Shown here in pieces: positions 1-64,000 of a DNA stretch of 64,000 nt. Location: contig NZ_BCUV01000002.1 in NCBI RefSeq assembly GCF_001591405.1, positions 62,001 to 126,000 of the forward strand, read 5' to 3'. The DNA comes from Janibacter terrae NBRC 107853 (GTDB lineage: Bacteria; Actinomycetota; Actinomycetes; Actinomycetales; Dermatophilaceae). A model generated the notes under the pieces. The model did not search any database. It had not been told where the DNA came from and saw only the letters and a list, made by a program, of their open reading frames with translations. Within the stretch, counting starts at the first letter, position 1. Each line of letters opens with the position of its first letter. The position numbers were made by a program, and so were the translations under genes.

Positions 1-957
1 CGCCAGCGGGCCGGCGCGCCGGCCTGCCCGAGGACACCAGGCGGCTGGCACGGCACGACGTCGCTCGTCCCCGCGGACTACCGCGCGCCGAGCCTGCCGG
101 ACCCGCAGGTGCAGGGCCCGACCCGGCCCGCCGGCGACGTGGGTCCCGGCGGCCGTGCGCTCATCCTCGAGCCGGGCGCGGAGATCTCCTGGCGGGTGGA
201 CGCGCACTCCTTCGACGTCGGCTACCGCACGACCGCGGGCGGTGGACCCCTGCAGGTGAGCGTCGACGGCCGGGTGCCGCTCAACGGCGTGGCCGTCTCG
301 ACCGACTCCGCCGCGGGGGCTGGGGGCTCGGGTCAGGGGGAGCGCCGCGTGTGGTCCTCGCCCGACCTCGCCCCGGGCACGCACACGGTCACCGTCCGCA
401 ACGCGATGCCCGCCGGCAGCGACCTCACCGCGACGGTCACCGACCTCACCCCCTTCCGCGGGGACCGCGGCCGGTGCGTCCACGTGCTCGACGCGTCGCG
501 CTCCGGGGTCTCGGTGCGCACGATCACCCAGAGCCCCGGGTACGTGGCCGACGCGGTCTCGCTCGACCCCGACCTGCTGCTTGTGCCGCTCGGGTTCAAC
601 GACCGGCGGGCGGAGATCGCACCGGGGGACTTCGGCCGCAGCCTCGACGAGCTGCTCGGGCAGGTGCGCGATGAGGGGTACGACGGGCCGGTGCTGCTCG
701 TCGGCTGGTTCAACCCCGGGATCGGCAGCGTCGGACCGTCGTGGCCGGACTACCTGGCCCAGATGCGGGCCCGCACCCGGCACGCGGGCGTGAGCTACGT
801 CGACCTGTCCGTCGTCCTGCCACGGGCCGACCCCGCGACGGGCGCCTACATCGACGCGCTGCACCCCTCCGACGTCGGCCACCAGCTGATCGCCGACGCG
901 CTCATCGAGGTGCTGGTGCCGCGGTCGGTGGGGACGTCCGGCGTGCCACCCGGGTGA
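1..957 (+). CDS. SGNH/GDSL-type hydrolase (5' end outside window)
   Basis: The frame is open from the first base of the window, so the N-terminus lies upstream; GTG at 109 is only an internal candidate start. The C-terminal half is typical of SGNH esterase/lipase folds: a segment reading LLLVPLGFND resembles the conserved Asn block, and ALHPSDVGHQ near the end supplies the Asp-x-x-His-like dyad (D-x-L-H-P) expected of the family. The preceding part reads like a beta-sandwich accessory domain, as in two-domain carbohydrate or lipid esterases. Substrate cannot be told. Its last 56 bases overlap the convergent methyltransferase gene. Confidence 0.65.
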   Translation, partial: RQRAGAPACPRTPGGWHGTTSLVPADYRAPSLPDPQVQGPTRPAGDVGPGGRALILEPGAEISWRVDAHSFDVGYRTTAGGGPLQVSVDGRVPLNGVAVSTDSAAGAGGSGQGERRVWSSPDLAPGTHTVTVRNAMPAGSDLTATVTDLTPFRGDRGRCVHVLDASRSGVSVRTITQSPGYVADAVSLDPDLLLVPLGFNDRRAEIAPGDFGRSLDELLGQVRDEGYDGPVLLVGWFNPGIGSVGPSWPDYLAQMRARTRHAGVSYVDLSVVLPRADPATGAYIDALHPSDVGHQLIADALIEVLVPRSVGTSGVPPG

Positions 958-1879
958 ACGCCCACAGGAAGTCGCCGGGTCCCGCCCCCGTGAGCGCTGC
1001 GGCCCGGGAGGCGCGGGCGAGGGCGGCGAGATAACCGGCGGGGTCGGTGCGCGCCAGCTCGAGCGGCGGTCGCGTGCCGTCGACCCCGAGCCCGCGCAGC
1101 ACCTCGCGCTGGGTCCGGACCTCGTCGGCGCCGAGCGAGTCCATCGCGACGTGCGCGGTGAGGTCGCAGGACCCGTCGGGCACGGGGGCGCAGAGCGCGC
1201 CGTCCGCGTAGCCGAGGAGGCTGCCGACCGGCGGTCGCTGCCCGCGCAGGTGCCCGTAGTCGACGGCGACGACGAGGCCCGTGCGCACCTGCGCCACGAG
1301 CGAGGCATGGGCCTCGTCGCGGGTGCGCCCGACCTCGACGCGGGTGCCGGGCGGGTGCGGGCCGGGCCACCAGCGCTCGACCCAGTCCGCGTCGGCCGGA
1401 GGAAGCGGCCCACCAGTGCTCTCGAGACCCCCGGCATCGACGTGCAGGACCCGCAGCTCACCGCGCTCGTCCGCGCGCGCCACCGGGCACGGGACGACGT
1501 CGAGCCACTCGTGCGCGAGGACGAGGGCGTCGCCGGGGCAGCCGAGGTCGGGCAGGTCGGCGCCGCCGGGGGAGACGACCCAGCCGACGCGGCCGGGCAG
1601 GTCGGCAGGGCGCGGGACGACGTCGACACCGACGAGGGTGGTCGTCGGGTCGGCCTGTGCCGCAAGGGCGCCCAGCAGCTCGCCCCGGCCGCAGGCGAGG
1701 TCGACGATCGTCGTGAGCGACTCGCGTCGCGCCAGCTCGAGCAGCGCCGCGGCGAGGACATCAGCCGCCGGTCCCTGCGCCGACGTGCCGAAGTGCCCCG
1801 CCGGGCCCTCGGGGCGACGGTAGAAGCCCCCTTCGCCGTACAGGGCGTGCGCCCACGCCTGCTCCCACGTCCGGTCCAT
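902..1879 (-). CDS. MidA-family SAM-dependent methyltransferase (COG1565-like)
   Basis: A 325-residue protein with a SAM-binding Rossmann motif I (VDLACGRGELLGAL, around residues 58-71) and an opening typical of the MidA/NDUFAF7 family (YGEGGFYRR followed by GHFGTS). In mitochondria this family methylates a complex I subunit; bacterial members are mostly uncharacterised, so the target protein here is unknown. The start codon ATG at 1879 has no clear Shine-Dalgarno but sits 6 nt from a TAGGGT box, as expected of a leaderless transcript. Divergent from the DUF2520-panCD operon. Confidence 0.75.
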   Translation of the reverse strand: MDRTWEQAWAHALYGEGGFYRRPEGPAGHFGTSAQGPAADVLAAALLELARRESLTTIVDLACGRGELLGALAAQADPTTTLVGVDVVPRPADLPGRVGWVVSPGGADLPDLGCPGDALVLAHEWLDVVPCPVARADERGELRVLHVDAGGLESTGGPLPPADADWVERWWPGPHPPGTRVEVGRTRDEAHASLVAQVRTGLVVAVDYGHLRGQRPPVGSLLGYADGALCAPVPDGSCDLTAHVAMDSLGADEVRTQREVLRGLGVDGTRPPLELARTDPAGYLAALARASRAAALTGAGPGDFLWAFTRVARRTSPPTAAPAPR

Positions 1880-1885
1880 GGGTCA

Positions 1886-1891
1886 ACCCTA
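1886..1891 (-). promoter_or_regulatory. -10 box of the MidA-like gene (leaderless type)
   Basis: TAGGGT on the minus strand, 6 nt before the ATG at 1879. This spacing would put the transcription start on or next to the A of the start codon. One of a series of similarly placed boxes in this window. Confidence 0.5.
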
Positions 1892-1923
1892 GGGACGTGC
1901 GAAGGGGGCGACCCGCGCCCGGG

Positions 1924-1929
1924 TAGCGT
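1924..1929 (+). promoter_or_regulatory. -10 box of the DUF2520-panC-panD-nadB operon (leaderless type)
   Basis: TAGCGT ending 7 nt before the GTG at 1937. Back to back with the box of the divergent methyltransferase gene. No convincing -35 hexamer was seen. Confidence 0.5.
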
Positions 1930-1936
1930 CGGGCCG

Positions 1937-2839
1937 GTGAGCAGTCCCGAGCACCCCCGTGCACCCTCCCGCCCGACCCTGCGGATCGGGGTCGTCGGCG
2001 CAGGCCGGGTCGGCGCGGTCCTCGGCGCCGCGCTGCGCGCCGCCGGCCACGAGGTCGTCGCGGTCTCCGCGGTCTCGGAGGAGTCCGTCGAGCGCGCCGA
2101 GATGCTGCTCCCCGGCGTCCCCGTCGCCCCCGTGCCCCAGGTCGTCGAGGCCGCCCAGCTGGTGCTGCTCGCCGTGCCCGACGACGCCCTGACCGATCTC
2201 GTCGCCGGGCTGCACGCGACCGGCACGTGGCGACCGGGCCAGCTCGTGGCCCACACCTCCGGCCGGCACGGTCTGGCTCCCTTCGCCCCCGTGGCCGCGG
2301 ACCTGCTGCCGATGGCCATCCACCCGGCCATGACCTTCACCGGGACCAGCCTGGACCTGGCGCGGCTGTCCGAGTGCTGCTTCGGGATCACGACGCCGCA
2401 GGCGCTGCGTCCGGTCGCAGAGGCGCTCGTCGTCGAGATGGGCGGAGAGCCCGTGTGGGTCGCCGAGGAGGCCCGAGGGCGGTACCACGCGGCCCTCGCC
2501 CACGGCAGCAACCACATGGTCACCCTCGTCGCCCAGGCGATGGAGATCCTGCGCTCGGCCGGCATCGAGCCCGCCGACCGGGTGCTGCGCCCGCTCCTGC
2601 AGGCCAGCCTGGACAATGCGCTCTCCTCGGGTGACGCCGCACTCACCGGTCCGGTCGCCCGCGGCGATGCCGGTACGGTGGCCGCGCACCTGGACGAGCT
2701 CGCCGGACTCGCGGAGGACCTCCGACCGGCGTACCTCGCGCAGGCGCGCGCCACCGCCCTGCGGGCCGAGCGCGCCGGACGCCTGCGCCCGGACGCCGCC
2801 CGCGCCGTCCTGACCGTCCTCGACGAGGAGACCCGATGA
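1937..2839 (+). CDS. Rossmann-fold DUF2520 protein (Rv3603c-like)
   Basis: A 300-residue NAD(P)-binding protein with the glycine motif GVVGAGRVGAVLG near residue 17 and a C-terminal helical domain (DUF2520) reminiscent of ketopantoate reductase and pyrroline-5-carboxylate reductase folds. The frame is open far upstream, but that stretch is antisense to the methyltransferase; GTG at 1937, just after a -10 box, is the sensible start. It overlaps panC by 4 bases (ATGA), the arrangement known in mycobacteria, so a role near pantothenate synthesis, perhaps ketopantoate reduction, is plausible but unproven. Confidence 0.75.
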   Translation: MSSPEHPRAPSRPTLRIGVVGAGRVGAVLGAALRAAGHEVVAVSAVSEESVERAEMLLPGVPVAPVPQVVEAAQLVLLAVPDDALTDLVAGLHATGTWRPGQLVAHTSGRHGLAPFAPVAADLLPMAIHPAMTFTGTSLDLARLSECCFGITTPQALRPVAEALVVEMGGEPVWVAEEARGRYHAALAHGSNHMVTLVAQAMEILRSAGIEPADRVLRPLLQASLDNALSSGDAALTGPVARGDAGTVAAHLDELAGLAEDLRPAYLAQARATALRAERAGRLRPDAARAVLTVLDEETR

Positions 2840-3720
2840 CCACCGCCCCCGTCGTCGCCCGCAGCCGCGACGAGCTGGCCGCCGCCCGCGCGGAGCTCAC
2901 CGACGGTGACGTCGCCGTCGTCATGACGATGGGTGCCCTCCACGAGGGCCACGCCCGGCTCATCCGCACCGCCCGCGAGCGCGCCCGCCACGTGCTCGTC
3001 ACGATCTTCCTCAACCCCTTGCAGTTCGGGCCCAAGGAGGACCTCTCGCGCTACCCGCGGACCTTCGACGACGACCTCGCGATCTGCACACGCGAGGGCG
3101 TCGACGTCGTCTTCGCGCCGACGCCCGACGTCGTCTACCCCGACGGCGACCCGGGCGTGCGCATCTCCGCCGGGCCGCTCGGTGACGTCCTCGAGGGGCA
3201 GTCGCGCCCGGGCCACTTCGACGGGATGCTCACCGTCGTCGCCAAGCTCATGCACCTGACCGCCGGCGACCTCTTCTACTACGGGCAGAAGGACGCGCAG
3301 CAGCTGCTCCTCATCCGTCGCATGGTGCGCGACATCGACTTCCCCGCGCAGGTCGTCGCCGTGCCGACCGTCCGCGAGGAGGACGGGCTCGCGATGAGCA
3401 GCCGCAACACCTACCTCTCACCGAGCGACCGGGAGACCGCGCTGACGCTCTCCCGCGCCCTGTGGGCCGGTGCCGCCCGCGCCGCCGAGGGGCCGTCCGC
3501 CATCCGGCGCGCTGCCCGCGAGGTGCTCATCGAGGAGCCGCTCGCCCTCGTCGACTACCTCGTGCTCGTCCACCCGACGACGCTCGAGGACGTGCCCGAG
3601 TGGTACAAGGGCGAGGCCCTGCTCGCCGTCGCGGCGCGCGTCGGCACGACCCGGCTCATCGACAACACCCCGGTGCTCGTCGGGCCGGGGGGCGGCGCAC
3701 AGCAGGTCTTCTCGGACTGA
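2836..3720 (+). CDS. panC: pantoate--beta-alanine ligase
   Basis: Condenses pantoate with beta-alanine using ATP to give pantothenate in the cytosol. The 294-residue protein has the family signatures in order: MGALHEGH (ATP-binding HxGH motif near residue 34), [21 protein letters not shown] and SSRNTYLS. Length is normal. It overlaps the upstream DUF2520 gene by 4 bases and is followed after about 80 bases by panD, which makes its beta-alanine substrate. Confidence 0.95.
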
Positions 3721-3803
3721 CCGCGAGCGGCGTCACATCGGGGCGGGGCCAGCGGTCTGAGAGACTGTCCGGCGGTCATCCGCATCGGACGAAGGACATC
3801 CTC

Positions 3804-4250
3804 GTGCAGCGCTTCATGCTCCACAGCAAGATCCACCGGGCCACCGTCACCCAGGCCGACCTGCACTACGTCGGGTCGTTGACGATCGACATGGACCTCA
3901 TGGACGCCGCGGGCATGCTCCCCGGCCAGCAGGTCGACGTCGTCGACATCGACAACGGCAACCGCCTGACCACCTACGCCATCGAGGGCGAGCGGGGCAG
4001 CGGCATCGTCTGCATCAACGGCGCGGCCGCGCGGCTCGTCTCGCCCGGCGACCTCGTCATCATCATCGCCTACGCCGCGATGGACGACGACGAGGCGCGG
4101 ACCTTCGAGCCCAATGTCGTCTTCGTCGACGGGGACAACCGGATCGTCGAGCAGTACCACGACGCGGGCGACGTGCCCGACGGCTTCGGCCTGAAGACCT
4201 CGGCGGTCACCCACCGAGAGCACCCGGGCGGTGGCTCCGTCGGTGCGTGA
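3804..4250 (+). CDS. panD: aspartate 1-decarboxylase (pyruvoyl enzyme precursor)
   Basis: Decarboxylates aspartate to beta-alanine, the substrate of PanC. The proenzyme self-cleaves between Gly and Ser to create the pyruvoyl cofactor. GTG at 3804 is preferred to ATG at 3816 because it places the cleavage pair (VGS) exactly at residues 24-25, as in E. coli PanD, and matches the usual N-terminal length. NGAAA and the ERGS segment are also conserved. The C-terminus runs about 20 residues longer than E. coli PanD, as is common in actinobacteria. The last 20 bases overlap nadB. Confidence 0.93.
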
Positions 4251-5982
4251 CCCCGCGCCGGTCGTCCTGCCGAGGTTCCTGACCTCCCCGGCGCCCGGGT
4301 GGGCCGCCGAGGCAGACGTCCTCGTCGTCGGCTCGGGCATCGCCGGGCTCACCTGCGCCCTGCGGCTGCGCGAGCACGTCGACCGCGTGCTCCTCGTGAC
4401 CAAGACGCGGCTGTCCGAGGGGTCGACCCAGTGGGCGCAGGGCGGGATCGCCGCCGCACTGGCCCCCGAGGACTCAGCCCAGGAGCACCTCGACGACACC
4501 CTCGTCGCGGGCGTCGGCCTCTGCGACGAGACGGCGGTCGAGGTCCTCGTCACCGAGGGTCCCGCCCGGGTGCGTGAGCTCATCGGCCTCGGTGCGCGCT
4601 TCGACCGCGGGGCCGACGGCGAGATCACCCTCACTCGCGAAGGGGGCCACCACCGCGACCGCATCGCCCACGCCGGCGGCGACGCCACCGGCGCCGAGAT
4701 CTCGCGGGCGCTCATCGCGCAGCTCGAGGCGGTGCGCGCCGACCCCGGCATCGAGGTCATCGAGCACGCGCTCGTCGTCGACCTGCTCACCGACGAGGAG
4801 GGAACCGTCGGCGGGGCCACCGTGCACGTCATCGGGGAGGGTGAGGACGACGGGGTGGGCGCCGCCCGTGCCCGGGCCGTGGTGCTCGCGACCGGCGGCC
4901 TCGGCCAGATCTACTCCGCGACGACCAACCCTCCCGTCGCCACCGGCGACGGCATGGCCGCTGCCCTGCGCGCCGGTGCCGCGCTCGCGGACCTCGAGTT
5001 CGTGCAGTTCCACCCGACCGTCATGCACCTGGGCGAGGGGGCGACCGGGCAGCAGCCGCTGGTCTCCGAGGCGGTGCGCGGCGAGGGCGCCGTGCTCGTC
5101 GACGAGCAGGGCAAGGCCTTCATGACCGGGCTGCACCCGATGGCCGACCTCGCGCCGCGCGACGTGGTGGCCCGGGCGATCCTCGAGCGCATGGAGGCCA
5201 CGGGCACCGACCACGTGTACCTCGACGCGCGGCACCTCGGCGCCGGGTTCCTCGAGCAGCGCTTCCCGACGATCGTCGCCCGCTGCCGAGAGCTCGGCAT
5301 CGACCCCGCTACCCAGCCGATCCCCGTCGCGCCGGCGCAGCACTACGCCTCCGGCGGCATCCGCACGGACCTGCGCGGCCGGACCAACCTGCCGGGCCTC
5401 TACGCGTGCGGCGAGGCCTCGTGCACCGGGGTGCACGGAGCCAACCGGCTGGCGAGCAACTCGCTGCTCGAGGGCCTCGTCTTCGCCCACCGCATCGCCG
5501 AGGACCTCACCGCGCGCCTCGGCGCCGGCGAGCTCCCGCTCGTCACGACGACGGGTGCGGGCAGCACCGGGATCCTCGACAGCCGCCACCGCCGCGAGCT
5601 GCAGCAGGTGATGACGAGGGGAGTCGGGCCGCTGCGCTCCGAGGACTCGACCCGGGCGGCGCTGGCCGAGCTGGCCGAGCTCGCCGGTCGCCCGAGCGAG
5701 GAGGCCGAGCCCGGCCCGCGCTCGTGGGAGACGACCAACCTGCTCCATCTCGGGCAGGCGCTCGCGACCGCGGCCCACCTGCGGGAGGAGACCCGCGGCG
5801 GGCACGTGCGGCGCGACCACCCGCACCACGACGACGCGCAGTGGGCGGCCCACCTCGTGCACGTCGTCGACCCCGGAGACCCCGACCGCGAGCTCACGAC
5901 GATCAAGCTCGACGTCGCGCTGGCGTGGCCGCAGGACGAGGACGACCTCGTCGACGACGGGTCGGACGAGGGCGAGCAGTAG
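4231..5982 (+). CDS. nadB: L-aspartate oxidase
   Basis: FAD enzyme that oxidises L-aspartate to iminoaspartate, first step of de novo NAD synthesis. The 583-residue protein carries the FAD dinucleotide motif [13 protein letters not shown] near residue 35, the [19 protein letters not shown] active-site region, and the [19 protein letters not shown] block that separates NadB from succinate dehydrogenase. The GTG start lies inside the 3' end of panD, so both aspartate-using genes are probably translated from one message. nadA was not found in the window; nadC follows about 1.6 kb further on, beyond a gene on the other strand. Confidence 0.93.
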
Positions 5983-5985
5983 GCG

Positions 5986-7491
5986 TCAGCGCAGGCGGGG
6001 CACGGAGCGCGCCCCGTCGAGCGCGTCACCGCCCGCGTCCTGCGCGGCGGCCGCCTCCCGGGCGACCCGCTCCGCGAGGACGTCGAAGGGGGCGACCTCC
6101 TCCCCGTCCGCCGCGGCGGCCGAGCGGGTGCGCGCCAACCACGAGGCGGCGGTGACGCCGTCCTGGGTGGAGCCGAGGAGCTCGGTCACCCGCTCCCAGC
6201 CCGCGGCCGCCGCGTCGGCGGGTCCGCCCCACGCGGGGACGAGGGCCTCGTGGGCGTAGCGGGCGGCCTTGGCGCGCTTGCGGGTTTCGTGGACGAGCCG
6301 CTGCTGGTCGTCCGCGTCGGTGGCCGCCGCGGCCTCGGCAGCCGTCTGCTCGGCCCGTCGCACCGCCTGCCCCGCCAGGCGGGGGAGGACCGCGCGGGCA
6401 CGGCGCCGGGCACGGCCACGCCAGGGCGGAGTGACGGCGAGGTCGGCGAGCTGCTCGGCCAGCCGGTCGAGGCGCTCGGAGCCGAGGGCCTCGTCGAGCT
6501 GCTCGGTCGCACTCTCGTGGGCCTCGTCCAGGGTGCTCTCGATGCGGGCCCGGACCGCCTCCGGTCGTGGTCCGGGCAGGGCCGTGGTCATGGCGCGAAG
6601 GTGCTGGCGCACCACGTCGATGTCGCGGACCTCGCCGAGCACGCCGGCGTACCAGCGCATCTCCTCGCGCAGGGGGTCGGTGACCTCCCGGTCGAGCAGC
6701 CGTCGGTAGACCCGCAGGGTGCTGCGGAGGCGTCGGAGCGCGACGCGGGTCTTGTGCACGGCGTCGGGGTCGTGGGTGCGCACCCCGCCCTCCCGCGCCT
6801 GGACGACGCCGACCTGCACGCGCAGGTAGTCGAGCAGGACCTCGGCGGCGGAGGAGGCGGGGGAGCGGGGCGGTGGCGGGTCGGGCAGCGGGCCGAGGGC
6901 CCGGGCGACCTTGGAGGCCCGGGTCGAACGGCTGATGCCGGTGCGGGCGTCGCCGACGAGCGCGGCGACCGCGCGCTCGAGCACTGCCGCGTCGGCGCCG
7001 GGGGCCAGCTCGACCTCCAGCTCTCGCCAGCCCTCGCCCGCCGGTGCGGTGAGCACGACGTCGTCGCAGAGCACGGCGACGACCCGACCGGAGTCGTCGA
7101 GCAGGTCGGTCTCGGCGCGGCGGGTGAGCAGGGTCGCGACCGGGAGCAGCGGTGCGGCCCCGACGACCTCGGTGACGAGCTCGCGCAGCTCGGGCGGCAC
7201 CCGGGCGGCGGTGCGGCCGAGGGGCGCATGCCGCTCGGTGCGTGCGCCGTCCTCGCGGGGCAGCTTGAGGTGCCAGCCGGCGTCGTCGCCGCCGGTGCGT
7301 CGGCGCAGGGTGGTCCGCGCCCGCTGCAGGGCCAGCCCGGGGGTGTCGAGGTAGGTCGCGGCCAGGTCGTGGACCCGTCGCTCGCCGGTCGTCGCCACAC
7401 CGGCGAGATCGGGCAGCACCGCGTCGAGCTCCGCCTCGAGCTTCACCTCGCGCTCGACGTGCTCCGCCGGGTCGGGCTGGGGTCCGGTCAC
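5986..7491 (-). CDS. CYTH and CHAD domain protein
   Basis: About 501 residues. The N-terminal part (about 1-200) is a CYTH triphosphate-tunnel domain: it opens with EREVKLEAEL, the ExExK signature, and has YLDTPG and TLRRR further on. The C-terminal part (about 220-490) is a CHAD helical domain rich in Arg and His (VHKTRVALRRLRSTLRVY), a fold that binds polyphosphate. The start at 7491 is chosen because GAGGAGG lies 8-9 nt upstream; the frame remains open to a GTG at 7548. Function in the cell is not established; polyphosphate or nucleotide triphosphate hydrolysis is the family expectation. It separates nadB from nadC on the opposite strand. Confidence 0.8.
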   Translation of the reverse strand: MTGPQPDPAEHVEREVKLEAELDAVLPDLAGVATTGERRVHDLAATYLDTPGLALQRARTTLRRRTGGDDAGWHLKLPREDGARTERHAPLGRTAARVPPELRELVTEVVGAAPLLPVATLLTRRAETDLLDDSGRVVAVLCDDVVLTAPAGEGWRELEVELAPGADAAVLERAVAALVGDARTGISRSTRASKVARALGPLPDPPPPRSPASSAAEVLLDYLRVQVGVVQAREGGVRTHDPDAVHKTRVALRRLRSTLRVYRRLLDREVTDPLREEMRWYAGVLGEVRDIDVVRQHLRAMTTALPGPRPEAVRARIESTLDEAHESATEQLDEALGSERLDRLAEQLADLAVTPPWRGRARRRARAVLPRLAGQAVRRAEQTAAEAAAATDADDQQRLVHETRKRAKAARYAHEALVPAWGGPADAAAAGWERVTELLGSTQDGVTAASWLARTRSAAAADGEEVAPFDVLAERVAREAAAAQDAGGDALDGARSVPRLR

Positions 7492-7550
7492 TGCGCCCAC
7501 CTCCTCGTGGTGGTCCCATTGTCCCCCCCTCCCCGCGCGGGCGCTCACGT

Positions 7551-7556
7551 TAGCCT
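7551..7556 (+). promoter_or_regulatory. -10 box of nadC (leaderless type)
   Basis: TAGCCT ending 6 nt before the GTG start of nadC at 7563. It suggests nadC has its own promoter instead of being read from the nadB operon. Confidence 0.5.
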
Positions 7557-7562
7557 CGCTCC

Positions 7563-8468
7563 GTGACCGCCGACCAGCAGCCCGACCGAGAGCTCGTCTT
7601 CCCCGACGAGGCCGCCCGCCGCCTCGTCGCCACGGCCCTGGACGAGGACCTCGGGCCGCAGGCGCTCGACGTGACGAGCACCGCGACGATCCCCGCCGAC
7701 CAGGTGGGTGCGGGTCAGGTGGTCGCCCGCGAGGCGGGTGTGCTCGCCGGGGGCCCGGTCATCGCCCTCGTCCTCGACGAGGTCGCCACGAGGACGGGGG
7801 GGACCTCCCCTTCGCTCGACGTGCGGATCGCCGACGGCAGCGCCCTGGCCCGCGGGGACGTCGTCGCGGAGCTGCGCGGCTCGTTGCGCCAGGTCCTCAT
7901 GGCCGAGCGGACGCTGCTCAACATCATGTCGCGGCTCACCGGGGTGGCGACCCACACGCGGCGCTGGACCGACGCGCTCGAGGGCACCGGGTGCACGGTC
8001 CTCGACACCCGCAAGACGACGCCGGGCCTGCGCGCGCTGGAGAAGTACGCGGTCCGATGCGGCGGCGGCACCAACAAGCGCATGGGCCTCTACGACGTCG
8101 CGATGGTCAAGGACAACCACGTGCACGCCGCCGGGGGAGTGGCCGCCGCCTACGCCGCGATCCGCGCGCGCTACCCCGAGGTGACGATCGAGGTCGAGGT
8201 CGAGAGCACCGAGCAGGCGCTCGAGGCGCTCGAGGCAGGGTCTCGGTTCCTCATGTGCGACAACATGCCCGTCGACCTGCTCCGGGCGACCGTCGACGCC
8301 GCCCGCGCGTGGGCCGACGAGCGTGGCGAGCGCGTCGAGATCGAGGCGACCGGAGGTCTGACGCTCGAGGTCGCGGCCGCGTACGGGGCCACCGGAATCG
8401 ACTGGATGAGCGTGGGTGCCCTCACCCACTCATCGCCGATCGTCGACCTCGCGCTCGACCTGCTCTGA
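7563..8468 (+). CDS. nadC: carboxylating nicotinate-nucleotide diphosphorylase (quinolinate phosphoribosyltransferase)
   Basis: Converts quinolinate and PRPP to nicotinate mononucleotide. The 301-residue protein has the TRKTTPGLRALEKYAV block, the GGGTNKRMGLYD motif and KDNH, all standard for this enzyme. Its stop codon overlaps the start of the ABC ATPase gene by one base (TGATG), so the exporter is probably co-translated with it. No riboswitch or NadR/NrtR-type operator was recognised upstream. Confidence 0.94.
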   Translation: MTADQQPDRELVFPDEAARRLVATALDEDLGPQALDVTSTATIPADQVGAGQVVAREAGVLAGGPVIALVLDEVATRTGGTSPSLDVRIADGSALARGDVVAELRGSLRQVLMAERTLLNIMSRLTGVATHTRRWTDALEGTGCTVLDTRKTTPGLRALEKYAVRCGGGTNKRMGLYDVAMVKDNHVHAAGGVAAAYAAIRARYPEVTIEVEVESTEQALEALEAGSRFLMCDNMPVDLLRATVDAARAWADERGERVEIEATGGLTLEVAAAYGATGIDWMSVGALTHSSPIVDLALDLL

Positions 8469-9091
8469 TGCTCACGGTGCGCGGCCTGGGCAAGGCCTAC
8501 GGCGAGCGGATCGTCCTCGACACGCTCGAGCTCGAGGTCGCCGCCGGCGAGGTCGTCGCCCTCGTCGGGCCCAACGGCGTCGGCAAGTCCACCGCCCTGC
8601 GGTGCGTGGTGGGCGCGGAGACACCGGACGAGGGGGAGGTCCTCCTCGGCGAGCACCGTCTCGACACCCGCCAGCCGCAGACCCGGCGCGCGCTGTGCGC
8701 GGTGCTCGGGGACCTCGGCGTCCTGCCGGACCTCACGGTCGCCGAGCACCTGGACCTGCTGGCACGAGGGCACGGCGTGGACGTCCCCGAGGCCGTGGTC
8801 GCCGGCGCGCTCGACGAGGCGCGCATCGAGCACGTCGCCGACCAGCTGCCGGGGACCCTGTCGTCGGGCCAGGCGCAGCGCTTCGCGCTCGCGACGGCGA
8901 TGGTGCGGCCCTGGGCGCTGCTGCTCGCCGACGAGCCGGAGCAGCGGCTCGACGACGCAGGACGGGCCTGGCTCGGTGACTGGCTCGCCGGCCATGCCGC
9001 CGCAGGGCGTGCGGTGCTCGTGGCCTGCCACGACCCGGAGGTGGTGCGGCGCAGCGGTGCCCGCGTCGTGGCCCTCGAGGGCGATGTCTGA
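8468..9091 (+). CDS. ABC transporter ATP-binding protein
   Basis: A 207-residue nucleotide-binding subunit with Walker A GPNGVGKST (around 37-45), signature LSSGQAQR, Walker B LLLADEPE with the catalytic Glu, and the switch His in ACHDPE. The frame is open upstream inside nadC, but ATG at 8468 gives the normal N-terminus. It pairs with the membrane protein that overlaps its 3' end. Substrate unknown. It occupies the place between nadC and lysS where many actinobacteria carry coaX. Confidence 0.88.
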   Translation: MLTVRGLGKAYGERIVLDTLELEVAAGEVVALVGPNGVGKSTALRCVVGAETPDEGEVLLGEHRLDTRQPQTRRALCAVLGDLGVLPDLTVAEHLDLLARGHGVDVPEAVVAGALDEARIEHVADQLPGTLSSGQAQRFALATAMVRPWALLLADEPEQRLDDAGRAWLGDWLAGHAAAGRAVLVACHDPEVVRRSGARVVALEGDV

Positions 9092-10418
9092 GGTGAGCGG
9101 CGGCGCCGGCGACCGTGCGGGTGACCGGGTGCTCGCCCGGGAGGTGCTGCGCACGCGTCGCCGCGCCTCCCGCGCACCGAGCCCGCTGCAGGTCGTCCAG
9201 GACTGGTACGTCGGGCTCTTCATCGCCGCGACGCTGCTGACGATGCTCTTCGCGGCGACCGGGCCGGCCATCCTGCGCCCCGACTGCGACACCGCCGTGT
9301 GCCTCGGCCCGGGTGGCCACGACCTCGTGGCCGTCGGGGCCGCCGCGCTGGCAGTGCTCGCCGCCTGGGCAGGGCTGCGCGCGGTCGGACCGGTCTCCGC
9401 CGACCCCGGGCAGGCGACGTGGCTGCTGTCGACACCCGCGGACCGGGGGCTGCTGCTGCGCGGCACCGTGCTGCGGGTGCTCCTCGTCGCGGCGGTGGCG
9501 GGGGCCTCGTGGGGCGTGCTCGTCGGGTTCGCGCTCGCGGGCGGGTCCGGGTCGGCTGCGCCGCCGGTCGTCCCGGTCCTCGGGTGCGCCGCCGTCGGGC
9601 TGCTCGTGTGCCTGGTGCTCGGGCCGCTCGCCCTGCGCCGCCAGGGCGGGTCCTGGCGGCCCGGCCCGGCCTCGCGGTCCGTCCCCGACGTCGAGCTCGC
9701 GAGGGCCGGGCAGGTCGTGCAGGCGGTCACCGCGGCGACGCTGATGCTCGACGGCGTCGCCCTCGAGGTCCTGGCGGCCCGTCGTCGGCTCGCCCGGCGG
9801 GGCACCCGTCCGAGCCGCCCCGGGGCCGGCGGGGCGCTGTCCGGCGTCCTCGTCCACGAGCTGCACGCGCTCTCCCGCCGCTCGCGCCAGCTGGTCACCG
9901 CACTGCTCGGCTGCGTGGGGGCCCTGGTCGCCGGCCTCCTCCTCGGTCGGCTCGCCGGTGCCGTCCTCGCCGCGCTGGCAGTCTTCGCCGTCGCGCGCAC
10001 GGCGGCCGGTGGGCTCTCGACGTGGCTCACCACGCCCGGGTTGCGTCGCGCCCTGCCCGCGCACCCTGCCGCGGTGACCGCGGTCCTGGCGGGACCCCCC
10101 TTCGTCGCGGCGCTCGTGGGGTCCCTCGTCGCCGTGGGCGCGCTCGGCCTGCCGTGGTGGGCCCCGCCCGCGATCGCGCTCGCGGCGCTCGCCGGGGCGA
10201 TGCGGGCGTGCGACCCGCCGCCCGGGCTCGGGGTCGCCCTGTCCACCCCCGGCGGGGCGCTGCACGTCGGGCTCGTCCAGCGGCTCGTCCTCGGGACCGA
10301 CCTGGCGCTCGCGGGGACCGCGCTCGTGCTCATCGGCGACGCGACCGACGCCGGCCCGATCACGCTCGCGGTCTGCGCGGCACTCCTCGCGTGGCAGGTG
10401 CTGCGCCCTCGCGACTGA
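9084..10418 (+). CDS. multi-spanning membrane protein, DUF6297-like ABC permease partner
   Basis: A 444-residue hydrophobic protein with about ten predicted membrane segments, for example LFIAATLLTMLFAATGPAI near the start and several Ala/Leu/Val/Gly-rich spans up to the C-terminus. It overlaps the ATPase gene by 8 bases. The family resembles actinobacterial proteins grouped as DUF6297, which occur beside ABC ATPases, so it is taken as the membrane component of an exporter. The family assignment rests on general resemblance and gene context only. Confidence 0.6.
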   Translation: MSEVSGGAGDRAGDRVLAREVLRTRRRASRAPSPLQVVQDWYVGLFIAATLLTMLFAATGPAILRPDCDTAVCLGPGGHDLVAVGAAALAVLAAWAGLRAVGPVSADPGQATWLLSTPADRGLLLRGTVLRVLLVAAVAGASWGVLVGFALAGGSGSAAPPVVPVLGCAAVGLLVCLVLGPLALRRQGGSWRPGPASRSVPDVELARAGQVVQAVTAATLMLDGVALEVLAARRRLARRGTRPSRPGAGGALSGVLVHELHALSRRSRQLVTALLGCVGALVAGLLLGRLAGAVLAALAVFAVARTAAGGLSTWLTTPGLRRALPAHPAAVTAVLAGPPFVAALVGSLVAVGALGLPWWAPPAIALAALAGAMRACDPPPGLGVALSTPGGALHVGLVQRLVLGTDLALAGTALVLIGDATDAGPITLAVCAALLAWQVLRPRD

Positions 10419-10449
10419 CGTGGATTCGGGGCGGGGCAGGGGGCGCGGA

Positions 10450-10455
10450 TATCGT
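10450..10455 (+). promoter_or_regulatory. possible -10 box of lysS
   Basis: TATCGT ending 8 nt before the GTG at 10464; spacing is slightly longer than for the other leaderless-type boxes in the window. Confidence 0.35.
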
Positions 10456-10463
10456 GGTCTCCC

Positions 10464-11969
10464 GTGAGTGACGCCCCCATCGAGACCCCTGCCGACGACG
10501 AGCTGCCGGAGCAGATGCGCATCCGGCGCGACAAGCGCGACCGGCTCCTCGCCGACGGCCGGCAGGCGTACCCGGTGGGCATCGGCCGGACCCACTCCCT
10601 CGCCGAGGTCACCGAGGGCTGGGCGTACCTTGAGACCGGCGAGGAGACCCAGGACGTCGTGACCGTCGCCGGCCGGGTGATGTTCGTGCGCAACACCGGC
10701 AAGCTCGCCTTCGCCGCGCTCCAGGAGGGCGTCGGCACGCGTCTGCAGGTCATGCTCTCCCTGGCCGAGGTCGGCGAGGACGCGCTCTCGGCGTGGAAGG
10801 CCGACGTCGACCTCGGCGACCACGTCGCCGTCACCGGCCGGGTCATCCGCTCCCGTCGCGGCGAGCTGTCGGTCATGGCGACGTCATGGGTCATGGCCTC
10901 CAAGGCACTGCGGCCGCTGCCGGTCCTGCACAAGGAGCTGTCCGAGGAGTCGCGGGTGCGTCAGCGCTACGCCGACCTCGTCGTGCGCCAGGAGGCCCGT
11001 GACATGGTGCGGCTGCGCGCGGGCATCGTGCGCGCCATCCGCGAGACCCTGCACGCGCGCTCGTTCATCGAGATCGAGACGCCGGTGCTGCAGACCGTGC
11101 ACGGCGGCGCCGCGGCCCGTCCTTTCAACACGCACATGAATGCCTTCGGTCAGGACATGTCCTTGCGGATCGCGCTCGAGCTGCCGCTCAAGAAGGCGGT
11201 CGTCGGTGGCATCGACCGCGTGTACGAAATGGGTCGCCTCTTCCGCAACGAAGGCGTCGACTCGACGCATTCTCCGGAATTCACCTCGCTCGAGGCCTAT
11301 GAGGCCTGGGGGGACCAGTTCACGATGGCCGAGCTGATCAAGGACCTGCATTTGGCCGCCGCCGATGTGGCCGGGACGCGCGTGGTGCAGACGCCTCGTG
11401 GAGAGGTCGACCTCGACGGCGAGTGGCGCTGGCTGCCCTTCTACGAGGCCCTGAGCGAGGCCGTGGGCGAGAGCATCGACGTCAGGACTCCCGCGGAGCG
11501 GCTGCGCGAGATCGCGGCGGCGAAGGGGGTCGACCTCGACCCGTCGTGGGAGGACGCCGGCAAGATCGCCATGGAGCTGGTCGCCGAGCTCGTCGAGCCG
11601 ACGTGCGTGCAGCCGACCTTCATCTGCGACTACCCCGCGATCGCCCAGCCTCTGGCGCGCCCGCACCGCGACGAGCCCGGTCTCATCGAGGCCTGGGACC
11701 TCTTCATCGGCGGCGTCGAGCGGGGTACGGCCTTCTCCGAGCTCATCGACCCGGTGATCCAGCGCCGCGTCCTCGAGGACCAGTCGCGGCGGGCCGCGGC
11801 CGGCGACGAGGAGGCCATGCAGCTCGACGAGGACTTCCTGCGCGCCCTGGAGTTCGGCGCCCCGCCGATGGGCGGTCTTGGTCTGGGGATCGACCGGCTC
11901 ATCATGCTCTTCACGGGTGCCGGGATCCGGGAGACCATTCTCTTCCCGCACACCAAGCCCGAGGCCTGA
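10464..11969 (+). CDS. lysS: lysine--tRNA ligase, class II
   Basis: Charges tRNA-Lys with lysine. The 501-residue protein has an N-terminal OB-fold anticodon-binding domain (about 60-170) and a class II catalytic core: motif 1 in the FIEIETPVLQ region, motif 2 in YEMGRLFRNEG, and motif 3 as GLGLGIDRLIMLF near the C-terminus. Length is normal. It is followed after 2 bases by a small membrane protein gene and then lsr2, the conserved actinobacterial order. Confidence 0.95.
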   Translation: MSDAPIETPADDELPEQMRIRRDKRDRLLADGRQAYPVGIGRTHSLAEVTEGWAYLETGEETQDVVTVAGRVMFVRNTGKLAFAALQEGVGTRLQVMLSLAEVGEDALSAWKADVDLGDHVAVTGRVIRSRRGELSVMATSWVMASKALRPLPVLHKELSEESRVRQRYADLVVRQEARDMVRLRAGIVRAIRETLHARSFIEIETPVLQTVHGGAAARPFNTHMNAFGQDMSLRIALELPLKKAVVGGIDRVYEMGRLFRNEGVDSTHSPEFTSLEAYEAWGDQFTMAELIKDLHLAAADVAGTRVVQTPRGEVDLDGEWRWLPFYEALSEAVGESIDVRTPAERLREIAAAKGVDLDPSWEDAGKIAMELVAELVEPTCVQPTFICDYPAIAQPLARPHRDEPGLIEAWDLFIGGVERGTAFSELIDPVIQRRVLEDQSRRAAAGDEEAMQLDEDFLRALEFGAPPMGGLGLGIDRLIMLFTGAGIRETILFPHTKPEA

Positions 11970-11971
11970 TC

Positions 11972-12178
11972 ATGGAATTCATCAACGAGTACTGGCCCTA
12001 TGCCGCGGCCCTGCTGCCGACCGTCGGGGTCGCATTCCTCTTTTACTGGATCATCCGATACATGCTCGAGGCCGATCGCAGCGAGCGCAAGGCCTTGGCG
12101 AAGTGGAATGCGGAGCAGCGCAAGGATGCGCACGAGAAGAAGGACATTTCCGGGGATTCTCCGCAGGGCGGCGAATAG
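11972..12178 (+). CDS. small single-pass membrane protein
   Basis: A 68-residue protein with one membrane helix near residues 9-30 (YAAALLPTVGVAFLFYWIIRYML) and a charged cytoplasmic tail rich in Lys, Glu and Asp. ATG at 11972 lies 2 bases after the lysS stop, so it is co-transcribed with lysS. No family recognised with confidence; small proteins of this kind are often seen between lysS and lsr2 in actinobacteria. Base composition around it is noticeably less GC-rich than in neighbouring genes. Confidence 0.6.
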   Translation: MEFINEYWPYAAALLPTVGVAFLFYWIIRYMLEADRSERKALAKWNAEQRKDAHEKKDISGDSPQGGE

Positions 12179-12181
12179 CCT

Positions 12182-12216
12182 AAGGTGGTGAATGACAGAC
12201 ATTCATTCACCACCTT
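12182..12216 (+). promoter_or_regulatory. 13-bp perfect inverted repeat before lsr2
   Basis: AAGGTGGTGAATG at 12182-12194 and its exact reverse complement at 12204-12216, separated by 9 nt. The right arm ends 13 bases before the lsr2 ATG. There is no T-run after it, so it fits an operator or a structured leader better than a terminator. The arms are AT-richer than the surroundings, which would suit binding by Lsr2 itself, but autoregulation is only a guess. Confidence 0.6.
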
Positions 12217-12229
12217 TACGGAGACTTCC

Positions 12230-12559
12230 ATGGCTCAGCGTGTCCAGATCCTGCTGGAGGACGATCTCGACGGTGGCGAGGCCACCGAGACGGTCACCTT
12301 CGCCCTCGACGGCGTGACCTACGAGATCGACCTCAGCGACAAGAATGCCGCCACGTTGCGTGACGCCCTCGCGGGCTACATCGGCGCCGGCCGTCGCGTC
12401 TCGGGTCGCCGCAGCAGCGGCGCCCCCTCCGGCTCGCGCAGCAACAGCGGCGAGCTCACCAAGATCCGCGAGTGGGCCCGCGCCAACGGCCACGACGTGT
12501 CCGACCGCGGCCGGATCAGCCAGAAGGTCCGCGACGCCTACGCCAAGGCCAACGGCTGA
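12230..12559 (+). CDS. lsr2: Lsr2 nucleoid-associated protein
   Basis: A 109-residue xenogeneic silencer that bridges AT-rich DNA. Residues 1-50 form the beta-rich oligomerisation domain (QRVQILLEDDLDGGEA opening, DGVTYEIDLS). Residues 74-109 form the DNA-binding domain, with the minor-groove RGR triad at 93-95 inside SDRGRISQKV. The Ser/Arg/Gly-rich linker is typical. ATG at 12230 follows the inverted repeat and a GGAG-like site. In most actinobacteria clpC follows directly; here it lies 41 kb away. Confidence 0.95.
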   Translation: MAQRVQILLEDDLDGGEATETVTFALDGVTYEIDLSDKNAATLRDALAGYIGAGRRVSGRRSSGAPSGSRSNSGELTKIREWARANGHDVSDRGRISQKVRDAYAKANG

Positions 12560-13191
12560 GCGGGTCACCCACGGTCGTCGAGCTGCGCGAGGGCCTCGCG
12601 CAGCTCGACCGACACCTCGCCTTCCTCACGGTCCGGGTCGCCGACGTCGGTGACCCGGACCTCGGCGTCCCCCTCGCCGAGGCGCTCCAGATCGCCCCGG
12701 CGTGGATCGAGCGCTACGAGCGGCTGACGATCGCGCAGTCCGGGGTCGCGCCGCCCGGCATGCCGGCAGCCTTCGTCCTGCAGTACCTGCTCGACCCGCT
12801 CGCGACGGTCGTCGCGACGGCGGCGATGCGCACCCCCTTCGCGCTGTCGGCGGAGACCCGGCTGTGGTCCCTCGACCTGGACCCGGTGTACGCCTACCCG
12901 GTGGCGGTGCAGGTGCGTGCCGGCGGTCACCGGCGCATCGCCGACGACCTGGAGCGCCACGAGGCCGCGTGGCAGTCCTACCGCGCCGCCGCGACCGGGC
13001 TCGCGACCGGCCTGCCGACCCCGACGAAGATGAGCAGCCGCCAGCGCCTCGGCATGGTCGAGGACATGTGGGAGCAGGCGCTCGCCCGCACCATCGGCCG
13101 CACCCCACCGCGCCGGCTCTCGTGCTGCCTGATGTACGCCCTCCCGGGCTGCCTGCCGTGCGCCGGCTGCCCGCGGACCGCCGGGGCCTGA
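12556..13191 (+). CDS. FhuF-type C-terminal [2Fe-2S] protein
   Basis: The C-terminus reads CC-x10-C-x2-C, the iron-sulfur pattern of FhuF-like ferric-siderophore reductases, so reduction of an iron chelate in the cytosol is likely. No ATG, GTG or TTG is available in frame between the lsr2 stop and base 12757, although conserved-looking protein begins right after lsr2. The most economical start is CTG at 12556, which overlaps the lsr2 stop as CTGA in the manner of a coupled ATGA. The alternative GTG at 12472 would add about 28 residues that are merely the other frame of lsr2. Start confidence is low; the coding assignment is firmer. Confidence 0.6.
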   Translation: MSGSPTVVELREGLAQLDRHLAFLTVRVADVGDPDLGVPLAEALQIAPAWIERYERLTIAQSGVAPPGMPAAFVLQYLLDPLATVVATAAMRTPFALSAETRLWSLDLDPVYAYPVAVQVRAGGHRRIADDLERHEAAWQSYRAAATGLATGLPTPTKMSSRQRLGMVEDMWEQALARTIGRTPPRRLSCCLMYALPGCLPCAGCPRTAGA

Positions 13192-13206
13192 CCCGCTGCC
13201 CCCCCC

Positions 13207-13273
13207 GCATTGCCCTAGGGCAATGCGACCTCTTCCGACCGTTCGTCTGCATTGCCCTAGGGCAATGCAGACG
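13207..13273. repeat. pair of perfect 20-bp palindromes (30 bp for the second)
   Basis: The palindrome with half-site GCATTGCCCT occurs at 13207-13226 and again at 13249-13268. The second is embedded in a perfect 30-bp palindrome at 13244-13273. Centres are 42 bp apart, four helical turns. They lie after the FhuF-type gene and about 120-185 bp before the next operon. A third, nearly perfect copy lies at 16651-16670. See findings for possible roles. Confidence 0.8.
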
Positions 13274-13391
13274 AGTGGCCGACGGGCGGGAAGGGGGAGG
13301 GGAGACCGCATGGGATACGGTTCGTTGGTCAGCGGGCACGATCAGCGATGATCTCGCTCCGATTGTCTTGATCTTGTATCGAGGAGGAGCC

Positions 13392-14255
13392 GTGCGCATC
13401 GCCGTCGTCGGGTGCGGAGACGTCGGGACGACCTATGCCCGCGCTCTGGTCGACGGGGGCGCCCACGAGCTCGTGCTGTGCGACCCGGCGCCGGGAGCGG
13501 CCCTCGCGAAGTGGGCCCGCGAGCACGACGTCCCGCTCCACGAGTCCCTCGGGCCGTGGCTCGCGCAGGTCCAGCGCGCCTGGGTCTGCGTCGCCGGCGA
13601 GCTCGCCCACGACGTCGTCCGCGGACTCGTCGACCACCTGCCCGTCGGGGCCGTCGTCGTCGACCTCACGACCGCCTCCCCGGCCGACAAGCGCCGCTCC
13701 GCCGACGCGGCGGCGGGCCGGACCGGCTACGTCGATGCCGTCATCATGGGAGCCGTCGGCCTGACCGGCGCCGCGACCCCGCTCCTCGTCGCCGGCCCAC
13801 CCGCCGGCCTCGAGGGGCTCGAGGACCTCGGCGCGCCCGTGCGGCACCTCCCCGCCGCGGGGCCTGGGGACGCGGCGGCGCTCAAGCTGCTGCGCAGCGT
13901 CCTCACCAAGGGGCTCGAGGCCCTCGGTGTCGAGTGCCTCCTCGCGGCCGAGGAGCTCGGGGTCCGCCACGAGCTCGCCTCCGTCTTGGCCGACATCGAC
14001 GAGGGTGGTCTGACCCCCTTCGTCGAGGCGGTCGTGCGCTCCCACCCGCAGCACGCCGCACGACGTCGCCACGAGGTCGCCCGCGCGGCCCACCAGCTCG
14101 CCGACAGCGGTCGTCCGTCACCGCTGCTCCGGGAGGTGGAGGCGCGCTTCGCCGGCACGGCGGAGGCCGCCGCCGGCGACCCACCCACGACCACGAGCCT
14201 CGACGACGCACTCGCCTGGCTCGCGACGACCACCCGCACGACCGACAGGAGCTGA
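13392..14255 (+). CDS. NAD(P)-binding 6-phosphogluconate/beta-hydroxyacid dehydrogenase-like protein with DUF1932 C-terminus
   Basis: A 287-residue protein. It opens with the Rossmann motif AVVGCGDVGTTYAR, has the substrate-loop-like VVDLTTASPADKR near residue 100 and a helical C-terminal domain containing ALKLLRSVLTKGLEAL, as in DUF1932 proteins. GTG at 13392 is preceded by GGAGGAG. First gene of a four-gene run (this gene, SDR, DHDPS-like aldolase, GntR) with spacings of 1, 25 and 4 bases. Likely oxidises or reduces a small hydroxyacid; substrate unknown. Confidence 0.65.
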   Translation: MRIAVVGCGDVGTTYARALVDGGAHELVLCDPAPGAALAKWAREHDVPLHESLGPWLAQVQRAWVCVAGELAHDVVRGLVDHLPVGAVVVDLTTASPADKRRSADAAAGRTGYVDAVIMGAVGLTGAATPLLVAGPPAGLEGLEDLGAPVRHLPAAGPGDAAALKLLRSVLTKGLEALGVECLLAAEELGVRHELASVLADIDEGGLTPFVEAVVRSHPQHAARRRHEVARAAHQLADSGRPSPLLREVEARFAGTAEAAAGDPPTTTSLDDALAWLATTTRTTDRS

Positions 14256-14256
14256 C

Positions 14257-15042
14257 ATGGATCTCGGGATCACCGGCAGGACCGCACTCGTCCTCGGCGG
14301 AGGTGGTGGGCTCGGCGGGGCCATCGCCCGCGAGCTCGCCGCGGAGGGCGCGACCGTCGTCGTCGCGGGCCGCAGCCGCGAGCGCCTCGACGCGACCGTC
14401 GCCGACATCACCGCCGCCGGCGGCCGGGCTCATGCGCTCGTCTGGGACCTCGGCGAGCTCGACGTCGTCGACGCCCGCATCGGCTGGATCGAGGAGACCG
14501 TCGGCGGTGTCGACATCCTCGTGGGCAACACCGGCGGGCCGCCGCCGGGGGCCGTCACCGCCGCCGACGCGTCGGTGTGGGAGACCCAGTTCCGCTCGAT
14601 GGTCCTCTCCGTCATCACCATCACCAACCGCGTGCTGCCCGGCATGCGCGAGCGCGGCTGGGGGCGGGTCATCACCTCGACGAGCTCGGGTGTCGTCGCG
14701 CCCATCCCCGGGCTCGGGCTGTCCAACGCCCTGCGCAGCACGCTGCTCGGCTGGTCCAAGACCCTCGCCGGCGAGGTCGCCGCCGACGGCATCACGGCCA
14801 ATGTCGTCGTGCCGGGTCGGATCGCGACCGACCGCGTGGCCTTCCTCGACGCGGCCAAGGCCGAGCGCGAGGGCCGCACTGCCGAGGAGGTCACGGCCGC
14901 GAGCCTCGCGACGATCCCCGCCGGCCGCTACGGCGATCCCCGCGAGTACGCCCAGACCGTCGCCTTCCTCGCCGGCGTGCCCGCCGGCTACATCACCGGG
15001 TCGGTCGTGCGCGTCGACGGCGGCTACGTCCCGGCGATCTGA
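14257..15042 (+). CDS. short-chain dehydrogenase with altered catalytic motif
   Basis: A 261-residue SDR fold protein with the cofactor motif GGGGGLGGAIARE near residue 14 and the C-terminal SVVRVDGGYVPAI block. The usual Tyr-x3-Lys pair is replaced: alignment on the SKTLA helix puts Ser where Tyr is expected and Arg where Lys is expected (LSNALRST). The same replacement is seen in the SDR at 36629. Such divergent SDRs are often annotated as 3-oxoacyl reductase-like. Whether it keeps oxidoreductase activity is open. It starts one base after the preceding stop. Confidence 0.7.
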   Translation: MDLGITGRTALVLGGGGGLGGAIARELAAEGATVVVAGRSRERLDATVADITAAGGRAHALVWDLGELDVVDARIGWIEETVGGVDILVGNTGGPPPGAVTAADASVWETQFRSMVLSVITITNRVLPGMRERGWGRVITSTSSGVVAPIPGLGLSNALRSTLLGWSKTLAGEVAADGITANVVVPGRIATDRVAFLDAAKAEREGRTAEEVTAASLATIPAGRYGDPREYAQTVAFLAGVPAGYITGSVVRVDGGYVPAI

Positions 15043-15067
15043 ACCACCCACCACACCAGGAGCCACG

Positions 15068-15994
15068 ATGACCCTCTCCCGCACCACGGCCGGCGTCTAC
15101 GCGATCGCGCCGACCCCCTTCGCCCCCGACGGCAGCGTCGACCACGCCTCCCTCGACCGGCTCGTCGACTTCTACGGCGAGGTCGGCGTCGACGGGCTCA
15201 CCGTCCTCGGCCAGCTCGGCGAGGCGCCCAAGCTCGACCAGGACGAGGCCGTCGAGATCGCGCGCCGGGTCATCGAGCGGGCCGACGTGCCGGTCGTCGT
15301 CGGGGTCTCCGCACCCGGCTTCGCCGCGATGCGCTCGCTCACCGCCGCGGTCATGGACGCCGGTGCCGCCGGCGTGATGATCGCCCCGCCCAACACCCTG
15401 CGGACCGACGACCAGGTCGTCGGGTACTACGCCGGCGCGGCGGACGCGATCGGGGAGGGGACCCCCTTCGTCATCCAGGACTACCCGCTCACCTTCAGCG
15501 TGCAGATGTCGCCGGGCACCATCGCGCGCATCGCCCGCGACAACCCGGGTGCCGTGATGCTCAAGCACGAGGACTGGCCGGGGCTGGAGAAGATCACCGC
15601 CCTGCGTGACCTCGAGGCGAAGGGGGAGATGCCGCGCCTGTCCGTCCTGACGGGCAACGGCGGGCTCTTCCTCGACTACGAGATGGAGCGCGGCGCGGAC
15701 GGCGCGATGACCGGCTACTGCTTCCCCGACCTGCTCGTCGACGTCGTGCGGATGTCGCGGGCGGGGGAGCGGGAGGCGGCGCACGACCTCTTCGACGCGC
15801 ACCTGCCGCTGATGCGCTACGAGCAGCAGCCGGGCGTCGGTCTCGCGGTGCGCAAGTACGTCCTGCAGCGCCGCGGGGTCCTCGCCTCCGACGCGCAGCG
15901 CTCGCCCTCGCGCGGCCTGACGCCGACCGCCCGCGCCGAGGTCGACCACCTGCTGCGGCGGCTCGCGCGGCACGACGCGCGCGCGGCCTTCTGA
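15068..15994 (+). CDS. dihydrodipicolinate synthase/N-acetylneuraminate lyase family aldolase
   Basis: A 308-residue TIM-barrel protein of the DapA/NanA superfamily. Tyr139 (in IQDYP) and Lys166 (in VMLKHED) fit the catalytic Tyr and the Schiff-base Lys. The family cleaves or makes 2-oxo acids through a pyruvate Schiff base. The gene is not the housekeeping dapA by context: it sits with a DUF1932 dehydrogenase, an SDR and a GntR regulator, which suggests catabolism of a sugar-acid or hydroxy-oxo-acid. Start ATG 15068 follows CAGGAG. Confidence 0.75.
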   Translation: MTLSRTTAGVYAIAPTPFAPDGSVDHASLDRLVDFYGEVGVDGLTVLGQLGEAPKLDQDEAVEIARRVIERADVPVVVGVSAPGFAAMRSLTAAVMDAGAAGVMIAPPNTLRTDDQVVGYYAGAADAIGEGTPFVIQDYPLTFSVQMSPGTIARIARDNPGAVMLKHEDWPGLEKITALRDLEAKGEMPRLSVLTGNGGLFLDYEMERGADGAMTGYCFPDLLVDVVRMSRAGEREAAHDLFDAHLPLMRYEQQPGVGLAVRKYVLQRRGVLASDAQRSPSRGLTPTARAEVDHLLRRLARHDARAAF

Positions 15995-15998
15995 GCCG

Positions 15999-16646
15999 GT
16001 GGCCCGCGCCGACGGCGTCTACGAGAGCCTGCGCAGCCGGATCCTCTCCGGCGAGCACGCGCCGGGCAGCCGCCTGCCCGAGGAGGCCCTGAGCGAGGCG
16101 CTCGGGGTGAGCCGCACCCCCGTGCGCTCGGCACTGCACCGCCTCGCCGACGAGGGGCTGGTGACCCTCGAGCCACGACGGGGCGCCTTCGTCGCGGAGT
16201 TCACCCGGGCGGACGTCGACGAGGTCTTCGAGCTGCGGGGGCTGCTCGAGCGCCGCGCGGCCGCCCGGGCGGCGGTGCACCGCAGCGCCGACCACGTCGC
16301 GCGGCTGTCCGAGCTCGTCGAGGAGATGAGCGCCCTTGCGGCACAGCATGGCCCGAGTCGGCGCGACGACCTGCACCACAACAACCGGGACTTCCACGAG
16401 CTCGTCCTCGCGGCCGCCGAGTCGCCGCGCCAGTTCAGGATCACGACGGCCCTCGCGCGCACCTCGCTCACCCCGGGCAGCTTCTTCGACTACGAAGACG
16501 AGGACATCGACCGCAGCGTGCAGTTCCACCGGATGATCTCCCGCGCCGTCGCCGACGGGCAGGCCGAGCTGGCCGGCGACCTCATGGCCGCGCACATCGG
16601 CATGGCCCACCGGTCCTTCGTCGAGCGCCGCTTCGCGGCCCCTTGA
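15999..16646 (+). CDS. GntR-family regulator, FCD subfamily
   Basis: 215 residues: an N-terminal winged helix (YESLRSRILSGEHAPGSRLPEEAL, then LGVSRTPVRSALHRL) and a helical FCD effector domain from about residue 75, with His and Asp residues (NRDFHELVL) of the metal/ligand pocket. It ends the four-gene cluster, 4 bases after the aldolase, and probably regulates it in response to its substrate. The palindrome copies before the cluster and just after this gene are candidate operators but might also be unrelated repeats. Confidence 0.8.
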   Translation: MARADGVYESLRSRILSGEHAPGSRLPEEALSEALGVSRTPVRSALHRLADEGLVTLEPRRGAFVAEFTRADVDEVFELRGLLERRAAARAAVHRSADHVARLSELVEEMSALAAQHGPSRRDDLHHNNRDFHELVLAAAESPRQFRITTALARTSLTPGSFFDYEDEDIDRSVQFHRMISRAVADGQAELAGDLMAAHIGMAHRSFVERRFAAP

Positions 16647-16650
16647 GACT

Positions 16651-16670
16651 GCATTGCCCTAGGGGAATGC
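16651..16670. repeat. third copy of the GCATTGCCCT palindrome (one arm mismatch)
   Basis: Differs from the perfect 20-mer at 13207 by one base in the right arm (GGGGAATGC instead of GGGCAATGC). It lies 4 bases after the GntR stop, between convergent genes, so a terminator-like role is also possible. Confidence 0.7.
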
Positions 16671-16689
16671 AGGTTCGGGGGACGGGGCG

Positions 16690-17568
16690 TCAGGGGAGGA
16701 GGGGAGCGAGGAGGTCGCCGTGCTCGGCGAGCCGGTCGAGGACCTGCTCGCCGTCGAGCTGGACGAGTGCGTCCGGGTCCTCGGCGCCGGCCTCGACCTC
16801 GTCCCACGTGCGGGGCGCCGCGACCCAGGGGTCGTCACGTCCGCGCATCGAGTAGGGGCAGATCGTCGTCTTGGCGGCGACGTTCTGGCTCCAGTCGAGG
16901 AAGACCTTGCCCGGGCGCAGGGTCTTGGTCATCTTCCACAGCACGAGGTCGGGGTGCTTCTTGGTCATCTCCTGGGCGAGCTGCTGCGCGAGGTCGCGGA
17001 CCTGGTCGCTCGTGAGGTCGCCACCGAGCGCCGCGTAGAGCTGCATCCCCTTGCTGCCCGAGGTGACGGGGTGGAGGTCGAGCCCGAGGGAGCCGAGCCG
17101 CTCGCGCAGCAGCAGCGCCACGCGGGCGCACTCGTGCAGGCCGGCCGGCTTGCCGGGGTCGAGGTCGATGACGAGGCGGTCGGGGTTGACCCGCTGCCCG
17201 TCGGCGTCCACGCGCCACTGCGGTACGTGCAGCTCGATGCTGTTGAGGTTGACGAGGTAGGTCAGCTGCGCGAGATCCTCCACGAGCGGGTACGTCACGT
17301 CGTCGATCGTCACCCTCGGCAGCCACGAGGGCGCGCCCGAGGGCAGGTTCTTCTCGAAGAAGCTCTCCCCGCCCACACCGTGCGGCCACCGCACCCGCGT
17401 CACCGGCCGCTCGGCGAGGTGCGCGAGGAGGGTCTCTCCGGCGCGGGCGTAGTAGTCGAGGATCTCCCCCTTCGTCGTCTCGGTCGCGGGGTACATGATC
17501 TTGTCCAGCGAGGTCAGGCGCAGGGTGCGCCCCGCGACCTGGACCCGCGTCGCCGAGGTCTCAGGCAC
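16690..17568 (-). CDS. ligD: LigD polymerase-domain protein (NHEJ)
   Basis: A 292-residue stand-alone primase-polymerase module of bacterial non-homologous end joining, which fills and extends broken ends and prefers ribonucleotides. Motifs: LTSLDKIMYP at the N-terminus, the catalytic acidic pair in VIDLDPG, TSGSKGMQLY with the ligand His-like region, and LWKMTKTLRPGKVFLDWSQN. It overlaps the ligase gene upstream by 8 bases. The nuclease (PE) domain of fused LigD proteins is not present in either gene. Confidence 0.88.
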   Translation of the reverse strand: MPETSATRVQVAGRTLRLTSLDKIMYPATETTKGEILDYYARAGETLLAHLAERPVTRVRWPHGVGGESFFEKNLPSGAPSWLPRVTIDDVTYPLVEDLAQLTYLVNLNSIELHVPQWRVDADGQRVNPDRLVIDLDPGKPAGLHECARVALLLRERLGSLGLDLHPVTSGSKGMQLYAALGGDLTSDQVRDLAQQLAQEMTKKHPDLVLWKMTKTLRPGKVFLDWSQNVAAKTTICPYSMRGRDDPWVAAPRTWDEVEAGAEDPDALVQLDGEQVLDRLAEHGDLLAPLLP

Positions 17569-18496
17569 CGCTCGTCTCCCTCAGGTCCGCGGCGGTCAGG
17601 TCCGACCGCACGCGCAGGTAGGACGGCTGGCGCAGCCGGCCACCGCTGCTGCGGCCCAGGCTCGCCACGTCGATGACGACCTCCGGCTCCACCCACGTGG
17701 TCCCGCGCGCGTCCTCGCGCGGCACCTCGGTGACGAAGGGGGACCCCGCTCGCTCCAGCGGACGCAGCCGCGTGAGGAGACTCGCCCCCGCACGTCCAGC
17801 GAGCCCGGAGCCGACCCGGCCGGCGAACTCCCACCCGGAGCCGCCGGGCTCGCCGACGAGCACGGACCCCAGGGCGACGCCGCCGGTCTCGGGGCGCCAG
17901 CCGCAGACGACGACGGACTCGCTGGCGCGGTGGGGCAGCTTGAGCCAGTCCGTGGAGCGGCGGCCAGGGTGGTAGAGCGAGGTGCGGCGCTTGGAGACGA
18001 TGCCCTCGAGGCCCTGCTCGGCGGTGGCGGCGAGCAGGCCGGCCCCGTCGTCGTGGACCGGCGGCGTCTGCCAGCGCGTGCCCTCGAGCTCGAGCTGCTC
18101 CAGGAGCGCCCGCCGCGCGGTCCACGGCTGCCCCGTGAGGTCCTGGCCGAGCAGGCGCAGGACGTCGAAGACCATGTACGTCACCGGCCGGGCGACCGCC
18201 GCCCGCGCGGCCCGGCGCGCGTCGGTCACGTGCATGCGCTCGGCGAGCGCGCCGAAGGAGGGCCGCCCGTCCTCGAGCGCGACGACCTCGCCGTCGAGGA
18301 CCATGTCGTCGTAGAGGTCGGCGAGGGGGACGAGCTCGGGGAAGGAGACCGTGACGTCCCGGCCGGTGCGGCTCGTCAGCGTGAGGCCGCCGCCCTTCGC
18401 CTCGGCGATGACCCGCATCCCGTCCCACTTGACCTCGTGCGCCCAGCCGGGACCCGCGGGGACGGACTCGGTCGCGGTGGCGAGCATCGGGCGCAT
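17561..18496 (-). CDS. ligD: LigD-type ATP-dependent DNA ligase domain protein (NHEJ)
   Basis: A 311-residue ATP-dependent ligase that seals double-strand breaks with Ku. The adenylated lysine is in EVKWDGMRV near residue 24; DGEVVAL, GLEGIVSKRR and STDWLKLPHR are nucleotidyltransferase motifs III-V. An OB domain follows. The frame stays open far upstream, but that part is antisense to the TRAP lipoprotein; ATG at 18496 gives the standard MRPMLATA start. Upstream CAGGAT lies 6 nt before it. Ku itself is 11 kb away at 29353. Confidence 0.88.
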   Translation of the reverse strand: MRPMLATATESVPAGPGWAHEVKWDGMRVIAEAKGGGLTLTSRTGRDVTVSFPELVPLADLYDDMVLDGEVVALEDGRPSFGALAERMHVTDARRAARAAVARPVTYMVFDVLRLLGQDLTGQPWTARRALLEQLELEGTRWQTPPVHDDGAGLLAATAEQGLEGIVSKRRTSLYHPGRRSTDWLKLPHRASESVVVCGWRPETGGVALGSVLVGEPGGSGWEFAGRVGSGLAGRAGASLLTRLRPLERAGSPFVTEVPREDARGTTWVEPEVVIDVASLGRSSGGRLRQPSYLRVRSDLTAADLRETSGA

Positions 18497-18550
18497 GGGC
18501 TCATCCTGCCGTGGGGATACCCACCCCGGGCGCGTGGGATGCTGGCGCGC

Positions 18551-19516
18551 ATGCCTCCCGCCCGTCGCGCCGTGCTCGGCGCGGGCCTCGCCGCCCCGCT
18601 GCTCGGCACGCCCGCGCTCACGGCGTGCGGAGGACGCTCCTGGGACGACCTGCCCGACGCCCGGCTGACGATCGCGACCGGCAACCCCGGCGGGGTCTTC
18701 CACCGCTACGGCGAGGCGCTCGCGGAGGTCTTCGCCGAGAGGCTGGGCCTCGGCGTCCGCACCCGAGGGACCAACGCGAGCATCGACAACGTCCGCGAGG
18801 TGTCGCAGCGGGTGAGCGACATCGGCTTCACCCTCGCCGACGTCGCGGCCGACGCCCGCCGCGGGCGCGGTGAGTTCCGTGAGCCGGTCGACATCGTCGC
18901 GATGGCCCGCGCGTACGACAGCTTCGTCCACCTCGTCGTGCGCGCCGACTCCGGCATCCGCTCGCTCGAGGACCTGCGCGGCCGCCGCGTGAGCCTCGGC
19001 GCGACCGGCTCCGGCACGCGCGGCATCGCCTGGCGGGTCGTGCGCGCGGCGGGTCTCGCCGACGAGGACATCGAGCAGATCGCCGAGACCCTGCAGGAGT
19101 CCGCGGACGCCATCGCCCAGGACACCCTCGACGCCTTCTTCTTCGTGAGCGGGCTGCCGAACACCGCGGTCCTGCGGCTGTCCGAGCAGGTACCGATCCG
19201 CCTCGTCCCGCTCGGCACGATGGCCCCGCGCTTGGCCCGCGACCACGGCGCCGAGTTCTCCCGGTCCTCCATCCCCGCGTCGACCTACGGGCTCGAGCGC
19301 GCCGTCGACACGGTGAGCGTGCAGAACCACGTGCTCGTGCGGCCGGACCTCGACGACGACCTCGTCTACGCGCTCACCCGGGTGATGTTCGAGGAGCAGC
19401 CGGCGATCGAGGAGCTCGCGCCCGGCCTGCGCCAGCCCAACGTCGGCACGGCGATCTACACCAGCCCGCTGCCGCTGCACCCCGGCGCGCTGCGGTACTA
19501 CCGCGAGCAGCGCTAG
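18551..19516 (+). CDS. TAXI-family TRAP solute-binding lipoprotein (first copy)
   Basis: A 321-residue secreted binding protein of the TAXI class. A hydrophobic leader ends in a lipobox (LTAC) followed by the signature segment LTIATGNPGGVFHRYGEAL. Later blocks, IGFTLADVAADA and the final TSPLPLHPGALRYYRE, are also family-typical. ATG at 18551 is chosen; ATG at 18539 is possible. It has no permease next to it; instead it converges on the histidine kinase gene with a 4-base overlap. It may be an alternative binding protein for the permease at 21636 or a ligand-sensing partner of the kinase. Confidence 0.82.
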   Translation: MPPARRAVLGAGLAAPLLGTPALTACGGRSWDDLPDARLTIATGNPGGVFHRYGEALAEVFAERLGLGVRTRGTNASIDNVREVSQRVSDIGFTLADVAADARRGRGEFREPVDIVAMARAYDSFVHLVVRADSGIRSLEDLRGRRVSLGATGSGTRGIAWRVVRAAGLADEDIEQIAETLQESADAIAQDTLDAFFFVSGLPNTAVLRLSEQVPIRLVPLGTMAPRLARDHGAEFSRSSIPASTYGLERAVDTVSVQNHVLVRPDLDDDLVYALTRVMFEEQPAIEELAPGLRQPNVGTAIYTSPLPLHPGALRYYREQR

Positions 19517-20871
19517 TCGGCGCCGGGCAGGGTGAGGTCCACGGTGAGCCCGCCCCCCGGGGTCTGCGAGACCTCGACGTCACCGCCGCACTCGGTGAGC
19601 CGAGCGCGCACGATGGCCAGCCCGAGGCCGGTGCCCTGCACGTTCTGGTGGGCCCGTCCGCGGAAGAACCGCGCCCCCACCCTGGCCAGGTCGTCGGGGT
19701 GGAGCCCCGGCCCGTGGTCGACGACCCGCACCCGCACCGGTCCGGCGAAGGGGGATCCCCCCGACTGCGTCACCGTCACCTCGACCGGCGAGCCGGGCGC
19801 GAACTTCGCGGCATTGTCGAGCAGCGCGTCGAGGGCGGTGTCGAGGACCTCGACGGTCGCGAGGGCGGGCGCCTCGGGCGGGGCGTGGACCGTGAGCCGG
19901 TCGAAGGCCGGTGCCCACATCTCGCAGCGATGGCGCACGACCACGGCGACGTCGACGCGGGTCCGGGTGACGGTCGCGGCACCGACCTGGGAGAGGTGGA
20001 GCAGCGACTCGACGGTCGCGCTGAGCCGGTCGGTCTCCTCGAGGACCGGCTCGACGTCGTCCCGGTCGACGCCCTCGGAGGCGAGGTTCTCCACCCGTAG
20101 GCGCAGCGCGGTGAGTGGGTTGCCGAGCTGGTGGGCCGCGTCGGCGACGAGCTCGCGCTGCTGGGCCTGGGAGGCCTGCACGCTGTCGGCCATCCCGTTG
20201 AAGGAGTGCGCCAGCTCGCGCAGCTCGGCCGGGCCGGTCTCGTTGGCGCGGGCGTCCATGTCCCCGGAGCTCAGCCGCCTGGCGGTGACGTCGAGGGCGT
20301 GGACCGGCCGCAGGACCCAGCCGACGGCGGGCACGACGACGCCGTAGGCGGCGAGCAGCACGGTCGCGGCGCCGAGCCCACCGAGCACGACCAGCCGCAC
20401 GAGGACGTCGGAGCGCACCTCGTCGGTCGGGGCCACGACGACGACCGCTCCGAGCACCTGGGCGTCGCGGCCGACCGGCGAGCCGATGAGCATCTGCTCC
20501 TCGTGCCAGGGCCAGGCGGTCTCCGGCGGGTGCGTGGTGGCGCCGGTCAGGGCCCGGGTGATCGCCGCCTCGGTGCGCGGGCCGGCGGGGTCGGTCCCGG
20601 CACTCGTCACGACCTCACGGTTGGCGTCGGTGACGACGACCGAGCCGCCGTACACCTCGGTGTAGCGCCGCAGCTCGCTCTCGAGGCCGACGACGTCGTC
20701 GTCCTCGATGGCGTCCTCCGCGAGCACGGCGAAGCGGGCGACGTCACCGAGCCGACCGACGAACTGGTCCTGCGTGCGGTCCGCGGCGTAGGCGGCGAGG
20801 AGCGGGACCATGAGCGCCATGAGGAGCATCGCCAGGAGGGGCAGGGCGATGGCGAGCATGCGACGGCGCAC
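19513..20871 (-). CDS. membrane sensor histidine kinase
   Basis: 452 residues: membrane helices at about 6-28 and 160-188, an extracytoplasmic sensor between them (about 30-158), a HAMP linker, HisKA with the phospho-acceptor His247 (DAAHQLGNPL), and a HATPase domain with DNAAKFA, DHGPGLHPDD and GTGLGLAIV. It is translated 3 bases after the response regulator. Position between two TAXI binding proteins and the permease suggests it senses the transported dicarboxylate-like substrate, comparable in logic to TctDE control of tricarboxylate uptake. Confidence 0.88.
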   Translation of the reverse strand: MRRRMLAIALPLLAMLLMALMVPLLAAYAADRTQDQFVGRLGDVARFAVLAEDAIEDDDVVGLESELRRYTEVYGGSVVVTDANREVVTSAGTDPAGPRTEAAITRALTGATTHPPETAWPWHEEQMLIGSPVGRDAQVLGAVVVVAPTDEVRSDVLVRLVVLGGLGAATVLLAAYGVVVPAVGWVLRPVHALDVTARRLSSGDMDARANETGPAELRELAHSFNGMADSVQASQAQQRELVADAAHQLGNPLTALRLRVENLASEGVDRDDVEPVLEETDRLSATVESLLHLSQVGAATVTRTRVDVAVVVRHRCEMWAPAFDRLTVHAPPEAPALATVEVLDTALDALLDNAAKFAPGSPVEVTVTQSGGSPFAGPVRVRVVDHGPGLHPDDLARVGARFFRGRAHQNVQGTGLGLAIVRARLTECGGDVEVSQTPGGGLTVDLTLPGAD

Positions 20872-20874
20872 GGA

Positions 20875-21534
20875 TCAGCCCCCGTCCCGGATCCGGTAGC
20901 CGATGCCGCGCACGGTCTCGATGAGGCCCGGCCGGCCGAGCTTGGTGCGTAGGGCGGAGACGTGCACGTCGAGGGTGCGCGAGGCGCCGATCCACGAGGT
21001 GTCCCAGATCGACTCCATGAGGGCCTCGCGGGTGATGGCGTCACCGCCGGCCTGCACGAGGGCCGCCAGCAGGTCGAACTCCTTGCGGGTCAACGAGACC
21101 TCGACCTCCCCGGCCCACACGCGGCGTGCGCCGTGGTCGAGCCGCACGTCGCCGACCTGCTCGACGGGCACCGGGACGGCATGGCCGGAGCGGCGCATCA
21201 CCGCGTCGATGCGCGCCATGAGCTCGGCGAGGCGGTAGGGCTTGGTGACGTAGTCGTCGACGCCGGCGCGCAGCGCGGAGACGACGGAGGCCTCGTCCCG
21301 GCGGGCGGTCACGGCGATGATCGGCACCCCGGTGAGCTGGCGGATCTGGCGGGCCAGCGCCAGGCCGTCCTGGTCGGGCAGACCCATGTCGAGGAGCACG
21401 AGGTCGACGTCCTCGTAGCGGCCGATCGCCTCGGCCGCGGTCGCCGCCCGCGTGACGATCAGCTGGGCCCGGCGCAGCGCGGGTTCCAGGGCCGCGACGA
21501 CCCGGTCATCGTCCTCGACGAGCAGGACTCGCAC
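20875..21534 (-). CDS. OmpR/PhoB-type response regulator
   Basis: 219 residues: a receiver domain with acidic residues D8-D10, phospho-acceptor Asp49 (LVLLDMGLPD) and the Lys of VTKPYRL, then a winged-helix DNA-binding domain with LTRKEFDLL and TLDVHVSALRTKLG. First gene of a two-gene operon with the kinase. Divergent from the TRAP permease operon, whose promoter region (21535-21635) it is likely to control. Confidence 0.9.
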   Translation of the reverse strand: MRVLLVEDDDRVVAALEPALRRAQLIVTRAATAAEAIGRYEDVDLVLLDMGLPDQDGLALARQIRQLTGVPIIAVTARRDEASVVSALRAGVDDYVTKPYRLAELMARIDAVMRRSGHAVPVPVEQVGDVRLDHGARRVWAGEVEVSLTRKEFDLLAALVQAGGDAITREALMESIWDTSWIGASRTLDVHVSALRTKLGRPGLIETVRGIGYRIRDGG

Positions 21535-21623
21535 GGTCTCCCTCGTGGCAGCTGGGTGTGGGTCGAGCGTCAGATGTATGTAAAGTCCGACGCGATCCGC
21601 CCGGATATGAGGTGGATCGCACC

Positions 21624-21629
21624 TACGTT
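21624..21629 (+). promoter_or_regulatory. -10 box of the TRAP/glutarate operon (leaderless type)
   Basis: TACGTT ending 6 nt before ATG 21636. The 100-bp divergent spacer upstream is expected to hold the response-regulator sites; no clear repeat was recognised. Confidence 0.45.
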
Positions 21630-21635
21630 ACCCGC

Positions 21636-23801
21636 ATGCCAACGGACAGCGTCGCCCGTGAGCACAAGCTCACCCCCGAGCCCGTCGACGTCGACAACCT
21701 CGTTGCCGACTACGACGAGGAGCGGCCCTCGCGCCAGCTCTCACCGCGCCTCGACCTCTTCGTCGGGGTCTGGTGCTTCCTGGTCGCCCTCTTCGTGCTC
21801 CGGCAGGTCTTCGACCCGCTCGAGCTGGGTAGCCAGTACTACCTCGTCTTCTTCCTCGCCACGACCCTCCCGCTCGTCTTCCTCACCTACCGCATGTGGG
21901 GGCGAAGGGAGGCAGCCGCCGACATCGACCCCGTCACCGACACCGCCGGTCGTCCCGCGCGATCGGACAACCCGGGGATCATCGACTGGGTCCTCGCGCT
22001 CGTCGCGCTCCTCGTCGGCCTCTACCCGGTGCTGCCGGTCCCGCTCAGCGACATCGGTTTCGGCGGCTACGAGGGCTTCCTGGACCGGCAGGGCTCGCTG
22101 CTCACGCTCGACGTCGTCGCCGGCCTGGTCCTCATGGTGCTCGTGCTCGAGGCGACCCGGCGCACGACGGGCCTCGTCCTGCCGATCGTCTGCCTGATCT
22201 TCTTCGCCTACGCCTACTACGGCGGGTTCCTCCCCGTCGGCTGGTCGATCAGCCACATCGGGCTCAACCTCGAGCAGATCATCAACGCGCTCTACAACGA
22301 GGCCTCCGGGTTCTTCGGCGTGCCGCTCGACGTCGCCGCGACGTACATCGTGCTCTTCACGATGTACGGCGCCGTCCTCGACCGGATGGGCGCGGGGCGC
22401 TTCTTCGTCGAGTTCAGCTTCTCGCTCTTCCGCAAGTCCGCCTCGGCCCCCGGCCGCACCGCCGCGACCTCGGGCTTCCTGCTCGGCACGGTCTCCGGGT
22501 CGGGCACCGCGACCGCGGTGACGCTCGGGTCCTTCGCCTGGCCGATCCTCAAGCGGGCCGGCTACCCCAAGGAGGCCGCCGGTGGCATGCTCGCCGCGGC
22601 CGGCATCGGCGCGATCCTCTCCCCGCCGACGATGGGTGCCGCGGCCTTCATCATCGCCGAGTACCTGAGCGTCTCCTACATCGAGGTGCTCATCTGGGCC
22701 ATCGTCCCGACGCTGCTGTACTACCTCGGCATCTTCCTCGCCGTCGAGATCGACGCCCGGCGCTTCGGTGCCCGCCGCGTCGAGCTGGCCATCGGCAACC
22801 CCCTTCGCCTGCTGGCCCGCTCGGGCTACCACTTCATCAGCCTCGGCGTCATCGTCTTCTTCCTCGCGATCGACGTGCCGCCCTTCAAGGCGGTCGTCTA
22901 CGCCACGGCCACCGCCGCGGTCTTCGGGCTCGCCGAGGCGGTGCTCTCCCGGCGCCGCGTCGTGAGCGGGTTCGACGACCACGACGTCGACCTCGAGCGC
23001 ATGGAGCTCGGCGACTCGCTCAAGGACTACGGCACGCGCCTGTACTCGGCGCTGAGCTCGGGCATCCGCTCGGCGCTGCCGGTCATCGCGGTCTGCGCCG
23101 CGGCCGGCGTCATCACCTCGGTTATCGCCAAGACCGGCCTCGGGCAGATCCTCTCGGACGTGCTCATCCAGGCCGCCGACGCGCTGGCCTTCAACGACGC
23201 CTCGCTCATCGTGCTGTCGGCGCTCTTCTCCGCGATCGCGATCCTCATCCTCGGCCTCGCGGTGCCCGTCACCGCGTCCTTCATCCTCAGCTGGGTGATC
23301 ATCGGGCCGGCGCTCATCGCGCTCGGCGTCGAGGCCCCGCAGGTCGCGATGTTCATCTTCTACTACGCCGTGCTCTCGGAGGTCTCGCCACCGACGGCCC
23401 TGGCCGCCGTGGCCTCGGCCGCCATCACCGGCGGCCGGGTCATCCCGACGATGATCCAGGCCTGCAAGTACACGCTGCCGGCCTTCCTCGCGCCGCTCGC
23501 CTTCGTCGTCACCGACAACGGTGCGCTGCTCATCGCGGAGGGCTCCTTCCGCGACGTCGCGTGGGCCTTCGTCGTCGCCGGCTTCGCCGTCGGCGCGCTG
23601 GCCGTCGCCACCACCGGCTGGATGTTCGGCCCGACCTCCCTGCTCGAGCGGGCGCTCTGCGTCCCGGCCGCGCTCCTGCTCCTCTACCTGGTGCCCACCT
23701 CGATCGCCATCGGCTTCGCCGTGCTGGCCGTCGCGGTGGTCCTCCACCTCGTCCGACGCCGGGTTCGCCGCGACGCGACCCCGGTCGAGGCGACCACCTG
23801 A
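21636..23801 (+). CDS. TAXI-type TRAP transporter fused permease
   Basis: A 721-residue polytopic protein in which the small (DctQ-like) and large (DctM-like) TRAP membrane subunits are fused, as usual for TAXI systems. More than a dozen hydrophobic spans are visible. Conserved blocks include TSGFLLGTVSGSGTATAVTLGSF and AAAGIGAILSPPTMGAAAFIIAEYL (about 290-350), the DctM substrate/cation region. The frame extends to 21558, but ATG 21636 directly after the -10 box is preferred. The binding lipoprotein gene follows about 70 bases later. Confidence 0.88.
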   Translation: MPTDSVAREHKLTPEPVDVDNLVADYDEERPSRQLSPRLDLFVGVWCFLVALFVLRQVFDPLELGSQYYLVFFLATTLPLVFLTYRMWGRREAAADIDPVTDTAGRPARSDNPGIIDWVLALVALLVGLYPVLPVPLSDIGFGGYEGFLDRQGSLLTLDVVAGLVLMVLVLEATRRTTGLVLPIVCLIFFAYAYYGGFLPVGWSISHIGLNLEQIINALYNEASGFFGVPLDVAATYIVLFTMYGAVLDRMGAGRFFVEFSFSLFRKSASAPGRTAATSGFLLGTVSGSGTATAVTLGSFAWPILKRAGYPKEAAGGMLAAAGIGAILSPPTMGAAAFIIAEYLSVSYIEVLIWAIVPTLLYYLGIFLAVEIDARRFGARRVELAIGNPLRLLARSGYHFISLGVIVFFLAIDVPPFKAVVYATATAAVFGLAEAVLSRRRVVSGFDDHDVDLERMELGDSLKDYGTRLYSALSSGIRSALPVIAVCAAAGVITSVIAKTGLGQILSDVLIQAADALAFNDASLIVLSALFSAIAILILGLAVPVTASFILSWVIIGPALIALGVEAPQVAMFIFYYAVLSEVSPPTALAAVASAAITGGRVIPTMIQACKYTLPAFLAPLAFVVTDNGALLIAEGSFRDVAWAFVVAGFAVGALAVATTGWMFGPTSLLERALCVPAALLLLYLVPTSIAIGFAVLAVAVVLHLVRRRVRRDATPVEATT

Positions 23802-23872
23802 CCCACCCGAGCTCCACCCCCTTCGCCCGCCCGGGCACCGCACCACCCACACCGCAACCGAAAGGCTCGACG

Positions 23873-24865
23873 ATGCGCCGCACCACAACCATCACCGGAC
23901 TCTCCCTCGCCGCAGCACTCGCCCTGTCCGCCTGCGGCGGCCAGCAGGACCGCAGCGGAGGCGAGAGCGGGGCCGACGAGAGCAGCTGTGACGCCGGTCA
24001 GGGCCGCCTCAACATCGCCACCGGCAACTCCACCGGCGTCTACTACGTCGTCGGCGGAGGCCTCGCCAAGCTCGTCAACGACAAGACCGACCTGCAGGCC
24101 ACCTCCGCCGAGACCGGCGCGTCCGTGCAGAACATCCAGCAGGTCGTGAGCGGCGACTACGACGCCGGCTTCTCGCTCGCCGACACCGCCTCTGACGCGG
24201 TGGCCGGCAAGGGCGACTTCAAGGACAAGAAGGCCGACGTCTCGACCCTCGGCCGGATCTACTCCAACTACACGCACGTCGTCGTCAGCAAGAAGTCCGG
24301 GATCAACTCGGTCAAGGACTTCAAGGGCAAGACGATCTCGACCGGTTCGCCGAAGTCCGGCACCGAGGTCATCGCCAACCGCCTCATCGAGACGAGCGGC
24401 CTGGACCTCAAGGACGTCAAGCGCCAGCGCCTCGACCTCACCAAGACCGTCGACGGGATGAAGGACGGCTCGATCGACGGGCTCGTGTGGTCCGGCGGCC
24501 TGCCGACCCCGGCGATCACCGACCTCTTCACCTCGATGGGTGACGACGTCGAGTTCGTCGACGTCACGCCCCAGCTGGGCAAGATGCAGGAGCTGAACGA
24601 GGTCTACGAGGAGTCGACGATCCCCAAGGCCACCTACGACCTCGACGCCGACGTCAAGACCATCGCCGTGCCCAATGTCATCGTCGTCCGCAACGACATG
24701 CCCGACAACGTCGCCTGCGCGATCACCAAGCTCATGATCGACGAGAAGGACGCGCTCGCGCAGGTCCACCCGGCGGCCAAGGAGATCGAGCCCGAGACGA
24801 TGAAGGAGACCGGCCCCATCCCGCTGCACCCCGGCTCGGAGCGGGCCCTGGAGGAGACCAAGTGA
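23873..24865 (+). CDS. TAXI-family TRAP solute-binding lipoprotein (second copy)
   Basis: 330 residues: signal peptide ending in lipobox LSAC, a Gly/Ser/Asp linker, then LNIATGNSTGVYYVVGGGLA, the TAXI opening motif. It matches the first copy in layout but is clearly divergent. As it lies right after the permease gene it is the likely main binding protein. The downstream genes suggest the ligand is glutarate or 2-hydroxyglutarate. Its stop overlaps the next start (GTGA). Confidence 0.87.
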   Translation: MRRTTTITGLSLAAALALSACGGQQDRSGGESGADESSCDAGQGRLNIATGNSTGVYYVVGGGLAKLVNDKTDLQATSAETGASVQNIQQVVSGDYDAGFSLADTASDAVAGKGDFKDKKADVSTLGRIYSNYTHVVVSKKSGINSVKDFKGKTISTGSPKSGTEVIANRLIETSGLDLKDVKRQRLDLTKTVDGMKDGSIDGLVWSGGLPTPAITDLFTSMGDDVEFVDVTPQLGKMQELNEVYEESTIPKATYDLDADVKTIAVPNVIVVRNDMPDNVACAITKLMIDEKDALAQVHPAAKEIEPETMKETGPIPLHPGSERALEETK

Positions 24866-26022
24866 CGCCGCTCGAGCTCTTCGCGACCGACTCCCTGATC
24901 GGGGAGGAGGACCGCGCGATCCGCGACACCGTCCGCAAGTACGTCGAGTCCAAGATCAAGCCCCAGGTCGCCGATTGGTACGAGAGCGGCCAGGTCCCCG
25001 CCCGGGAGCTGGCGCGCGAGCTCGGCTCGCTCGGCGTCCTCGGGATGCACCTCGAGGGCTACGGGTGCGCGGGGACGTCGGCGACGGCCTACGGCCTGGC
25101 GTGCATGGAGCTGGAGGCCGGTGACTCCGGCCTGCGCTCCCTCGTCAGCGTCCAGGGGTCGCTTGCGATGTTCGCCATCTGGAAGCACGGGTCGGAGGAG
25201 CAGAAGCAGCAGTGGCTGCCGCGCATGGCCGCCGGTGAGGCGATCGGCTGCTTCGGGCTGACCGAGCCGGACTTCGGCTCCAACCCGGCGGGCATGCGCA
25301 CGCGTGCCCGCCGGGACGGCGACGACTGGGTCCTCACCGGCAACAAGATGTGGATCACCAACGGCTCCGTCGCCGACGTGGCCGTCGTGTGGGCGCAGAC
25401 CGAGGACAAGGTGCGCGGGTTCGTCGTGCCGACCGACACCCCCGGGTTCTCCGCGCCGCTCATCAAGCGCAAGGTCTCGCTGCGCGCCTCCGTGACGAGC
25501 GAGCTCGTGCTCGAGGACGTGCGGCTGCCCGCCGACGCCGTGCTGCCCGAGGTCGCGGGCCTCTCCGGCCCGCTGTCCTGCCTCAACGAGGCGCGCTTCG
25601 GGATCGTCTTCGGTGCGCTCGGCGCGGCACGCGACTGCCTGGAGACGGCGATCACGTACAGCCGGGAGCGGGAGATCTTCGACAAGCCGCTCGCGGGCTA
25701 CCAGCTGACGCAGGCCAAGCTCGCTGACATGTCGCTCGAGCTGGGCAAGGGGATGCTGCTCGCGCTGCAGATCTCCCGGCTCAAGGACGAAGGGAGCCTG
25801 GTGCCCGAGCAGGTCTCGCTCGGCAAGCTCAACAACGTGCGAGAGGCGATCGCCATCGCGCGCGAGTGCCGCACGATCCTCGGGGCCGCGGGCATTACGC
25901 TCGAGTACCCGATCATGCGGCACGCCAACAACCTCGAGTCGGTCCTCACCTACGAGGGCACCAGCGAGGTGCACCAGCTCGTCATCGGGCGGGCGCTCAC
26001 CGGAGAGGCCGCCTTCCGGTGA
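24862..26022 (+). CDS. gcdH: glutaryl-CoA dehydrogenase-like acyl-CoA dehydrogenase
   Basis: A 386-residue FAD enzyme that most resembles glutaryl-CoA dehydrogenases, which oxidise and decarboxylate glutaryl-CoA to crotonyl-CoA. Support: SVQGSLAMFAIWKHGSEEQ near residue 94, CFGLTEPDFGSNP, WITNGSVADV, and the catalytic Glu at about 365 in TYEGTSEVHQL. Genes on both sides (TRAP importer, CoA-transferase, LhgO) fit glutarate catabolism. Translationally coupled to both neighbours by 4-base overlaps. Confidence 0.85.
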   Translation: MTPLELFATDSLIGEEDRAIRDTVRKYVESKIKPQVADWYESGQVPARELARELGSLGVLGMHLEGYGCAGTSATAYGLACMELEAGDSGLRSLVSVQGSLAMFAIWKHGSEEQKQQWLPRMAAGEAIGCFGLTEPDFGSNPAGMRTRARRDGDDWVLTGNKMWITNGSVADVAVVWAQTEDKVRGFVVPTDTPGFSAPLIKRKVSLRASVTSELVLEDVRLPADAVLPEVAGLSGPLSCLNEARFGIVFGALGAARDCLETAITYSREREIFDKPLAGYQLTQAKLADMSLELGKGMLLALQISRLKDEGSLVPEQVSLGKLNNVREAIAIARECRTILGAAGITLEYPIMRHANNLESVLTYEGTSEVHQLVIGRALTGEAAFR

Positions 26023-27140
26023 TCGCCCCCGGTGCCCTCGCGGGCGTGCGGGTCGCGGACTTCAGCCGCGTCCTCGCCGCTCCGTACGCGACCATGCTCA
26101 TGGCCGACCTCGGCGCGGAGGTGATCAAGGTCGAGCGCCCCGACGGGGGTGACGAGACGCGCGCCTGGGGTCCGCCCTGGTCCGACGACGGGGAGTCGAC
26201 GTACTTCCTCTCGGTCAACCGCAACAAGGAGTCGCGGGTGCTCGACCTGCGCTCCGAGGTCGACCGGGCGGAGGCGCTCGACCTCGTCGCCGGGTGCGAC
26301 GTCGTCGTCGAGAACTTCCGCGCCGGGACCATGGAGCGTCTCGGTCTCGGCTGGGAGGAGCTGTCCGCGAGGGACCCGGGGCTCGTCTACTGCTCGATCA
26401 CGGGGTTCGGCTCGGGGGCCGGCGCCGACCTGCCCGGCTACGACCTCGTCGCGCAGGCCGTCGGCGGGCTCATGTCGGTCACCGGCTCGCCGGAGTCCGG
26501 CCCGCTCAAGTCCGGGGTCGCGCTCGTCGACATCATCACCGGCCTGCACGCGACCATCGGCATCCTCGCCGCGCTGCGGCACCGGGAGCGCACCGGCGAG
26601 GGGCAGCGGGTCGAGGTCAACCTGCTCTCCTCGCTGCTCTCGGCGCTCGCCAACCAGGCGTCGACCCACGTCGTCACGGGAGCGGTCCCGCAGGCCATGG
26701 GCAACCTCCACCCGAGCATCGCGCCCTACGAGGTCTTCGCCACGGCCGACCGCCCCGTGGCGATCGCCGCGGCCAACGACAAGCTCTTCCGGCTCCTCGC
26801 CGAGGGCATCGGGCGGCCGGAGCTGGTCGACGACCCGCGCTTCGCGAGCAATGCCGAGCGCGTGGCCCACCGGGCCGTGCTCACGGCGGAGCTCGAGGAC
26901 GCGCTGGCCGGTCACGGCGCGGACCACTGGTTCGACCTGCTCTCGTCCAAGGGCGTGCCCTGCGGCCCGATCAACGACCTCGACCAGGCCTTCGAGCTGG
27001 CCCGTACGCTGGGCCTCGACCCGGTCCACGAGGTGCCGGGGGAGGACGGTCGGGCACCCGTGCCCACCGTGTCCCACCCGATCTCGATGTCGCGGACGCC
27101 GGCGACCTACCGCACGGCGCCACCCCCCTTCGTCCCCTGA
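26019..27140 (+). CDS. family III CoA-transferase (probable succinyl-CoA:glutarate CoA-transferase)
   Basis: A 373-residue CaiB/BaiF protein: LAGVRVADFSRVLAAPYATMLMADLGAEVIKVE at the N-terminus (only the family fold is inferred from it), and the catalytic Asp in LPGYDLVAQAVGGLMS around residue 145. Directly follows gcdH with a 4-base overlap, the arrangement seen for human SUGCT-type enzymes and bacterial glutarate users. It would activate imported glutarate with CoA from succinyl-CoA. The specific CoA donor is inferred. Confidence 0.8.
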   Translation: MIAPGALAGVRVADFSRVLAAPYATMLMADLGAEVIKVERPDGGDETRAWGPPWSDDGESTYFLSVNRNKESRVLDLRSEVDRAEALDLVAGCDVVVENFRAGTMERLGLGWEELSARDPGLVYCSITGFGSGAGADLPGYDLVAQAVGGLMSVTGSPESGPLKSGVALVDIITGLHATIGILAALRHRERTGEGQRVEVNLLSSLLSALANQASTHVVTGAVPQAMGNLHPSIAPYEVFATADRPVAIAAANDKLFRLLAEGIGRPELVDDPRFASNAERVAHRAVLTAELEDALAGHGADHWFDLLSSKGVPCGPINDLDQAFELARTLGLDPVHEVPGEDGRAPVPTVSHPISMSRTPATYRTAPPPFVP

Positions 27141-27152
27141 GGAGACCCGACC

Positions 27153-28367
27153 ATGACCCTGCGCGTGGCCGTCATCGGCGGCGGCATCATCGGTACGGCC
27201 GTGGCGCGCCTGCTCGCCCGCGAGCACGGCGCCACGGTGACCCTGCTCGACAAGGAGGGGCACCTCGCAGCCCACCAGACCGGGCACAACAGCGGGGTCG
27301 TCCACGCGGGCCTGTACTACGAGCCCGGCAGCCTCAAGGCGACGTTGTGCCGCAGGGGTGTCGGGCTGCTGCGGGAGTTCGTCGACGAGCACGACATCGC
27401 CTACGACGAGTGCGGCAAGGTCGTCGTCGCGCTCGACGAGGTCCAGGCCGGGCGCCTCGACGCGCTCCACGCCCGCGCAGTCGCCAACGGCGTGCCCGGG
27501 GCGCGGCTCGTCGACGGCGACGGTCTGCGCGAGATCGAGCCCGGCGCCACGGGGGTGCGCGCCCTGCACTCGCCCACGACGGCGATCGTCGACTACCCGG
27601 CCGTGACGCGGGCGCTCGGCGCGCAGCTCACGGACGCCGGGGGAGAGGTGCGGCTCGGCCACGAGGTGACCGGCCTCGTCGACCGCGGCACCGGGGTGCG
27701 GGTCGAGACGGTGACGAAGGGGGCAGCCGACGGCGCCGAGTACGACCTCGTCATCGCGTGCGGCGGTCTGCAGAGCGACCGGCTCGCCGCGATGCTCGGC
27801 GAGTCCCGCAGCCCGCGGATCGTGCCCTTCTACGGGGACTACTTCGTGCTGCCGCGCGAGCAGCGCGCGGCTGTGCGGGGGATGGTCTACCCGGTGCCGG
27901 ACCCGCGCTACCCCTTCCTCGGCGTGCACGTCACTCCGCGCGTCGACGGTGTGCTGACGCTCGGCCCCAATGCCTTCCTCTCGCTCGGGCGCGAGTCCTA
28001 CGGGCGGCGCGCGCCGGTGCCCGCGGACGTCCTCGACGTCGTGGGGTTCTCGGGGTTCTGGCGCTTCGCCGCGGCGAACCTGCCTGCGGCAGTGCGGGAG
28101 TCGCGCACCGCGCTCAGCTCGCGACAGTTCGTCGCCGAGGCGCGCAAGTACGTGCCCGGGCTCGACACCTCGGGTGCCGTCCGCGGCACGAGGGGTGTGC
28201 GTGCGCAGGCGATGGGCGAGGACGGACACCTCGTCGACGACTTCGTCATCACCGGGACCGACCGGGTCGTCCTCGTGCGCAACGCGCCCTCGCCCGGCGC
28301 GACCTCGGCGCTCGCGATCGCCGAGCACGTCGTGGCCGAGGCCATGGCCCGTCGCTCGGGGCGCTGA
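27153..28367 (+). CDS. lhgO: L-2-hydroxyglutarate oxidase/dehydrogenase
   Basis: A 404-residue FAD protein of the DAO superfamily: FAD motif VIGGGIIGTAVARLL at residue 6, the LhgO-typical HNSGVVHAGLYYEPGSLKA segment and GVRAQAMGEDGHLVDDF near the C-terminus. It oxidises L-2-hydroxyglutarate to 2-oxoglutarate. Together with GcdH and the CoA-transferase it gives two entries for C5 dicarboxylates into central metabolism. No glutarate hydroxylase (CsiD/GlaH) is present nearby, so L-2-hydroxyglutarate is probably imported or made elsewhere. Ends 6 bases before the convergent secreted-protein gene. Confidence 0.9.
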   Translation: MTLRVAVIGGGIIGTAVARLLAREHGATVTLLDKEGHLAAHQTGHNSGVVHAGLYYEPGSLKATLCRRGVGLLREFVDEHDIAYDECGKVVVALDEVQAGRLDALHARAVANGVPGARLVDGDGLREIEPGATGVRALHSPTTAIVDYPAVTRALGAQLTDAGGEVRLGHEVTGLVDRGTGVRVETVTKGAADGAEYDLVIACGGLQSDRLAAMLGESRSPRIVPFYGDYFVLPREQRAAVRGMVYPVPDPRYPFLGVHVTPRVDGVLTLGPNAFLSLGRESYGRRAPVPADVLDVVGFSGFWRFAAANLPAAVRESRTALSSRQFVAEARKYVPGLDTSGAVRGTRGVRAQAMGEDGHLVDDFVITGTDRVVLVRNAPSPGATSALAIAEHVVAEAMARRSGR

Positions 28368-28373
28368 GGACGG

Positions 28374-29222
28374 TCAGTAGGTCCGGTGGCGCCAGGAGCC
28401 GATCCGACCGCCGCTGAACGATGCCCTCGCGTCGGTGCGGTCGGGGTCGTAGTAGCCGTAGACCCCTCCGATCCGCGTCACCCCCAGGTACGCGCCCGCC
28501 CGCGGTCGTTCGATGCAGCGCCCTGACGCGAAGGTCACGAAGTTCTGGTAGCCGGTGCGGCGCAGGGTCGTGCGCGTCACCGTCGCCGTGCTGTCCCGGC
28601 GGACCTTGACCTGGAGGAGCTCTCCCTTCGTCGTCGTCGCGATGACCGTGTCGGCCCAGGGCGTGCTGCGGTCCAGGCTCATCGTCTTGACGTCGGCGAG
28701 GGTCGACCACCTGATGACCCGGCCCCTGACAGGGGCACCTCCGGGAGCGATCTCGTAGCGGACCAGGTGCCGCCCGGCGAGGCGGTAGTAGTACGTCCGG
28801 CTCGCGGTGAGGGCACGGGTGCTCGACCAGTCGCCCGGGACCCGTCGCATCGCGTAGCGGCCGGTGTCGTCCTGGTCGCTGAGCCACTGGGTCCACACGA
28901 AGACGCGACCTCGGTCGTCGACGGCGAGCTGCTTGGTCGTCGTGCCGTCGCCGGTCCACGTCGCCGAGGACTGCGCGACATGCCGGGGCCAGACGGACAG
29001 CGGTCGTTGCTCGATGTCCCACGTGCGCAGGTAGCCGGAGCGCATGACCACCCTGTAGAGGCGTCCGGCGGAGCTGACGGAGTAGGACCTCGCCGCGCAG
29101 TTGACCGGGATCCCGTGCGGGGGTTCGGTGGCCGGCGCAGCGGCCCCGGCGAGGGCCGGCCCGGGTCCGAGAGCGGTCGTCGCGATGGCTGCGGCGAGGG
29201 TGGCGAGGCGTCGACCGATCAT
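28374..29222 (-). CDS. secreted protein of unknown function
   Basis: 282 residues with a signal peptide (MIGRRLATLAAAIATTALGPG, cleavage after the ALA near residue 25). The mature part is rich in Arg, Thr, Tyr and Trp and has several short repeats around aromatic residues (YYYRLAGRHL, GVYGYYDPD), suggestive of a beta-propeller or tachylectin-like fold. Two Cys residues could form a disulfide. No family recognised. It lies between the glutarate operon and ku on the opposite strand. Confidence 0.6.
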   Translation of the reverse strand: MIGRRLATLAAAIATTALGPGPALAGAAAPATEPPHGIPVNCAARSYSVSSAGRLYRVVMRSGYLRTWDIEQRPLSVWPRHVAQSSATWTGDGTTTKQLAVDDRGRVFVWTQWLSDQDDTGRYAMRRVPGDWSSTRALTASRTYYYRLAGRHLVRYEIAPGGAPVRGRVIRWSTLADVKTMSLDRSTPWADTVIATTTKGELLQVKVRRDSTATVTRTTLRRTGYQNFVTFASGRCIERPRAGAYLGVTRIGGVYGYYDPDRTDARASFSGGRIGSWRHRTY

Positions 29223-29352
29223 GGTGTCCTCCGTGCACGAGGGGGTGCGCCCGACGAGCGTGTGACGACGCTACTCCCGGCGCCGCGAGACCGCCAGACC
29301 CGTCGGCGGTCTCGACCGTGACGTCGTCGACCCGAACGGGCATGCTGGACCC

Positions 29353-30294
29353 ATGCGTGCAATCTGGAAGGGTGCCGTCTCCTTCGGCCTGGTCAACGTC
29401 CCGGTCCGCCTGTACTCGGCGACGGAGAACCACGACGTCCAGTTCCGGCAGGTGCACCGCACCGACGGCGGCCGGATCAAGTACAAGCGGTTCTGCACCA
29501 AGGACGGCGAAGAGGTCGCCTACGACGACATCGCCAAGGGCTACGAGACCGAGGACGGCGCGATGATCGTCCTCACGGACGAGGACATGGCCGAGCTGCC
29601 GACGCGCTCCAGCAAGGAGATCAGCGTCGAGAAGTTCGTCCCCGAGGACCAAATCGACCCGATGCTCCTCGACAAGAGCTACTACCTCGAGCCGGACAAG
29701 GCCGCGACCAAGCCCTACGTCCTGCTCCGCGAGGCCCTCGAGGCGCAGGGGCGCATGGCGATCGTCACCGTCTCGATCCGCACGCGCATGACGATGGCGG
29801 TGCTGCGCGTGCGCGAGGGTGTCATCGTCATGCAGACGATGCTGTGGCCCGACGAGATCCGGGCGGCGGACTTCGCCGACATCGAGGACCAGGACCTCTC
29901 CGAGCGCGAGATGTCGATGGCGCGCATGCTCATCGACGAGCTCGCCGGCGACTACGACCCCGACGAGTACGAGGACGACTACGCGCAGGCCGTCGAGGCC
30001 CTCGTCCGCGCCAAGGTCGAAGGGGGAGAGGTCCAGGCGGTCGAGGAGGACGAGGAGGAGTCCGGCGAGGTCGTCGACCTGCTGGCCGCGCTCGCCCGCT
30101 CGGTCGAGAAGGCCAAGGCCTCGCGTGGCGAGGCACCCGCCCCGGCGAAGGCGAGCGCGAAGAAGGCCCCGGCCAAGAAGGCGGTGGCGAAGTCCACGAC
30201 GAAGAAGACGGCGGCCAAGAAGACCGCGGCCAAGCAGGCCGCGGCCACGAAGTCGACCGCGAAGAAGTCTGCCGCGAAGAAGAAGGCGAGTTGA
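29353..30294 (+). CDS. ku: Ku DNA end-binding protein (NHEJ)
   Basis: A 313-residue bacterial Ku homodimer subunit: opening RAIWKGAVSFGLVNVPVRLY, then FRQVHRTDGGRIKYKRFC, and the bridge region ending near residue 215. An acidic linker (about 225-240, EEDEEES) precedes a Lys/Ala-rich tail (about 255-313, repeated AAKK/TAKK units) that in other actinobacteria extends DNA binding. CATGCT lies 6 nt before the ATG. It acts with the LigD polymerase and ligase proteins encoded at 16.7-18.5 kb. Confidence 0.95.
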   Translation: MRAIWKGAVSFGLVNVPVRLYSATENHDVQFRQVHRTDGGRIKYKRFCTKDGEEVAYDDIAKGYETEDGAMIVLTDEDMAELPTRSSKEISVEKFVPEDQIDPMLLDKSYYLEPDKAATKPYVLLREALEAQGRMAIVTVSIRTRMTMAVLRVREGVIVMQTMLWPDEIRAADFADIEDQDLSEREMSMARMLIDELAGDYDPDEYEDDYAQAVEALVRAKVEGGEVQAVEEDEEESGEVVDLLAALARSVEKAKASRGEAPAPAKASAKKAPAKKAVAKSTTKKTAAKKTAAKQAAATKSTAKKSAAKKKAS

Positions 30295-30306
30295 GCCCCC
30301 TTCGCC

Positions 30307-31131
30307 ATGCCTGAAGGCCACACGCTCCACCGCATCGCCCGCGACCTGCACGCCACCTTTGCCGGCCAGGTCGTCGAGGTGACCTCCCCGCAGGGCCGGT
30401 TCGCCGCGGGCGCAGCGCTGCTCACCGGCCACGAGCTCCTCGAGGCCCGCGCCCACGGCAAGCACCTCTTCGTCGAGCTCGAGGGTGAGCGGGTGCTGCA
30501 CGTGCACCTGGGGCTCATCGGGACCTTCACCATCGACGCCGCCGCGTACGTCGGCGAGCGCCCGGTCATCGGCCAGGTGCGCTGCCGCATCGCGACCGAA
30601 GAGCACGTCGCCGACCTGCGCGGCCCGATGACGTGCGCGGTCATCACCCCGGAGCAGGAGGACGCCGTCCACGCCAAGCTCGGCCCGGACCCTCTGCGGG
30701 ACACCGACGGTGGGCTCGCCTGGGAGCGGATCCACCGCTCCCGCAAGTCGATCGCCGCGCTCCTGATGGAGCAGGACGTGCTCGCCGGCGTGGGCAACGT
30801 CTACCGCTGCGAGGTGCTCTTCCGGCACCGGATCAACCCGATGACGCCGGGGGAGCGACTCAAGCGCGCGTCGTGGGAGCTCGTCTGGGCGGACCTGCGC
30901 CGCCTGCTCCCGCTCGGCGTCGCGACGAGCCGCATCGTCACCGTCGACGACCAGGTCGAGGAGGTCGAGTCCGCCCTGGCGAAGGGGGAGGACGTGCACC
31001 TGACCGAGCGGACGAGCTATGTCTACAAGCGCACCGACCAGGCGTGCGTCGTGTGCGGGTCGACCGTGCGTGCCAAGGACATCGCGGGCCGCACGCTCTA
31101 CTGGTGCGGCAACTGCCAGCGGCGCAGCTGA
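30307..31131 (+). CDS. nei: Fpg/Nei-family DNA glycosylase (endonuclease VIII type)
   Basis: A 274-residue base-excision enzyme for oxidised pyrimidines. Pro2 and Glu3 (MPEGHT, the Nei rather than Fpg opening) are the catalytic residues, the H2TH region contains VLAGVGNVYRCE, and a Cys4 zinc finger closes the protein (CVVC ... CGNC). It follows ku by 12 bases. The final 33 bases are duplicated 19 kb downstream at 50135-50167, so this gene end appears to be the insertion site of the catabolic island. Confidence 0.92.
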   Translation: MPEGHTLHRIARDLHATFAGQVVEVTSPQGRFAAGAALLTGHELLEARAHGKHLFVELEGERVLHVHLGLIGTFTIDAAAYVGERPVIGQVRCRIATEEHVADLRGPMTCAVITPEQEDAVHAKLGPDPLRDTDGGLAWERIHRSRKSIAALLMEQDVLAGVGNVYRCEVLFRHRINPMTPGERLKRASWELVWADLRRLLPLGVATSRIVTVDDQVEEVESALAKGEDVHLTERTSYVYKRTDQACVVCGSTVRAKDIAGRTLYWCGNCQRRS

Positions 31132-31132
31132 T
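31100..31132 (+). repeat. left copy of island-flanking direct repeat (3' end of nei)
   Basis: 33 bp matching 50135-50167 at 31 positions; the two differences are transitions at repeat positions 6 and 23. It covers the last codons and stop of nei. Interpreted as attL-like. Confidence 0.8.
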
Positions 31133-31204
31133 CCACGCGCGCCGGCGAGCCGGAACGGCAAGGGTCGGCTTGGTCCACATCCCGGACCCATTCCTGACCG
31201 TCTC

Positions 31205-31233
31205 TTGACACTTCGTGATCCACGTCGCATCCT
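31205..31233 (+). promoter_or_regulatory. promoter of the Rieske dioxygenase operon
   Basis: A perfect -35 TTGACA at 31205-31210 and a weak -10 CATCCT at 31228-31233 with 17-bp spacing. The operator at 31243 begins 9 bp after the -10, over the expected start site. Confidence 0.5.
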
Positions 31234-31242
31234 CTACCAAAG

Positions 31243-31264
31243 TGTATGCAAAGGTGCGTGCACA
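31243..31264 (+). promoter_or_regulatory. operator A: tandem TGTATGCAAAG element
   Basis: TGTATGCAAAG at 31243-31253 followed by a second, weaker TGCA-containing unit 12 bp later. The same element is found at 36589 and 45641. Position just after the -10 suggests repression by blocking transcription, probably by the GntR protein encoded at 40704. Confidence 0.55.
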
Positions 31265-31281
31265 TGGAGAAAGGTCCTCAG

Positions 31282-32409
31282 ATGGGTGTTGCCCCCGGGG
31301 AGCCGCAGGCCGATGTCCTGCCGCTGTCCGTGCGTCAGCTGGAGCTGTCCGGTTCGGACGACCCACGCGTCATCGACGACCAACGTCACGACGACTACGC
31401 CAACCACGTCGTTCCCATCACGATGCGTCTGGGCAAGTGGCAGCTGGCCATGTCCTTCTGGTCGCTGCTCTCCGCCATGGTCTGGCTCTTCTACGGAGCC
31501 CTGGCCTCCAGCCTCTTCGGCAGCGTCAACGCGATCATCGCGATGGTGCTCGCCGTGGTCACCTACTCGGTCGGCACCGCGGTCTTCTCCCCGGTGCTCA
31601 ACGAGGACCGCAGCTTCCCGCTCGAGCTCACCCGGCGACCGCGCGAGGTGGCCGTCGTCGGCGGTGGTGTGGCCGGCATGCGCAGCGCAGCCCTGCTGCA
31701 CGACCGCGGTCACCGGGTCACGCTCTTCGAGCCCGAGGGCCTCGGGGGCGTCCTGCGCTTCACCCGCCACTGGGAGAGCAAGGTCGACCTGCGGGCGCTT
31801 GTCGACCACCTCGAGCACGAGGTGGTCCGTCGGGGCATCCCGGTGGTTACCCAGCGCGCCGGCGTCGACGAGCTCGAGAGCTTCGAGACCGTCGTGCTGG
31901 CGACCGGGGCGCAGGACCGGGAGGCCGGTCCGGAGGTCGCGCCGGGGGTCACGACGACGACCCCGGCCAGCGTGCGGCCCGAGGACGTCGGGTCCTCCGT
32001 GGTGGTCGTCGGCGGCGGGTTCCAGGGCTGCGAGTGCGCGCTGCGCATCGCCCGCGAGCTGCCAGGTGCGTCGGTGACGCTCGTCGAGCAGGGCGACGCG
32101 CTCCAGCAGGGCGACGAGGTCTTCACCGACCTCATGGCGCTGCCCCGACTCCTGGTCGAGGCGGGGGTCGACGTGCGCACCGGCACGCGGGCGACCGTGG
32201 TCACGGCCACCGGCGTCGAGCTCGCCGCCGGCAGCACCCTCACCGCTGACACCGTCGTCCTGGCGCTCGGTCGACGACGCGCGGACAACCCCCTTCGTCC
32301 CGTCCTCGAGGACCGCGGCCAGCAGGTCGTCGTCGTCGGGTCCGCGGACCGACCCGGCCGCGTCTTCGACGCCATCCACACCGCCTTCTTCGCGGGGAGG
32401 CAGCTGTGA
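31282..32409 (+). CDS. chimeric ORF: transporter N-terminus fused to FadH/OYE-type FAD/NAD(P) domain
   Basis: About 375 residues. Residues 1 to about 100 look like the start of an NCS1/cytosine-permease-type transporter (DDYANHVVPITMRLGKW, then two membrane spans). From about residue 115 the protein is the flavin/nucleotide-binding half of 2,4-dienoyl-CoA reductase or Old Yellow enzyme relatives: EVAVVGGGVAGMRSAALL, then SVVVVGGGFQGCECALRI for NAD(P)H. The TIM-barrel half of such reductases and the rest of the permease are absent. This is best read as an in-frame deletion fusion. ATG 31282 follows GAAAGG; ATG 31264 overlaps the operator. It may still work as a reductase or be a relic. Confidence 0.6.
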   Translation: MGVAPGEPQADVLPLSVRQLELSGSDDPRVIDDQRHDDYANHVVPITMRLGKWQLAMSFWSLLSAMVWLFYGALASSLFGSVNAIIAMVLAVVTYSVGTAVFSPVLNEDRSFPLELTRRPREVAVVGGGVAGMRSAALLHDRGHRVTLFEPEGLGGVLRFTRHWESKVDLRALVDHLEHEVVRRGIPVVTQRAGVDELESFETVVLATGAQDREAGPEVAPGVTTTTPASVRPEDVGSSVVVVGGGFQGCECALRIARELPGASVTLVEQGDALQQGDEVFTDLMALPRLLVEAGVDVRTGTRATVVTATGVELAAGSTLTADTVVLALGRRRADNPLRPVLEDRGQQVVVVGSADRPGRVFDAIHTAFFAGRQL

Positions 32410-32450
32410 CCGCCCCCGCCCTGACCTCCCCACCCCGAGAGAGAGCCGAG

Positions 32451-32975
32451 ATGACCACCCGCCCCCTGAGCATCACCAGTCCCGAGCACGCCGCCGCGGT
32501 CGACTTCCTCATGTACGAGGCCGAGCTGCTCGATGACCTCCAGGAACGTCGCTGGCTCGTCGAGATGGTCAGCCGTGACGTCGTCTACCAGCTCCCCCTG
32601 CGGCAGACCGTCGAGCGGTCGCGCGGCAACGGCGTCGCGGAAGGCATGTACCACCTCAACGAGGACTACGGGTCGCTGGGCTCGAAGGTCAAGCGCAACG
32701 AGACCGCCTACGCGTGGGCCGAGGACCCGCCCTCCCGGGTGCGCCACTTCGTGACGAATGTCCGCGTGCGGCCCGGCGAGCGGGACGGTGACCTCGACGT
32801 GCGGTCCAACGTCCTCATCTACCGCACCCGCCAGGACCAGACGACCCCACAGCTGCTCGCCGGCGAGCGGCACGACCTCCTGCGGGACGAAGGGGAGGGC
32901 CTGCGCCTGCTGAAGCGCTCCACCGTCCTCGACCTGACCGTGATCGGCACCCACAACCTGTCGATCTTCTTCTGA
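32451..32975 (+). CDS. aromatic-ring-hydroxylating dioxygenase beta subunit
   Basis: 174 residues of the small, cone-fold structural subunit of Rieske dioxygenases. Family features: EAELLDDLQERRWLVEMVSRDVVYQLPLR-type opening (W-L form) and VRHFVTNVRV in the middle, ending LSIFF. ATG 32451 follows GAGAGAG; the frame is also open from GTG 32406, which overlaps the previous stop. It partners the alpha subunit encoded 31 bases downstream. The beta-before-alpha gene order is the reverse of most biphenyl-type operons. Confidence 0.85.
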   Translation: MTTRPLSITSPEHAAAVDFLMYEAELLDDLQERRWLVEMVSRDVVYQLPLRQTVERSRGNGVAEGMYHLNEDYGSLGSKVKRNETAYAWAEDPPSRVRHFVTNVRVRPGERDGDLDVRSNVLIYRTRQDQTTPQLLAGERHDLLRDEGEGLRLLKRSTVLDLTVIGTHNLSIFF

Positions 32976-33006
32976 CCCGCGCCGGACGAGAGAAAAGAGA
33001 ACTGTC

Positions 33007-34410
33007 ATGACCCAGGACACCAACGAGCCTGTCCGCGTGCGGCCTCCGCTCACGAACCGGGCCACCGAGCTCCTCGACCAGCTCGACGCCAACCTGCCCG
33101 AGGGCTACGTGCCCGCGTCGATCTTCGGCGACCCGGGGATCTATCAGGCGGAGCTGCGCCGGATCTTCGGCCGCGCCTGGGTCTTCCTGGCACACGAGTC
33201 CGAGATCGCCGCGAACGGTGACTACGTCGTCCGTGCCATCGGTGAGGACAACTTCATCGTCTCGCGCGACGAGCAGGGCGAGATCAACGTGCTGCTCGAC
33301 GCCTGCCGGCACCGCGGGGTGCAGGTCTGCCGCTCCGACGCGGGCAACTCGAGCCACTTCCGGTGCCCGTACCACGGTTGGACCTACGCCTCCGACGGCA
33401 AGCTCATCGGTGCGCCGCTGTGGAAGCACGCGCTCGAGGGCATGGACAAGGAGGCCAACGGACTGCTCAAGGCACCCAAGGTCGAGAGCTTCCTCGGTCT
33501 CGTCTTCGCCAGCCTCGACGACACCGCGCCACCACTGAAGGAGTACCTCGGCGGCATGGGCTGGTACCTGTCGCTCCTCTTCGGTCTGGACGAGGACGGG
33601 GTCGAGGTGCTCGGCCCGCCGCAGCGGTTCGTCGTCGAGGCCAACTGGAAGTCCGGCGCGGACAACTTCTCCGGCGACGACTACCACCTCGGCACCCTCC
33701 ACCGCTCGGTGTGGGACATCGGCGCCTTCCCGGTGGCCTTCCAGGACAACATGATGGGGTACCACGTCCAGGCGGCGCCCGGTCACTCCCTGTCCTTCTC
33801 GATGGCCGAGGACCCGGACGAGCCCGGACCCAACTTCTTCGGGTTCCCCGAGTCGCTGGCCGAGCACTTCGACACGACCAACATCTCCGAGCACCAGCTG
33901 GAGATCGCTCGGCGAGCGCGGGTCTTCGTCGGCAACGTCTTCCCGAACTTCTCCGTGCTGGCCCTGCCGATGAGCGAGGACGGCGAGAAGCACGCGCCCA
34001 CCGGCATCCTCACGATGCGCACCTGGCAGCCGAAGGGGCCGGGCAAGATCGAGATCTGGAACTGGTTCCTCGCCTACAAGAACCTCAGCGACGAGCAGAA
34101 GGAGCGCACGTACAAGGCGGGCCTGGGCACCTTCTCCGTCGGTGGTTCCTTCGAGATGGACGACACCGAGCCGTGGATCACCGTGGGTCGCACGGGCCGC
34201 TCGGTGGCCGCGGAGCTCATGGACCTGCAGCTCAACTACAAGATGGGCCTGCCTGGCGTCGGCATCGCCCGCGAGGTCGACGACTGGCCCGGGCCCGGCA
34301 AGGCCTACTGGTCGCGCTACGAGGAGGGCGTCCAGCGCAACCTCTACCGCTACTACTCCGCGCTGATGCGTGCCGAGGACGGGGAGTGGCCCGTCACCCC
34401 GCTGGAGTGA
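33007..34410 (+). CDS. aromatic-ring-hydroxylating dioxygenase alpha subunit (Rieske)
   Basis: 467 residues, catalytic subunit that adds both atoms of O2 to an aromatic ring, giving a cis-dihydrodiol. The Rieske [2Fe-2S] motif is C100-x-H102-x17-C120-x2-H123. Mononuclear iron ligands fit D224-x2-H227-x4-H232 in GDDYHLGTLH. Electrons would come from the ferredoxin (36358) and NuoF-like reductase (35057) in the same operon. Ring substrate cannot be read from sequence; the two BphB-like dehydrogenases in the island suggest a cis-diol product. Confidence 0.92.
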   Translation: MTQDTNEPVRVRPPLTNRATELLDQLDANLPEGYVPASIFGDPGIYQAELRRIFGRAWVFLAHESEIAANGDYVVRAIGEDNFIVSRDEQGEINVLLDACRHRGVQVCRSDAGNSSHFRCPYHGWTYASDGKLIGAPLWKHALEGMDKEANGLLKAPKVESFLGLVFASLDDTAPPLKEYLGGMGWYLSLLFGLDEDGVEVLGPPQRFVVEANWKSGADNFSGDDYHLGTLHRSVWDIGAFPVAFQDNMMGYHVQAAPGHSLSFSMAEDPDEPGPNFFGFPESLAEHFDTTNISEHQLEIARRARVFVGNVFPNFSVLALPMSEDGEKHAPTGILTMRTWQPKGPGKIEIWNWFLAYKNLSDEQKERTYKAGLGTFSVGGSFEMDDTEPWITVGRTGRSVAAELMDLQLNYKMGLPGVGIAREVDDWPGPGKAYWSRYEEGVQRNLYRYYSALMRAEDGEWPVTPLE

Positions 34411-35060
34411 TGACGATGACCACTCCCACCTCCACCGACCACGTCTCGGTCCTCGACCGGTATGCCGAAGGGGGGCTGGCCGGCGCCCTCGAGCCCGGCG
34501 GCCGCCCGGCGCTGCTCGTCGTCGACCTGCAGCGCGGGTTCACGGACCCGGCGTGCGGCCCCGGCTTCGAGATGCCGGACGTCGTCGCCGAGACCGCCCG
34601 ACTCGTCGACGCGGCGCACGCCGCCGGAGTGCCGGTCGTCTTCACGACGATCGCCTTCGCGGCCGACGAGGAGCCCGTGTGGCTGACGAAGATGCCGGCG
34701 ATGCTCGAGCTGCGCGAGGGCTCGACCTGGGTCGAGATCGACCCGGCGTCGGGGATCGTCGACGCCGACCACGTCGTCGTCAAGCAGGCCGCCTCCGCCT
34801 TCAGCGGGACCGACCTCGGCGAGCGGTTGGCGGCCGACGGCATCGACACCGTCGTCGTCTGCGGCGCGACGACCTCAGGGTGCGTCCGCGCGAGTGTCGT
34901 GGACGCCATCTCGCTCGGGCTGCGTCCCTTCGTCGTCGCCTCGGCCGTCGGTGACCGTGAGCGGTCACCGCACGACGCCGCCCTCGTCGACATCCAGGCC
35001 AAGTACGGAGAGGTCGTGTCGCTCGACACGGCCCTGTCCATCATCGAGGAGCACCGATGA
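34410..35060 (+). CDS. isochorismatase-like amidohydrolase (maleamate/N-carbamoylsarcosine amidase type)
   Basis: 216 residues with the cysteine-hydrolase triad Asp39 (LLVVDLQRGF), Lys125 (VVVKQAASAF) and Cys158 (GATTSGCVRAS). The family includes maleamate amidohydrolase NicF and N-carbamoylsarcosine amidase. Because the island also encodes a NicX-like dioxygenase and a maleate isomerase, hydrolysis of maleamate to maleate and ammonia is the most attractive role. Its start overlaps the alpha-subunit stop by one base (TGATG), and its stop overlaps the next start by four. Confidence 0.8.
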   Translation: MTMTTPTSTDHVSVLDRYAEGGLAGALEPGGRPALLVVDLQRGFTDPACGPGFEMPDVVAETARLVDAAHAAGVPVVFTTIAFAADEEPVWLTKMPAMLELREGSTWVEIDPASGIVDADHVVVKQAASAFSGTDLGERLAADGIDTVVVCGATTSGCVRASVVDAISLGLRPFVVASAVGDRERSPHDAALVDIQAKYGEVVSLDTALSIIEEHR

Positions 35061-36361
35061 CCACTCAGTTCCCCCTCCTGCGCAGCGTCCCCGATGAGCT
35101 GCCGACGGCTCGGGTGGCTCCGTGCATGGAGCCACGACTCGTGCAGACGCGCGACGACGGCTCACCCCTCGGGCTCGTCGGCGAGCAGCAGCTGGGCCAC
35201 CTGCAGGTGGCACCGAGCACGGACTCGACCTCCGGCCTCATCGACGTGCTCACCCGGGCCCGGCTGCAGGGGCGCGGCGGCGCAGGCTTCCCAGCCCACG
35301 TCAAGTGGCGCTCGGTCGCCGCGGCGGACGGTGATCGCGTCGTCGTGGCGAACGGCCACGAGGGCGAACCGGCATCGGGGAAGGACCGCTGGTTGCTGCT
35401 CAACCGGCCACACCTCGTCCTCGAGGGCCTGCTCCTGGCCGGGAGAGCCCTTCGCGCTGCCCGCACCATCGTGTGCGTGAGCCGGGAGGACACCCGGGCC
35501 TCCGTGGAGGCGGCGATCGCCGACCTCGTGGACGCGGCGCTCGTCCCCGAGGGCGTGAGCATCGAGGTCGTCGTCCTCGACCACCGGTACGTCACGGGGG
35601 AGGAGAGCGCGCTCGTCCAGGGGATCAACGGCAAGGTCGCACTCCCGACCTTCAAGCCGCCCCGTCCCTTCGAGGAGGGCGTCGGTGGGCAGCCGACCCT
35701 GATCCAGAACGTCGAGACCCTCGCGCACGTCGCGTGGATCCACCACCACGGTCCGGCGGCGTTCGGCGAGCTCGGGACGCACACCTCGCCGGGCAGCGCC
35801 CTCTTCACGATCATGGGCGGCCCGGAGGGCTGCGCGGTCATCGAGGCGCCGCTCGGCATCGAGATCCACGAGCTGCTGTCCTTCGTGGGCGTGCAACCGG
35901 AGGACGTCTCCCGGCTGCTGCTCGGGGGGTGGTTCGGAGGCGTCCACGCCTCCGAGGTGCTCGGGCTCGAGTGCGACTACACGACGCTGCGGGTCGCGGG
36001 GACCGGTCTCGGCTGCGCCTCGCTCACCGTCATCGGGCCCGACGAGGACGTCGCCGCCATCGTGGGGCAGCTCGGAGCCTGGTACGCCTCCGAGAGTGCC
36101 CAGCAGTGCGGTGTCTGCCGCAACGGCACGCGGGCGATCGGCAAGGTACTGGCCAAGAATGCCGCCGGCCTGGCCGACGAGGACGACCTCGCCGACCTCT
36201 CTCGGTGGGGCGTGACCCTGCCGGGACGTGGCGCGTGCGGCTTCCTCGACGGCGCCGCCACCCTTGCGCGCACGACGGTGTCGGTGATCAGTGCCAAGGA
36301 GTTCGTCAGCGCCAAGGCCGTCCGGGCCGGCGCCCCCACCCCCTCCCAGGAGCAGTCATGA
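35057..36361 (+). CDS. NuoF-like flavoprotein reductase
   Basis: 434 residues related to the NADH-binding subunit of complex I and of formate/hydrogen dehydrogenases: GRGGAGFPAHVKW (FMN/NADH glycine motif, about 75-87), EGEPASGKDR, VVLDHRYVTGEESAL, an SLBB segment, and a C-terminal Fe-S region ESAQQCGVCRNGT ... GRGACGF. The first Cys of the canonical CxxCxxC...C set is Ala here, leaving three obvious ligands. In this operon it most likely passes electrons from NAD(P)H to the 64-residue ferredoxin and on to the Rieske oxygenase, a job usually done by an FNR-type or GR-type reductase. Confidence 0.75.
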   Translation: MTTQFPLLRSVPDELPTARVAPCMEPRLVQTRDDGSPLGLVGEQQLGHLQVAPSTDSTSGLIDVLTRARLQGRGGAGFPAHVKWRSVAAADGDRVVVANGHEGEPASGKDRWLLLNRPHLVLEGLLLAGRALRAARTIVCVSREDTRASVEAAIADLVDAALVPEGVSIEVVVLDHRYVTGEESALVQGINGKVALPTFKPPRPFEEGVGGQPTLIQNVETLAHVAWIHHHGPAAFGELGTHTSPGSALFTIMGGPEGCAVIEAPLGIEIHELLSFVGVQPEDVSRLLLGGWFGGVHASEVLGLECDYTTLRVAGTGLGCASLTVIGPDEDVAAIVGQLGAWYASESAQQCGVCRNGTRAIGKVLAKNAAGLADEDDLADLSRWGVTLPGRGACGFLDGAATLARTTVSVISAKEFVSAKAVRAGAPTPSQEQS

Positions 36362-36552
36362 AGGCACGCATCGACGCCATCAAGTGCCAGGGCTACGGCA
36401 CCTGTGTCGACCGGTGTCCGGAGCTCTTCGAGCTCGACGAATGGGGCTTCGCCGCCGTCATCGGCGACGGCGACGTCCCCGAGGCCCTCGAGGAGGCAGC
36501 ACGGTCCGCCCAGCGGGCCTGCCCCGAGGACGCCGTGCACCTCGCAACCTGA
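36358..36552 (+). CDS. small ferredoxin, 3Fe-4S/4Fe-4S type
   Basis: 64 residues. Cys pattern C-x5-C-x3-C ... CP (CQGYGTCVDRCPELFEL and ACPEDAVHL) is that of actinobacterial P450-type ferredoxins, where a three-iron cluster is common because the second ligand position is not Cys. It is the probable electron carrier between the NuoF-like protein and the Rieske oxygenase. Overlaps the reductase gene by 4 bases and ends the first operon. Confidence 0.88.
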   Translation: MKARIDAIKCQGYGTCVDRCPELFELDEWGFAAVIGDGDVPEALEEAARSAQRACPEDAVHLAT

Positions 36553-36553
36553 C

Positions 36554-36576
36554 CCACAGCGTGGGCCACGCTGTGG
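36554..36576 (+). terminator. 11-bp perfect hairpin after the ferredoxin gene
   Basis: CCACAGCGTGG followed, after one base, by its exact complement, starting one base after the stop codon. There is no T-tract, as is often the case in actinobacteria. It probably ends the first island operon; it lies just before operator B and might also affect the next promoter. Confidence 0.55.
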
Positions 36577-36588
36577 CGACCAGAGAAA

Positions 36589-36611
36589 TGTATGCAAAGA
36601 TGAATGCAAAA
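36589..36611 (+). promoter_or_regulatory. operator B: tandem ATGCAAA element
   Basis: TGTATGCAAAG followed by ATGCAAAA with a 12-bp period (ATGCAAA at 36592 and 36604). It lies 18 bp before the GTG of the second operon. No good -35/-10 pair was seen beside it. Confidence 0.6.
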
Positions 36612-36628
36612 CGACTGAGGGGATTGAC

Positions 36629-37402
36629 GTGGATCTGGCACTGAACGGCAAGGTCGCGCTCGTGACCGCCGCCTCCCGCGGGATCGGCCGCGCCACGGCC
36701 GAGCGGCTCGCGAGCGAGGGCGCGACCGTGATCGCGGCCGCCCGGACCGAGGGGCGCGAGGTCGAGGAGCTCGGCACCGGTCGCATCGTCCCGCTGACGG
36801 TGGACCTCGGTGAGGCGGGAGCCGCGGCGGACCTCGTGGAGCGGGTGCGTGCCGAGCACGGGTCGGTCGACGTCCTCGTCGCCAACACCCCGGGCCCGAA
36901 GCTGTCGCCGGCCCTCGAGCTCACCTGGCAGGACTGGTCCGCGGCGCACGACGCCCTGCTGCGCCCGGTCGTCGAGATGATGACCGCCGCCGGCAAGGTC
37001 ATGGTCGAGCAGGGCCGTGGCTCGATGGTGCTCGTCTCCTCGTCCTGGGTCCGCCAGCCGTCGCCCGCCGGGGTGCTCTCCGCCGCCTACCGCTCGGCGC
37101 AGTCCTCCTTCGTCAAGTCGCTCGCGGCCGAGATCGCTCCGCGTGGGGTCCGCGTCAACCAGGTCCTCGTGGGCGCCACCGGCACCGAGCGGATGGAGAA
37201 GATCCTGCGCGGCAAGGCCGAGGTCAACGGTACGGACCGTCAGACCGAGCTCGACCGCGTCGTCGCCGACATCCCGCTCGGCCGCTGGGGCGAGGCGCAC
37301 GAGATCGGCGACCTCATCGCCTTCCTCGCGTCCGACCTGCCCGGCTTCTCCACCGGGTCCTCCTTCGTCATCGACGGCGGCGCGATCCGCGCTGCCCACT
37401 GA
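36629..37402 (+). CDS. short-chain dehydrogenase with altered catalytic motif
   Basis: 257-residue SDR fold protein: cofactor motif TAASRGIGRATAERL near residue 13 and SSFVIDGGAIRAAH at the end. The Tyr-x3-Lys positions are Ser and Arg (LSAAYRSAQ aligned on the VKSLAAE helix), the same change as in the protein at 14257. GTG 36629 follows GAGGGG. It heads the second island operon. Role in the pathway unknown; it could act on a hydroxylated ring intermediate or be non-catalytic. Confidence 0.7.
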   Translation: MDLALNGKVALVTAASRGIGRATAERLASEGATVIAAARTEGREVEELGTGRIVPLTVDLGEAGAAADLVERVRAEHGSVDVLVANTPGPKLSPALELTWQDWSAAHDALLRPVVEMMTAAGKVMVEQGRGSMVLVSSSWVRQPSPAGVLSAAYRSAQSSFVKSLAAEIAPRGVRVNQVLVGATGTERMEKILRGKAEVNGTDRQTELDRVVADIPLGRWGEAHEIGDLIAFLASDLPGFSTGSSFVIDGGAIRAAH

Positions 37403-37427
37403 ACCCCACCGATAAGGAACAACAACC

Positions 37428-38432
37428 ATGTCCCGATCGCTCACCGAGAACTTCGTCAAGCAGTTCGAGCTGTGCAAGGTCACCTCTGGCGAGGTCGTCG
37501 CCGTCATCGCCGAGCTGGGCGAGAAGGAGGCGTACGTCGCGGCGTCCGTCGCTGCCGCCCGACAGCTGGGTGCGAGCGCCCTCGTGCTGCACGCCTCGAG
37601 CCTGTCCAGCCCGATGCTGCCGCCCTACGAGGCCGATGGTCGCGAGGTCGCTGCCCTGCTCGCCGCCGCGGGGGAGGCCGACTTCGTCGTCGACTGCACC
37701 GTGGGTGGGCTCATCCACTCCGACGTGCGCACGCGCATCACGGGCAACGGCAAACGGATGCTCTTCGTCGCCGAGCCCAACGACGTCCTCGAGCGCCTCA
37801 TGGGCGGCGAGGAGCTCAAGGCCAGCGTCTCCGCGGCCGGTGACGTCCTGCGCGACGGCCGCACCCTGCACGTGGTGAGCGACGCCGGTACCGACCTCAC
37901 CGCCGACGTGTCGGGTGAGGACCTGCCGATCACCATGCAGTGGGGCTACGTCGACGTGCCCGGCCGCTGGGACCACTGGCCGAGCGGTTTCGCCGCCTGC
38001 TTCCCCAAGGACCGCAGCGCCCAGGGTCGGATCGTCCTGCAGCCGGGCGACGCGCTCATCCCGTGGCAGCGCTACGTGCGCGACGAGGTGACGATCGAGG
38101 TCAAGGACGGCTTCATCACCTCGATCACCGGTGGTGCGGACGCCCACCTGCTCAACGACTACTTCGAGTCGTGGGAGGACCCTGAGGTGTGGGCGCTCAG
38201 CCACATGGGCTGGGGCCTGCTGCCGCAGGCCCGCTGGTCCGCCTTCGACGTCTACGACCCGCGCAGCCTCTACGGCCAGGAGCTGCGCTCGACGGCCGGC
38301 AACTTCATGTGGTCGACCGGGTCCAACCGGTTCGCCGACCGGGAGACCCCCGCCCACCTCGACGTGCCGATGCGGAGCTGCACGGTGAGCGTCGACGAGC
38401 AGGTCGTCGTGCGCGACGGGAAGCTGGTCTGA
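37428..38432 (+). CDS. nicX: 2,5-dihydroxypyridine 5,6-dioxygenase-like protein
   Basis: 334 residues with long stretches recognisable from NicX of Pseudomonas nicotinate catabolism: WDHWPSGF, SHMGWGLLPQARW and HLDVPMRSC. Candidate iron ligands His259, His310 and Asp312 occupy the places of the His, His and Asp ligands described for NicX. The reaction opens 2,5-dihydroxypyridine to N-formylmaleamate. NicX belongs to a peptidase-like fold unrelated to ordinary ring-cleavage dioxygenases, so the match is quite specific. It is the strongest clue that a pyridine ring passes through this pathway. Confidence 0.85.
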   Translation: MSRSLTENFVKQFELCKVTSGEVVAVIAELGEKEAYVAASVAAARQLGASALVLHASSLSSPMLPPYEADGREVAALLAAAGEADFVVDCTVGGLIHSDVRTRITGNGKRMLFVAEPNDVLERLMGGEELKASVSAAGDVLRDGRTLHVVSDAGTDLTADVSGEDLPITMQWGYVDVPGRWDHWPSGFAACFPKDRSAQGRIVLQPGDALIPWQRYVRDEVTIEVKDGFITSITGGADAHLLNDYFESWEDPEVWALSHMGWGLLPQARWSAFDVYDPRSLYGQELRSTAGNFMWSTGSNRFADRETPAHLDVPMRSCTVSVDEQVVVRDGKLV

Positions 38433-38433
38433 C

Positions 38434-39534
38434 ATGAGTGACGGCTCCCTCGAGCAGGCCATCCTCGCCATGGCCCGGGACGGCGCGCTCCTCGAGCGGG
38501 TCCGGCAGGACCCGGAGGGAGGGGCCGCCGAGCTCGGGATCACCCAGGCCTGGGTCGAGACGATCATCCGCGGCGACCGGGACCGGCTGCGGTCGGCCGG
38601 GGTCAACGACGGTGTGACGATCCTCGTCAGCCGGTGGTTCCAGGACGACATCGCGGACAGCCAGAGCCAGGGCAAGCTCCACGTCGACACGGAGACCCCG
38701 CTGCCGCCCAAGGACCTGCCGAGCGGACTCGTCTTCGCCGGCGGCGCCTCGCACGTGCCGGACCTGCTCGCCCGCCCCGAGATCGACCCTGACGACGGGG
38801 TCCAGCGCCTGCTGGCGGGCTACGAGCGGATGGCGACCGACCTGCGGGCGGCCGACCCCGACGTCATCCTCGTGACGGCCGACTGCCACTTCCAGAGCTT
38901 CGAGACCCACCACTACGTCGTCGGTACCGCTGCGACGCACGGGGGCTCGATGGAGTTCTTCAAGCGGCCGGACCTGGACCTGCAGCTCACCGGCAGCCCC
39001 GAGATGGCCAAGCACATCACCGACGCCGTGCGACTGGCCGGGCTCGAGGTCGAGGAGGCCCCGCGGGTCGACCTCGACCACGGGCTCATCGTCCCCCTTC
39101 GCCTCATGCTGCCGCGGCCGGACGTCCCCGTCGTGCCGATCATCACCCAGCCCCACCGCAGCTTCTCGCCCTACGGCGCTCGGGCCTTCGGCGCCGCGAT
39201 GCGCTCGGCGGTCGAGCGCTCGGGGCTCAAGGTCGCGATGGTCGCCACCGGGGGCCTGAGTCACTGGCTCGACCCCGGCAAGTTCGGCAGCGTGGACGTC
39301 GAGTTCGACACCTACCTGCTGGAGATGCTCCAGGCCGGGCGCGGCACGGACATCGCCAACCTCGAGCCGTACCCGCTGCTCGACCACGGGCAGTACGAGT
39401 TCCCCAACTGGCTGATCATGCTGGGCCTGGTCGGTCCCGGGGTGCGCGGCGAGGTGTACGCCTACGAGCCCATGGACGCCTCCGGCGGCGGCTGGACCGT
39501 CGTGCGGATGGACCTCGAGGAGGAGCCGGCATGA
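38434..39534 (+). CDS. extradiol ring-cleavage dioxygenase, fused LigA-LigB type
   Basis: 366 residues. Residues 1 to about 70 resemble the LigA-type small subunit (LEQAILAMARDGALLERVRQDPEG, GVNDGVTILVSRW). From about residue 95 there is a class III LigB domain: GGASHVPDLL supplies the first His iron ligand and TADCHFQSFETHH the second, with VDLDHGLIVPL later. It should cleave a catechol-like ring. The order LigA then LigB in one chain is the reverse of gallate dioxygenase fusions. It overlaps the nitrilase gene by 4 bases. Confidence 0.8.
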   Translation: MSDGSLEQAILAMARDGALLERVRQDPEGGAAELGITQAWVETIIRGDRDRLRSAGVNDGVTILVSRWFQDDIADSQSQGKLHVDTETPLPPKDLPSGLVFAGGASHVPDLLARPEIDPDDGVQRLLAGYERMATDLRAADPDVILVTADCHFQSFETHHYVVGTAATHGGSMEFFKRPDLDLQLTGSPEMAKHITDAVRLAGLEVEEAPRVDLDHGLIVPLRLMLPRPDVPVVPIITQPHRSFSPYGARAFGAAMRSAVERSGLKVAMVATGGLSHWLDPGKFGSVDVEFDTYLLEMLQAGRGTDIANLEPYPLLDHGQYEFPNWLIMLGLVGPGVRGEVYAYEPMDASGGGWTVVRMDLEEEPA

Positions 39535-40400
39535 GCGAGCGCACCCTGCGGGTCGGCCTGACCCAGTGGCATGCCACGCGGGACGTCGCGGCCAACGTCG
39601 AGCTGGCGCTGCGCGCCATCCGCGGCTGCGCGGCGGAGGAGGCCGACCTCGTCGTCCTCCCCGAGAACGGCCTGATGCTCGGGACCAACGTCGAGATGCG
39701 GGAGGCGGCCTTCAGCGAAGGGGGCGACCCCCACCTCGAGCGCATCGCAGAGGCCGCACGGGAAAACGACGTCGTAGTGGTCGTCGGCGGGTTGAAGAAC
39801 CGGACCGACGAGGGCACCTTCAACTCCGCCCTCGTCTACGACCGCGCGGGCGAGCTCGTGGGTCGCTACGACAAGATCCACCTCTTCGATGCGCGCATCG
39901 GTGGGCAGTCCTTCGAGGCCAGCTCGGTCGAGCAGGCCGGAGCGGCCCCCGTCATCGTCGACGTCGACGGCGTCGCCGTGGGGATCACCGTCTGCTACGA
40001 CGTCCGCTTCCCCGAGCTGTACCGGACCCTGGCCCTCGAAGGGGCCGAGGTGATCCTCGTCCCGGCGGCGTTCACCCGGGTCACCGGCGCCGCCCACTGG
40101 GAGGTGCTCCTGCGCTCCCGGGCGATCGAGTCCGCCGCCTTCGTCATCGCCAGCGCCACGGTCCACGGTGACGGCGAGGTGCCCGACGCCTTCGAGACGT
40201 GGGGCCACGCGCTCGCGGTCGGTCCGTGGGGCGAGGTGCTGGCCGACCTCGGCGAGGAGCCCTTCGCGACGACCGTGCTCGACCTCGACCTGGGTGAGGT
40301 CTCGGCCGCGCGGGACAGGCTCCCGGTGCTGCGCGGGGTCCGCCCCGACGCCTACCGTGCTGAGACCCGACGATTCACGACGACAGGAGTGACGACATGA
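39531..40400 (+). CDS. carbon-nitrogen hydrolase (nitrilase superfamily)
   Basis: 289 residues with the Glu-Lys-Cys triad: Glu45 (VVLPENGLM), Lys115 (YDKIHLFD) and Cys155 (VCYDVRFPE). Closest in pattern to omega-amidase and deaminated-glutathione amidase-like members, which hydrolyse linear amides. In this pathway it could remove the formamide from N-formylmaleamate or open another amide; a dedicated NicD-type alpha/beta hydrolase is absent. Coupled by 4-base overlaps to genes on both sides. Confidence 0.85.
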   Translation: MSERTLRVGLTQWHATRDVAANVELALRAIRGCAAEEADLVVLPENGLMLGTNVEMREAAFSEGGDPHLERIAEAARENDVVVVVGGLKNRTDEGTFNSALVYDRAGELVGRYDKIHLFDARIGGQSFEASSVEQAGAAPVIVDVDGVAVGITVCYDVRFPELYRTLALEGAEVILVPAAFTRVTGAAHWEVLLRSRAIESAAFVIASATVHGDGEVPDAFETWGHALAVGPWGEVLADLGEEPFATTVLDLDLGEVSAARDRLPVLRGVRPDAYRAETRRFTTTGVTT

Positions 40401-40711
40401 GCGACAAGATCCACCCCGACCTGGGCGACGCGCAGCCCGGCCCGGACGTCAAGGACGAGCCGGACCCGGTGCCCGGTGTCATCAGCACGGAGGAGTGGCA
40501 GGGGATCGGCAACGAGTTCACCGGCGTGCTCTTCCGCAAGGTGCGCACCAACAACGGCGAACGGCTCCAGCTCTTCGTCCCCCGTCGGGGGCACAGCGTC
40601 ACCCTCGACCCGATGCAGCTCGAGATCGTCGCGGCGCAGGACCCGGCGTTCTTCAGCCACCTGCACGCGAAGGAGCTCGGCGCGGTGTCGCAGGACGCGC
40701 CCGATGCCTGA
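40397..40711 (+). CDS. small conserved-looking protein of unknown function
   Basis: 104 residues, acidic Pro/Asp-rich start followed by NEFTGVLFRKVRTNNGERLQLF and LDPMQLEIVAAQ. I recall similar small proteins beside aromatic dioxygenase genes in actinobacteria, sometimes labelled dihydrodiol dehydrogenase in databases although they lack any Rossmann fold. No catalytic motif seen. It overlaps both neighbours (4 and 8 bases), so it is clearly part of the operon. A stabilising or accessory role for an oxygenase is possible. Confidence 0.55.
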   Translation: MSDKIHPDLGDAQPGPDVKDEPDPVPGVISTEEWQGIGNEFTGVLFRKVRTNNGERLQLFVPRRGHSVTLDPMQLEIVAAQDPAFFSHLHAKELGAVSQDAPDA

Positions 40712-41525
40712 GCAGGAGAGCAGCGTGGGGCGGGCGGGCAATGTCGTCGAGGAGGTCGCGGAGGCATTGCGGGAGCAGATCGTCTCCGGGGCCCTGCCGC
40801 CGGGCATGCGCCTGAGCCAGGCCGACGTGGCGCGGCAGCTCGACGTGTCGCGGACCCCCCTTCGCGAGGCCCTGCACAAGCTGCAGGCCGAGGGGCTCGT
40901 GGTCACCCAGGCCAACCGGGGCATGTCGGTCGCGCCGGCACCGCTCCACCAGGTGGAGGACGCCTACGCCCTGCGCCTGCTCACGGAGCCCCCCATGGTG
41001 CGGGCCATTGTCTCGACGATCGAGGACGACGCGCTCGCGGACATGGCCGACCGGCTGGCGGTCATGGAGCAGGACCACCCGAGCACGCGGGACTTCCAGG
41101 ACGCCCACTTCGCCTTCCACGACGTCATCACCCGGCGCTACCCCAAGGCCGTCTCCCGCCTCGTCGATGCGCAGATCATGCTGATCCAGCGTCACCAGCG
41201 GCTCTACTTCGCGCGGCCCCGGGCGTTGAGCAACTTCACCGACGTCGACCGCGGCTTCCTCCACGCCGTGACGACCCGTGAAGGTGCGGCCGCCGCTCGG
41301 ATGATGGAGTTCCACCTCCTCGACGCGGCGATCGGCATGATCCACGAGGTCGACCCGGACTACGTCTTCGACGCGCTGCTCGTGACCTGCGACGCCCTGG
41401 ACATCGACCTCGCCGAGCGACCCGACGGCCGCTTCGACGTCACCTGGCGGCACCACTTCTACGACATCGAGGTCGCCGAGACCTCCAACCTCGTCCCCCA
41501 GAGGGGCCCCGGCCAGACCGGCTGA
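40704..41525 (+). CDS. GntR-family regulator, FCD subfamily (candidate island regulator)
   Basis: 273 residues: winged helix at about 15-80 (VAEALREQIVSGALPPGMRL, then LDVSRTPLREALHKLQAEGLV), then an FCD-type helical ligand domain with FHDVITRRYP and HLLDAAIGM. The C-terminal 45 residues (DVTWRHHFYDIEVAET) extend beyond the usual fold. It is the only regulator in the island and therefore the likely protein that binds the repeated ATGCAAA elements at 31243, 36589 and 45641. Ligand presumably the pathway substrate or an intermediate. Confidence 0.82.
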   Translation: MPEQESSVGRAGNVVEEVAEALREQIVSGALPPGMRLSQADVARQLDVSRTPLREALHKLQAEGLVVTQANRGMSVAPAPLHQVEDAYALRLLTEPPMVRAIVSTIEDDALADMADRLAVMEQDHPSTRDFQDAHFAFHDVITRRYPKAVSRLVDAQIMLIQRHQRLYFARPRALSNFTDVDRGFLHAVTTREGAAAARMMEFHLLDAAIGMIHEVDPDYVFDALLVTCDALDIDLAERPDGRFDVTWRHHFYDIEVAETSNLVPQRGPGQTG

Positions 41526-41558
41526 CGAGGCCCACCCTTCCCCCACAGGAGCACACCC

Positions 41559-42344
41559 ATGCACACCCCCATCCGCGTCGGCCTCATCGTGCCCAGCAGC
41601 AACGTGACGATGGAGACCGAGATCCCGGCCATGCTGCGCGCTCGGGAGCAGGTCGCGCCGGAGCGTTTCACCTTCCACTCCGCGCGCATGCGGATGAAGC
41701 AGGTGACGCCCGAGGAGCTGGCCGCGATGGACGCGGACTCCGAGCGGGCCGCCGCCGAGCTGGCCGACGCCCGGGTCGACGTCATGGGGTACGCCTGCCT
41801 CGTCGCGATCATGTCCCAGGGGCACGGCTACCACCGGACCTCCGAGGAGCGTCTGGGTCGCGTGGCGCGCGAGGAGACGGGTGGCGACCTGCCGGTCGTG
41901 TCCTCGGCCGGTGCGCTCGTCGAGGCGCTCGAGCACCTCGGCGCCAGCAAGGTCGCGGTGCTGACCCCGTACATGAAGCCGCTCACCGCCACCGTGTGCA
42001 GCTACATCGAGAACGAGGACATCGAGGTCGTCGACTCCATCAGCCGCGAGGAGCCCGACAACCTCAAGGTCGGACAGCTCGACCAGGACGAGCTCATCCG
42101 CCTCGCGGGCGAGGTGGACACCACCGGCGCGGATGCACTCGTCATCAGCGCCTGCGTGCAGATGCCCTCCCTCCGGGCGCTCGCCGAGGTCCAGCGGCGC
42201 TCGCCGATCCCCGTCGTCAGCGCCGCGTCCGCCACCGTGTGGAAGATGCTGCGCGAGCTCGACCTCGACCCGGTGGTGCCCGAGGCCGGGGCGCTCCTCG
42301 GCCAGCCACTCGGGCAGGCCGTCGCCCAGGCGGTCTCCCGATGA
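41559..42344 (+). CDS. maleate cis-trans isomerase-like Asp/Glu racemase family protein
   Basis: 261 residues of the maleate isomerase/arylmalonate decarboxylase branch. Two catalytic Cys fit Cys80 (VMGYACLVAIM) and Cys199 (VISACVQMPSL), and the opening GLIVPSSNVTMETEIP is typical for maleate isomerases such as NicE. Converts maleate to fumarate, the last step of the dihydroxypyridine (maleamate) pathway. SD AGGAG precedes ATG 41559. The stop overlaps the next start by 4 bases (ATGA). Confidence 0.85.
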   Translation: MHTPIRVGLIVPSSNVTMETEIPAMLRAREQVAPERFTFHSARMRMKQVTPEELAAMDADSERAAAELADARVDVMGYACLVAIMSQGHGYHRTSEERLGRVAREETGGDLPVVSSAGALVEALEHLGASKVAVLTPYMKPLTATVCSYIENEDIEVVDSISREEPDNLKVGQLDQDELIRLAGEVDTTGADALVISACVQMPSLRALAEVQRRSPIPVVSAASATVWKMLRELDLDPVVPEAGALLGQPLGQAVAQAVSR

Positions 42345-43177
42345 AGGTCCACGGACTGGCCTGGCTCGGGTCGAGCAGCCCGGCCCTCGAGGAGATGACG
42401 GCGTTCATCCGCGACGGGCTGGGCCTCGAGGTCCAGCAGGAGCAGGACGACGCGCGGGTCTTCGGGTTCCCCGACGGCAGCGCCTTCGAGATCTTCAAGC
42501 CGAGCGACGACGCGCACGACTTCTTCGAGCACCCCGTCGCGGGCTTCCTCGTCGACGACGTGGCGGAGGTCCGGGCGCACCTGGAGTCCCGGGGCGTCGA
42601 GTTCGTCGGGGAGATCCATGAGGGGGTCGAGGACTCGTGGTCGCCACGCTGGACCCACTTCCGCGGACCGGACGGCTACCTCTACGGGCTGGTCACCAGC
42701 TGGCCGCAGCAGCGGGTCTCGCGTGACCGCGGCTTCGACGAGCTGCGTTTCTGCCTGCGCGTCGACGACTTCGACACCGCCCTGGCCCAGTACCGCGACG
42801 GGCTCGGGATGCAGGTCGTCGACGAGTGGACCCACCCGGACGGGCAGCGGGGTGCACTCTTCGGCGTCGTGCCCGCGGCCCTGGAGATCTTCGACGGGCC
42901 GCAGGCGGACCTCGTCGACACCGTGGAGGCGGGGGAGCCGCTCCGGCGTGACCACGGGTTGCGCGTCGAGGTCGCCGACCTCCCCGCCCTGGAACGGCTC
43001 GCAGCCGTGCTGGAAGCGGCTGGTGCCACGCGTCGCCCCGCCGGCGTCGTCCAGACCCCGTGGGAGCAGACCTGCCTGCGGCTCGACCTGCCCGACGGTG
43101 AGCAGATGACCATCTCCATCCTCCCGGCGCAAGAGCGCGCGGACCGTGCCGTCGCACGTGCCCGGATCAACTTCTGA
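42341..43177 (+). CDS. two-domain VOC (glyoxalase/bleomycin-fold) protein
   Basis: 278 residues with two VOC modules: about 1-125 (GLAWLGSSSPALEEMTAFIRD to GPDGYLYGLVTS) and about 130-265 (LRFCLRVDDFDTALAQYRDGLGM to LDLPDGEQMTISIL). The iron-ligand pattern of type I extradiol dioxygenases was not evident, so ring cleavage is not assigned. It might be a lyase, hydrolase or binding protein acting on a pathway intermediate. Tightly coupled to the maleate isomerase gene. Confidence 0.75.
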   Translation: MKVHGLAWLGSSSPALEEMTAFIRDGLGLEVQQEQDDARVFGFPDGSAFEIFKPSDDAHDFFEHPVAGFLVDDVAEVRAHLESRGVEFVGEIHEGVEDSWSPRWTHFRGPDGYLYGLVTSWPQQRVSRDRGFDELRFCLRVDDFDTALAQYRDGLGMQVVDEWTHPDGQRGALFGVVPAALEIFDGPQADLVDTVEAGEPLRRDHGLRVEVADLPALERLAAVLEAAGATRRPAGVVQTPWEQTCLRLDLPDGEQMTISILPAQERADRAVARARINF

Positions 43178-43193
43178 CGAAGGAGTCAGCACC

Positions 43194-44003
43194 ATGACCA
43201 CAGCCACCGCCCGTCTCGACGGCAGGGTCGTCGTCTTCACCGGAGCAGGTGGCGGGATCGGCCTGTCCGCCGTGCGCAGGTTCGTGGGGGAGGGCGCGCG
43301 CGTCGTCGCCGTCGACATCTCCGATCGGGTCGCGGAGGCCACTGCCGATCTCGGTGACGCCGTGATCCCGGTCGTCGCCGATGTCTCGACGTGGGAGGGC
43401 AACTGCGCCGCGGTGGACGCCGCGGTAGACGCGTGGGGTCGCCTCGACGTCTTCGTCGGGAACGCCGGGATCACTGATGGGGCGCGCCCGCTGGAGGACA
43501 TCCCCGGGGAGGACCTCGCCCGCGCCTTCCACGAGCTGTTCGACGTGAACGTCCTCGCGCTCCTGCTGGGCGCCCGGGCCGCGCTGCCTGCCCTGCTGGA
43601 GAGCCGGGGATCGATCATCCTCACCGGGTCCTTCGCGAGCTCGCACGCGGCCGGGGGAGGGGCGCTCTACACCGCGTCCAAGCACGCGGTGCTCGGCGTC
43701 GTGCGCCAGCTGGCGTACGAGCTCGCCCCGGACGTCCGCGTCAACGGGATCGCGCCCGGTGTCGCCCCGACCCGCCTGAAGGGCCTGTCCACCTTGGGCC
43801 AGGAGGCGACCGACTCCGTGCTCGACGGCACCGCCGCGATCCTGCCGCTCCAGCGGGTGCCCGAGCTCAGCGACTTCGACGGGGCGTTCGTCATGCTGGC
43901 CTCGGACGACGCAGCGATCATGACCGGCGCGATGGTCACCATCGACAGCGGGCTGTCCGTGCGCGGACTGAGCCGACCGGGCGGCCGCGTCGGGGCGTCG
44001 TGA
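43194..44003 (+). CDS. cis-2,3-dihydrodiol dehydrogenase-like SDR (BphB type), copy 1
   Basis: 269-residue SDR with cofactor motif TGAGGGIGLSAVRRF, Asn of NAG, and an intact YTASK catalytic motif. The segments FDVNVLALLLGARAALPALLESRGSIILTGS and PDVRVNGIAPG are characteristic of the BphB branch, which oxidises cis-dihydrodiols from Rieske dioxygenases to catechols with NAD+. SD GAAGGAG before ATG 43194. A paralogue is encoded at 44772. Confidence 0.82.
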   Translation: MTTATARLDGRVVVFTGAGGGIGLSAVRRFVGEGARVVAVDISDRVAEATADLGDAVIPVVADVSTWEGNCAAVDAAVDAWGRLDVFVGNAGITDGARPLEDIPGEDLARAFHELFDVNVLALLLGARAALPALLESRGSIILTGSFASSHAAGGGALYTASKHAVLGVVRQLAYELAPDVRVNGIAPGVAPTRLKGLSTLGQEATDSVLDGTAAILPLQRVPELSDFDGAFVMLASDDAAIMTGAMVTIDSGLSVRGLSRPGGRVGAS

Positions 44004-44731
44004 CCTCCCCTTCGTCCCGCGTCGCCCTCGTGACCGGTGCGCGAAGGGGGATCGGCGCCGCGACCGTCGCCGCGCTCGCCGACGCGGGGCTGCGGGTCGT
44101 CGCAGCCGTCCGTGCTCCGACGGAGGTGCCCGGCGCCGAGCTGACGGTCATCGGCGACGTCACCCGGCCGGGGGATGTCCAGCGCATGCTCGCCGAGGTG
44201 CGCGACCACGTCGGGGAGATCGAGGTCCTCGTCAACAACGCGGGTGGCTTCCTGCGGGCCGGGACGACGCTCGACACACCGGTCGAGGAGTGGGAGGAGC
44301 AGCTCGCGCTCAACCTCACGGCGCCTTTCCTCCTGACGCAGGCCGTGCTGCCGGGGATGCTCGCACGCGGGTGGGGCCGCATCGTCACGATCGGCTCCGT
44401 CGTCGCGCACGCACCCGCTCGCGGTAATGCCGCGGCCTACGTCGCGGCCAAGGCGGGTGTCGTCGGGTGGACGCGGCAGCTCGCGTTGGAGACGGCGGGG
44501 ACCGGGGTGACGGCCAACGTCGTGAACCCCGGGACGACCGGCACGGAGCACCTCGATGACTACCTGCGCGCCAGCGACCAGGTGGCCACCGACCTGGCGT
44601 CCGGCATCCCGATGGGTCGCCTCGGCCGCCCGGCCGAGCTCGCGGCAGCCGTGCGCTACCTCGTCGGCGACGACGCAGGTTTCACCACCGGGATCTCCAT
44701 CGACGTCAACGGCGGCGTCGCCATGATCTGA
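44000..44731 (+). CDS. FabG-like short-chain dehydrogenase
   Basis: 243-residue classical SDR: VTGARRGIGAATVAAL, NNAGG, catalytic YVAAK, and SIDVNGGVAMI at the end. Unlike its two neighbours it follows the FabG pattern, so it may act on a ring-opened hydroxy or oxo intermediate. GTG start overlaps the upstream stop by 4 bases. Confidence 0.78.
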   Translation: MTSPSSRVALVTGARRGIGAATVAALADAGLRVVAAVRAPTEVPGAELTVIGDVTRPGDVQRMLAEVRDHVGEIEVLVNNAGGFLRAGTTLDTPVEEWEEQLALNLTAPFLLTQAVLPGMLARGWGRIVTIGSVVAHAPARGNAAAYVAAKAGVVGWTRQLALETAGTGVTANVVNPGTTGTEHLDDYLRASDQVATDLASGIPMGRLGRPAELAAAVRYLVGDDAGFTTGISIDVNGGVAMI

Positions 44732-44771
44732 CCCCGGGCACCGTGCCCGGGGCGTGAAAGGGAAGTACCTG

Positions 44772-45590
44772 ATGTTCTCCATGAACGGCAAGATCGCGCT
44801 CGTCACCGGTGGTGCCGGTGGCATCGGCGAGGCCGTGGTACGTGCCTACGTCGAGGCCGGAGCGCGGGTGGGCATCCTCGACCGGGATGCCGAACGCCTC
44901 GAGGCCGTGACCAGGGACCTGGCCGACGCAGTCGTCGGGATCCACGGCAGCGTCGAACGGATGGCTGACAACGTGCGCGCCGTGCGCGAGACGGTCGACG
45001 CCTTCGGCGGGCTGACAACCTTCGTCGGCAACGCCGGGGTGGGCGCCGGGAATCTCACGCTCGCCCAGATGCCCGTCGACCGGCTCGAGGAGGCGATCGA
45101 CGAGATCTTCGCGATCAACGTCCGCGGCTACCTCCTCGGCGCGCGCGCCGCACTCCCGGAGGTGCTGCGCGCTCACGGGTCGATGATCTTCTCCACCTCG
45201 ATCGCCGGCTACCGGGCCGTCGACGACGGAGTGCTGTACGTCGCGAGCAAGCACGCCGACGTGGGCATCGTGCGCCAGCTCGCCTGGGAGTTCGCGCCCC
45301 GCGTGCGGGTCAACGGTGTCGCGATCGGGGTCGCGAAGACCAACATGGAGGGCCTGGAGTGCCTCGACCAGCCGACCGTTGACGCCGTGCTGCCCGGTGC
45401 GGAGGAGGTCATCCCGCTCGAGGTGATCCCTGAGGCCGCGGACCACGCCGGCGCCTTCGTCTACCTCGCCTCCGACCGGGCGTCGGTCGCGACGGGCGAG
45501 TGCATCTGGACCGACAGCGGCTTCGGCATCCGCGGGATCGGCTCGCCCCGTGGCGGCAGCGACCTCGACCCCGACGCGCTCGCCCTCTGA
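44772..45590 (+). CDS. cis-dihydrodiol dehydrogenase-like SDR (BphB type), copy 2
   Basis: 272-residue SDR with TGGAGGIGEAVVRAY, an intact YVASK motif and INVRGYLLGARAALPEVLRAHGSMIF-type segment as in copy 1. Two such enzymes in one island suggest two dihydrodiol intermediates or two oxygenation steps. ATG 44772 follows AAAGGGAAG; GTG 44754 is an alternative. Last gene of the second operon; no terminator hairpin seen after it. Confidence 0.8.
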   Translation: MFSMNGKIALVTGGAGGIGEAVVRAYVEAGARVGILDRDAERLEAVTRDLADAVVGIHGSVERMADNVRAVRETVDAFGGLTTFVGNAGVGAGNLTLAQMPVDRLEEAIDEIFAINVRGYLLGARAALPEVLRAHGSMIFSTSIAGYRAVDDGVLYVASKHADVGIVRQLAWEFAPRVRVNGVAIGVAKTNMEGLECLDQPTVDAVLPGAEEVIPLEVIPEAADHAGAFVYLASDRASVATGECIWTDSGFGIRGIGSPRGGSDLDPDALAL

Positions 45591-45605
45591 CGGTCCCACA
45601 CCCCC

Positions 45606-45633
45606 TTGACGGACCACCGCCCATCGGTAGGAT
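45606..45633 (+). promoter_or_regulatory. promoter of the molybdenum hydroxylase operon
   Basis: -35 TTGACG at 45606-45611 and -10 TAGGAT at 45628-45633, 16-bp spacing. Operator C starts 7 bp after the -10, matching the geometry at operator A. Confidence 0.6.
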
Positions 45634-45640
45634 GCATAAC

Positions 45641-45663
45641 TGCATGCAAAGCGGCATGCAAAA
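45641..45663 (+). promoter_or_regulatory. operator C: tandem ATGCAAA element
   Basis: TGCATGCAAAG followed by ATGCAAAA, again with a 12-bp period (ATGCAAA at 45644 and 45656). It lines up with operator B at all positions except the first-unit C and the four bases between units. It lies about 20 bp before the first start codon of the operon. Confidence 0.6.
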
Positions 45664-45681
45664 ACGTGAGACGAGGAGCAG

Positions 45682-46542
45682 ATGAAGCCTCCCCCCTTCG
45701 ACTACGAAGCGCCGGTGACCCTCGATGAGGTCCTGGAGCTGCTCCGGACGCACGAGGACGGCGCGGTCGTCCTGGCGGGCGGGCAGAGCCTCGTCCCCCT
45801 GCTCAACATGCGATTCGCCCGACCTGACGTGGTCGTGGACCTCAACCGGGTGACAGGGCTGGACGACATCGTCGTCACACCCGACGCCGTGACGCTGGGC
45901 GCCATGGTCCGTCTCACGACGATCGAGCGCGACGAGCAGCTGGCACAGGCACTCCCCGTCCTGGCCGAGGCAGCCTCCTGGGTGGCCCATCCGCAGATCC
46001 GTTGCCGCACGACGGTGGGCGGGACCCTGTGCCACGCCGACCCGTCGGCCGAGATGCCGACCGTCGCCGTGGCGCTCGGGGCCACGATGCACCTGCGGTC
46101 GGCGGATGCCTCGCGCGAGGTGCCTGCCGAGGACTTCTTCGACACCGTCTTCACGACGACCAAGGCGCCCGATGAGCTGCTCGTGTCGGTGGTCCTGCCG
46201 CGCCGCGCGGGCTGGTCCTTCCACTACGACGAGATCGCCCAGCGGCACGGGGACTTCCCGTACGCCGGGCTGTGCCTCGGGGTGGACCTGCGGGACGGCG
46301 TCATCGTCGATGTCCGCGCAGCCGCTGCCGGGGTCTCCGACACGCCGCAACGACTGCACGCCCTAGAGGACACCCTTCGCGGGCAGGCCGTCGGGTCGGG
46401 AGCCGAGGCCGCTGCGGAGGCCGCAGCCGGCGAGGTGGACCCGCCGGACGACGCGATGGGGTCGTCGGCCTTCCGCCGCAGTCTCCTGCGCACCCTGGTG
46501 CGCCGCCAGCTCTCCCGTCTCGAGGAAGTGGACGCAGCATGA
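45682..46542 (+). CDS. molybdenum hydroxylase FAD subunit (CoxM-like)
   Basis: 286 residues of the medium, FAD-binding subunit of the xanthine dehydrogenase family. FAD motifs are VLAGGQSLVPLLNMRFARP (about 32-50) and TVGGTLCHADPSAEMPT (about 112-128). It carries electrons from the Fe-S subunit onward. Start ATG 45682 follows GAGGAG. The gene order FAD, Fe-S, Mo is one of the standard orders for CoxMSL-type enzymes. Confidence 0.92.
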   Translation: MKPPPFDYEAPVTLDEVLELLRTHEDGAVVLAGGQSLVPLLNMRFARPDVVVDLNRVTGLDDIVVTPDAVTLGAMVRLTTIERDEQLAQALPVLAEAASWVAHPQIRCRTTVGGTLCHADPSAEMPTVAVALGATMHLRSADASREVPAEDFFDTVFTTTKAPDELLVSVVLPRRAGWSFHYDEIAQRHGDFPYAGLCLGVDLRDGVIVDVRAAAAGVSDTPQRLHALEDTLRGQAVGSGAEAAAEAAAGEVDPPDDAMGSSAFRRSLLRTLVRRQLSRLEEVDAA

Positions 46543-47015
46543 ACGAGGCAACCCGTGACATCCACGCCACCGTCAACGGCGTCACCTACGAGCGGAGCGT
46601 GCCCGTACGCATGCTCCTCAGCGACTTCGTGCGCCACGAGCTGCAGCAGACCGGAACTCACGTCGGCTGCGAGCAGGGCGTCTGCGGCGCGTGCACGATC
46701 CTCGTCGACGGCGAAGCCGTGCGGTCCTGCCTCATGCTCGCGGTCCAGGCCGACGGCCGGACCGTCGAGACCGTGGAGTCCTTGGCCGACGAGGACAGCC
46801 TGTCGGCCTTCCAGCAGGCGATGCAGGACCAGCACGGCCTGCAGTGCGGCTTCTGCACCCCCGGGATCCTCATGAGCGTCAGTGCGGCCCGCCGCTGCGG
46901 ACGCACCGCGGACGAGGCCGAGACAGAGGTGCTCGGCGGCCACGTGTGCCGATGCACCGGTTACACCTCGATCAGGGCCGCCATCCGCCAGGCCTGGGAA
47001 GAAGGCACCGCATGA
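46539..47015 (+). CDS. molybdenum hydroxylase [2Fe-2S] subunit (CoxS-like)
   Basis: 158 residues: plant-type ferredoxin domain with CEQGVCGACTILVDG plus the following Cys, then a helical domain with the second cluster (CGFCTPGILMS and CRCTGYTS). Overlaps both neighbours by 4 bases. Normal length. Confidence 0.94.
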   Translation: MNEATRDIHATVNGVTYERSVPVRMLLSDFVRHELQQTGTHVGCEQGVCGACTILVDGEAVRSCLMLAVQADGRTVETVESLADEDSLSAFQQAMQDQHGLQCGFCTPGILMSVSAARRCGRTADEAETEVLGGHVCRCTGYTSIRAAIRQAWEEGTA

Positions 47016-49390
47016 GCACCGAGACCCACCCCCAGGCGCCGGCCGCTCACGAGCAGGGTGACCTCATCGGTCAGAGCATCCCGCGGGTCCAGGACGACCG
47101 CATGCTCCGGGGACGCGGCTGGTACGTCGACGACGTGCCCGAGGCCGGCGTGCTCCACGCGGCACTCCTGCGCAGTCCGGTCGCGGCCGGCCGGATCGCG
47201 GACTTCGACGCCGCCGATGCCCAGGCAGCACCCGGGGTGCACCTCGTCCTTGGTCCTGACGACCTCGAGGACGCGCTGCAGACGATTCCGTCGCCGTGGC
47301 TGCTCCCCGGGCAGCAGGAGGTGGACATCGCGCTGTACAGCAGGCAGGTGCGGTTCGTGGGGCAGCCGCTCGCCGTCGTGGTCGCGGACAGCCGTGCCCT
47401 CGCGGAGGACGCGCTCGAGCTCATCGACATCGACATCGACGAGCAGCCGGCGGTCGCGTCCCTCGAGGCGGCACGTGCACCGGGCAGCCCCCTGGTCCGG
47501 CCGGAGTATGGCTCCAACCAGGTCGGTCAGATCCACTTCGGAGACCCCGTCGACGACCTCGAGGCCGTCTTCGCCTCGGCCGATCTGGTCGTCGAGCGCT
47601 GGTTCACCAGCCCGCGCATCGGCCACAACTCGATGGAACCCCGTGGTGTCGTGGCCGAGTGGAACCCCCGGACGCAGCGGATGGACGTGCACTCGTCGAC
47701 GCAGGTACCGCACCTCGTGCGGCAGGAGCTCGCCCGGGTCCTCGGCCTGAGGGCCGACCAGGTCCGGGTCGCCGCGACGGACGTGGGCGGGGCCTTCGGG
47801 CTCAAGACGCTGCTCTTCCCCGACGAGGCACTCGTCTGCCTGGCCGCCCAGCGGCTGGGTCGCAAGGTCAAGTGGATCGAGGACCGCTCCGAGGCGCTCG
47901 TGGCCAGTCACCACGGTCGCGGCCAGGAGAGCCGCGCCCGGCTCGCGCTGGATGCGGACGGGACCTTCCTGGCCCTGCACGTGGAGATGCACGGCGACAT
48001 GGGGGCGCATGCCACGAGCGGCACGAGCGGCAGCGGCCCGGTCCAGGTGGCCGGTCTCATGGTCGAGGGCCCGTACCGGTACAGCCGGGCTGCGGGTGCG
48101 ACGGTGACCGGATGGTACACCAACCGTGTCCCGACCGGTGCCTTCCGTGGCTACGGCATGCCGGAAGCGACCTTCATCCGGGAGCGCCTCGTCGACGAGG
48201 CGGCACGGCTCGCGGGGCACGACCCGGTGGAGCTGCGCCTGCACAACATGTACCAGGCGGACCAGCTGCCCGCGGTCAGCCGCCTGATGATGCCCTACGA
48301 CAACGGTGACTACCCCGCAGCACTGAGGCAGGCGGTGGCGCGCGGCAGCGAGCTCGACCGCACGAGCACCTCGCGCGTGCGACGGGGCGTCGGCTATGCG
48401 TCGACGACCGAGATCACCGGTTTCGCCCCGAGTGGTCTCGCCCAGATGTTCCAGATCCACTGGAGCACCTGGGACTCGGCCAAGGTGCGGATCAACGAGG
48501 ACGGCTCCGTCACCGTCTTCTCCGGCGTGACGACCGTCGGGCAGGGCATCGAGACCTCGCTCAGCCAGATCGCGGCCCAGACGCTCGGAGTCCCGCTGGA
48601 CCGAGTCTCCGTGCAGCTCGGCGACACGGATGTCTCGGGCTACTCGATCATGGCCTCGCAGGCCAGCCGCGCCCTGACCATCGCGGGCGCGGCCCTGCTC
48701 GGGGCAGCCACCCGGCTGCGCGAGCGCATGGACACGTTGGCCGGGAGCGCCCTCGAGGTGCCGGCGGAGGAGGTCGTCCTCGACGGGGACCACTTCACGA
48801 CGTCCGACGGTGCCCGCCGTGTCTCCTGGGCCGAGGTGGCCCACCGGGGCTGGATGGGGTGGGGCCGCGGGCCGGACGACCCCATCGCGCTCGAAGAGGT
48901 CGGTGAGTACGACCCGAGCAGCATCACGTATGCGTACGCGACCCACGCGGCGCTCGTCGCCGTGGACCTCGACACCGGCAAGGTCGACCTGGAGGCCTAC
49001 TGGCTCGCGCACGACGCCGGCGTCCTCGTGAACCCGATGATCGTCGACGGGCAGATGATCGGGGGAGCAGCGCAGGGGATCGGAGCCGCGCTGATGGAGG
49101 AGGCGACCTTCTCCCCGGACGGGCAGCCCACGACCACGACCTACCTCGACTACACGCTCCCGGTGTCCGAGGACATCCCGGACATCAAGATCGACCACCT
49201 CGTCACCCCGAGTGCCATCACCCCGGGCGGGTTCAAGGGTGTGGGCGAGGGTGGGACCATCCCCGCCACGGCCGCCGTGGCCAATGCGGTGGCCGCCGCG
49301 GTCCCGGAGATCGCCGAGCACGTGACGTCGATCCCCCTGACCCCCGGGCGGGTGTGGACCCTGCTCGACGACTCCGGCCTCACCCGCTGA
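47012..49390 (+). CDS. molybdenum hydroxylase large (Mo-cofactor) subunit
   Basis: 792 residues with molybdopterin-binding motifs GGAFGLKT (about 257), GAFRGYGMPEA (about 373) and the catalytic Glu in GVGEGGTIPA near residue 750. The CO-dehydrogenase active-site loop (AYRCSFR) is absent, so despite CoxL resemblance it is not a form I CO dehydrogenase. Given the NicX-like gene, hydroxylation next to a ring nitrogen (pyridine, hydroxypyridine or related) is the favoured role. No cofactor insertion gene of the XdhC or CoxI type is in the window. Confidence 0.9.
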   Translation: MSTETHPQAPAAHEQGDLIGQSIPRVQDDRMLRGRGWYVDDVPEAGVLHAALLRSPVAAGRIADFDAADAQAAPGVHLVLGPDDLEDALQTIPSPWLLPGQQEVDIALYSRQVRFVGQPLAVVVADSRALAEDALELIDIDIDEQPAVASLEAARAPGSPLVRPEYGSNQVGQIHFGDPVDDLEAVFASADLVVERWFTSPRIGHNSMEPRGVVAEWNPRTQRMDVHSSTQVPHLVRQELARVLGLRADQVRVAATDVGGAFGLKTLLFPDEALVCLAAQRLGRKVKWIEDRSEALVASHHGRGQESRARLALDADGTFLALHVEMHGDMGAHATSGTSGSGPVQVAGLMVEGPYRYSRAAGATVTGWYTNRVPTGAFRGYGMPEATFIRERLVDEAARLAGHDPVELRLHNMYQADQLPAVSRLMMPYDNGDYPAALRQAVARGSELDRTSTSRVRRGVGYASTTEITGFAPSGLAQMFQIHWSTWDSAKVRINEDGSVTVFSGVTTVGQGIETSLSQIAAQTLGVPLDRVSVQLGDTDVSGYSIMASQASRALTIAGAALLGAATRLRERMDTLAGSALEVPAEEVVLDGDHFTTSDGARRVSWAEVAHRGWMGWGRGPDDPIALEEVGEYDPSSITYAYATHAALVAVDLDTGKVDLEAYWLAHDAGVLVNPMIVDGQMIGGAAQGIGAALMEEATFSPDGQPTTTTYLDYTLPVSEDIPDIKIDHLVTPSAITPGGFKGVGEGGTIPATAAVANAVAAAVPEIAEHVTSIPLTPGRVWTLLDDSGLTR

Positions 49391-49419
49391 CCTGCGACTA
49401 ACCCACCAAAGGAAAGACC

Positions 49420-50100
49420 ATGATTCTTGAGCACGCCTTCACCGTCCCGACCGGTCCCGACGAGACCTGGCGGACCCTCCTCGACGTCGAGCGGGTCGCT
49501 CCGTGCATGCCGGGAGCGAGCCTGGACTCGGTCGAAGGTGACGACTTCACGGGACGGATCAGGGTCAAGCTCGGCGCGATCCAGATGGCCTACAAGATGA
49601 AGGGTCGCTTCGCGGAGAAGGACGAGTCCGCGCGGCGGGTGGTCATCGAGGGTTCGGGCAAGGAGAGTCGGGGTGGCGGGACGGTCAAGTCCACGATCAC
49701 CCTGCAGCTCCTGCCCGCCGGGGAGTCCACAGAGGTCAAGGTGCTGACGGACCTCGCGATCACCGGCAAGCCTGCGCAGTTCGGTCGCGGTGCGCTCGAC
49801 GACATCGGGGCCAGGATCCTGGGCCAGTTCGCCGACAACCTGGCCGCGATGGTCTCCGAGGACCCGTCGCAGGAGCAGGCGGCCACGATCAGCGCTGCGC
49901 CGACCGAGCCGGGGTCGCCTGACGCCGCTGGGGTGGTCGCCCCTGCACGGACCGAGCGTCCCGCGGCCGTCGAGGCGGAGCCGCTCGACCTGATGGGTGT
50001 CATCGCTCCGAGCCCGGACCGGATCATCGCTGTCGTCAGCTCGGTGACCGCACTCGTGCTCGCGCTCATCCTGCTCGGTCGGTCGCGCGCCCACGGCTGA
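49420..50100 (+). CDS. CoxG-like SRPBCC protein with C-terminal membrane anchor
   Basis: 226 residues: an SRPBCC (START-like) domain at about 1-150 opening EHAFTVPTGPDETWRTLLDVERVAPCMPGA, an Ala/Pro/Glu linker, and a terminal hydrophobic helix (IIAVVSSVTALVLALILLG). CoxG proteins accompany CO dehydrogenase-type enzymes and are thought to recruit them to the membrane or to quinone. Here it suggests the hydroxylase feeds electrons to the respiratory chain. SD AAAGGAAAG precedes ATG 49420. Last gene of the island. Confidence 0.85.
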   Translation: MILEHAFTVPTGPDETWRTLLDVERVAPCMPGASLDSVEGDDFTGRIRVKLGAIQMAYKMKGRFAEKDESARRVVIEGSGKESRGGGTVKSTITLQLLPAGESTEVKVLTDLAITGKPAQFGRGALDDIGARILGQFADNLAAMVSEDPSQEQAATISAAPTEPGSPDAAGVVAPARTERPAAVEAEPLDLMGVIAPSPDRIIAVVSSVTALVLALILLGRSRAHG

Positions 50101-50134
50101 CGGCTCTCAGGTGGCCGTGCTGTCAGCTGGTGTG

Positions 50135-50167
50135 ACTGGCGCGGCAACTGCCAGCGACGCAGCTGAT
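50135..50167 (+). repeat. right copy of island-flanking direct repeat (relic of nei 3' end)
   Basis: Matches 31100-31132 at 31 of 33 positions, in the same orientation, ending at the same TGAT. One difference would change a zinc-ligand Cys codon to Arg, so this copy is no longer under selection for coding. The ISL3 target duplication overlaps its last four bases. Confidence 0.8.
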
Positions 50168-50171
50168 TTGC

Positions 50172-51568
50172 GGCTCTCCTGACTGATCCGTGGGTCATTT
50201 CCGGCCTGGGAGGACGGGTCGGTGGCCGCCGAGGTTGAGCATGGCGAGGGCGATGAGGGCTTCGGGGGACTTGAAGCCGAAGGCGACGCGGGTGATGAGT
50301 CGGATCTTGGTGTTCACGGATTCGATGCGTCCGTTGGACAGGCCGTGCTCGATGGCGGCGAGGATCGAGGCCTTGTGCTTGACGATGCGGCGTTGGAGCT
50401 CGACGAAGGCGGGGATGCGGCAGCGTCGGGCCCAGCCGATCCAGCGTTCCAGGGCCGTCTCGGCCTCGTCGGCGGGTAGCTGGAAGACCAGGCGCAGTCC
50501 TTCCTTGAGCAGGTAGGCCCGGTGCAGGCGCGGGTCGGTCTTGGCGACCCAGGCGAGCTTGGCCTGCTGCCGGGTGGTGAGGTTCTCGGGGTTCTTCCAC
50601 AGCGCGTACCGGGCGTGCTTGAGCGCCTTGGCGTGCCCGCTGGCCCGCCCGGCCCGGCGCTGCCGGACGGCGCCGCGGGCTTCGTTCCACGCCTGGCGAC
50701 GGACCTCGTCCAGGGCGTCGGTGGCCCACTTGACGATGTGGAACGGATCGGCGCAGCGCACCGCGTTCGGGCACCGCTGGGCGACCACGGCGGCGATCCA
50801 GTCCGCCCCGTCGGCGCTGACGTGGGTGATCGCGGCGCACCGGTCGGGCCCGAGGGCCTCGAAGAACCTCGCCAGGGTGGGCTTGTCCCGGCCCGGGGCG
50901 GCCCAGACGAGCCGGCCGGTGTCGTGGTCGACCACGATCGTGAGGTAGCGGTGGCCCTTCTTGTAGGAGATCTCATCGATGCCGATCCGTCGCAGGCCGG
51001 CGAACCGGTCGCCGAGGGCCTCCACGTCGGTCCAGACCCGGGTGATGATCGCCCCGACGGTGCGCCAGGCGATGCGCATCAGCTCGGTGACCGCGGACTT
51101 GGAGCACTGCGTGGCCAGCCAGGCCACCTGCTCGTCGAAGACCAGGGTGTGGCCGGCCCCGTGCCTGGCCCACGGGACGGCGGCCACCGTGGGGCCGTGC
51201 TGGCGGCAGGCCACCCGCGGGGCGTCGGCCTCGAGGTAGACCTGCACCGTGCCCAGATCCAGGGCCCGCCACCGCCGCCGACCCTCGCCACGGTCGTACC
51301 CGGGCGACCTGCGCCCGCACCGTCCGCACCGGCCACGCACCCGAGCCCGGGGACGGACATGAGCCACCAGCAGCTGGTCGTCCTCATCGAACTCGATGTC
51401 CTCCACGACCGTCTTCTCGACGCCCAGCAAGGACCGCCATAGGCTTGCGTTCCGCACGCCGTTCTCCGCTCTTCAGGTAACTGACCTCAACAGCCAGAAA
51501 CCTAGGCAGAGAGCGGCGTGCCCTCGTCAACGGCTCGCCAGAACACCCACGGAAGCGTCAGGAGAGCC
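50172..51568 (-). mobile_element. complete ISL3-family insertion sequence
   Basis: 1397 bp bounded by inverted ends GGCTCTCCTGAC (left at 50172, right end reading inward from 51568); 21 of the first 24 bases of the two ends agree. Both flanks carry the 8-bp duplication TGATTTGC (50164-50171 and 51569-51576), the target-site size of ISL3 elements. One full transposase gene, minus strand. The intact ends and gene suggest recent insertion. Confidence 0.9.
50195..51457 (-). CDS. ISL3-family transposase
   Basis: 420 residues: N-terminal zinc finger (CGRCGRRSPGY and a following C-x-H), helix-turn-helix region (SKSAVTELMRIAWRTVGAIITR), and a DDE catalytic domain with DEISYKKGHRYLTIVVDHD, VSADGADWI, DPFHIVKWATDALDEVRR and the terminal GRIESVNTKIRLITR with the Glu. 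No internal stop or frameshift, so probably active. The stop codon lies at the very edge of the left terminal repeat. Confidence 0.95.
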   Translation of the reverse strand: MRNASLWRSLLGVEKTVVEDIEFDEDDQLLVAHVRPRARVRGRCGRCGRRSPGYDRGEGRRRWRALDLGTVQVYLEADAPRVACRQHGPTVAAVPWARHGAGHTLVFDEQVAWLATQCSKSAVTELMRIAWRTVGAIITRVWTDVEALGDRFAGLRRIGIDEISYKKGHRYLTIVVDHDTGRLVWAAPGRDKPTLARFFEALGPDRCAAITHVSADGADWIAAVVAQRCPNAVRCADPFHIVKWATDALDEVRRQAWNEARGAVRQRRAGRASGHAKALKHARYALWKNPENLTTRQQAKLAWVAKTDPRLHRAYLLKEGLRLVFQLPADEAETALERWIGWARRCRIPAFVELQRRIVKHKASILAAIEHGLSNGRIESVNTKIRLITRVAFGFKSPEALIALAMLNLGGHRPVLPGRK

Positions 51569-51576
51569 TGATTTGC

Positions 51577-51802
51577 GCCCCTGAGCGCTGAAGTGAAGCA
51601 GCAGCCGGCGGTGGCGGTGCTCGAAGAAGAGGGGGAGCAGCCGGGCCGCGAAGTGGTGGACCAGCGGTAGCCGCGGCTCGAAGCCGACGGCGTCGGTGAG
51701 CTGAGTGCCGGGGGGAGGCCCGTCCGCGCTCGCGACCCGTTGCCAGACCGCAGCCCGCGAGGCGGGGACCCGACACCACGTTGCGAACTCCCGGACGGCC
51801 AC
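51577..51802 (-). pseudogene. SRPBCC-family gene, internally deleted and cut by the IS
   Basis: The reading frame from GTG 51802 begins like a START-type protein (REFATWCRVPASRAAVWQRV) but jumps after about 28 residues to what should be the C-terminal part (TQLTDAVGFEPRLPLVHHF, then FFEHRHRRLLLHF). About 70-80 residues of the usual 150 are missing. The 3' end runs into the IS right end. The GTG start is one base after the flavin reductase stop, so the two were an operon. Confidence 0.65.
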
Positions 51803-51803
51803 G

Positions 51804-52391
51804 TCAGGGGCGCTCGGGCCGTCTCATGCGGACGACCTCGGGCGAGAGGCCCCACGCGTCATCGCCGAGGCGGGACATCGGGCGCAGCAGCTCGATGTCC
51901 GGGCGTCCGGCGACGAGCGCGTCGTCGGCGACGGTGATCGTGCGGACGTCCCCGAGGACGAGGTGGCTGTTGCCGAGCTTGATGCTCGAGTGGAGCGTGC
52001 ACTCGATGGAGACCGGGGAGTCCGCGACGCGGGGGACCGGGACGCTCTCGCTCGGTTCGAGCCGCACGCCGAGTGCCTCCGCCTCGTCCACGGTCGGGTC
52101 GAAGGGGGCGCTGCTCGCGTTGGCCACGTCGCGCAGGTCCTCGGTGACCAGGTTGACGACGAAGTGCCCGGTCGCGAGGACATTGCGCAGGGTGTCCTTG
52201 CGGCCGACGGAGACGAAGCTGATGACCGGCGGGCGCGCACAGGCGACGTTGAAGAAGGAGTGCGGTGCGAGGTTGCCGACCCCGTCGGTCCCGACGCTCG
52301 TGATCCACGCGATCGGCCGGGGCACCACGACGGAGGTGAGCAAGGCGTAGGCGTTGGTGTCCGGGTCGGTGGTGTCGAAGACCGTGCGCAT
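51804..52391 (-). CDS. flavin reductase-like FMN-binding protein
   Basis: 195 residues of the flavin reductase/split-barrel family: VVPRPIAWITSVGTDGVGNLAPHSFFNV near the N-terminus and GHFVVNLVTEDL. Members reduce FMN/FAD for partner monooxygenases or act on small substrates. Neighbours give no clear partner. Upstream TAGGCT lies 7 nt before ATG 52391. Confidence 0.85.
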   Translation of the reverse strand: MRTVFDTTDPDTNAYALLTSVVVPRPIAWITSVGTDGVGNLAPHSFFNVACARPPVISFVSVGRKDTLRNVLATGHFVVNLVTEDLRDVANASSAPFDPTVDEAEALGVRLEPSESVPVPRVADSPVSIECTLHSSIKLGNSHLVLGDVRTITVADDALVAGRPDIELLRPMSRLGDDAWGLSPEVVRMRRPERP

Positions 52392-52398
52392 GAGCGCC

Positions 52399-52404
52399 AG
52401 CCTA
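52399..52404 (-). promoter_or_regulatory. -10 box of the flavin reductase gene (leaderless type)
   Basis: TAGGCT on the minus strand, 7 nt before the ATG at 52391. Confidence 0.5.
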
Positions 52405-52455
52405 GGTTGTCCACAGGTGGCCGGTCATCGCCGCGCGGCGCGACGTGCGGCTGCC

Positions 52456-52461
52456 TACCTT
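52456..52461 (+). promoter_or_regulatory. -10 box of the DUF4328 gene (leaderless type)
   Basis: TACCTT ending 7 nt before ATG 52469. Confidence 0.5.
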
Positions 52462-52468
52462 CGACGGC

Positions 52469-53128
52469 ATGAGCACCCAACACGCACCCGTGCACCCCGC
52501 TGCGCAGCAACTCGCGCCGTCCGTACCGACCGGCCTCGCCACCGTGACGCAGGTCCTCACCGTCGCCCTGGCGGTGCTCATGCTCGTCCGAGCCGCGGCC
52601 ATGGTGGTCGCAGGAGGAGACCAGCAGGCGTGGGTCGGTGACCAGCCGTCGGCCGCGGTCACGGCCGTCGGCGCCCTGACGAGCCTGACCATGCTGGTCC
52701 AGCTGCTCGCCGGGGGCCTCGGCTGCGTCTGGCTGTACCTGCACGTCACCACCGCCCGTGCGCTCAACCCCGACGGCTGGCACGACCGCGCTCCCTGCTG
52801 GGCATTCCTGGGGTGGGTGGCCCCGATCGTCTCGCTGTGGTTCCCCTACCAGGTGGTCCGCGACGGGGCGGCGAGCGTCGGGGCGCCCACCCGCGTCGTC
52901 GGATGGTGGTGGGCGACGTGGCTCACCCTCCAGGTCGTCGTCGCCGGTGAGGCGGTCGCGGCCCTCCTCGTGGTCGACGACGCCACGCCCTTCATGGTCG
53001 CGACCATGGTCACCGCCCTGGGCACGGCGGTCAGCGGTGCGCTGTGGGTCCGCGTCGTCCGATCGATGACCGACGCTGCGACCCGGTGTGCGGTCGCCCG
53101 CGTCCCCACCCCTACGGTCGTGCCATGA
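52469..53128 (+). CDS. DUF4328 multi-pass membrane protein
   Basis: 219 residues with about five membrane spans. The central block RALNPDGWHDRAPCWAFLGWVAPIVSLWFPYQVV (about 100-135; W-x6-C-W-x3-GW pattern) is the DUF4328 signature. Function unknown. Its stop overlaps the start of the MhuD-like gene (ATGA). ATG 52469 is chosen because of the -10 box; GTG 52445 is in frame. Confidence 0.8.
   Translation: MSTQHAPVHPAAQQLAPSVPTGLATVTQVLTVALAVLMLVRAAAMVVAGGDQQAWVGDQPSAAVTAVGALTSLTMLVQLLAGGLGCVWLYLHVTTARALNPDGWHDRAPCWAFLGWVAPIVSLWFPYQVVRDGAASVGAPTRVVGWWWATWLTLQVVVAGEAVAALLVVDDATPFMVATMVTALGTAVSGALWVRVVRSMTDAATRCAVARVPTPTVVP
53113..53118 (+). promoter_or_regulatory. -10 box of the MhuD-like gene (leaderless type)
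   Basis: TACGGT ending 6 nt before ATG 53125, inside the end of the DUF4328 gene. Confidence 0.45.
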
Positions 53129-53436
53129 GCATCGTCAAGATCAACGCCATCAGCGTCCCCGAGCAGGCCCGCGAGGAGCTCGAGCGCCGCTTCGCAGCGC
53201 GGCAGGGCACCGTCGACCGGGCGCCCGGGTTCGAGGGCTTCCAGCTCCTGCGACCGACCGAAGGGGGCGACCGCTACTTCGTCGTCACCCGCTGGGCCGA
53301 CGAGGACTCCTTCGCGGCGTGGCGCGACGGCGACGCCCGCGCCGCGCACTCCGGGGAGGCGAAGCAGCCGGTGGCCACCGGCGCGGAGCTGCTCGGCTTC
53401 GACGTCGTCCTCGACGTCCCGGCTCCCGGAGCCTGA
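53125..53436 (+). CDS. mhuD: MhuD-like heme-degrading monooxygenase
   Basis: 103-residue dimeric ferredoxin-like (ABM-fold) protein with clear similarity to mycobacterial MhuD: IVKINAISVP, GFQLLRP and VATGAELL. The heme-site residues fall at exactly the same numbers: Asn7, Trp66 and His75. MhuD breaks down heme to release iron without carbon monoxide. In Mycobacterium tuberculosis it also lies close to clpC1, so this is conserved synteny. It ends 160 bases before clpC. Confidence 0.85.
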   Translation: MSIVKINAISVPEQAREELERRFAARQGTVDRAPGFEGFQLLRPTEGGDRYFVVTRWADEDSFAAWRDGDARAAHSGEAKQPVATGAELLGFDVVLDVPAPGA

Positions 53437-53444
53437 GGAGCGCG

Positions 53445-53461
53445 ATCCGCTGAGAGCGAAC
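53445..53461 (+). promoter_or_regulatory. ClgR-type operator upstream of clpC
   Basis: ATCCGC-N5-GCGAAC. The core CGCTGAGAGCGAAC fits the published actinobacterial ClgR pattern CGCYNANRGCGWWS. ClgR activates clp genes in Streptomyces, Corynebacterium and Mycobacterium, so clpC here is probably ClgR-dependent. A -10-like TAGCAT lies downstream at 53558. Confidence 0.6.
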
Positions 53462-53597
53462 ACGCGGCACCTCCCTTCGCCGCATGGAACAGGGGTGGGG
53501 ATGCCTGCGTTGTGCCCCGTGAAGCGCCACGCCCCGGGCTCAGGGGGCGGCGGCGGATAGCATCGAGGTCTGAGCACCACGTGAAGGGGAAGATCCC

Positions 53598-56117
53598 ATG
53601 TTCGAACGGTTCACCGACCGGGCCCGCCGGGTCGTCGTCCTCGCCCAGGAGGAGGCACGCCTCCTCAACCACAACTACATCGGCACCGAGCACATCCTGC
53701 TCGGCCTGATCCACGAGGGCGAAGGGGTCGCCAGCAAGGCCCTCGAGTCCCTCGGCGTCTCCCTCGACGCCGTGCGGGAGCAGGTCCAGGACATCATCGG
53801 TCCCGGCCAGCAGGCGCCCTCGGGGCACATCCCCTTCACCCCGCGCGCCAAGAAGGTCCTCGAGCTCTCGCTGCGCGAGGCCCTCCAGCTCGGCCACAAC
53901 TACATCGGCACGGAGCACATCCTGCTCGGCCTCATCCGTGAGGGCGAAGGGGTGGCCGCGCAGGTCCTCGTCAAGCTCGGCGCGGACCTCGGTCGCGTGC
54001 GCCAGACGGTCATCCAGCTCATCTCCGGCTACCAGGGCGGCAAGGAGGGGCAGGGCGCGGGCGTCGGCGCCGGCGCCGGTCCCGCCGAGGGGCAGCCGGC
54101 CGGCTCCCTCGTGCTCGACCAGTTCGGTCGCAACCTGACCCAGGCAGCCCGCGAGGGACAGCTCGACCCGGTCATCGGGCGCGAGCAGGAGATCGAGCGC
54201 GTCATGCAGGTGCTCTCGCGACGCACCAAGAACAACCCGGTCCTGATCGGTGAGCCCGGCGTCGGCAAGTCGGCCGTCGTCGAGGGCCTCGCCCAGGACA
54301 TCGTCGACGACAACGTGCCCGAGCCGCTGCGCGACAAGCAGCTGTACACGCTCGACCTCGGCTCGCTCGTCGCCGGCAGCCGCTACCGCGGTGACTTCGA
54401 GGAGCGCCTGAAGAAGGTGCTCAAGGAGATCAAGACCCGCGGCGACATCATCCTCTTCATCGACGAGATCCACACCCTCGTGGGTGCGGGTGCCGCCGAG
54501 GGCGCGATCGACGCCGCGAGCATCCTCAAGCCGATGCTCGCGCGCGGTGAGCTGCAGACCATCGGCGCGACGACGCTCGAGGAGTACCGCAAGCACATCG
54601 AGAAGGACTCGGCGCTCGAGCGTCGCTTCCAGCCGATCCAGGTCGCCGAGCCCTCGCTGGCCCACGCCATCGAGATGCTCAAGGGCCTGCGGGACCGCTA
54701 CGAGGCCCACCACAAGGTCACCATCACCGACGCGGCGATCGTCGCGGCCGTCACGATGGCCGACCGGTACGTCAACGACCGCTTCCTCCCGGACAAGGCG
54801 ATCGACCTCATCGACGAGGCCGGCGCGCGCCTGCGCATCCGTCGGATGACCGCGCCGCCGGAGCTGAAGGAGTTCGACGAGAAGATCGCCAAGGTCCGCC
54901 TCGAGAAGGAGTCGGCCATCGACGGCCAGGACTTCGAGAAGGCGGCCGGTCTGCGCGACGACGAGAAGAACCTGCTCAACGAGAAGGCCAAGCGCGAGGC
55001 GGAGTGGAAGGCCGGAGACATGGACATCGTCGCCGAGGTCGACGAGGAGCTGATCGCCGAGGTGCTCGCCGCCTCGACCGGCATCCCCGTCTTCAAGCTC
55101 TCCGAGGAGGAGTCGACCCGACTGCTCAACATGGAAGCCGAGCTGCACAAGCGCGTCGTGGGCAACGACGACGCGATCAAGGCGCTCTCGCAGGCCATCC
55201 GTCGCACCCGCGCCGGCCTGAAGGACCCGCGTCGTCCGGGCGGCTCGTTCATCTTCGCCGGTCCGACCGGTGTCGGTAAGACCGAGCTGGCCAAGGCCCT
55301 CGCGGAGTTCCTCTTCGGTGACGAGGACAGCCTCATCACGCTCGACATGTCCGAGTACTCCGAGAAGCACACGGTCAGCCGTCTCTTCGGCTCGCCCCCC
55401 GGCTACGTCGGCTACGACGAGGGTGGCCAGCTGACGGAGAAGGTGCGCCGCAAGCCCTTCTCGGTGGTCCTCTTCGACGAGGTCGAGAAGGCCCACCCGG
55501 AGATCTTCAACTCGCTGCTGCAGGTGCTCGAGGACGGCCGCCTCACCGACTCCCAGGGTCGGATGGTCGACTTCAAGAACACGGTCATCATCATGACGAC
55601 CAACCTCGGCACCCGGGACATCTCCAAGGGCTCGCTGGGCTTCACCTCGGGCAACGACCAGCGGTCCAGCTACGAACGGATGAAGGCCAAGGTCACCGAC
55701 GAGCTGAAGAACCACTTCCGCCCGGAGTTCCTCAACCGCGTGGACGACACCATCGTCTTCCCGCAGCTGAGCCCGGAGGAGATCGTCCAGATCGTCGACC
55801 TGGAGCTGGCCAAGCTCGACAAGCGGCTCAAGGACAAGGACATGGGCCTGGAGCTCACGACCGAGGCCAAGGAGCTGCTCGCCAAGCGCGGCTACGACCC
55901 GGTGCTCGGCGCCCGTCCGCTCAAGCGCACGATCCAGCGCGAGATCGAGGACGTGCTCTCGGAGAAGATCCTCTTCGGCGAGCTGGTCTCCGGCGACATC
56001 GTCGCGGTCGGCGTCGAGGGCGAGGGCAAGGAAGCCGTCTTCACCTTCACCGGTGCCCACAAGCCGGGCGAGCTCGACGTCCCCCTCGTGCAGGCGGGCG
56101 ACGGCTCCGGCGACTGA
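53598..56117 (+). CDS. clpC: ClpC AAA+ unfoldase of the Clp protease
   Basis: 839 residues: two N-terminal Clp repeats (1-145, each with [14 protein letters not shown]), first AAA+ domain with Walker A GEPGVGKS and Walker B ILFIDEIH, a UVR-type coiled segment (about 420-460), second AAA+ domain with [16 protein letters not shown], and a C-terminal domain. The LGF tripeptide in GSLGFTSGN is the ClpP-docking loop. Delivers substrates to ClpP1P2. Normally next to lsr2; here displaced from it. Two copies of the CGAAGGGG motif lie in the N-terminal repeats. Confidence 0.97.
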
Positions 56118-56131
56118 GCCACGATGACGAG

Positions 56132-56163
56132 GGGAGGGCCCCGCCAGCTGGCGGGGCCCTCCC
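56132..56163 (+). terminator. strong hairpin terminator after clpC
   Basis: A perfect 16-bp stem, arms starting GGGAGGGCCCCG and ending CGGGGCCCTCCC, beginning 14 bases after the clpC stop and followed by TTCGT. It also faces the convergent TIGR03086 gene. Confidence 0.8.
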
Positions 56164-56187
56164 TTCGTCGTGCCCGGTCGCACGTCC

Positions 56188-56769
56188 TCAGGCCGGAGGT
56201 GACCACCTGGGGTCGCGGCCGATGAAGGCGAAGAAGCGCTCCTGCACCGTGGCGTCCGGCGGGAGCGGCTGAGCCTGCCCGAACTGCCCGGACCCTCGGA
56301 TCATCTCCGCCTGCGCGGACATCCCCGCGAGCGCGCCGGCGATGAAGTCCTCGTCGAGCCGGTCGTCCTGCCTCGTGGCCCGGGCGAGGTCCCAGGTGTG
56401 GAAGACGACGTCACTGGTGAAGAGCTGGTCGAGCATCACCGGCAGCGCCAGCTCCCCGATGCGCTCGTGGGAGAAGGTGATCGACGCGCTCCGCGGGTCT
56501 GCCAGGAGCTCGCGGACCTGGGCGTCGGTCCGAGACCACGCGCCGACCGGGTCCTCGTCCGCCGAGGGCACCGGGTCGAGGACGACCGGGCTCCCCGACG
56601 ACACGAGCGCCGGCAGCCATGTCGTGAGGTGCCCGACGACGTCGCGGGCCCGCCACTCGACGACCGGGGTGGGGGCGTCCCAGTCACGGGTGCCGGCCAC
56701 CCGCTCGGAGAAGGTGCCCGCCGCGGACCGGTAGCGGTCCGCGACGGACATGCTGGTCAGCGAGGTCAC
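56188..56769 (-). CDS. TIGR03086-like maleylpyruvate isomerase/DinB-fold protein
   Basis: 193 residues: VVEWRARDVVGHLTTWLP (metal-site His) early and LFTSDVVFHTWDLARATRQD later are the mycothiol-dependent/DinB-like signatures of this actinobacterial family, where His residues bind a metal. Function unknown. GTG 56769 overlaps the stop of the SRPBCC gene (GTGA), third gene of an ArsR-led operon. Confidence 0.75.
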   Translation of the reverse strand: MTSLTSMSVADRYRSAAGTFSERVAGTRDWDAPTPVVEWRARDVVGHLTTWLPALVSSGSPVVLDPVPSADEDPVGAWSRTDAQVRELLADPRSASITFSHERIGELALPVMLDQLFTSDVVFHTWDLARATRQDDRLDEDFIAGALAGMSAQAEMIRGSGQFGQAQPLPPDATVQERFFAFIGRDPRWSPPA

Positions 56770-57278
56770 GCGACCTCTCCGGCCTCGAGCAGGCGGTCGA
56801 GCGCGGCGTAGCCCTCGTGGACGCCGAGCTCCATGCCGGAGGCGAGCATCATCTCGCGGGCCTCGAAGGTGGCGACGAGCGAGTGGCCGTGCAGACGCGT
56901 CCAGCCGTCGCCGAGGTCCTCGAAGGTCATCGTCTCGAGCGAGACCCCCTCCGGGAACCCCTCGAAGGTGAAGGTCTGGACGATCCGCTCGGGGGAGACC
57001 TCGTGGAAGCTGCCGTGGAAGCCGTACTCCTCGTCCCCGCGGGTGTTGAGGAAGCGGTAGCTGCCGCCGGTGCGGGCGTCCCAGTGGTCGATGACGGTGC
57101 CCACGGAGTCGGGGCCGACCCACCTCGCGAAGACCGCGGGGTCGGTGTGGGCCGTCACGAGCTGCGCCGGGGTGGCCCGGAAGTCCCGCGTGATGCGGAT
57201 GACGGGGACCTCGGGGTCGGCCTCGATGGTGGCGGTGGTGATGTGGTCGGTCGTGGTGTGATCGGTGGTCTGGTCCAT
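56766..57278 (-). CDS. AHSA1/SRPBCC-family protein
   Basis: 170 residues: an N-terminal Thr/His/Asp-rich stretch, then the START-like core with ITRDFRATPAQLVTAHTDPAVFARWVGP and GSYRFLNTRGDEEYGFHGSFHEV, the usual AHSA1 pattern. Such proteins next to ArsR regulators are common and of unknown ligand. ATG 57278 is preferred; 11 bases separate it from the ArsR gene. Confidence 0.8.
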   Translation of the reverse strand: MDQTTDHTTTDHITTATIEADPEVPVIRITRDFRATPAQLVTAHTDPAVFARWVGPDSVGTVIDHWDARTGGSYRFLNTRGDEEYGFHGSFHEVSPERIVQTFTFEGFPEGVSLETMTFEDLGDGWTRLHGHSLVATFEAREMMLASGMELGVHEGYAALDRLLEAGEVA

Positions 57279-57289
57279 GGTCCTGCTCC

Positions 57290-57661
57290 TCAGGTGTCGT
57301 GCGGGCCGGCCTGCGTGCCGGACGAAGGGAGGTCCGCCAGGACCTCCTCGAGGCGGGCCATGCGTGCCTCGGCCCGTCGTCGGTGGCGCTCGATCCAGTC
57401 GGTCATCAGGCCGAGGGCCCCTCGCTCGAGGTGGACCGGGCGTCGTTGGGCCTCCCTGCGCCGGGTGACGAGCCCGGCGTCCTCCAGCACCTTCAGGTGC
57501 TTGCTCACGGCCTGGAGGCTGACGTCGTAGGGGGCGGCGAGGTCGGAGACGGTGGCGTCCCCGACGGTGAGCCGGGCGACGATGTCGCGTCGGGTCGGGT
57601 CGGCGAGCGCCGCGAAGGCCTTGGACAGCTGGTCCTGCGTCGGGTCCGGCACGACGGTCAC
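57290..57661 (-). CDS. ArsR-family regulator
   Basis: 123 residues with a winged helix: ALADPTRRDIVARL, then VSDLAAPYDVSLQAVSKHLKVLEDAGLV, and a wing RRREAQRRPVHL. No Cys/His metal site, as is typical of the ArsR proteins paired with SRPBCC genes. It heads the operon and lies 6 bp from a perfect 16-bp palindrome that is its likely operator. Confidence 0.85.
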   Translation of the reverse strand: MTVVPDPTQDQLSKAFAALADPTRRDIVARLTVGDATVSDLAAPYDVSLQAVSKHLKVLEDAGLVTRRREAQRRPVHLERGALGLMTDWIERHRRRAEARMARLEEVLADLPSSGTQAGPHDT

Positions 57662-57667
57662 CTCTAA

Positions 57668-57683
57668 TCAACCAATTGGTTGA
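57668..57683. promoter_or_regulatory. 16-bp palindromic operator of the ArsR operon
   Basis: TCAACCAATTGGTTGA, a perfect palindrome 6 bp before the ArsR start. The AT-rich setting in GC-rich DNA and the distance suggest autoregulation. Confidence 0.7.
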
Positions 57684-57727
57684 ATACAAGGTTAGGCCTG
57701 TCGGCCGACGGACGTCAAGGGTGCCTC

Positions 57728-58390
57728 TCAGAGGCGGGTGCGCATGGCCTTCATCTGGTCGATCTGCTTGCTCTGGGTGACCGAGATGTCATCGCCGAGC
57801 TCGCTGGTCCGCTCGTCGGCCCCCTTCTCCCCCAAGGTCGTGCACATCGACAGGGCGCCCTGGTGGTGCTTGATCATCAGGTCGAGGTACAGGCGGTCGG
57901 CGGCGGCCCCCTTCGCCTCGCCGAGCTCGTCGAGCTGTGCCTGCGTCGCCATCCCCGGCATGTCCGCGTGCTGGCCGTGACCGGTGTGGGCGCCCGGGTT
58001 GGTCGCCTGGATCGGCACCTTCTCGCCCCAGGCCCGCAGCGTGGTCGCCATGCCCTTCATCTCCGGCTTCTGCTCCGCCTTGATGCGCTCGGCCATCTTC
58101 TTCACCCGTGCGTCCTGCAGGTCGCCGCCCACCAGCTCGCTCATGACGACCGCCTGCGCGTGGTGGACGACCATGTCCTGCAGGAACTCCACGTCCGCCG
58201 CGTTGTGGCCCGACGTGGGCGTCGCCACCGCCGACGTGCCGGAGAGCGAGGCGTTGGGCTCACCGGGGGTGCCCGGCTGGAGCACCGGCGCGTCCGGGGA
58301 GGTGGCCGTGCCCTGCGGTGACCCGTCCGAGGCGCACGCTCCCAGTCCCAGGGTGGCCACGAGGACGAAGGGGGCGAGGCGGCGGATCAT
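57728..58390 (-). CDS. DUF305 lipoprotein
   Basis: 220 residues: signal peptide with lipobox LGAC, low-complexity linker, then a four-helix ferritin-like DUF305 domain with two HH motifs (DMVVHHAQAVVMS and LMIKHHQGALSM) and many Met residues. The family is linked to copper or other metal handling in the envelope. ATG 58390 is chosen since it gives a proper signal peptide. Divergent from the LVIVD protein gene, a pairing that fits a joint extracytoplasmic role. Confidence 0.85.
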   Translation of the reverse strand: MIRRLAPFVLVATLGLGACASDGSPQGTATSPDAPVLQPGTPGEPNASLSGTSAVATPTSGHNAADVEFLQDMVVHHAQAVVMSELVGGDLQDARVKKMAERIKAEQKPEMKGMATTLRAWGEKVPIQATNPGAHTGHGQHADMPGMATQAQLDELGEAKGAAADRLYLDLMIKHHQGALSMCTTLGEKGADERTSELGDDISVTQSKQIDQMKAMRTRL

Positions 58391-58573
58391 CTGCCCGACG
58401 GTATCCCTCTTCGTCCGTGCTCGACGGGCGAACGGGTGACGACGCGGCGAGCTGACCAAGACCTGACCAACTCCGGGCAGTGACCGGGGTCACCAGGTCC
58501 CCGTGGCGCGGGAGGCTGGGCGGATCCCGCGCGGGGCACACCCGTCCCCGCCGGAAGCCACCTGGGAGGACAC

Positions 58574-59998
58574 ATGCGTAGACCCACACTGGCCCTGGCC
58601 GCGATCGCGGCGATGGCCATCTCCGGCGCCGGTATCGGCACGGCGAGCGCCTCCGGACCGGGCGACCGGATCGGCGTCTCGGGCACCGACCTGCAGACGG
58701 ACGAGATCGGCCGCAGCGCCAACCTCAAGCACCTCGCCAACCTGGCTCCTTCGGGCGCGCTGGCCGAGGGCATCGGCACCGACATGGCCTTCCAGGACGA
58801 CAAGGCCTTCGTCGGCAACTACGACGGGTTCTCGATCATCGACGTGAAGAACCCGCGCACGCCGCGCACCATCGTCCAGGTCAGGTGCCCCGGCAGCCAG
58901 AACGACATCTCCGTCTCCGGCGACCTGCTCTACCTCTCGACCGACTCCTCGCGCAGCGACGACTCGTGCGCCTCCACCCCGCAGTCGGCGACCGTCAAGG
59001 AGAGCTGGGAAGGCATCAAGATCTTCGACATCTCCGACCTGGAGAACCCGAAGTACATCCAGTCCGTCGAGACCGCCTGCGGTTCGCACACCCACACGCT
59101 CGTCCCGGGCAGGGGCGCCGACAAGGGCACCGACTACCTCTACGTCTCGAGCTACTCGCCCCGGGCGCAGTACCCGGACTGCCAGACCCCCCACGACCTG
59201 ATCTCGATCGTCAAGGTCGACACGGCCGACCCGACCGCGTCCGAGGTCATCGCCACGCCCAACCTCTTCCCGGACGGCGGCAACCCCGGCGGTCCCGGCC
59301 CGACCCCGATCGCGGGTCGCTCGGCGACGACCGGCTGCCACGACATCACGGCCCTGCCGCACCAGGACCTCGCGGCCGGCGCCTGCATGGGTGACGGCAT
59401 CATCATGGACATCTCCGACCCGGCAGCGCCGGAGGTCATCGAGCGGGTGCGGGACGACGAGAACTTCGCCTTCTGGCACTCGGCGACCTTCAACGCCGAC
59501 GCGACCAAGGTCGTCTTCACCGACGAGCTCGGTGGCGGTGGCGCCGCGACCTGCGACGCCGAGACCGGACCAAACCGCGGGGCCAACGCGATCTACGACC
59601 TGTCCTCCGACCACGAGCTCACCTTCCGCTCGTACTACAAGATCCCGCGGCACCAGACGTCGACGGAGAACTGCGTCGCGCACAACGGCTCGGTCATCCC
59701 GGTCGCGGGCCGCGACCTCATGGTCCAGTCCTGGTACCAGGGCGGCGTCAGCGTGTGGGACTTCACCGACTCGGACAGCCCGCGCGAGCTGGGCTACTTC
59801 GAGCGCGGTCCGCTGCCCGCGGACGAGGGCATCGGTGGCACGTGGTCGTCGTACTACTACAACGGCCACATCTACTCGTCGGACATCGCGCGGGGCTTCG
59901 ACACGCTGAAGTTCCACGACCCGGCGGTCAAGCGAGCGGACACGATCCGCATGGGCGAGCTCAACGTCCAGTCGCAGCCGGAGTACCAGGTGCGCTGA
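58574..59998 (+). CDS. secreted LVIVD-repeat beta-propeller protein
   Basis: 474 residues with a signal peptide (LALAAIAAMAISGAG, cleavage near ASA at 27). Repeats of the type FSIIDVKNPRTP, KIFDISDLENPKYI, IIMDISDPAAPEVI and VSVWDFTDSDSPREL are LVIVD propeller blades. Several Cys residues probably form disulfides outside the cell. A catalytic role is not evident. SD GGGAGGA upstream of ATG 58574. Confidence 0.8.
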   Translation: MRRPTLALAAIAAMAISGAGIGTASASGPGDRIGVSGTDLQTDEIGRSANLKHLANLAPSGALAEGIGTDMAFQDDKAFVGNYDGFSIIDVKNPRTPRTIVQVRCPGSQNDISVSGDLLYLSTDSSRSDDSCASTPQSATVKESWEGIKIFDISDLENPKYIQSVETACGSHTHTLVPGRGADKGTDYLYVSSYSPRAQYPDCQTPHDLISIVKVDTADPTASEVIATPNLFPDGGNPGGPGPTPIAGRSATTGCHDITALPHQDLAAGACMGDGIIMDISDPAAPEVIERVRDDENFAFWHSATFNADATKVVFTDELGGGGAATCDAETGPNRGANAIYDLSSDHELTFRSYYKIPRHQTSTENCVAHNGSVIPVAGRDLMVQSWYQGGVSVWDFTDSDSPRELGYFERGPLPADEGIGGTWSSYYYNGHIYSSDIARGFDTLKFHDPAVKRADTIRMGELNVQSQPEYQVR

Positions 59999-60064
59999 CC
60001 CCCTTCGCACCGCACGACCCCAGCAGCACCCCCGACCTGCGCCCTCGCCTCCCCGGCGGGGGCG

Positions 60065-60070
60065 TAGGTT
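60065..60070 (+). promoter_or_regulatory. -10 box of argA (leaderless type)
   Basis: TAGGTT ending 6 nt before GTG 60077. Confidence 0.5.
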
Positions 60071-60076
60071 TGTCCG

Positions 60077-60574
60077 GTGACCGTCACCATCCGCCGCGCG
60101 CGCACGAGCGACGTGCGCGAGATCCGTGCCCTCGTCACGCCGCTCGCCGAGCGCCGGGTCCTCGTCAGCAAGGACACCGTGGCCTACTTCGAGGCACTGC
60201 AGGAGTTCCGCGTCGCGGAGGTCGACGGCCGCGTCGTCGGGTGCGGCGCCCTGCACGTCATGTGGGAGGACCTCGCGGAGATCCGCACCCTCGCCGTCGC
60301 GGACGACGTGCTCGGTCGTGGCGTGGGCGGTCGCCTCCTCGAGGCGCTCGCCGAGGAGGCCGTCGAGCTCGGCGTCCGACGCCTGTTCTGCCTGACCTTC
60401 GAGGTCGACTTCTTCACCCGCCACGGCTTCACCGAGATCGAGGGCCAGGCCGTCGACCCGGACGTCTACGTCGAGCTGCTGCGCTCCTACGACGAAGGCG
60501 TCGCCGAGTTCCTCGACCTCGAGCGGGTCAAGCCCAACACCCTCGGCAACACCCGGATGCTCCGCCAGCTCTGA
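60077..60574 (+). CDS. argA: GNAT amino-acid N-acetyltransferase (short ArgA type)
   Basis: 165-residue single-domain GNAT. Acetyl-CoA loop VLGRGVGGRLLEAL (about 75-88), LFCLTFEVDFFTRHGF and the closing KPNTLGNTRM are characteristic of the actinobacterial N-acetylglutamate synthase that lacks the kinase-like domain. Makes N-acetylglutamate for arginine synthesis. Ends two bases before the convergent mutY. Confidence 0.85.
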   Translation: MTVTIRRARTSDVREIRALVTPLAERRVLVSKDTVAYFEALQEFRVAEVDGRVVGCGALHVMWEDLAEIRTLAVADDVLGRGVGGRLLEALAEEAVELGVRRLFCLTFEVDFFTRHGFTEIEGQAVDPDVYVELLRSYDEGVAEFLDLERVKPNTLGNTRMLRQL

Positions 60575-60575
60575 G

Positions 60576-61472
60576 CTAGCGGGGCAGGGCGAAGCCGCCC
60601 TCGACCGGCTCGATGAGACCGTCGTCGACGAGGCCGGCGAGGCAGCGCTCGACCTTGGCCGGGTCCTGCGGCCAGGCCGCGTCGAGATCGGAGCGGCGAA
60701 GGGGGTCGGCCGACTCCCGCAGCAGCTGCACGACCCGTCCGCGCACCTGGCGGTCCGTCCCGTGCCAGGCCTGCCCGCGTCGCGGCGGCCCCGCGTGCTC
60801 GGGGCGGCCGTCGAGCTGCCACGCGCACAGGTGCGCGACGGGGCACTCCTCGCAGCGCGGCGCCCGCGCGGTGCACACGAGCGCGCCGAGCTCCATCGAC
60901 GCGGCATTCCAGGCGTTGGCGTCGTCACGGTCCGCGGGCATCGACGCCTCGGCGAGGCGCATCTCGGCGGCGGTGAGCGCCGGGGCCGGGTACTGGGTGC
61001 CGCTCACCGTGCGGGCGAGCACCCGCCGGACGTTGGTGTCGACGACCGTGCGCGGGTCGCCGAAGGCGAAGGACGCCACGGCCGCGGCCGTGTACGGCCC
61101 GACGCCCGGCAGCGCCAGGAGGTCCTCGTGGTCGCGGGGGACCTCCCCTTCGTGCTGCTCGACCATGACGCGCGCCGACTCCCACAGCCGCAGCGCGCGC
61201 CGCGGGTAGCCGAGCCGGTCCCACATGCGCACCGCCTCGCCGGGGGAGTCCGCGGCGAGGTCGGCGGGGGTGGGCCAGCGCTCGAGCCACCGCTCCCACA
61301 CCGGCTGCACCCGGGCGACGGGGGTCTGCTGCGACATCACCTCGGAGAGGTAGACCCCCCACGCCGAGCAACCGGGGTCACGCCACGGCAGGTCGCGCCC
61401 CACGCGCTCGAACCACGCGAGGACCGGCGCGTGGAGCTGAGCGCTCGCGGCCGGGGACGAGGCAGCACTCAC
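60576..61472 (-). CDS. mutY: A/G-specific adenine DNA glycosylase
   Basis: 298 residues: catalytic Glu in YLSEVMSQQT, helix-hairpin-helix LPGVGPYTAAAVASFAFG, catalytic Asp in VVDTNVRRVLAR, and the [4Fe-4S] loop C-x6-C-x2-C-x5-C (CTARAPRCEECPVAHLC). Removes adenine opposite 8-oxoguanine. The C-terminal domain is short, as in actinobacterial MutY. Follows disA by 9 bases on the same strand. Confidence 0.95.
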   Translation of the reverse strand: MSAASSPAASAQLHAPVLAWFERVGRDLPWRDPGCSAWGVYLSEVMSQQTPVARVQPVWERWLERWPTPADLAADSPGEAVRMWDRLGYPRRALRLWESARVMVEQHEGEVPRDHEDLLALPGVGPYTAAAVASFAFGDPRTVVDTNVRRVLARTVSGTQYPAPALTAAEMRLAEASMPADRDDANAWNAASMELGALVCTARAPRCEECPVAHLCAWQLDGRPEHAGPPRRGQAWHGTDRQVRGRVVQLLRESADPLRRSDLDAAWPQDPAKVERCLAGLVDDGLIEPVEGGFALPR

Positions 61473-61481
61473 CCCTGCATC

Positions 61482-62558
61482 TCAGACGTAGCGCTCGAGG
61501 ATCGAGGACTCGGCCAGGCGCGACAGCCCCTCGCGCACGGTGCGGGCGCGCAGCTCGCCGACGCCGTCGACGGTCATCAGGTCGTCGATGCCGGCGGCGA
61601 GCAGGCGCTGCAGCGAGCCGAACTGCCCGACGAGACGCTCGACGATCGCGCCCGGCAGGCGCGGGATCTTGCCGAGGATGCGCAGGCCGCGCGGGCTCAC
61701 CGAGGCGTCGAGGGACTCGCCGACGATGGGGAACCCGAGGGACTTGGCGACGTGCCCGAGGTCGAGCAGCTCGGTGGCGTCCAGGGCCGAGAGGTTGTCG
61801 AGGACGCTCTGGCTCGAGGCGACCGGCCCCTCGGGGTCGAGGTAGTCGAGGATCACCGCGTGCAGGTCGTCGTCGAGACCGGCGGTCAGCTCCTCGAGCT
61901 GGAGCGTGAGCAGGCGCCCGTCGACGCCAAGCTCGAGCACGTACTCGGCGATCTCGGCGTGGATGCGGCGGACCATCTCGAGCCGCTGCAGGACGACGGC
62001 CACGTCGCGCACGGTGACGAGGTCCTCGATCTCCAGGGCGGAGAGCGACCCGGTCACCTCGTTGAGCCGGTTGGTGTAGCGCTCGAGGGTCTGCATGGCC
62101 TGGTTGGCCTGGGAGACGAGCTCGGGCGTGGTCCGCAGCACGTGGCGGCGGCCGTCGACGTAGAGCGCGATGATGTGCATCGACTGGCTGACCGAGACGA
62201 CGGGGTAGCCGGTCTGTCGCGCGACCCGCTCGGCGGTGCGGTGGCGGGTGCCGCTCTCGAGCGTCTCGATGCTCGGGTCGGGCACGAGCTGGACGGCGGC
62301 CTTGATGATCCGCGAGACCGAGCCGTCGACGACGACGGCGCCGTCCATCTTGGCCAGCTCGCGCAGGCGGGTCGCGGAGAACTCGATGTTGATGTCGAAC
62401 CCGCCGGTGCTCAGCGACTCGACGAGCTTGTCGTGGCCGAGCACCACGAGGGCCCCGGTGTTGCCCCGCAGGATGCGCTCGAGCCCGTCGCGCAGCACCG
62501 TGCCCGGCGCGACCGCGGCGAGGGTCGTCCGGAAGAGTTCGTCGTCGGGCTCTGGCAC
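61482..62558 (-). CDS. disA: DNA integrity scanning protein, diadenylate cyclase
   Basis: 358 residues: N-terminal DAC domain with DGA (KMDGAVVVDG) and RHR (GTRHRTAERVA) motifs that form c-di-AMP from two ATP, a helical spine, and a C-terminal HhH DNA-binding domain (DLMTVDGVGELRARTV). GTG start at 62558; the upstream -10 box overlaps the radA stop codon. c-di-AMP level responds to branched DNA. Confidence 0.95.
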   Translation of the reverse strand: MPEPDDELFRTTLAAVAPGTVLRDGLERILRGNTGALVVLGHDKLVESLSTGGFDINIEFSATRLRELAKMDGAVVVDGSVSRIIKAAVQLVPDPSIETLESGTRHRTAERVARQTGYPVVSVSQSMHIIALYVDGRRHVLRTTPELVSQANQAMQTLERYTNRLNEVTGSLSALEIEDLVTVRDVAVVLQRLEMVRRIHAEIAEYVLELGVDGRLLTLQLEELTAGLDDDLHAVILDYLDPEGPVASSQSVLDNLSALDATELLDLGHVAKSLGFPIVGESLDASVSPRGLRILGKIPRLPGAIVERLVGQFGSLQRLLAAGIDDLMTVDGVGELRARTVREGLSRLAESSILERYV

Positions 62559-62565
62559 GAGGGTG

Positions 62566-62571
62566 AGTCTA
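62566..62571 (-). promoter_or_regulatory. -10 box of disA (leaderless type)
   Basis: TAGACT on the minus strand, 7 nt before the GTG at 62558. Its TAG is also the stop codon of radA. Confidence 0.45.
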
Positions 62572-63966
62572 GGTGGTGGAGCGCAGGTGACGGCCCGGCG
62601 GCGGGCGGCGACGTCGCATCTGCGCGATCGCCGAGGCCACGTCGGGCACCTCGACGACGTCCATGCCGCTCGGGGCGGCCGCGTCCGCGAGCACCCCCTT
62701 CGGCACGAGCGCCGTGCGGAAGCCCAGCCGCGCGGCCTCGGTGAGCCGCCGGGAGACCCCGACGGCCGGCCGCACCTCGCCGCTCAGGCCCACCTCGCCG
62801 AGGGCGAGGAGGTCGTGGGGGACCGGCTCGTCCAGGACGGCGCTCGCGATCGCGACGGCAACCGCGAGGTCGCTGGACGGCTCGGTGATCTTCACACCGC
62901 CGACCGTCGAGACGTAGGTGTCCTGGTTGCCGATCGGGGCGCCGGCGCGCTTGTCCAGGACGGCGATGACCATGGACAGGCGCCCGCTGTCGAGACCGAC
63001 GTTGGCCCGTCGCGGCGTGGGGATCGCCGACGGCGCGACGAGCGCCTGGACCTCGACGACGAGCGGTCGCCTCCCTTCGAGCGTCACGGTGGCGCACGTG
63101 CCCGGGACGTTGATGTGGCGGCTGGAGAGGAAGAGGCCGCTCGGGTCGCTCAGGCCGACGATGCCCACGTCGGAGAGGTCGAAGCACCCGACCTCGTCGG
63201 TCGGCCCGAAACGGTTCTTGACCGCGCGCACCATGCGCAGGCGCGTGTGGCGGTCGCCGTCGAAGGCGACGACGACGTCGACGAGGTGCTCGAGGACGCG
63301 CGGGCCGGCGATCGACCCGTCCTTGGTCACGTGGCCGACGAGGAGCATCGCGAACCCGCCGCTCTTGGCGGCCTTGATGAGCGCACCGGCGACCTCGCGG
63401 ACCTGGCCGACATTGCCCGGGGCGCCGTCGACCTCGCTCGAGGCGACGGTCTGCACCGAGTCGACGACGACGAGGTCGGGCTTCACCTGGGCGATCTGGG
63501 CGAGGACGCTCGCGAGGTCGGTCTCGGCCGCGAGGTAGAGGCCGTCGGTCACGGCGTCGATGCGCTCGGCCCGGCCCCGCACCTGGGCGGCCGACTCCTC
63601 CCCGGAGACGTAGAGCACCCGCGAGGCCTCACCGACGCGGGCAGCCACGTCCAGGAGCAGCGTCGACTTGCCGATGCCGGGCTCGCCGGCGACGAGGACG
63701 ACCGACCCGGGCACGAGCCCGCCGCCGAGGACCCGGTCGAACTCCGGGACCCCCGTGCTGCGATGGGTCGCCTGCGCGCCGTCGACCTCACGGATCGGGA
63801 CGGCCGGTCGCTCGACGAAGGGAGCCGCGGTGGTCCGGGCGGTGACCCCGCCGATCTCCTCGATGGTGCCCCAGGCCTGGCACTCGCCGCAGCGGCCGAC
63901 CCACTTGACGCTCGTCCAGCCGCACTCGCTGCAGCGGTAGCTCGGTCCGCCCTTCTTCGTCGCCAT
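62569..63966 (-). CDS. radA: DNA repair protein RadA
   Basis: 465 residues: N-terminal zinc finger (CSECGW ... CGECQAWG), RecA-like ATPase with Walker A GEPGIGKSTLL, the RadA-specific KNRFG motif, and a Lon-like C-terminal domain (GGVKITEPSSDLAVAVAIASA). Acts in branch migration during recombination. It precedes disA with which it forms the usual radA-disA pair. Confidence 0.96.
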   Translation of the reverse strand: MATKKGGPSYRCSECGWTSVKWVGRCGECQAWGTIEEIGGVTARTTAAPFVERPAVPIREVDGAQATHRSTGVPEFDRVLGGGLVPGSVVLVAGEPGIGKSTLLLDVAARVGEASRVLYVSGEESAAQVRGRAERIDAVTDGLYLAAETDLASVLAQIAQVKPDLVVVDSVQTVASSEVDGAPGNVGQVREVAGALIKAAKSGGFAMLLVGHVTKDGSIAGPRVLEHLVDVVVAFDGDRHTRLRMVRAVKNRFGPTDEVGCFDLSDVGIVGLSDPSGLFLSSRHINVPGTCATVTLEGRRPLVVEVQALVAPSAIPTPRRANVGLDSGRLSMVIAVLDKRAGAPIGNQDTYVSTVGGVKITEPSSDLAVAVAIASAVLDEPVPHDLLALGEVGLSGEVRPAVGVSRRLTEAARLGFRTALVPKGVLADAAAPSGMDVVEVPDVASAIAQMRRRRPPPGRHLRSTT

Positions 63967-63973
63967 GGGTCAG

Positions 63974-63979
63974 AACCTA
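63974..63979 (-). promoter_or_regulatory. -10 box of radA (leaderless type)
   Basis: TAGGTT on the minus strand, 7 nt before ATG 63966. Confidence 0.5.
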
Positions 63980-64000
63980 CGTGGCGGGTCCGACAGCCTC

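Follow-up and report, generated by a model that had tools for sequence, protein, structure and literature searches.

In the window, the 64,000-nt stretch of the soil actinobacterium Janibacter terrae NBRC 107853 that was analysed (contig NZ_BCUV01000002.1, positions 62,001 to 126,000), a catabolic cluster at 31282-50100, encoded on the + strand throughout, very probably specifies a pathway for the degradation of quinoline/2-quinolone. The cluster comprises a Rieske dioxygenase with an unusual, NuoF-like NADH reductase and a ferredoxin, diol dehydrogenases, two amidases, adjoining genes for a NicX-like and a LigB-type dioxygenase, a maleate isomerase and a Mo hydroxylase (Table 1). Pyridine-ring and benzene-ring genes are interleaved in a single co-directional block. 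This gene content bears out the original prediction that pyridine-ring and aryl-ring modules share one cluster, and the family and structure matches agree with its Rieske dioxygenase (32451-34410), amidases (34410 and 39531), NicX-like dioxygenase (37428), maleate isomerase (41559), Mo hydroxylase (45682-49390) and two BphB-like dehydrogenases. The combination, described there as unfamiliar, is real but not confined to the window: a core of 11 genes is complete, with its order kept, in 26 of 32 other loci, and the two-ring combination is a widespread conserved module of which the window is one case.

Table 1. Genes of the cluster, with window positions and supporting matches (% to YF3, identity to the plasmid-borne cluster of strain YF3)
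Feature	Position	Strand	Evidence
Fusion ORF: NCS1-like permease N-terminus, OYE/BaiCD-like flavoenzyme C-terminus	31282..32409	+	in-frame junction
Rieske dioxygenase beta subunit	32451..32975	+	PF00866 E 1.3e-34; 66% to YF3
Rieske dioxygenase alpha subunit, predicted 2-quinolone 5,6-dioxygenase	33007..34410	+	2b1x 391 bits; 74% to YF3
Isochorismatase-family amidohydrolase, predicted maleamate amidohydrolase	34407..35060	+	PF00857 E 1.2e-38; PDB 26st (162 bits), 3ot4/3uao (124 bits)
NuoF-like NADH/FMN reductase, predicted Rieske electron donor	35057..36361	+	PF01512, PF10589; 48% to YF3
Single-cluster ferredoxin	36358..36552	+	PF13459 E 4.5e-16; found via YF3 ferredoxin, 47%
Short-chain dehydrogenase (SDR) of conserved core	36629..37402	+	present in 32/32 loci
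NicX-like pyridine-ring dioxygenase	37428..38432	+	7cn3 NicX E 3.3e-68; Fe ligands kept; 79% to YF3
Class III (LigB-type) extradiol dioxygenase, extra helical N-terminus	38434..39534	+	
Nitrilase-superfamily amidase, Nit1/Nit2-like, predicted N-acylmaleamate amidase	39531..40400	+	
Small conserved protein	40397..40711	+	29/32 loci
GntR/FCD-family regulator	40704..41525	+	
Maleate cis-trans isomerase	41559..42344	+	4fq7 290 bits
Two-domain VOC protein, accessory, outside conserved core	42341..43177	+	PF00903 E 1.9e-15
BphB/HcaB-like SDR	43194..44003	+	NCBIfam PRK06200 278 bits; 69% to a YF3 SDR
FabG-like SDR	44000..44731	+	
BphB/HcaB-like SDR, predicted cis-dihydrodiol dehydrogenase	44772..45590	+	NCBIfam PRK06200 276 bits
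Mo hydroxylase FAD subunit	45682..46542	+	PF00941 E 1e-46; 65% to YF3
Mo hydroxylase 2Fe-2S subunit	46539..47015	+	PF01799 E 3e-22; 71% to YF3
Mo hydroxylase large subunit, predicted quinoline 2-oxidoreductase	47012..49390	+	1t3q 465 bits; 69% to YF3
CoxG-like protein, predicted helper of Mo enzyme	49420..50100	+	PF06240 E 9e-16; 60% to YF3

Conservation of the gene set

The core loci belong mostly to Actinomycetota; two are from Pseudomonadota, with some core genes absent. The NicX-like, LigB-type and Nit-type genes adjoin in 32/32 loci (with broken frames in L030), and the LigB-type gene is present by construction, since the 31 genome loci were retrieved by LigB-type patterns. Among the six loci without the full core, L013, L017 and L025 are short or cut by contig ends, and L028, L032 and L034 have core genes absent inside the stretch examined; the maleate isomerase of L017 was seen at a looser limit and missed at the stricter limit of the core count. 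All locus counts leave out the SDR at 43194-44003. L030, in which several genes are broken up over different reading frames, is excluded from the 32-row alignments given below. The small protein at 40397-40711 showed no NCBIfam or Pfam match and no fold match at E<=0.001, and its predicted model is of moderate confidence (mean pLDDT 74.6).

A probable link to quinoline

The substrate is indicated by two lines of evidence. The first is the Mo hydroxylase, whose FAD, 2Fe-2S and Mo subunits are encoded by three separate genes, as in quinoline 2-oxidoreductase. The closest solved relative of its predicted large subunit is the quinoline 2-oxidoreductase 1t3q (401 bits for the next best PDB match) from Pseudomonas putida 86, and a Glu is aligned with E743 of 1t3q, presumably the catalytic Glu of the active site. 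The enzyme is thus predicted to be a quinoline 2-oxidoreductase, with a large subunit closer to QorL than to CO dehydrogenase or the other solved hydroxylases. The second is a plasmid of Rhodococcus strain YF3, a proven quinoline degrader recorded as coming from a quinoline-degrading bioreactor; it carries a largely syntenic cluster in which 18 of the 21 genes of Table 1 have a counterpart. No counterpart was obtained for the fusion ORF or the VOC protein, and the FabG-like SDR matches just another SDR at 32%. Both BphB-like SDRs of the window match a single YF3 gene, that at 44772..45590 at 41%. According to the report on YF3, the strain converts quinoline to 2-hydroxyquinoline, precultured cells hydroxylate quinoline anaerobically, and further conversion needs sufficient oxygen (PMC7193041). 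Such an oxygen dependence fits the cluster, since a Mo hydroxylase with a Rieske dioxygenase acting after it should behave in this way.

The YF3 plasmid cluster and the quinoline-oxidoreductase-like Mo enzyme together point to a substrate in which both rings are present and fused, namely quinoline. One of the two options originally offered, a substrate with a benzene and a pyridine ring, is thereby supported; phenylpyridines and bipyridines, as well as a monocyclic pyridine attacked by both oxygenases in turn, became unnecessary with the discovery of the plasmid cluster. On paper, meta cleavage of isoquinolone, 4-quinolone or the 7,8-diol of 2-quinolone does not lead to a 2,5-dihydroxypyridine, and these candidates were rejected as incompatible with a NicX-type step. 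Two findings from other quinoline degraders count against the proposed pathway: two different routes have been suggested for Rhodococcus gordoniae JH145 (PMC9029321), and the authors of the Rhodococcus ATCC 49988 study found no annotated quinoline 2-oxidoreductase (PMC6588367).

A proposed route with two ring-opening dioxygenases

Judged by its genes and their expected chemistry, the cluster probably encodes an aerobic quinoline route via 5,6-dihydroxy-2(1H)-quinolinone, in which two different iron dioxygenases would open the benzene ring and then the pyridine ring, the second of them cleaving a side-chain-bearing pyridone directly. The Mo hydroxylase would convert quinoline to 2-quinolone (2-hydroxyquinoline), and the Rieske dioxygenase, receiving electrons via the NuoF-like reductase and ferredoxin, would form the 5,6-cis-dihydrodiol, which an SDR would oxidize to 5,6-dihydroxy-2-quinolone. 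The LigB-type enzyme would then cleave C5-C4a in the manner of naphthalene degradation to give 5-hydroxy-6-(3-carboxy-3-oxopropenyl)-2-pyridone, that is, a 2,5-dihydroxypyridine bearing a C6 side chain; this intermediate has reportedly been recorded from Rhodococcus. The NicX-like enzyme is proposed to cleave C5-C6 of the substituted pyridine directly, yielding N-(4-carboxy-4-oxobut-2-enoyl)maleamate, which the Nit1/Nit2-like amidase would split into 2-oxoglutaconate (C5) and maleamate (C4). Maleamate would be hydrolysed to maleate and ammonia by the isochorismatase-type hydrolase, and maleate converted to fumarate by the isomerase, in which both conserved cysteines, presumably catalytic, are aligned with those of 4fq7. 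The carbon balance of the proposed route closes (C9 = C5 + C4). The proposed steps lead as far as fumarate, ammonia and 2-oxoglutaconate.

In the NicX-like protein, the Fe ligands H265, H318 and D320 are found in 33/33 rows (the window and 32 loci), and the fourth ligand, S302, and R293 in 32/33; the sole exception must be L030, since both residues are invariant once it is omitted, and the window has all four ligands. Position 177, the substrate-binding Glu177 of solved NicX, is Gln in 33/33 members, and the enzyme is therefore classed as NicX-like rather than NicX. Gln177 also occurs in six actinobacterial NicX homologs beside NicC/NicE-like genes; since E177Q and a two-residue loop deletion are common to such homologs, both were withdrawn as marks of a new substrate. 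Arg307, which is Arg301 in the window's own protein and is present in 33/33 members and in 0/13 other NicX-family proteins compared, remains clade-specific together with Trp178 and Thr175. In the LigB-type enzyme, the metal ligands H107, H152 and E322 and the catalytic residue H277 are invariant in 32 aligned rows. Of the fused LigA-LigB enzyme predicted at 38434, the LigB half thus stands, whereas the LigA half is unproven: the N-terminus is helical by prediction, the fold-search rows span just 93-364, and no Pfam match was obtained at E<=10. The VOC protein was rejected as a further extradiol enzyme, its match being too weak (E 4e-4).

The Nit-type amidase, whose gene belongs to the conserved core, keeps the Glu-Lys-Cys triad (E45, K115 and C155) in all 32 rows. 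Deaminated glutathione presumably bears a saturated version of the acyl group in the proposed N-acylmaleamate. The closest PDB entries are Nit2 2w1v (135 bits) and NitFhit, and the top NCBIfam model is deaminated glutathione amidase at 178 bits, under its cut-off of 500. Nit1 hydrolyses deaminated glutathione (PMC9913352).

Direct cleavage or prior removal of the side chain

The direct NicX-like cleavage and the Nit-type splitting are the likelier of the ways to complete the route. It is unlikely, but consistent with the naphthalene dioxygenase-like Rieske alpha subunit, that the side chain is instead removed before the NicX step by naphthalene logic, through an aldolase, aldehyde oxidation and (oxidative) decarboxylation, to give 2,5-dihydroxypyridine or 2,5,6-trihydroxypyridine. 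A trihydroxypyridine, which would favour this sequence, is reported for Comamonas. The unsubstituted 2,5-dihydroxypyridine is the substrate on which NicX proper works (PMC7910607). A NarC-type hydratase-aldolase is indeed found in three of 28 cluster-bearing genomes (one 100% identical, two 35-36%). However, neither the other 25, among them the window's genome, nor the plasmid of YF3 gave a match at E<=1e-20, and the search of the 32 loci and the window at E<=1e-5 was also negative; the 28 are the window's genome and 27 others, with L007, L025, L026 and L027 left out. The window's genome has two DHDPS-family genes, of which one is a strong match (284 bits) and presumably DapA, and the other, at 15092-15991, was rejected as the missing aldolase because it is nearest to 3dz1 (426 bits) and scores just 33.5 bits to the hydratase-aldolase 9frt. 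An aldolase of another class anywhere in the genome could remove the side chain. NicD is likewise absent from the conserved core and the window, with two weak hits, in L014 (E 3e-5) and L020 (E 4e-4), lying 1.3-1.9 kb upstream of the core. Prior removal would, in addition, leave the Nit-type amidase without a role. Because the hydratase-aldolase is mostly absent, we infer direct cleavage of the substituted pyridine. That the same chemistry, a NicX-type opening of a side-chain-bearing pyridine with a recruited "metabolite repair" Nit amidase and with neither aldolase nor carbon loss, operates in both Actinomycetota and Pseudomonadota has a little better than an even chance.

Hosts without Mo hydroxylase genes

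A closely similar Mo large subunit was found in just 7 of the 29 cluster-bearing genomes searched (L007 and L025 left out), which suggests that most hosts feed the module in another way or use it for a different bicyclic 2-pyridone. An OYE-like gene was present in 22/29, and the two genes tend towards mutual exclusion (Fisher p 0.038; 0.016 with the window, in a test that ignores kinship among genomes). The window itself carries the Mo genes, and its OYE-like gene is disrupted. The fusion ORF upstream of the Rieske genes joins ~103-115 N-terminal permease residues to ~275 C-terminal flavoenzyme residues and is probably a remnant. L032 has both as intact separate genes (1264-2859, permease; 2872-4809, flavoenzyme), and permease residues 1-103 and flavoenzyme residues 364-645 from this locus, the source of the query, map to 31282-31590 and 31558-32406.

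It is tempting to speculate that the core serves another bicyclic 2-pyridone in most hosts, such as a natural quinolone/quinoline alkaloid that would enter by way of the NCS1-like permease before preparation by the OYE-like flavoenzyme, and quinoline only where a Mo hydroxylase was added. We consider this rather improbable: three genomes have both genes and three have neither, under strict thresholds (E<=1e-180 and 1e-150), and quinoline is still the best guess for the window and YF3, since both carry the Mo genes. That two unrelated pathways, for a pyridine and for a carbocyclic aromatic, adjoin by chance is most improbable, even though each module is known separately, because their genes alternate in one co-directional block that 26/32 loci, mostly of Actinomycetota, keep whole and in unchanged order and that recurs, with some genes absent, in two Pseudomonadota loci.

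Comparison with known systems

Quinoline is a common toxic pollutant from coal and oil (a coal-tar chemical), and the chemistry of the 5,6-dihydroxy-2(1H)-quinolinone route has been known for decades. The open-access literature matches listed, outside which subscription papers mostly fall, included no gene assignment for it. The cluster constitutes a full candidate gene set for this long-described route, and strain YF3, whose phenotype is known, carries a copy on a plasmid. With this gene set the middle steps can be tested directly, and new substrates are proposed for two enzyme families. The pathway is named in PMC9029321. By its chemistry, Mo hydroxylation to 2-quinolone, dihydroxylation of the benzene ring and meta cleavage are common to both, whereas candidate genes and the proposed direct NicX-like cleavage are specific to the present cluster.

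With the nicotinate nic pathway, the cluster shares NicX-type ring opening, an isochorismatase-type amidohydrolase and maleate isomerase. By contrast, it contains neither NicD, which lies beside NicX in both control nic clusters (L038 and L057), nor a NicC-like monooxygenase, no FAD-monooxygenase family being found among the cluster proteins scanned; instead, it has a Nit-type amidase, the Rieske and LigB-type enzymes and Arg307 in the NicX-like protein. The naphthalene nar clusters of Rhodococcus (L067 and L068) encode a related Rieske alpha subunit (about 46%) and a BphB/HcaB-like dehydrogenase (43% to the SDR at 44772..45590), and the alpha subunit's top PDB match is the naphthalene dioxygenase 2b1x, presumably also from Rhodococcus. 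The nar clusters have genes for a rubredoxin, for an FAD protein and for an aldolase of the DHDPS family nearby, whereas the present cluster lacks an aldolase of this kind and has a ferredoxin and the NuoF-like reductase. The hpo operon of Rhodococcus rhodochrous PY11 is similar in that a multi-component Rieske dioxygenase is said to act on a 2-pyridone, followed by a dehydrogenase; the ring is then reportedly opened by a cyclase-type enzyme, in place of which the present cluster has NicX- and LigB-type dioxygenases.

Gene content of the cluster

About 21 co-directional genes occupy positions 31282-50100 of the window, as judged by Pfam and NCBIfam scans and sequence searches of the PDB. These searches confirmed the genes of the original prediction, which included a Mo hydroxylase, a Rieske dioxygenase, a NicX-like dihydroxypyridine dioxygenase, amidases, a maleate isomerase and diol dehydrogenases, and added to them a NuoF-like NADH reductase, a single-cluster ferredoxin, further SDRs, a GntR regulator and a CoxG protein. 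Along almost its whole sequence, the NicX-like protein aligns with 2,5-dihydroxypyridine dioxygenase (E = 3.3e-68; PDB sequence search). The extradiol enzyme had been read as a LigA-LigB fusion; its LigB part is clear, but its N-terminal 97 residues matched no model in the Pfam scan. An ISL3-family transposase directly follows the cluster.

Features of the window and of related loci, with the identity of window proteins to those of the Rhodococcus pyridinivorans YF3 plasmid; core genes are numbered in their order
Feature	Core gene	Location	Strand	Identity to YF3 (%)
DHDPS-family gene		window 15092-15991		
Permease-flavoenzyme fusion		window 31282-32409		
Rieske beta	1			66
Rieske alpha	2			74
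Isochorismatase	3			55
NuoF-like NADH reductase	4	window 35057-36361	+	48
Single-cluster ferredoxin	5	window 36358-36552	+	47
SDR	6			60
NicX-like	7			79
LigB-type	8			68
Nit-type	9			66
Small conserved protein	10	window 40397-40711		56
Maleate isomerase	11			69
Mo subunits				65, 71 and 69
CoxG				60
ISL3-family transposase		window 50195-51457	opposite	
J. limosus flavoenzyme		G396:C30:11238-12182		
J. limosus extra sequence		L004 ~4300-8190		

Conservation of the core

The window belongs to a genome of 3.58 Mb. The closest relatives of the cluster are found in Janibacter limosus (LigB-type enzyme, 89%) and a Janibacter MAG (90%), which makes Janibacter the probable host. The spread of the cluster within the genus is patchy, the NicX-like protein occurring at a level of at least 95% in three genomes, including that of the window, among the 16 genus genomes listed. 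A scan of a species-genome collection with an alignment of the LigB-type enzyme yielded 31 loci, or 32 with YF3, from Streptomyces, Nocardia, Actinomadura, Thermomonospora, Pseudonocardia, Rhodococcus, Gordonia, Amycolatopsis and Janibacter, as well as a Streptosporangiaceae MAG, two Acidimicrobiaceae MAGs, a Sphingomonadales MAG and Pusillimonas caeni. All 11 core genes are present in one order and on one strand in 26 of the 32 loci. The remaining six, of which L013, L017 and L025 are cut or short and L028, L032 and L034 are without some genes in the stretch examined, keep the order of the genes that they retain. None of the 32 loci lacks the SDR, NicX-like or Nit-type gene.

The small conserved protein, for which neither a family nor a fold match was found, occurs in 29 of the 32 loci. 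The Janibacter MAG locus (L032) has no Rieske subunits, NuoF-like reductase or ferredoxin within the stretch examined, and that of J. limosus holds about 4 kb of extra sequence between the ferredoxin and SDR genes. On a plasmid of the haloarchaeon Halocatena salina (L055), a NicX-like gene lies within a few kb of one for a Rieske dioxygenase, in a stretch whose annotation names no extradiol LigB-type gene.

A relative in a quinoline degrader

When plasmids were searched by tblastn, the single strong match for both ring-cleavage enzymes was NZ_CP040721.1 of R. pyridinivorans YF3, a strain from a quinoline-degrading bioreactor. This plasmid carries a nearly complete cluster with the core in the same order as in the window, and its Mo genes lie on the other side of the core in the opposite direction. 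Mo hydroxylases take their oxygen from water. According to the account of YF3 in PMC7193041, the strain converts quinoline to 2-hydroxyquinoline, the first step is anaerobic after preculture with an inducer, and going further takes more oxygen; this physiology would be explained by a Mo hydroxylase followed by an O2-dependent dioxygenase. The main text of that paper does not contain the words gene cluster, plasmid, dioxygenase or oxidoreductase.

Proposed cleavage of the pyridone ring

Meta cleavage of 5,6-dihydroxy-2-quinolone between C5 and C4a would give 5-hydroxy-6-(3-carboxy-3-oxopropenyl)-2-pyridone, a reported Rhodococcus metabolite. This compound is a 2,5-dihydroxypyridine bearing a side chain at C6, and NicX is described as opening rings of this type at C5-C6 (PMC7910607). 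PMC9029321 counts the 5,6-dihydroxy-2(1H)-quinolinone pathway among the two routes by which quinoline is commonly degraded but proposes other routes for the authors' own strain, and no annotated quinoline 2-oxidoreductase was found by the authors in the quinoline degrader Rhodococcus ATCC 49988 (PMC6588367). Among the matches listed from the open-access literature, none assigned genes to the 5,6-dihydroxy-2-quinolinone route.

The side chain might be removed before the NicX-like enzyme acts, or the enzyme might cut the side-chain-bearing pyridone directly, leaving an acyl-maleamate for the Nit-type amidase. In two Rhodococcus naphthalene clusters (L067 and L068), the dioxygenase is adjoined by a DHDPS-family protein of the hydratase-aldolase type. 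With this protein as the query, matches at E ≤ 1e-20 were obtained in three of 28 cluster-bearing genomes, one 100% identical (Rhodococcus JCM 9791) and two at 35-36%. There was none at that threshold in the window genome or the YF3 plasmid, and none at E ≤ 1e-5 in the 32 loci and the window. The two canonical nicotinate clusters examined (L038 and L057) have a NicD-type alpha/beta hydrolase near NicX, whereas in the present cluster a Nit-type amidase adjoins the dioxygenases, and NicD gave only two weak matches in its loci (L014 and L020, 1.3-1.9 kb upstream of the core). The acyl group of deaminated glutathione is the saturated form of the one expected on maleamate after direct cleavage. Hydrolysis of deaminated glutathione by Nit1 is described in PMC9913352. 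Direct cleavage would, moreover, lead from 2-quinolone to fumarate without enzymes from outside the core and without loss of carbon. On these grounds, we prefer direct cleavage to prior side-chain removal. The sequence analysis itself establishes the genes and their families, the key residues, the synteny and the counts of presence and absence, from which the substrate, all reactions and their sequence are inferred.

In the NicX-like protein, the Fe ligands, His105 and His189 are conserved in the alignment. Arg307 and Trp178 are limited to this clade (33 members compared with 13 other proteins). Glu308 and His105 are described as separating two channels in NicX (PMC7910607), and position 307 is directly beside Glu308; our guess is that Arg307 binds the side-chain carboxylate. 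Gln177 and a shorter loop were also considered as special marks, but both occur in actinobacterial homologs beside NicC/NicE-like genes and thus indicate nothing special.

A possible alternative entry into the core

Of 29 cluster-bearing genomes, 22 encode an OYE/BaiCD-like flavoenzyme and seven the Mo large subunit; 18 of the 32 loci have a full-length flavoenzyme gene close to the cluster. Three genomes have both, four the Mo subunit only, 19 the flavoenzyme only and three neither, a tendency toward mutual exclusion (Fisher p = 0.038, uncorrected for kinship). The sole flavoenzyme remnant in the window is the end of an in-frame fusion that starts as an NCS1-like permease and apparently arose by deletion; both genes are intact and separate in L032. 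The J. limosus flavoenzyme has a different in-frame internal deletion, with approximately residues 154-482 missing. This distribution, together with the broken flavoenzyme of the window, suggests that natural 2-quinolones may be the substrates of the core in many hosts, and quinoline in those that have the Mo genes.

Two further observations concern DHDPS-family proteins. Over residues 23-328, the aldolase encoded in the genome of Rhodococcus sp. JCM 9791 (the genome of L030) and that of the naphthalene-type cluster on the Rhodococcus opacus plasmid pROB02 are 100% identical. The window itself contains a DHDPS-family gene that scores 426 bits against 3dz1 and is flanked by SDR and GntR genes.
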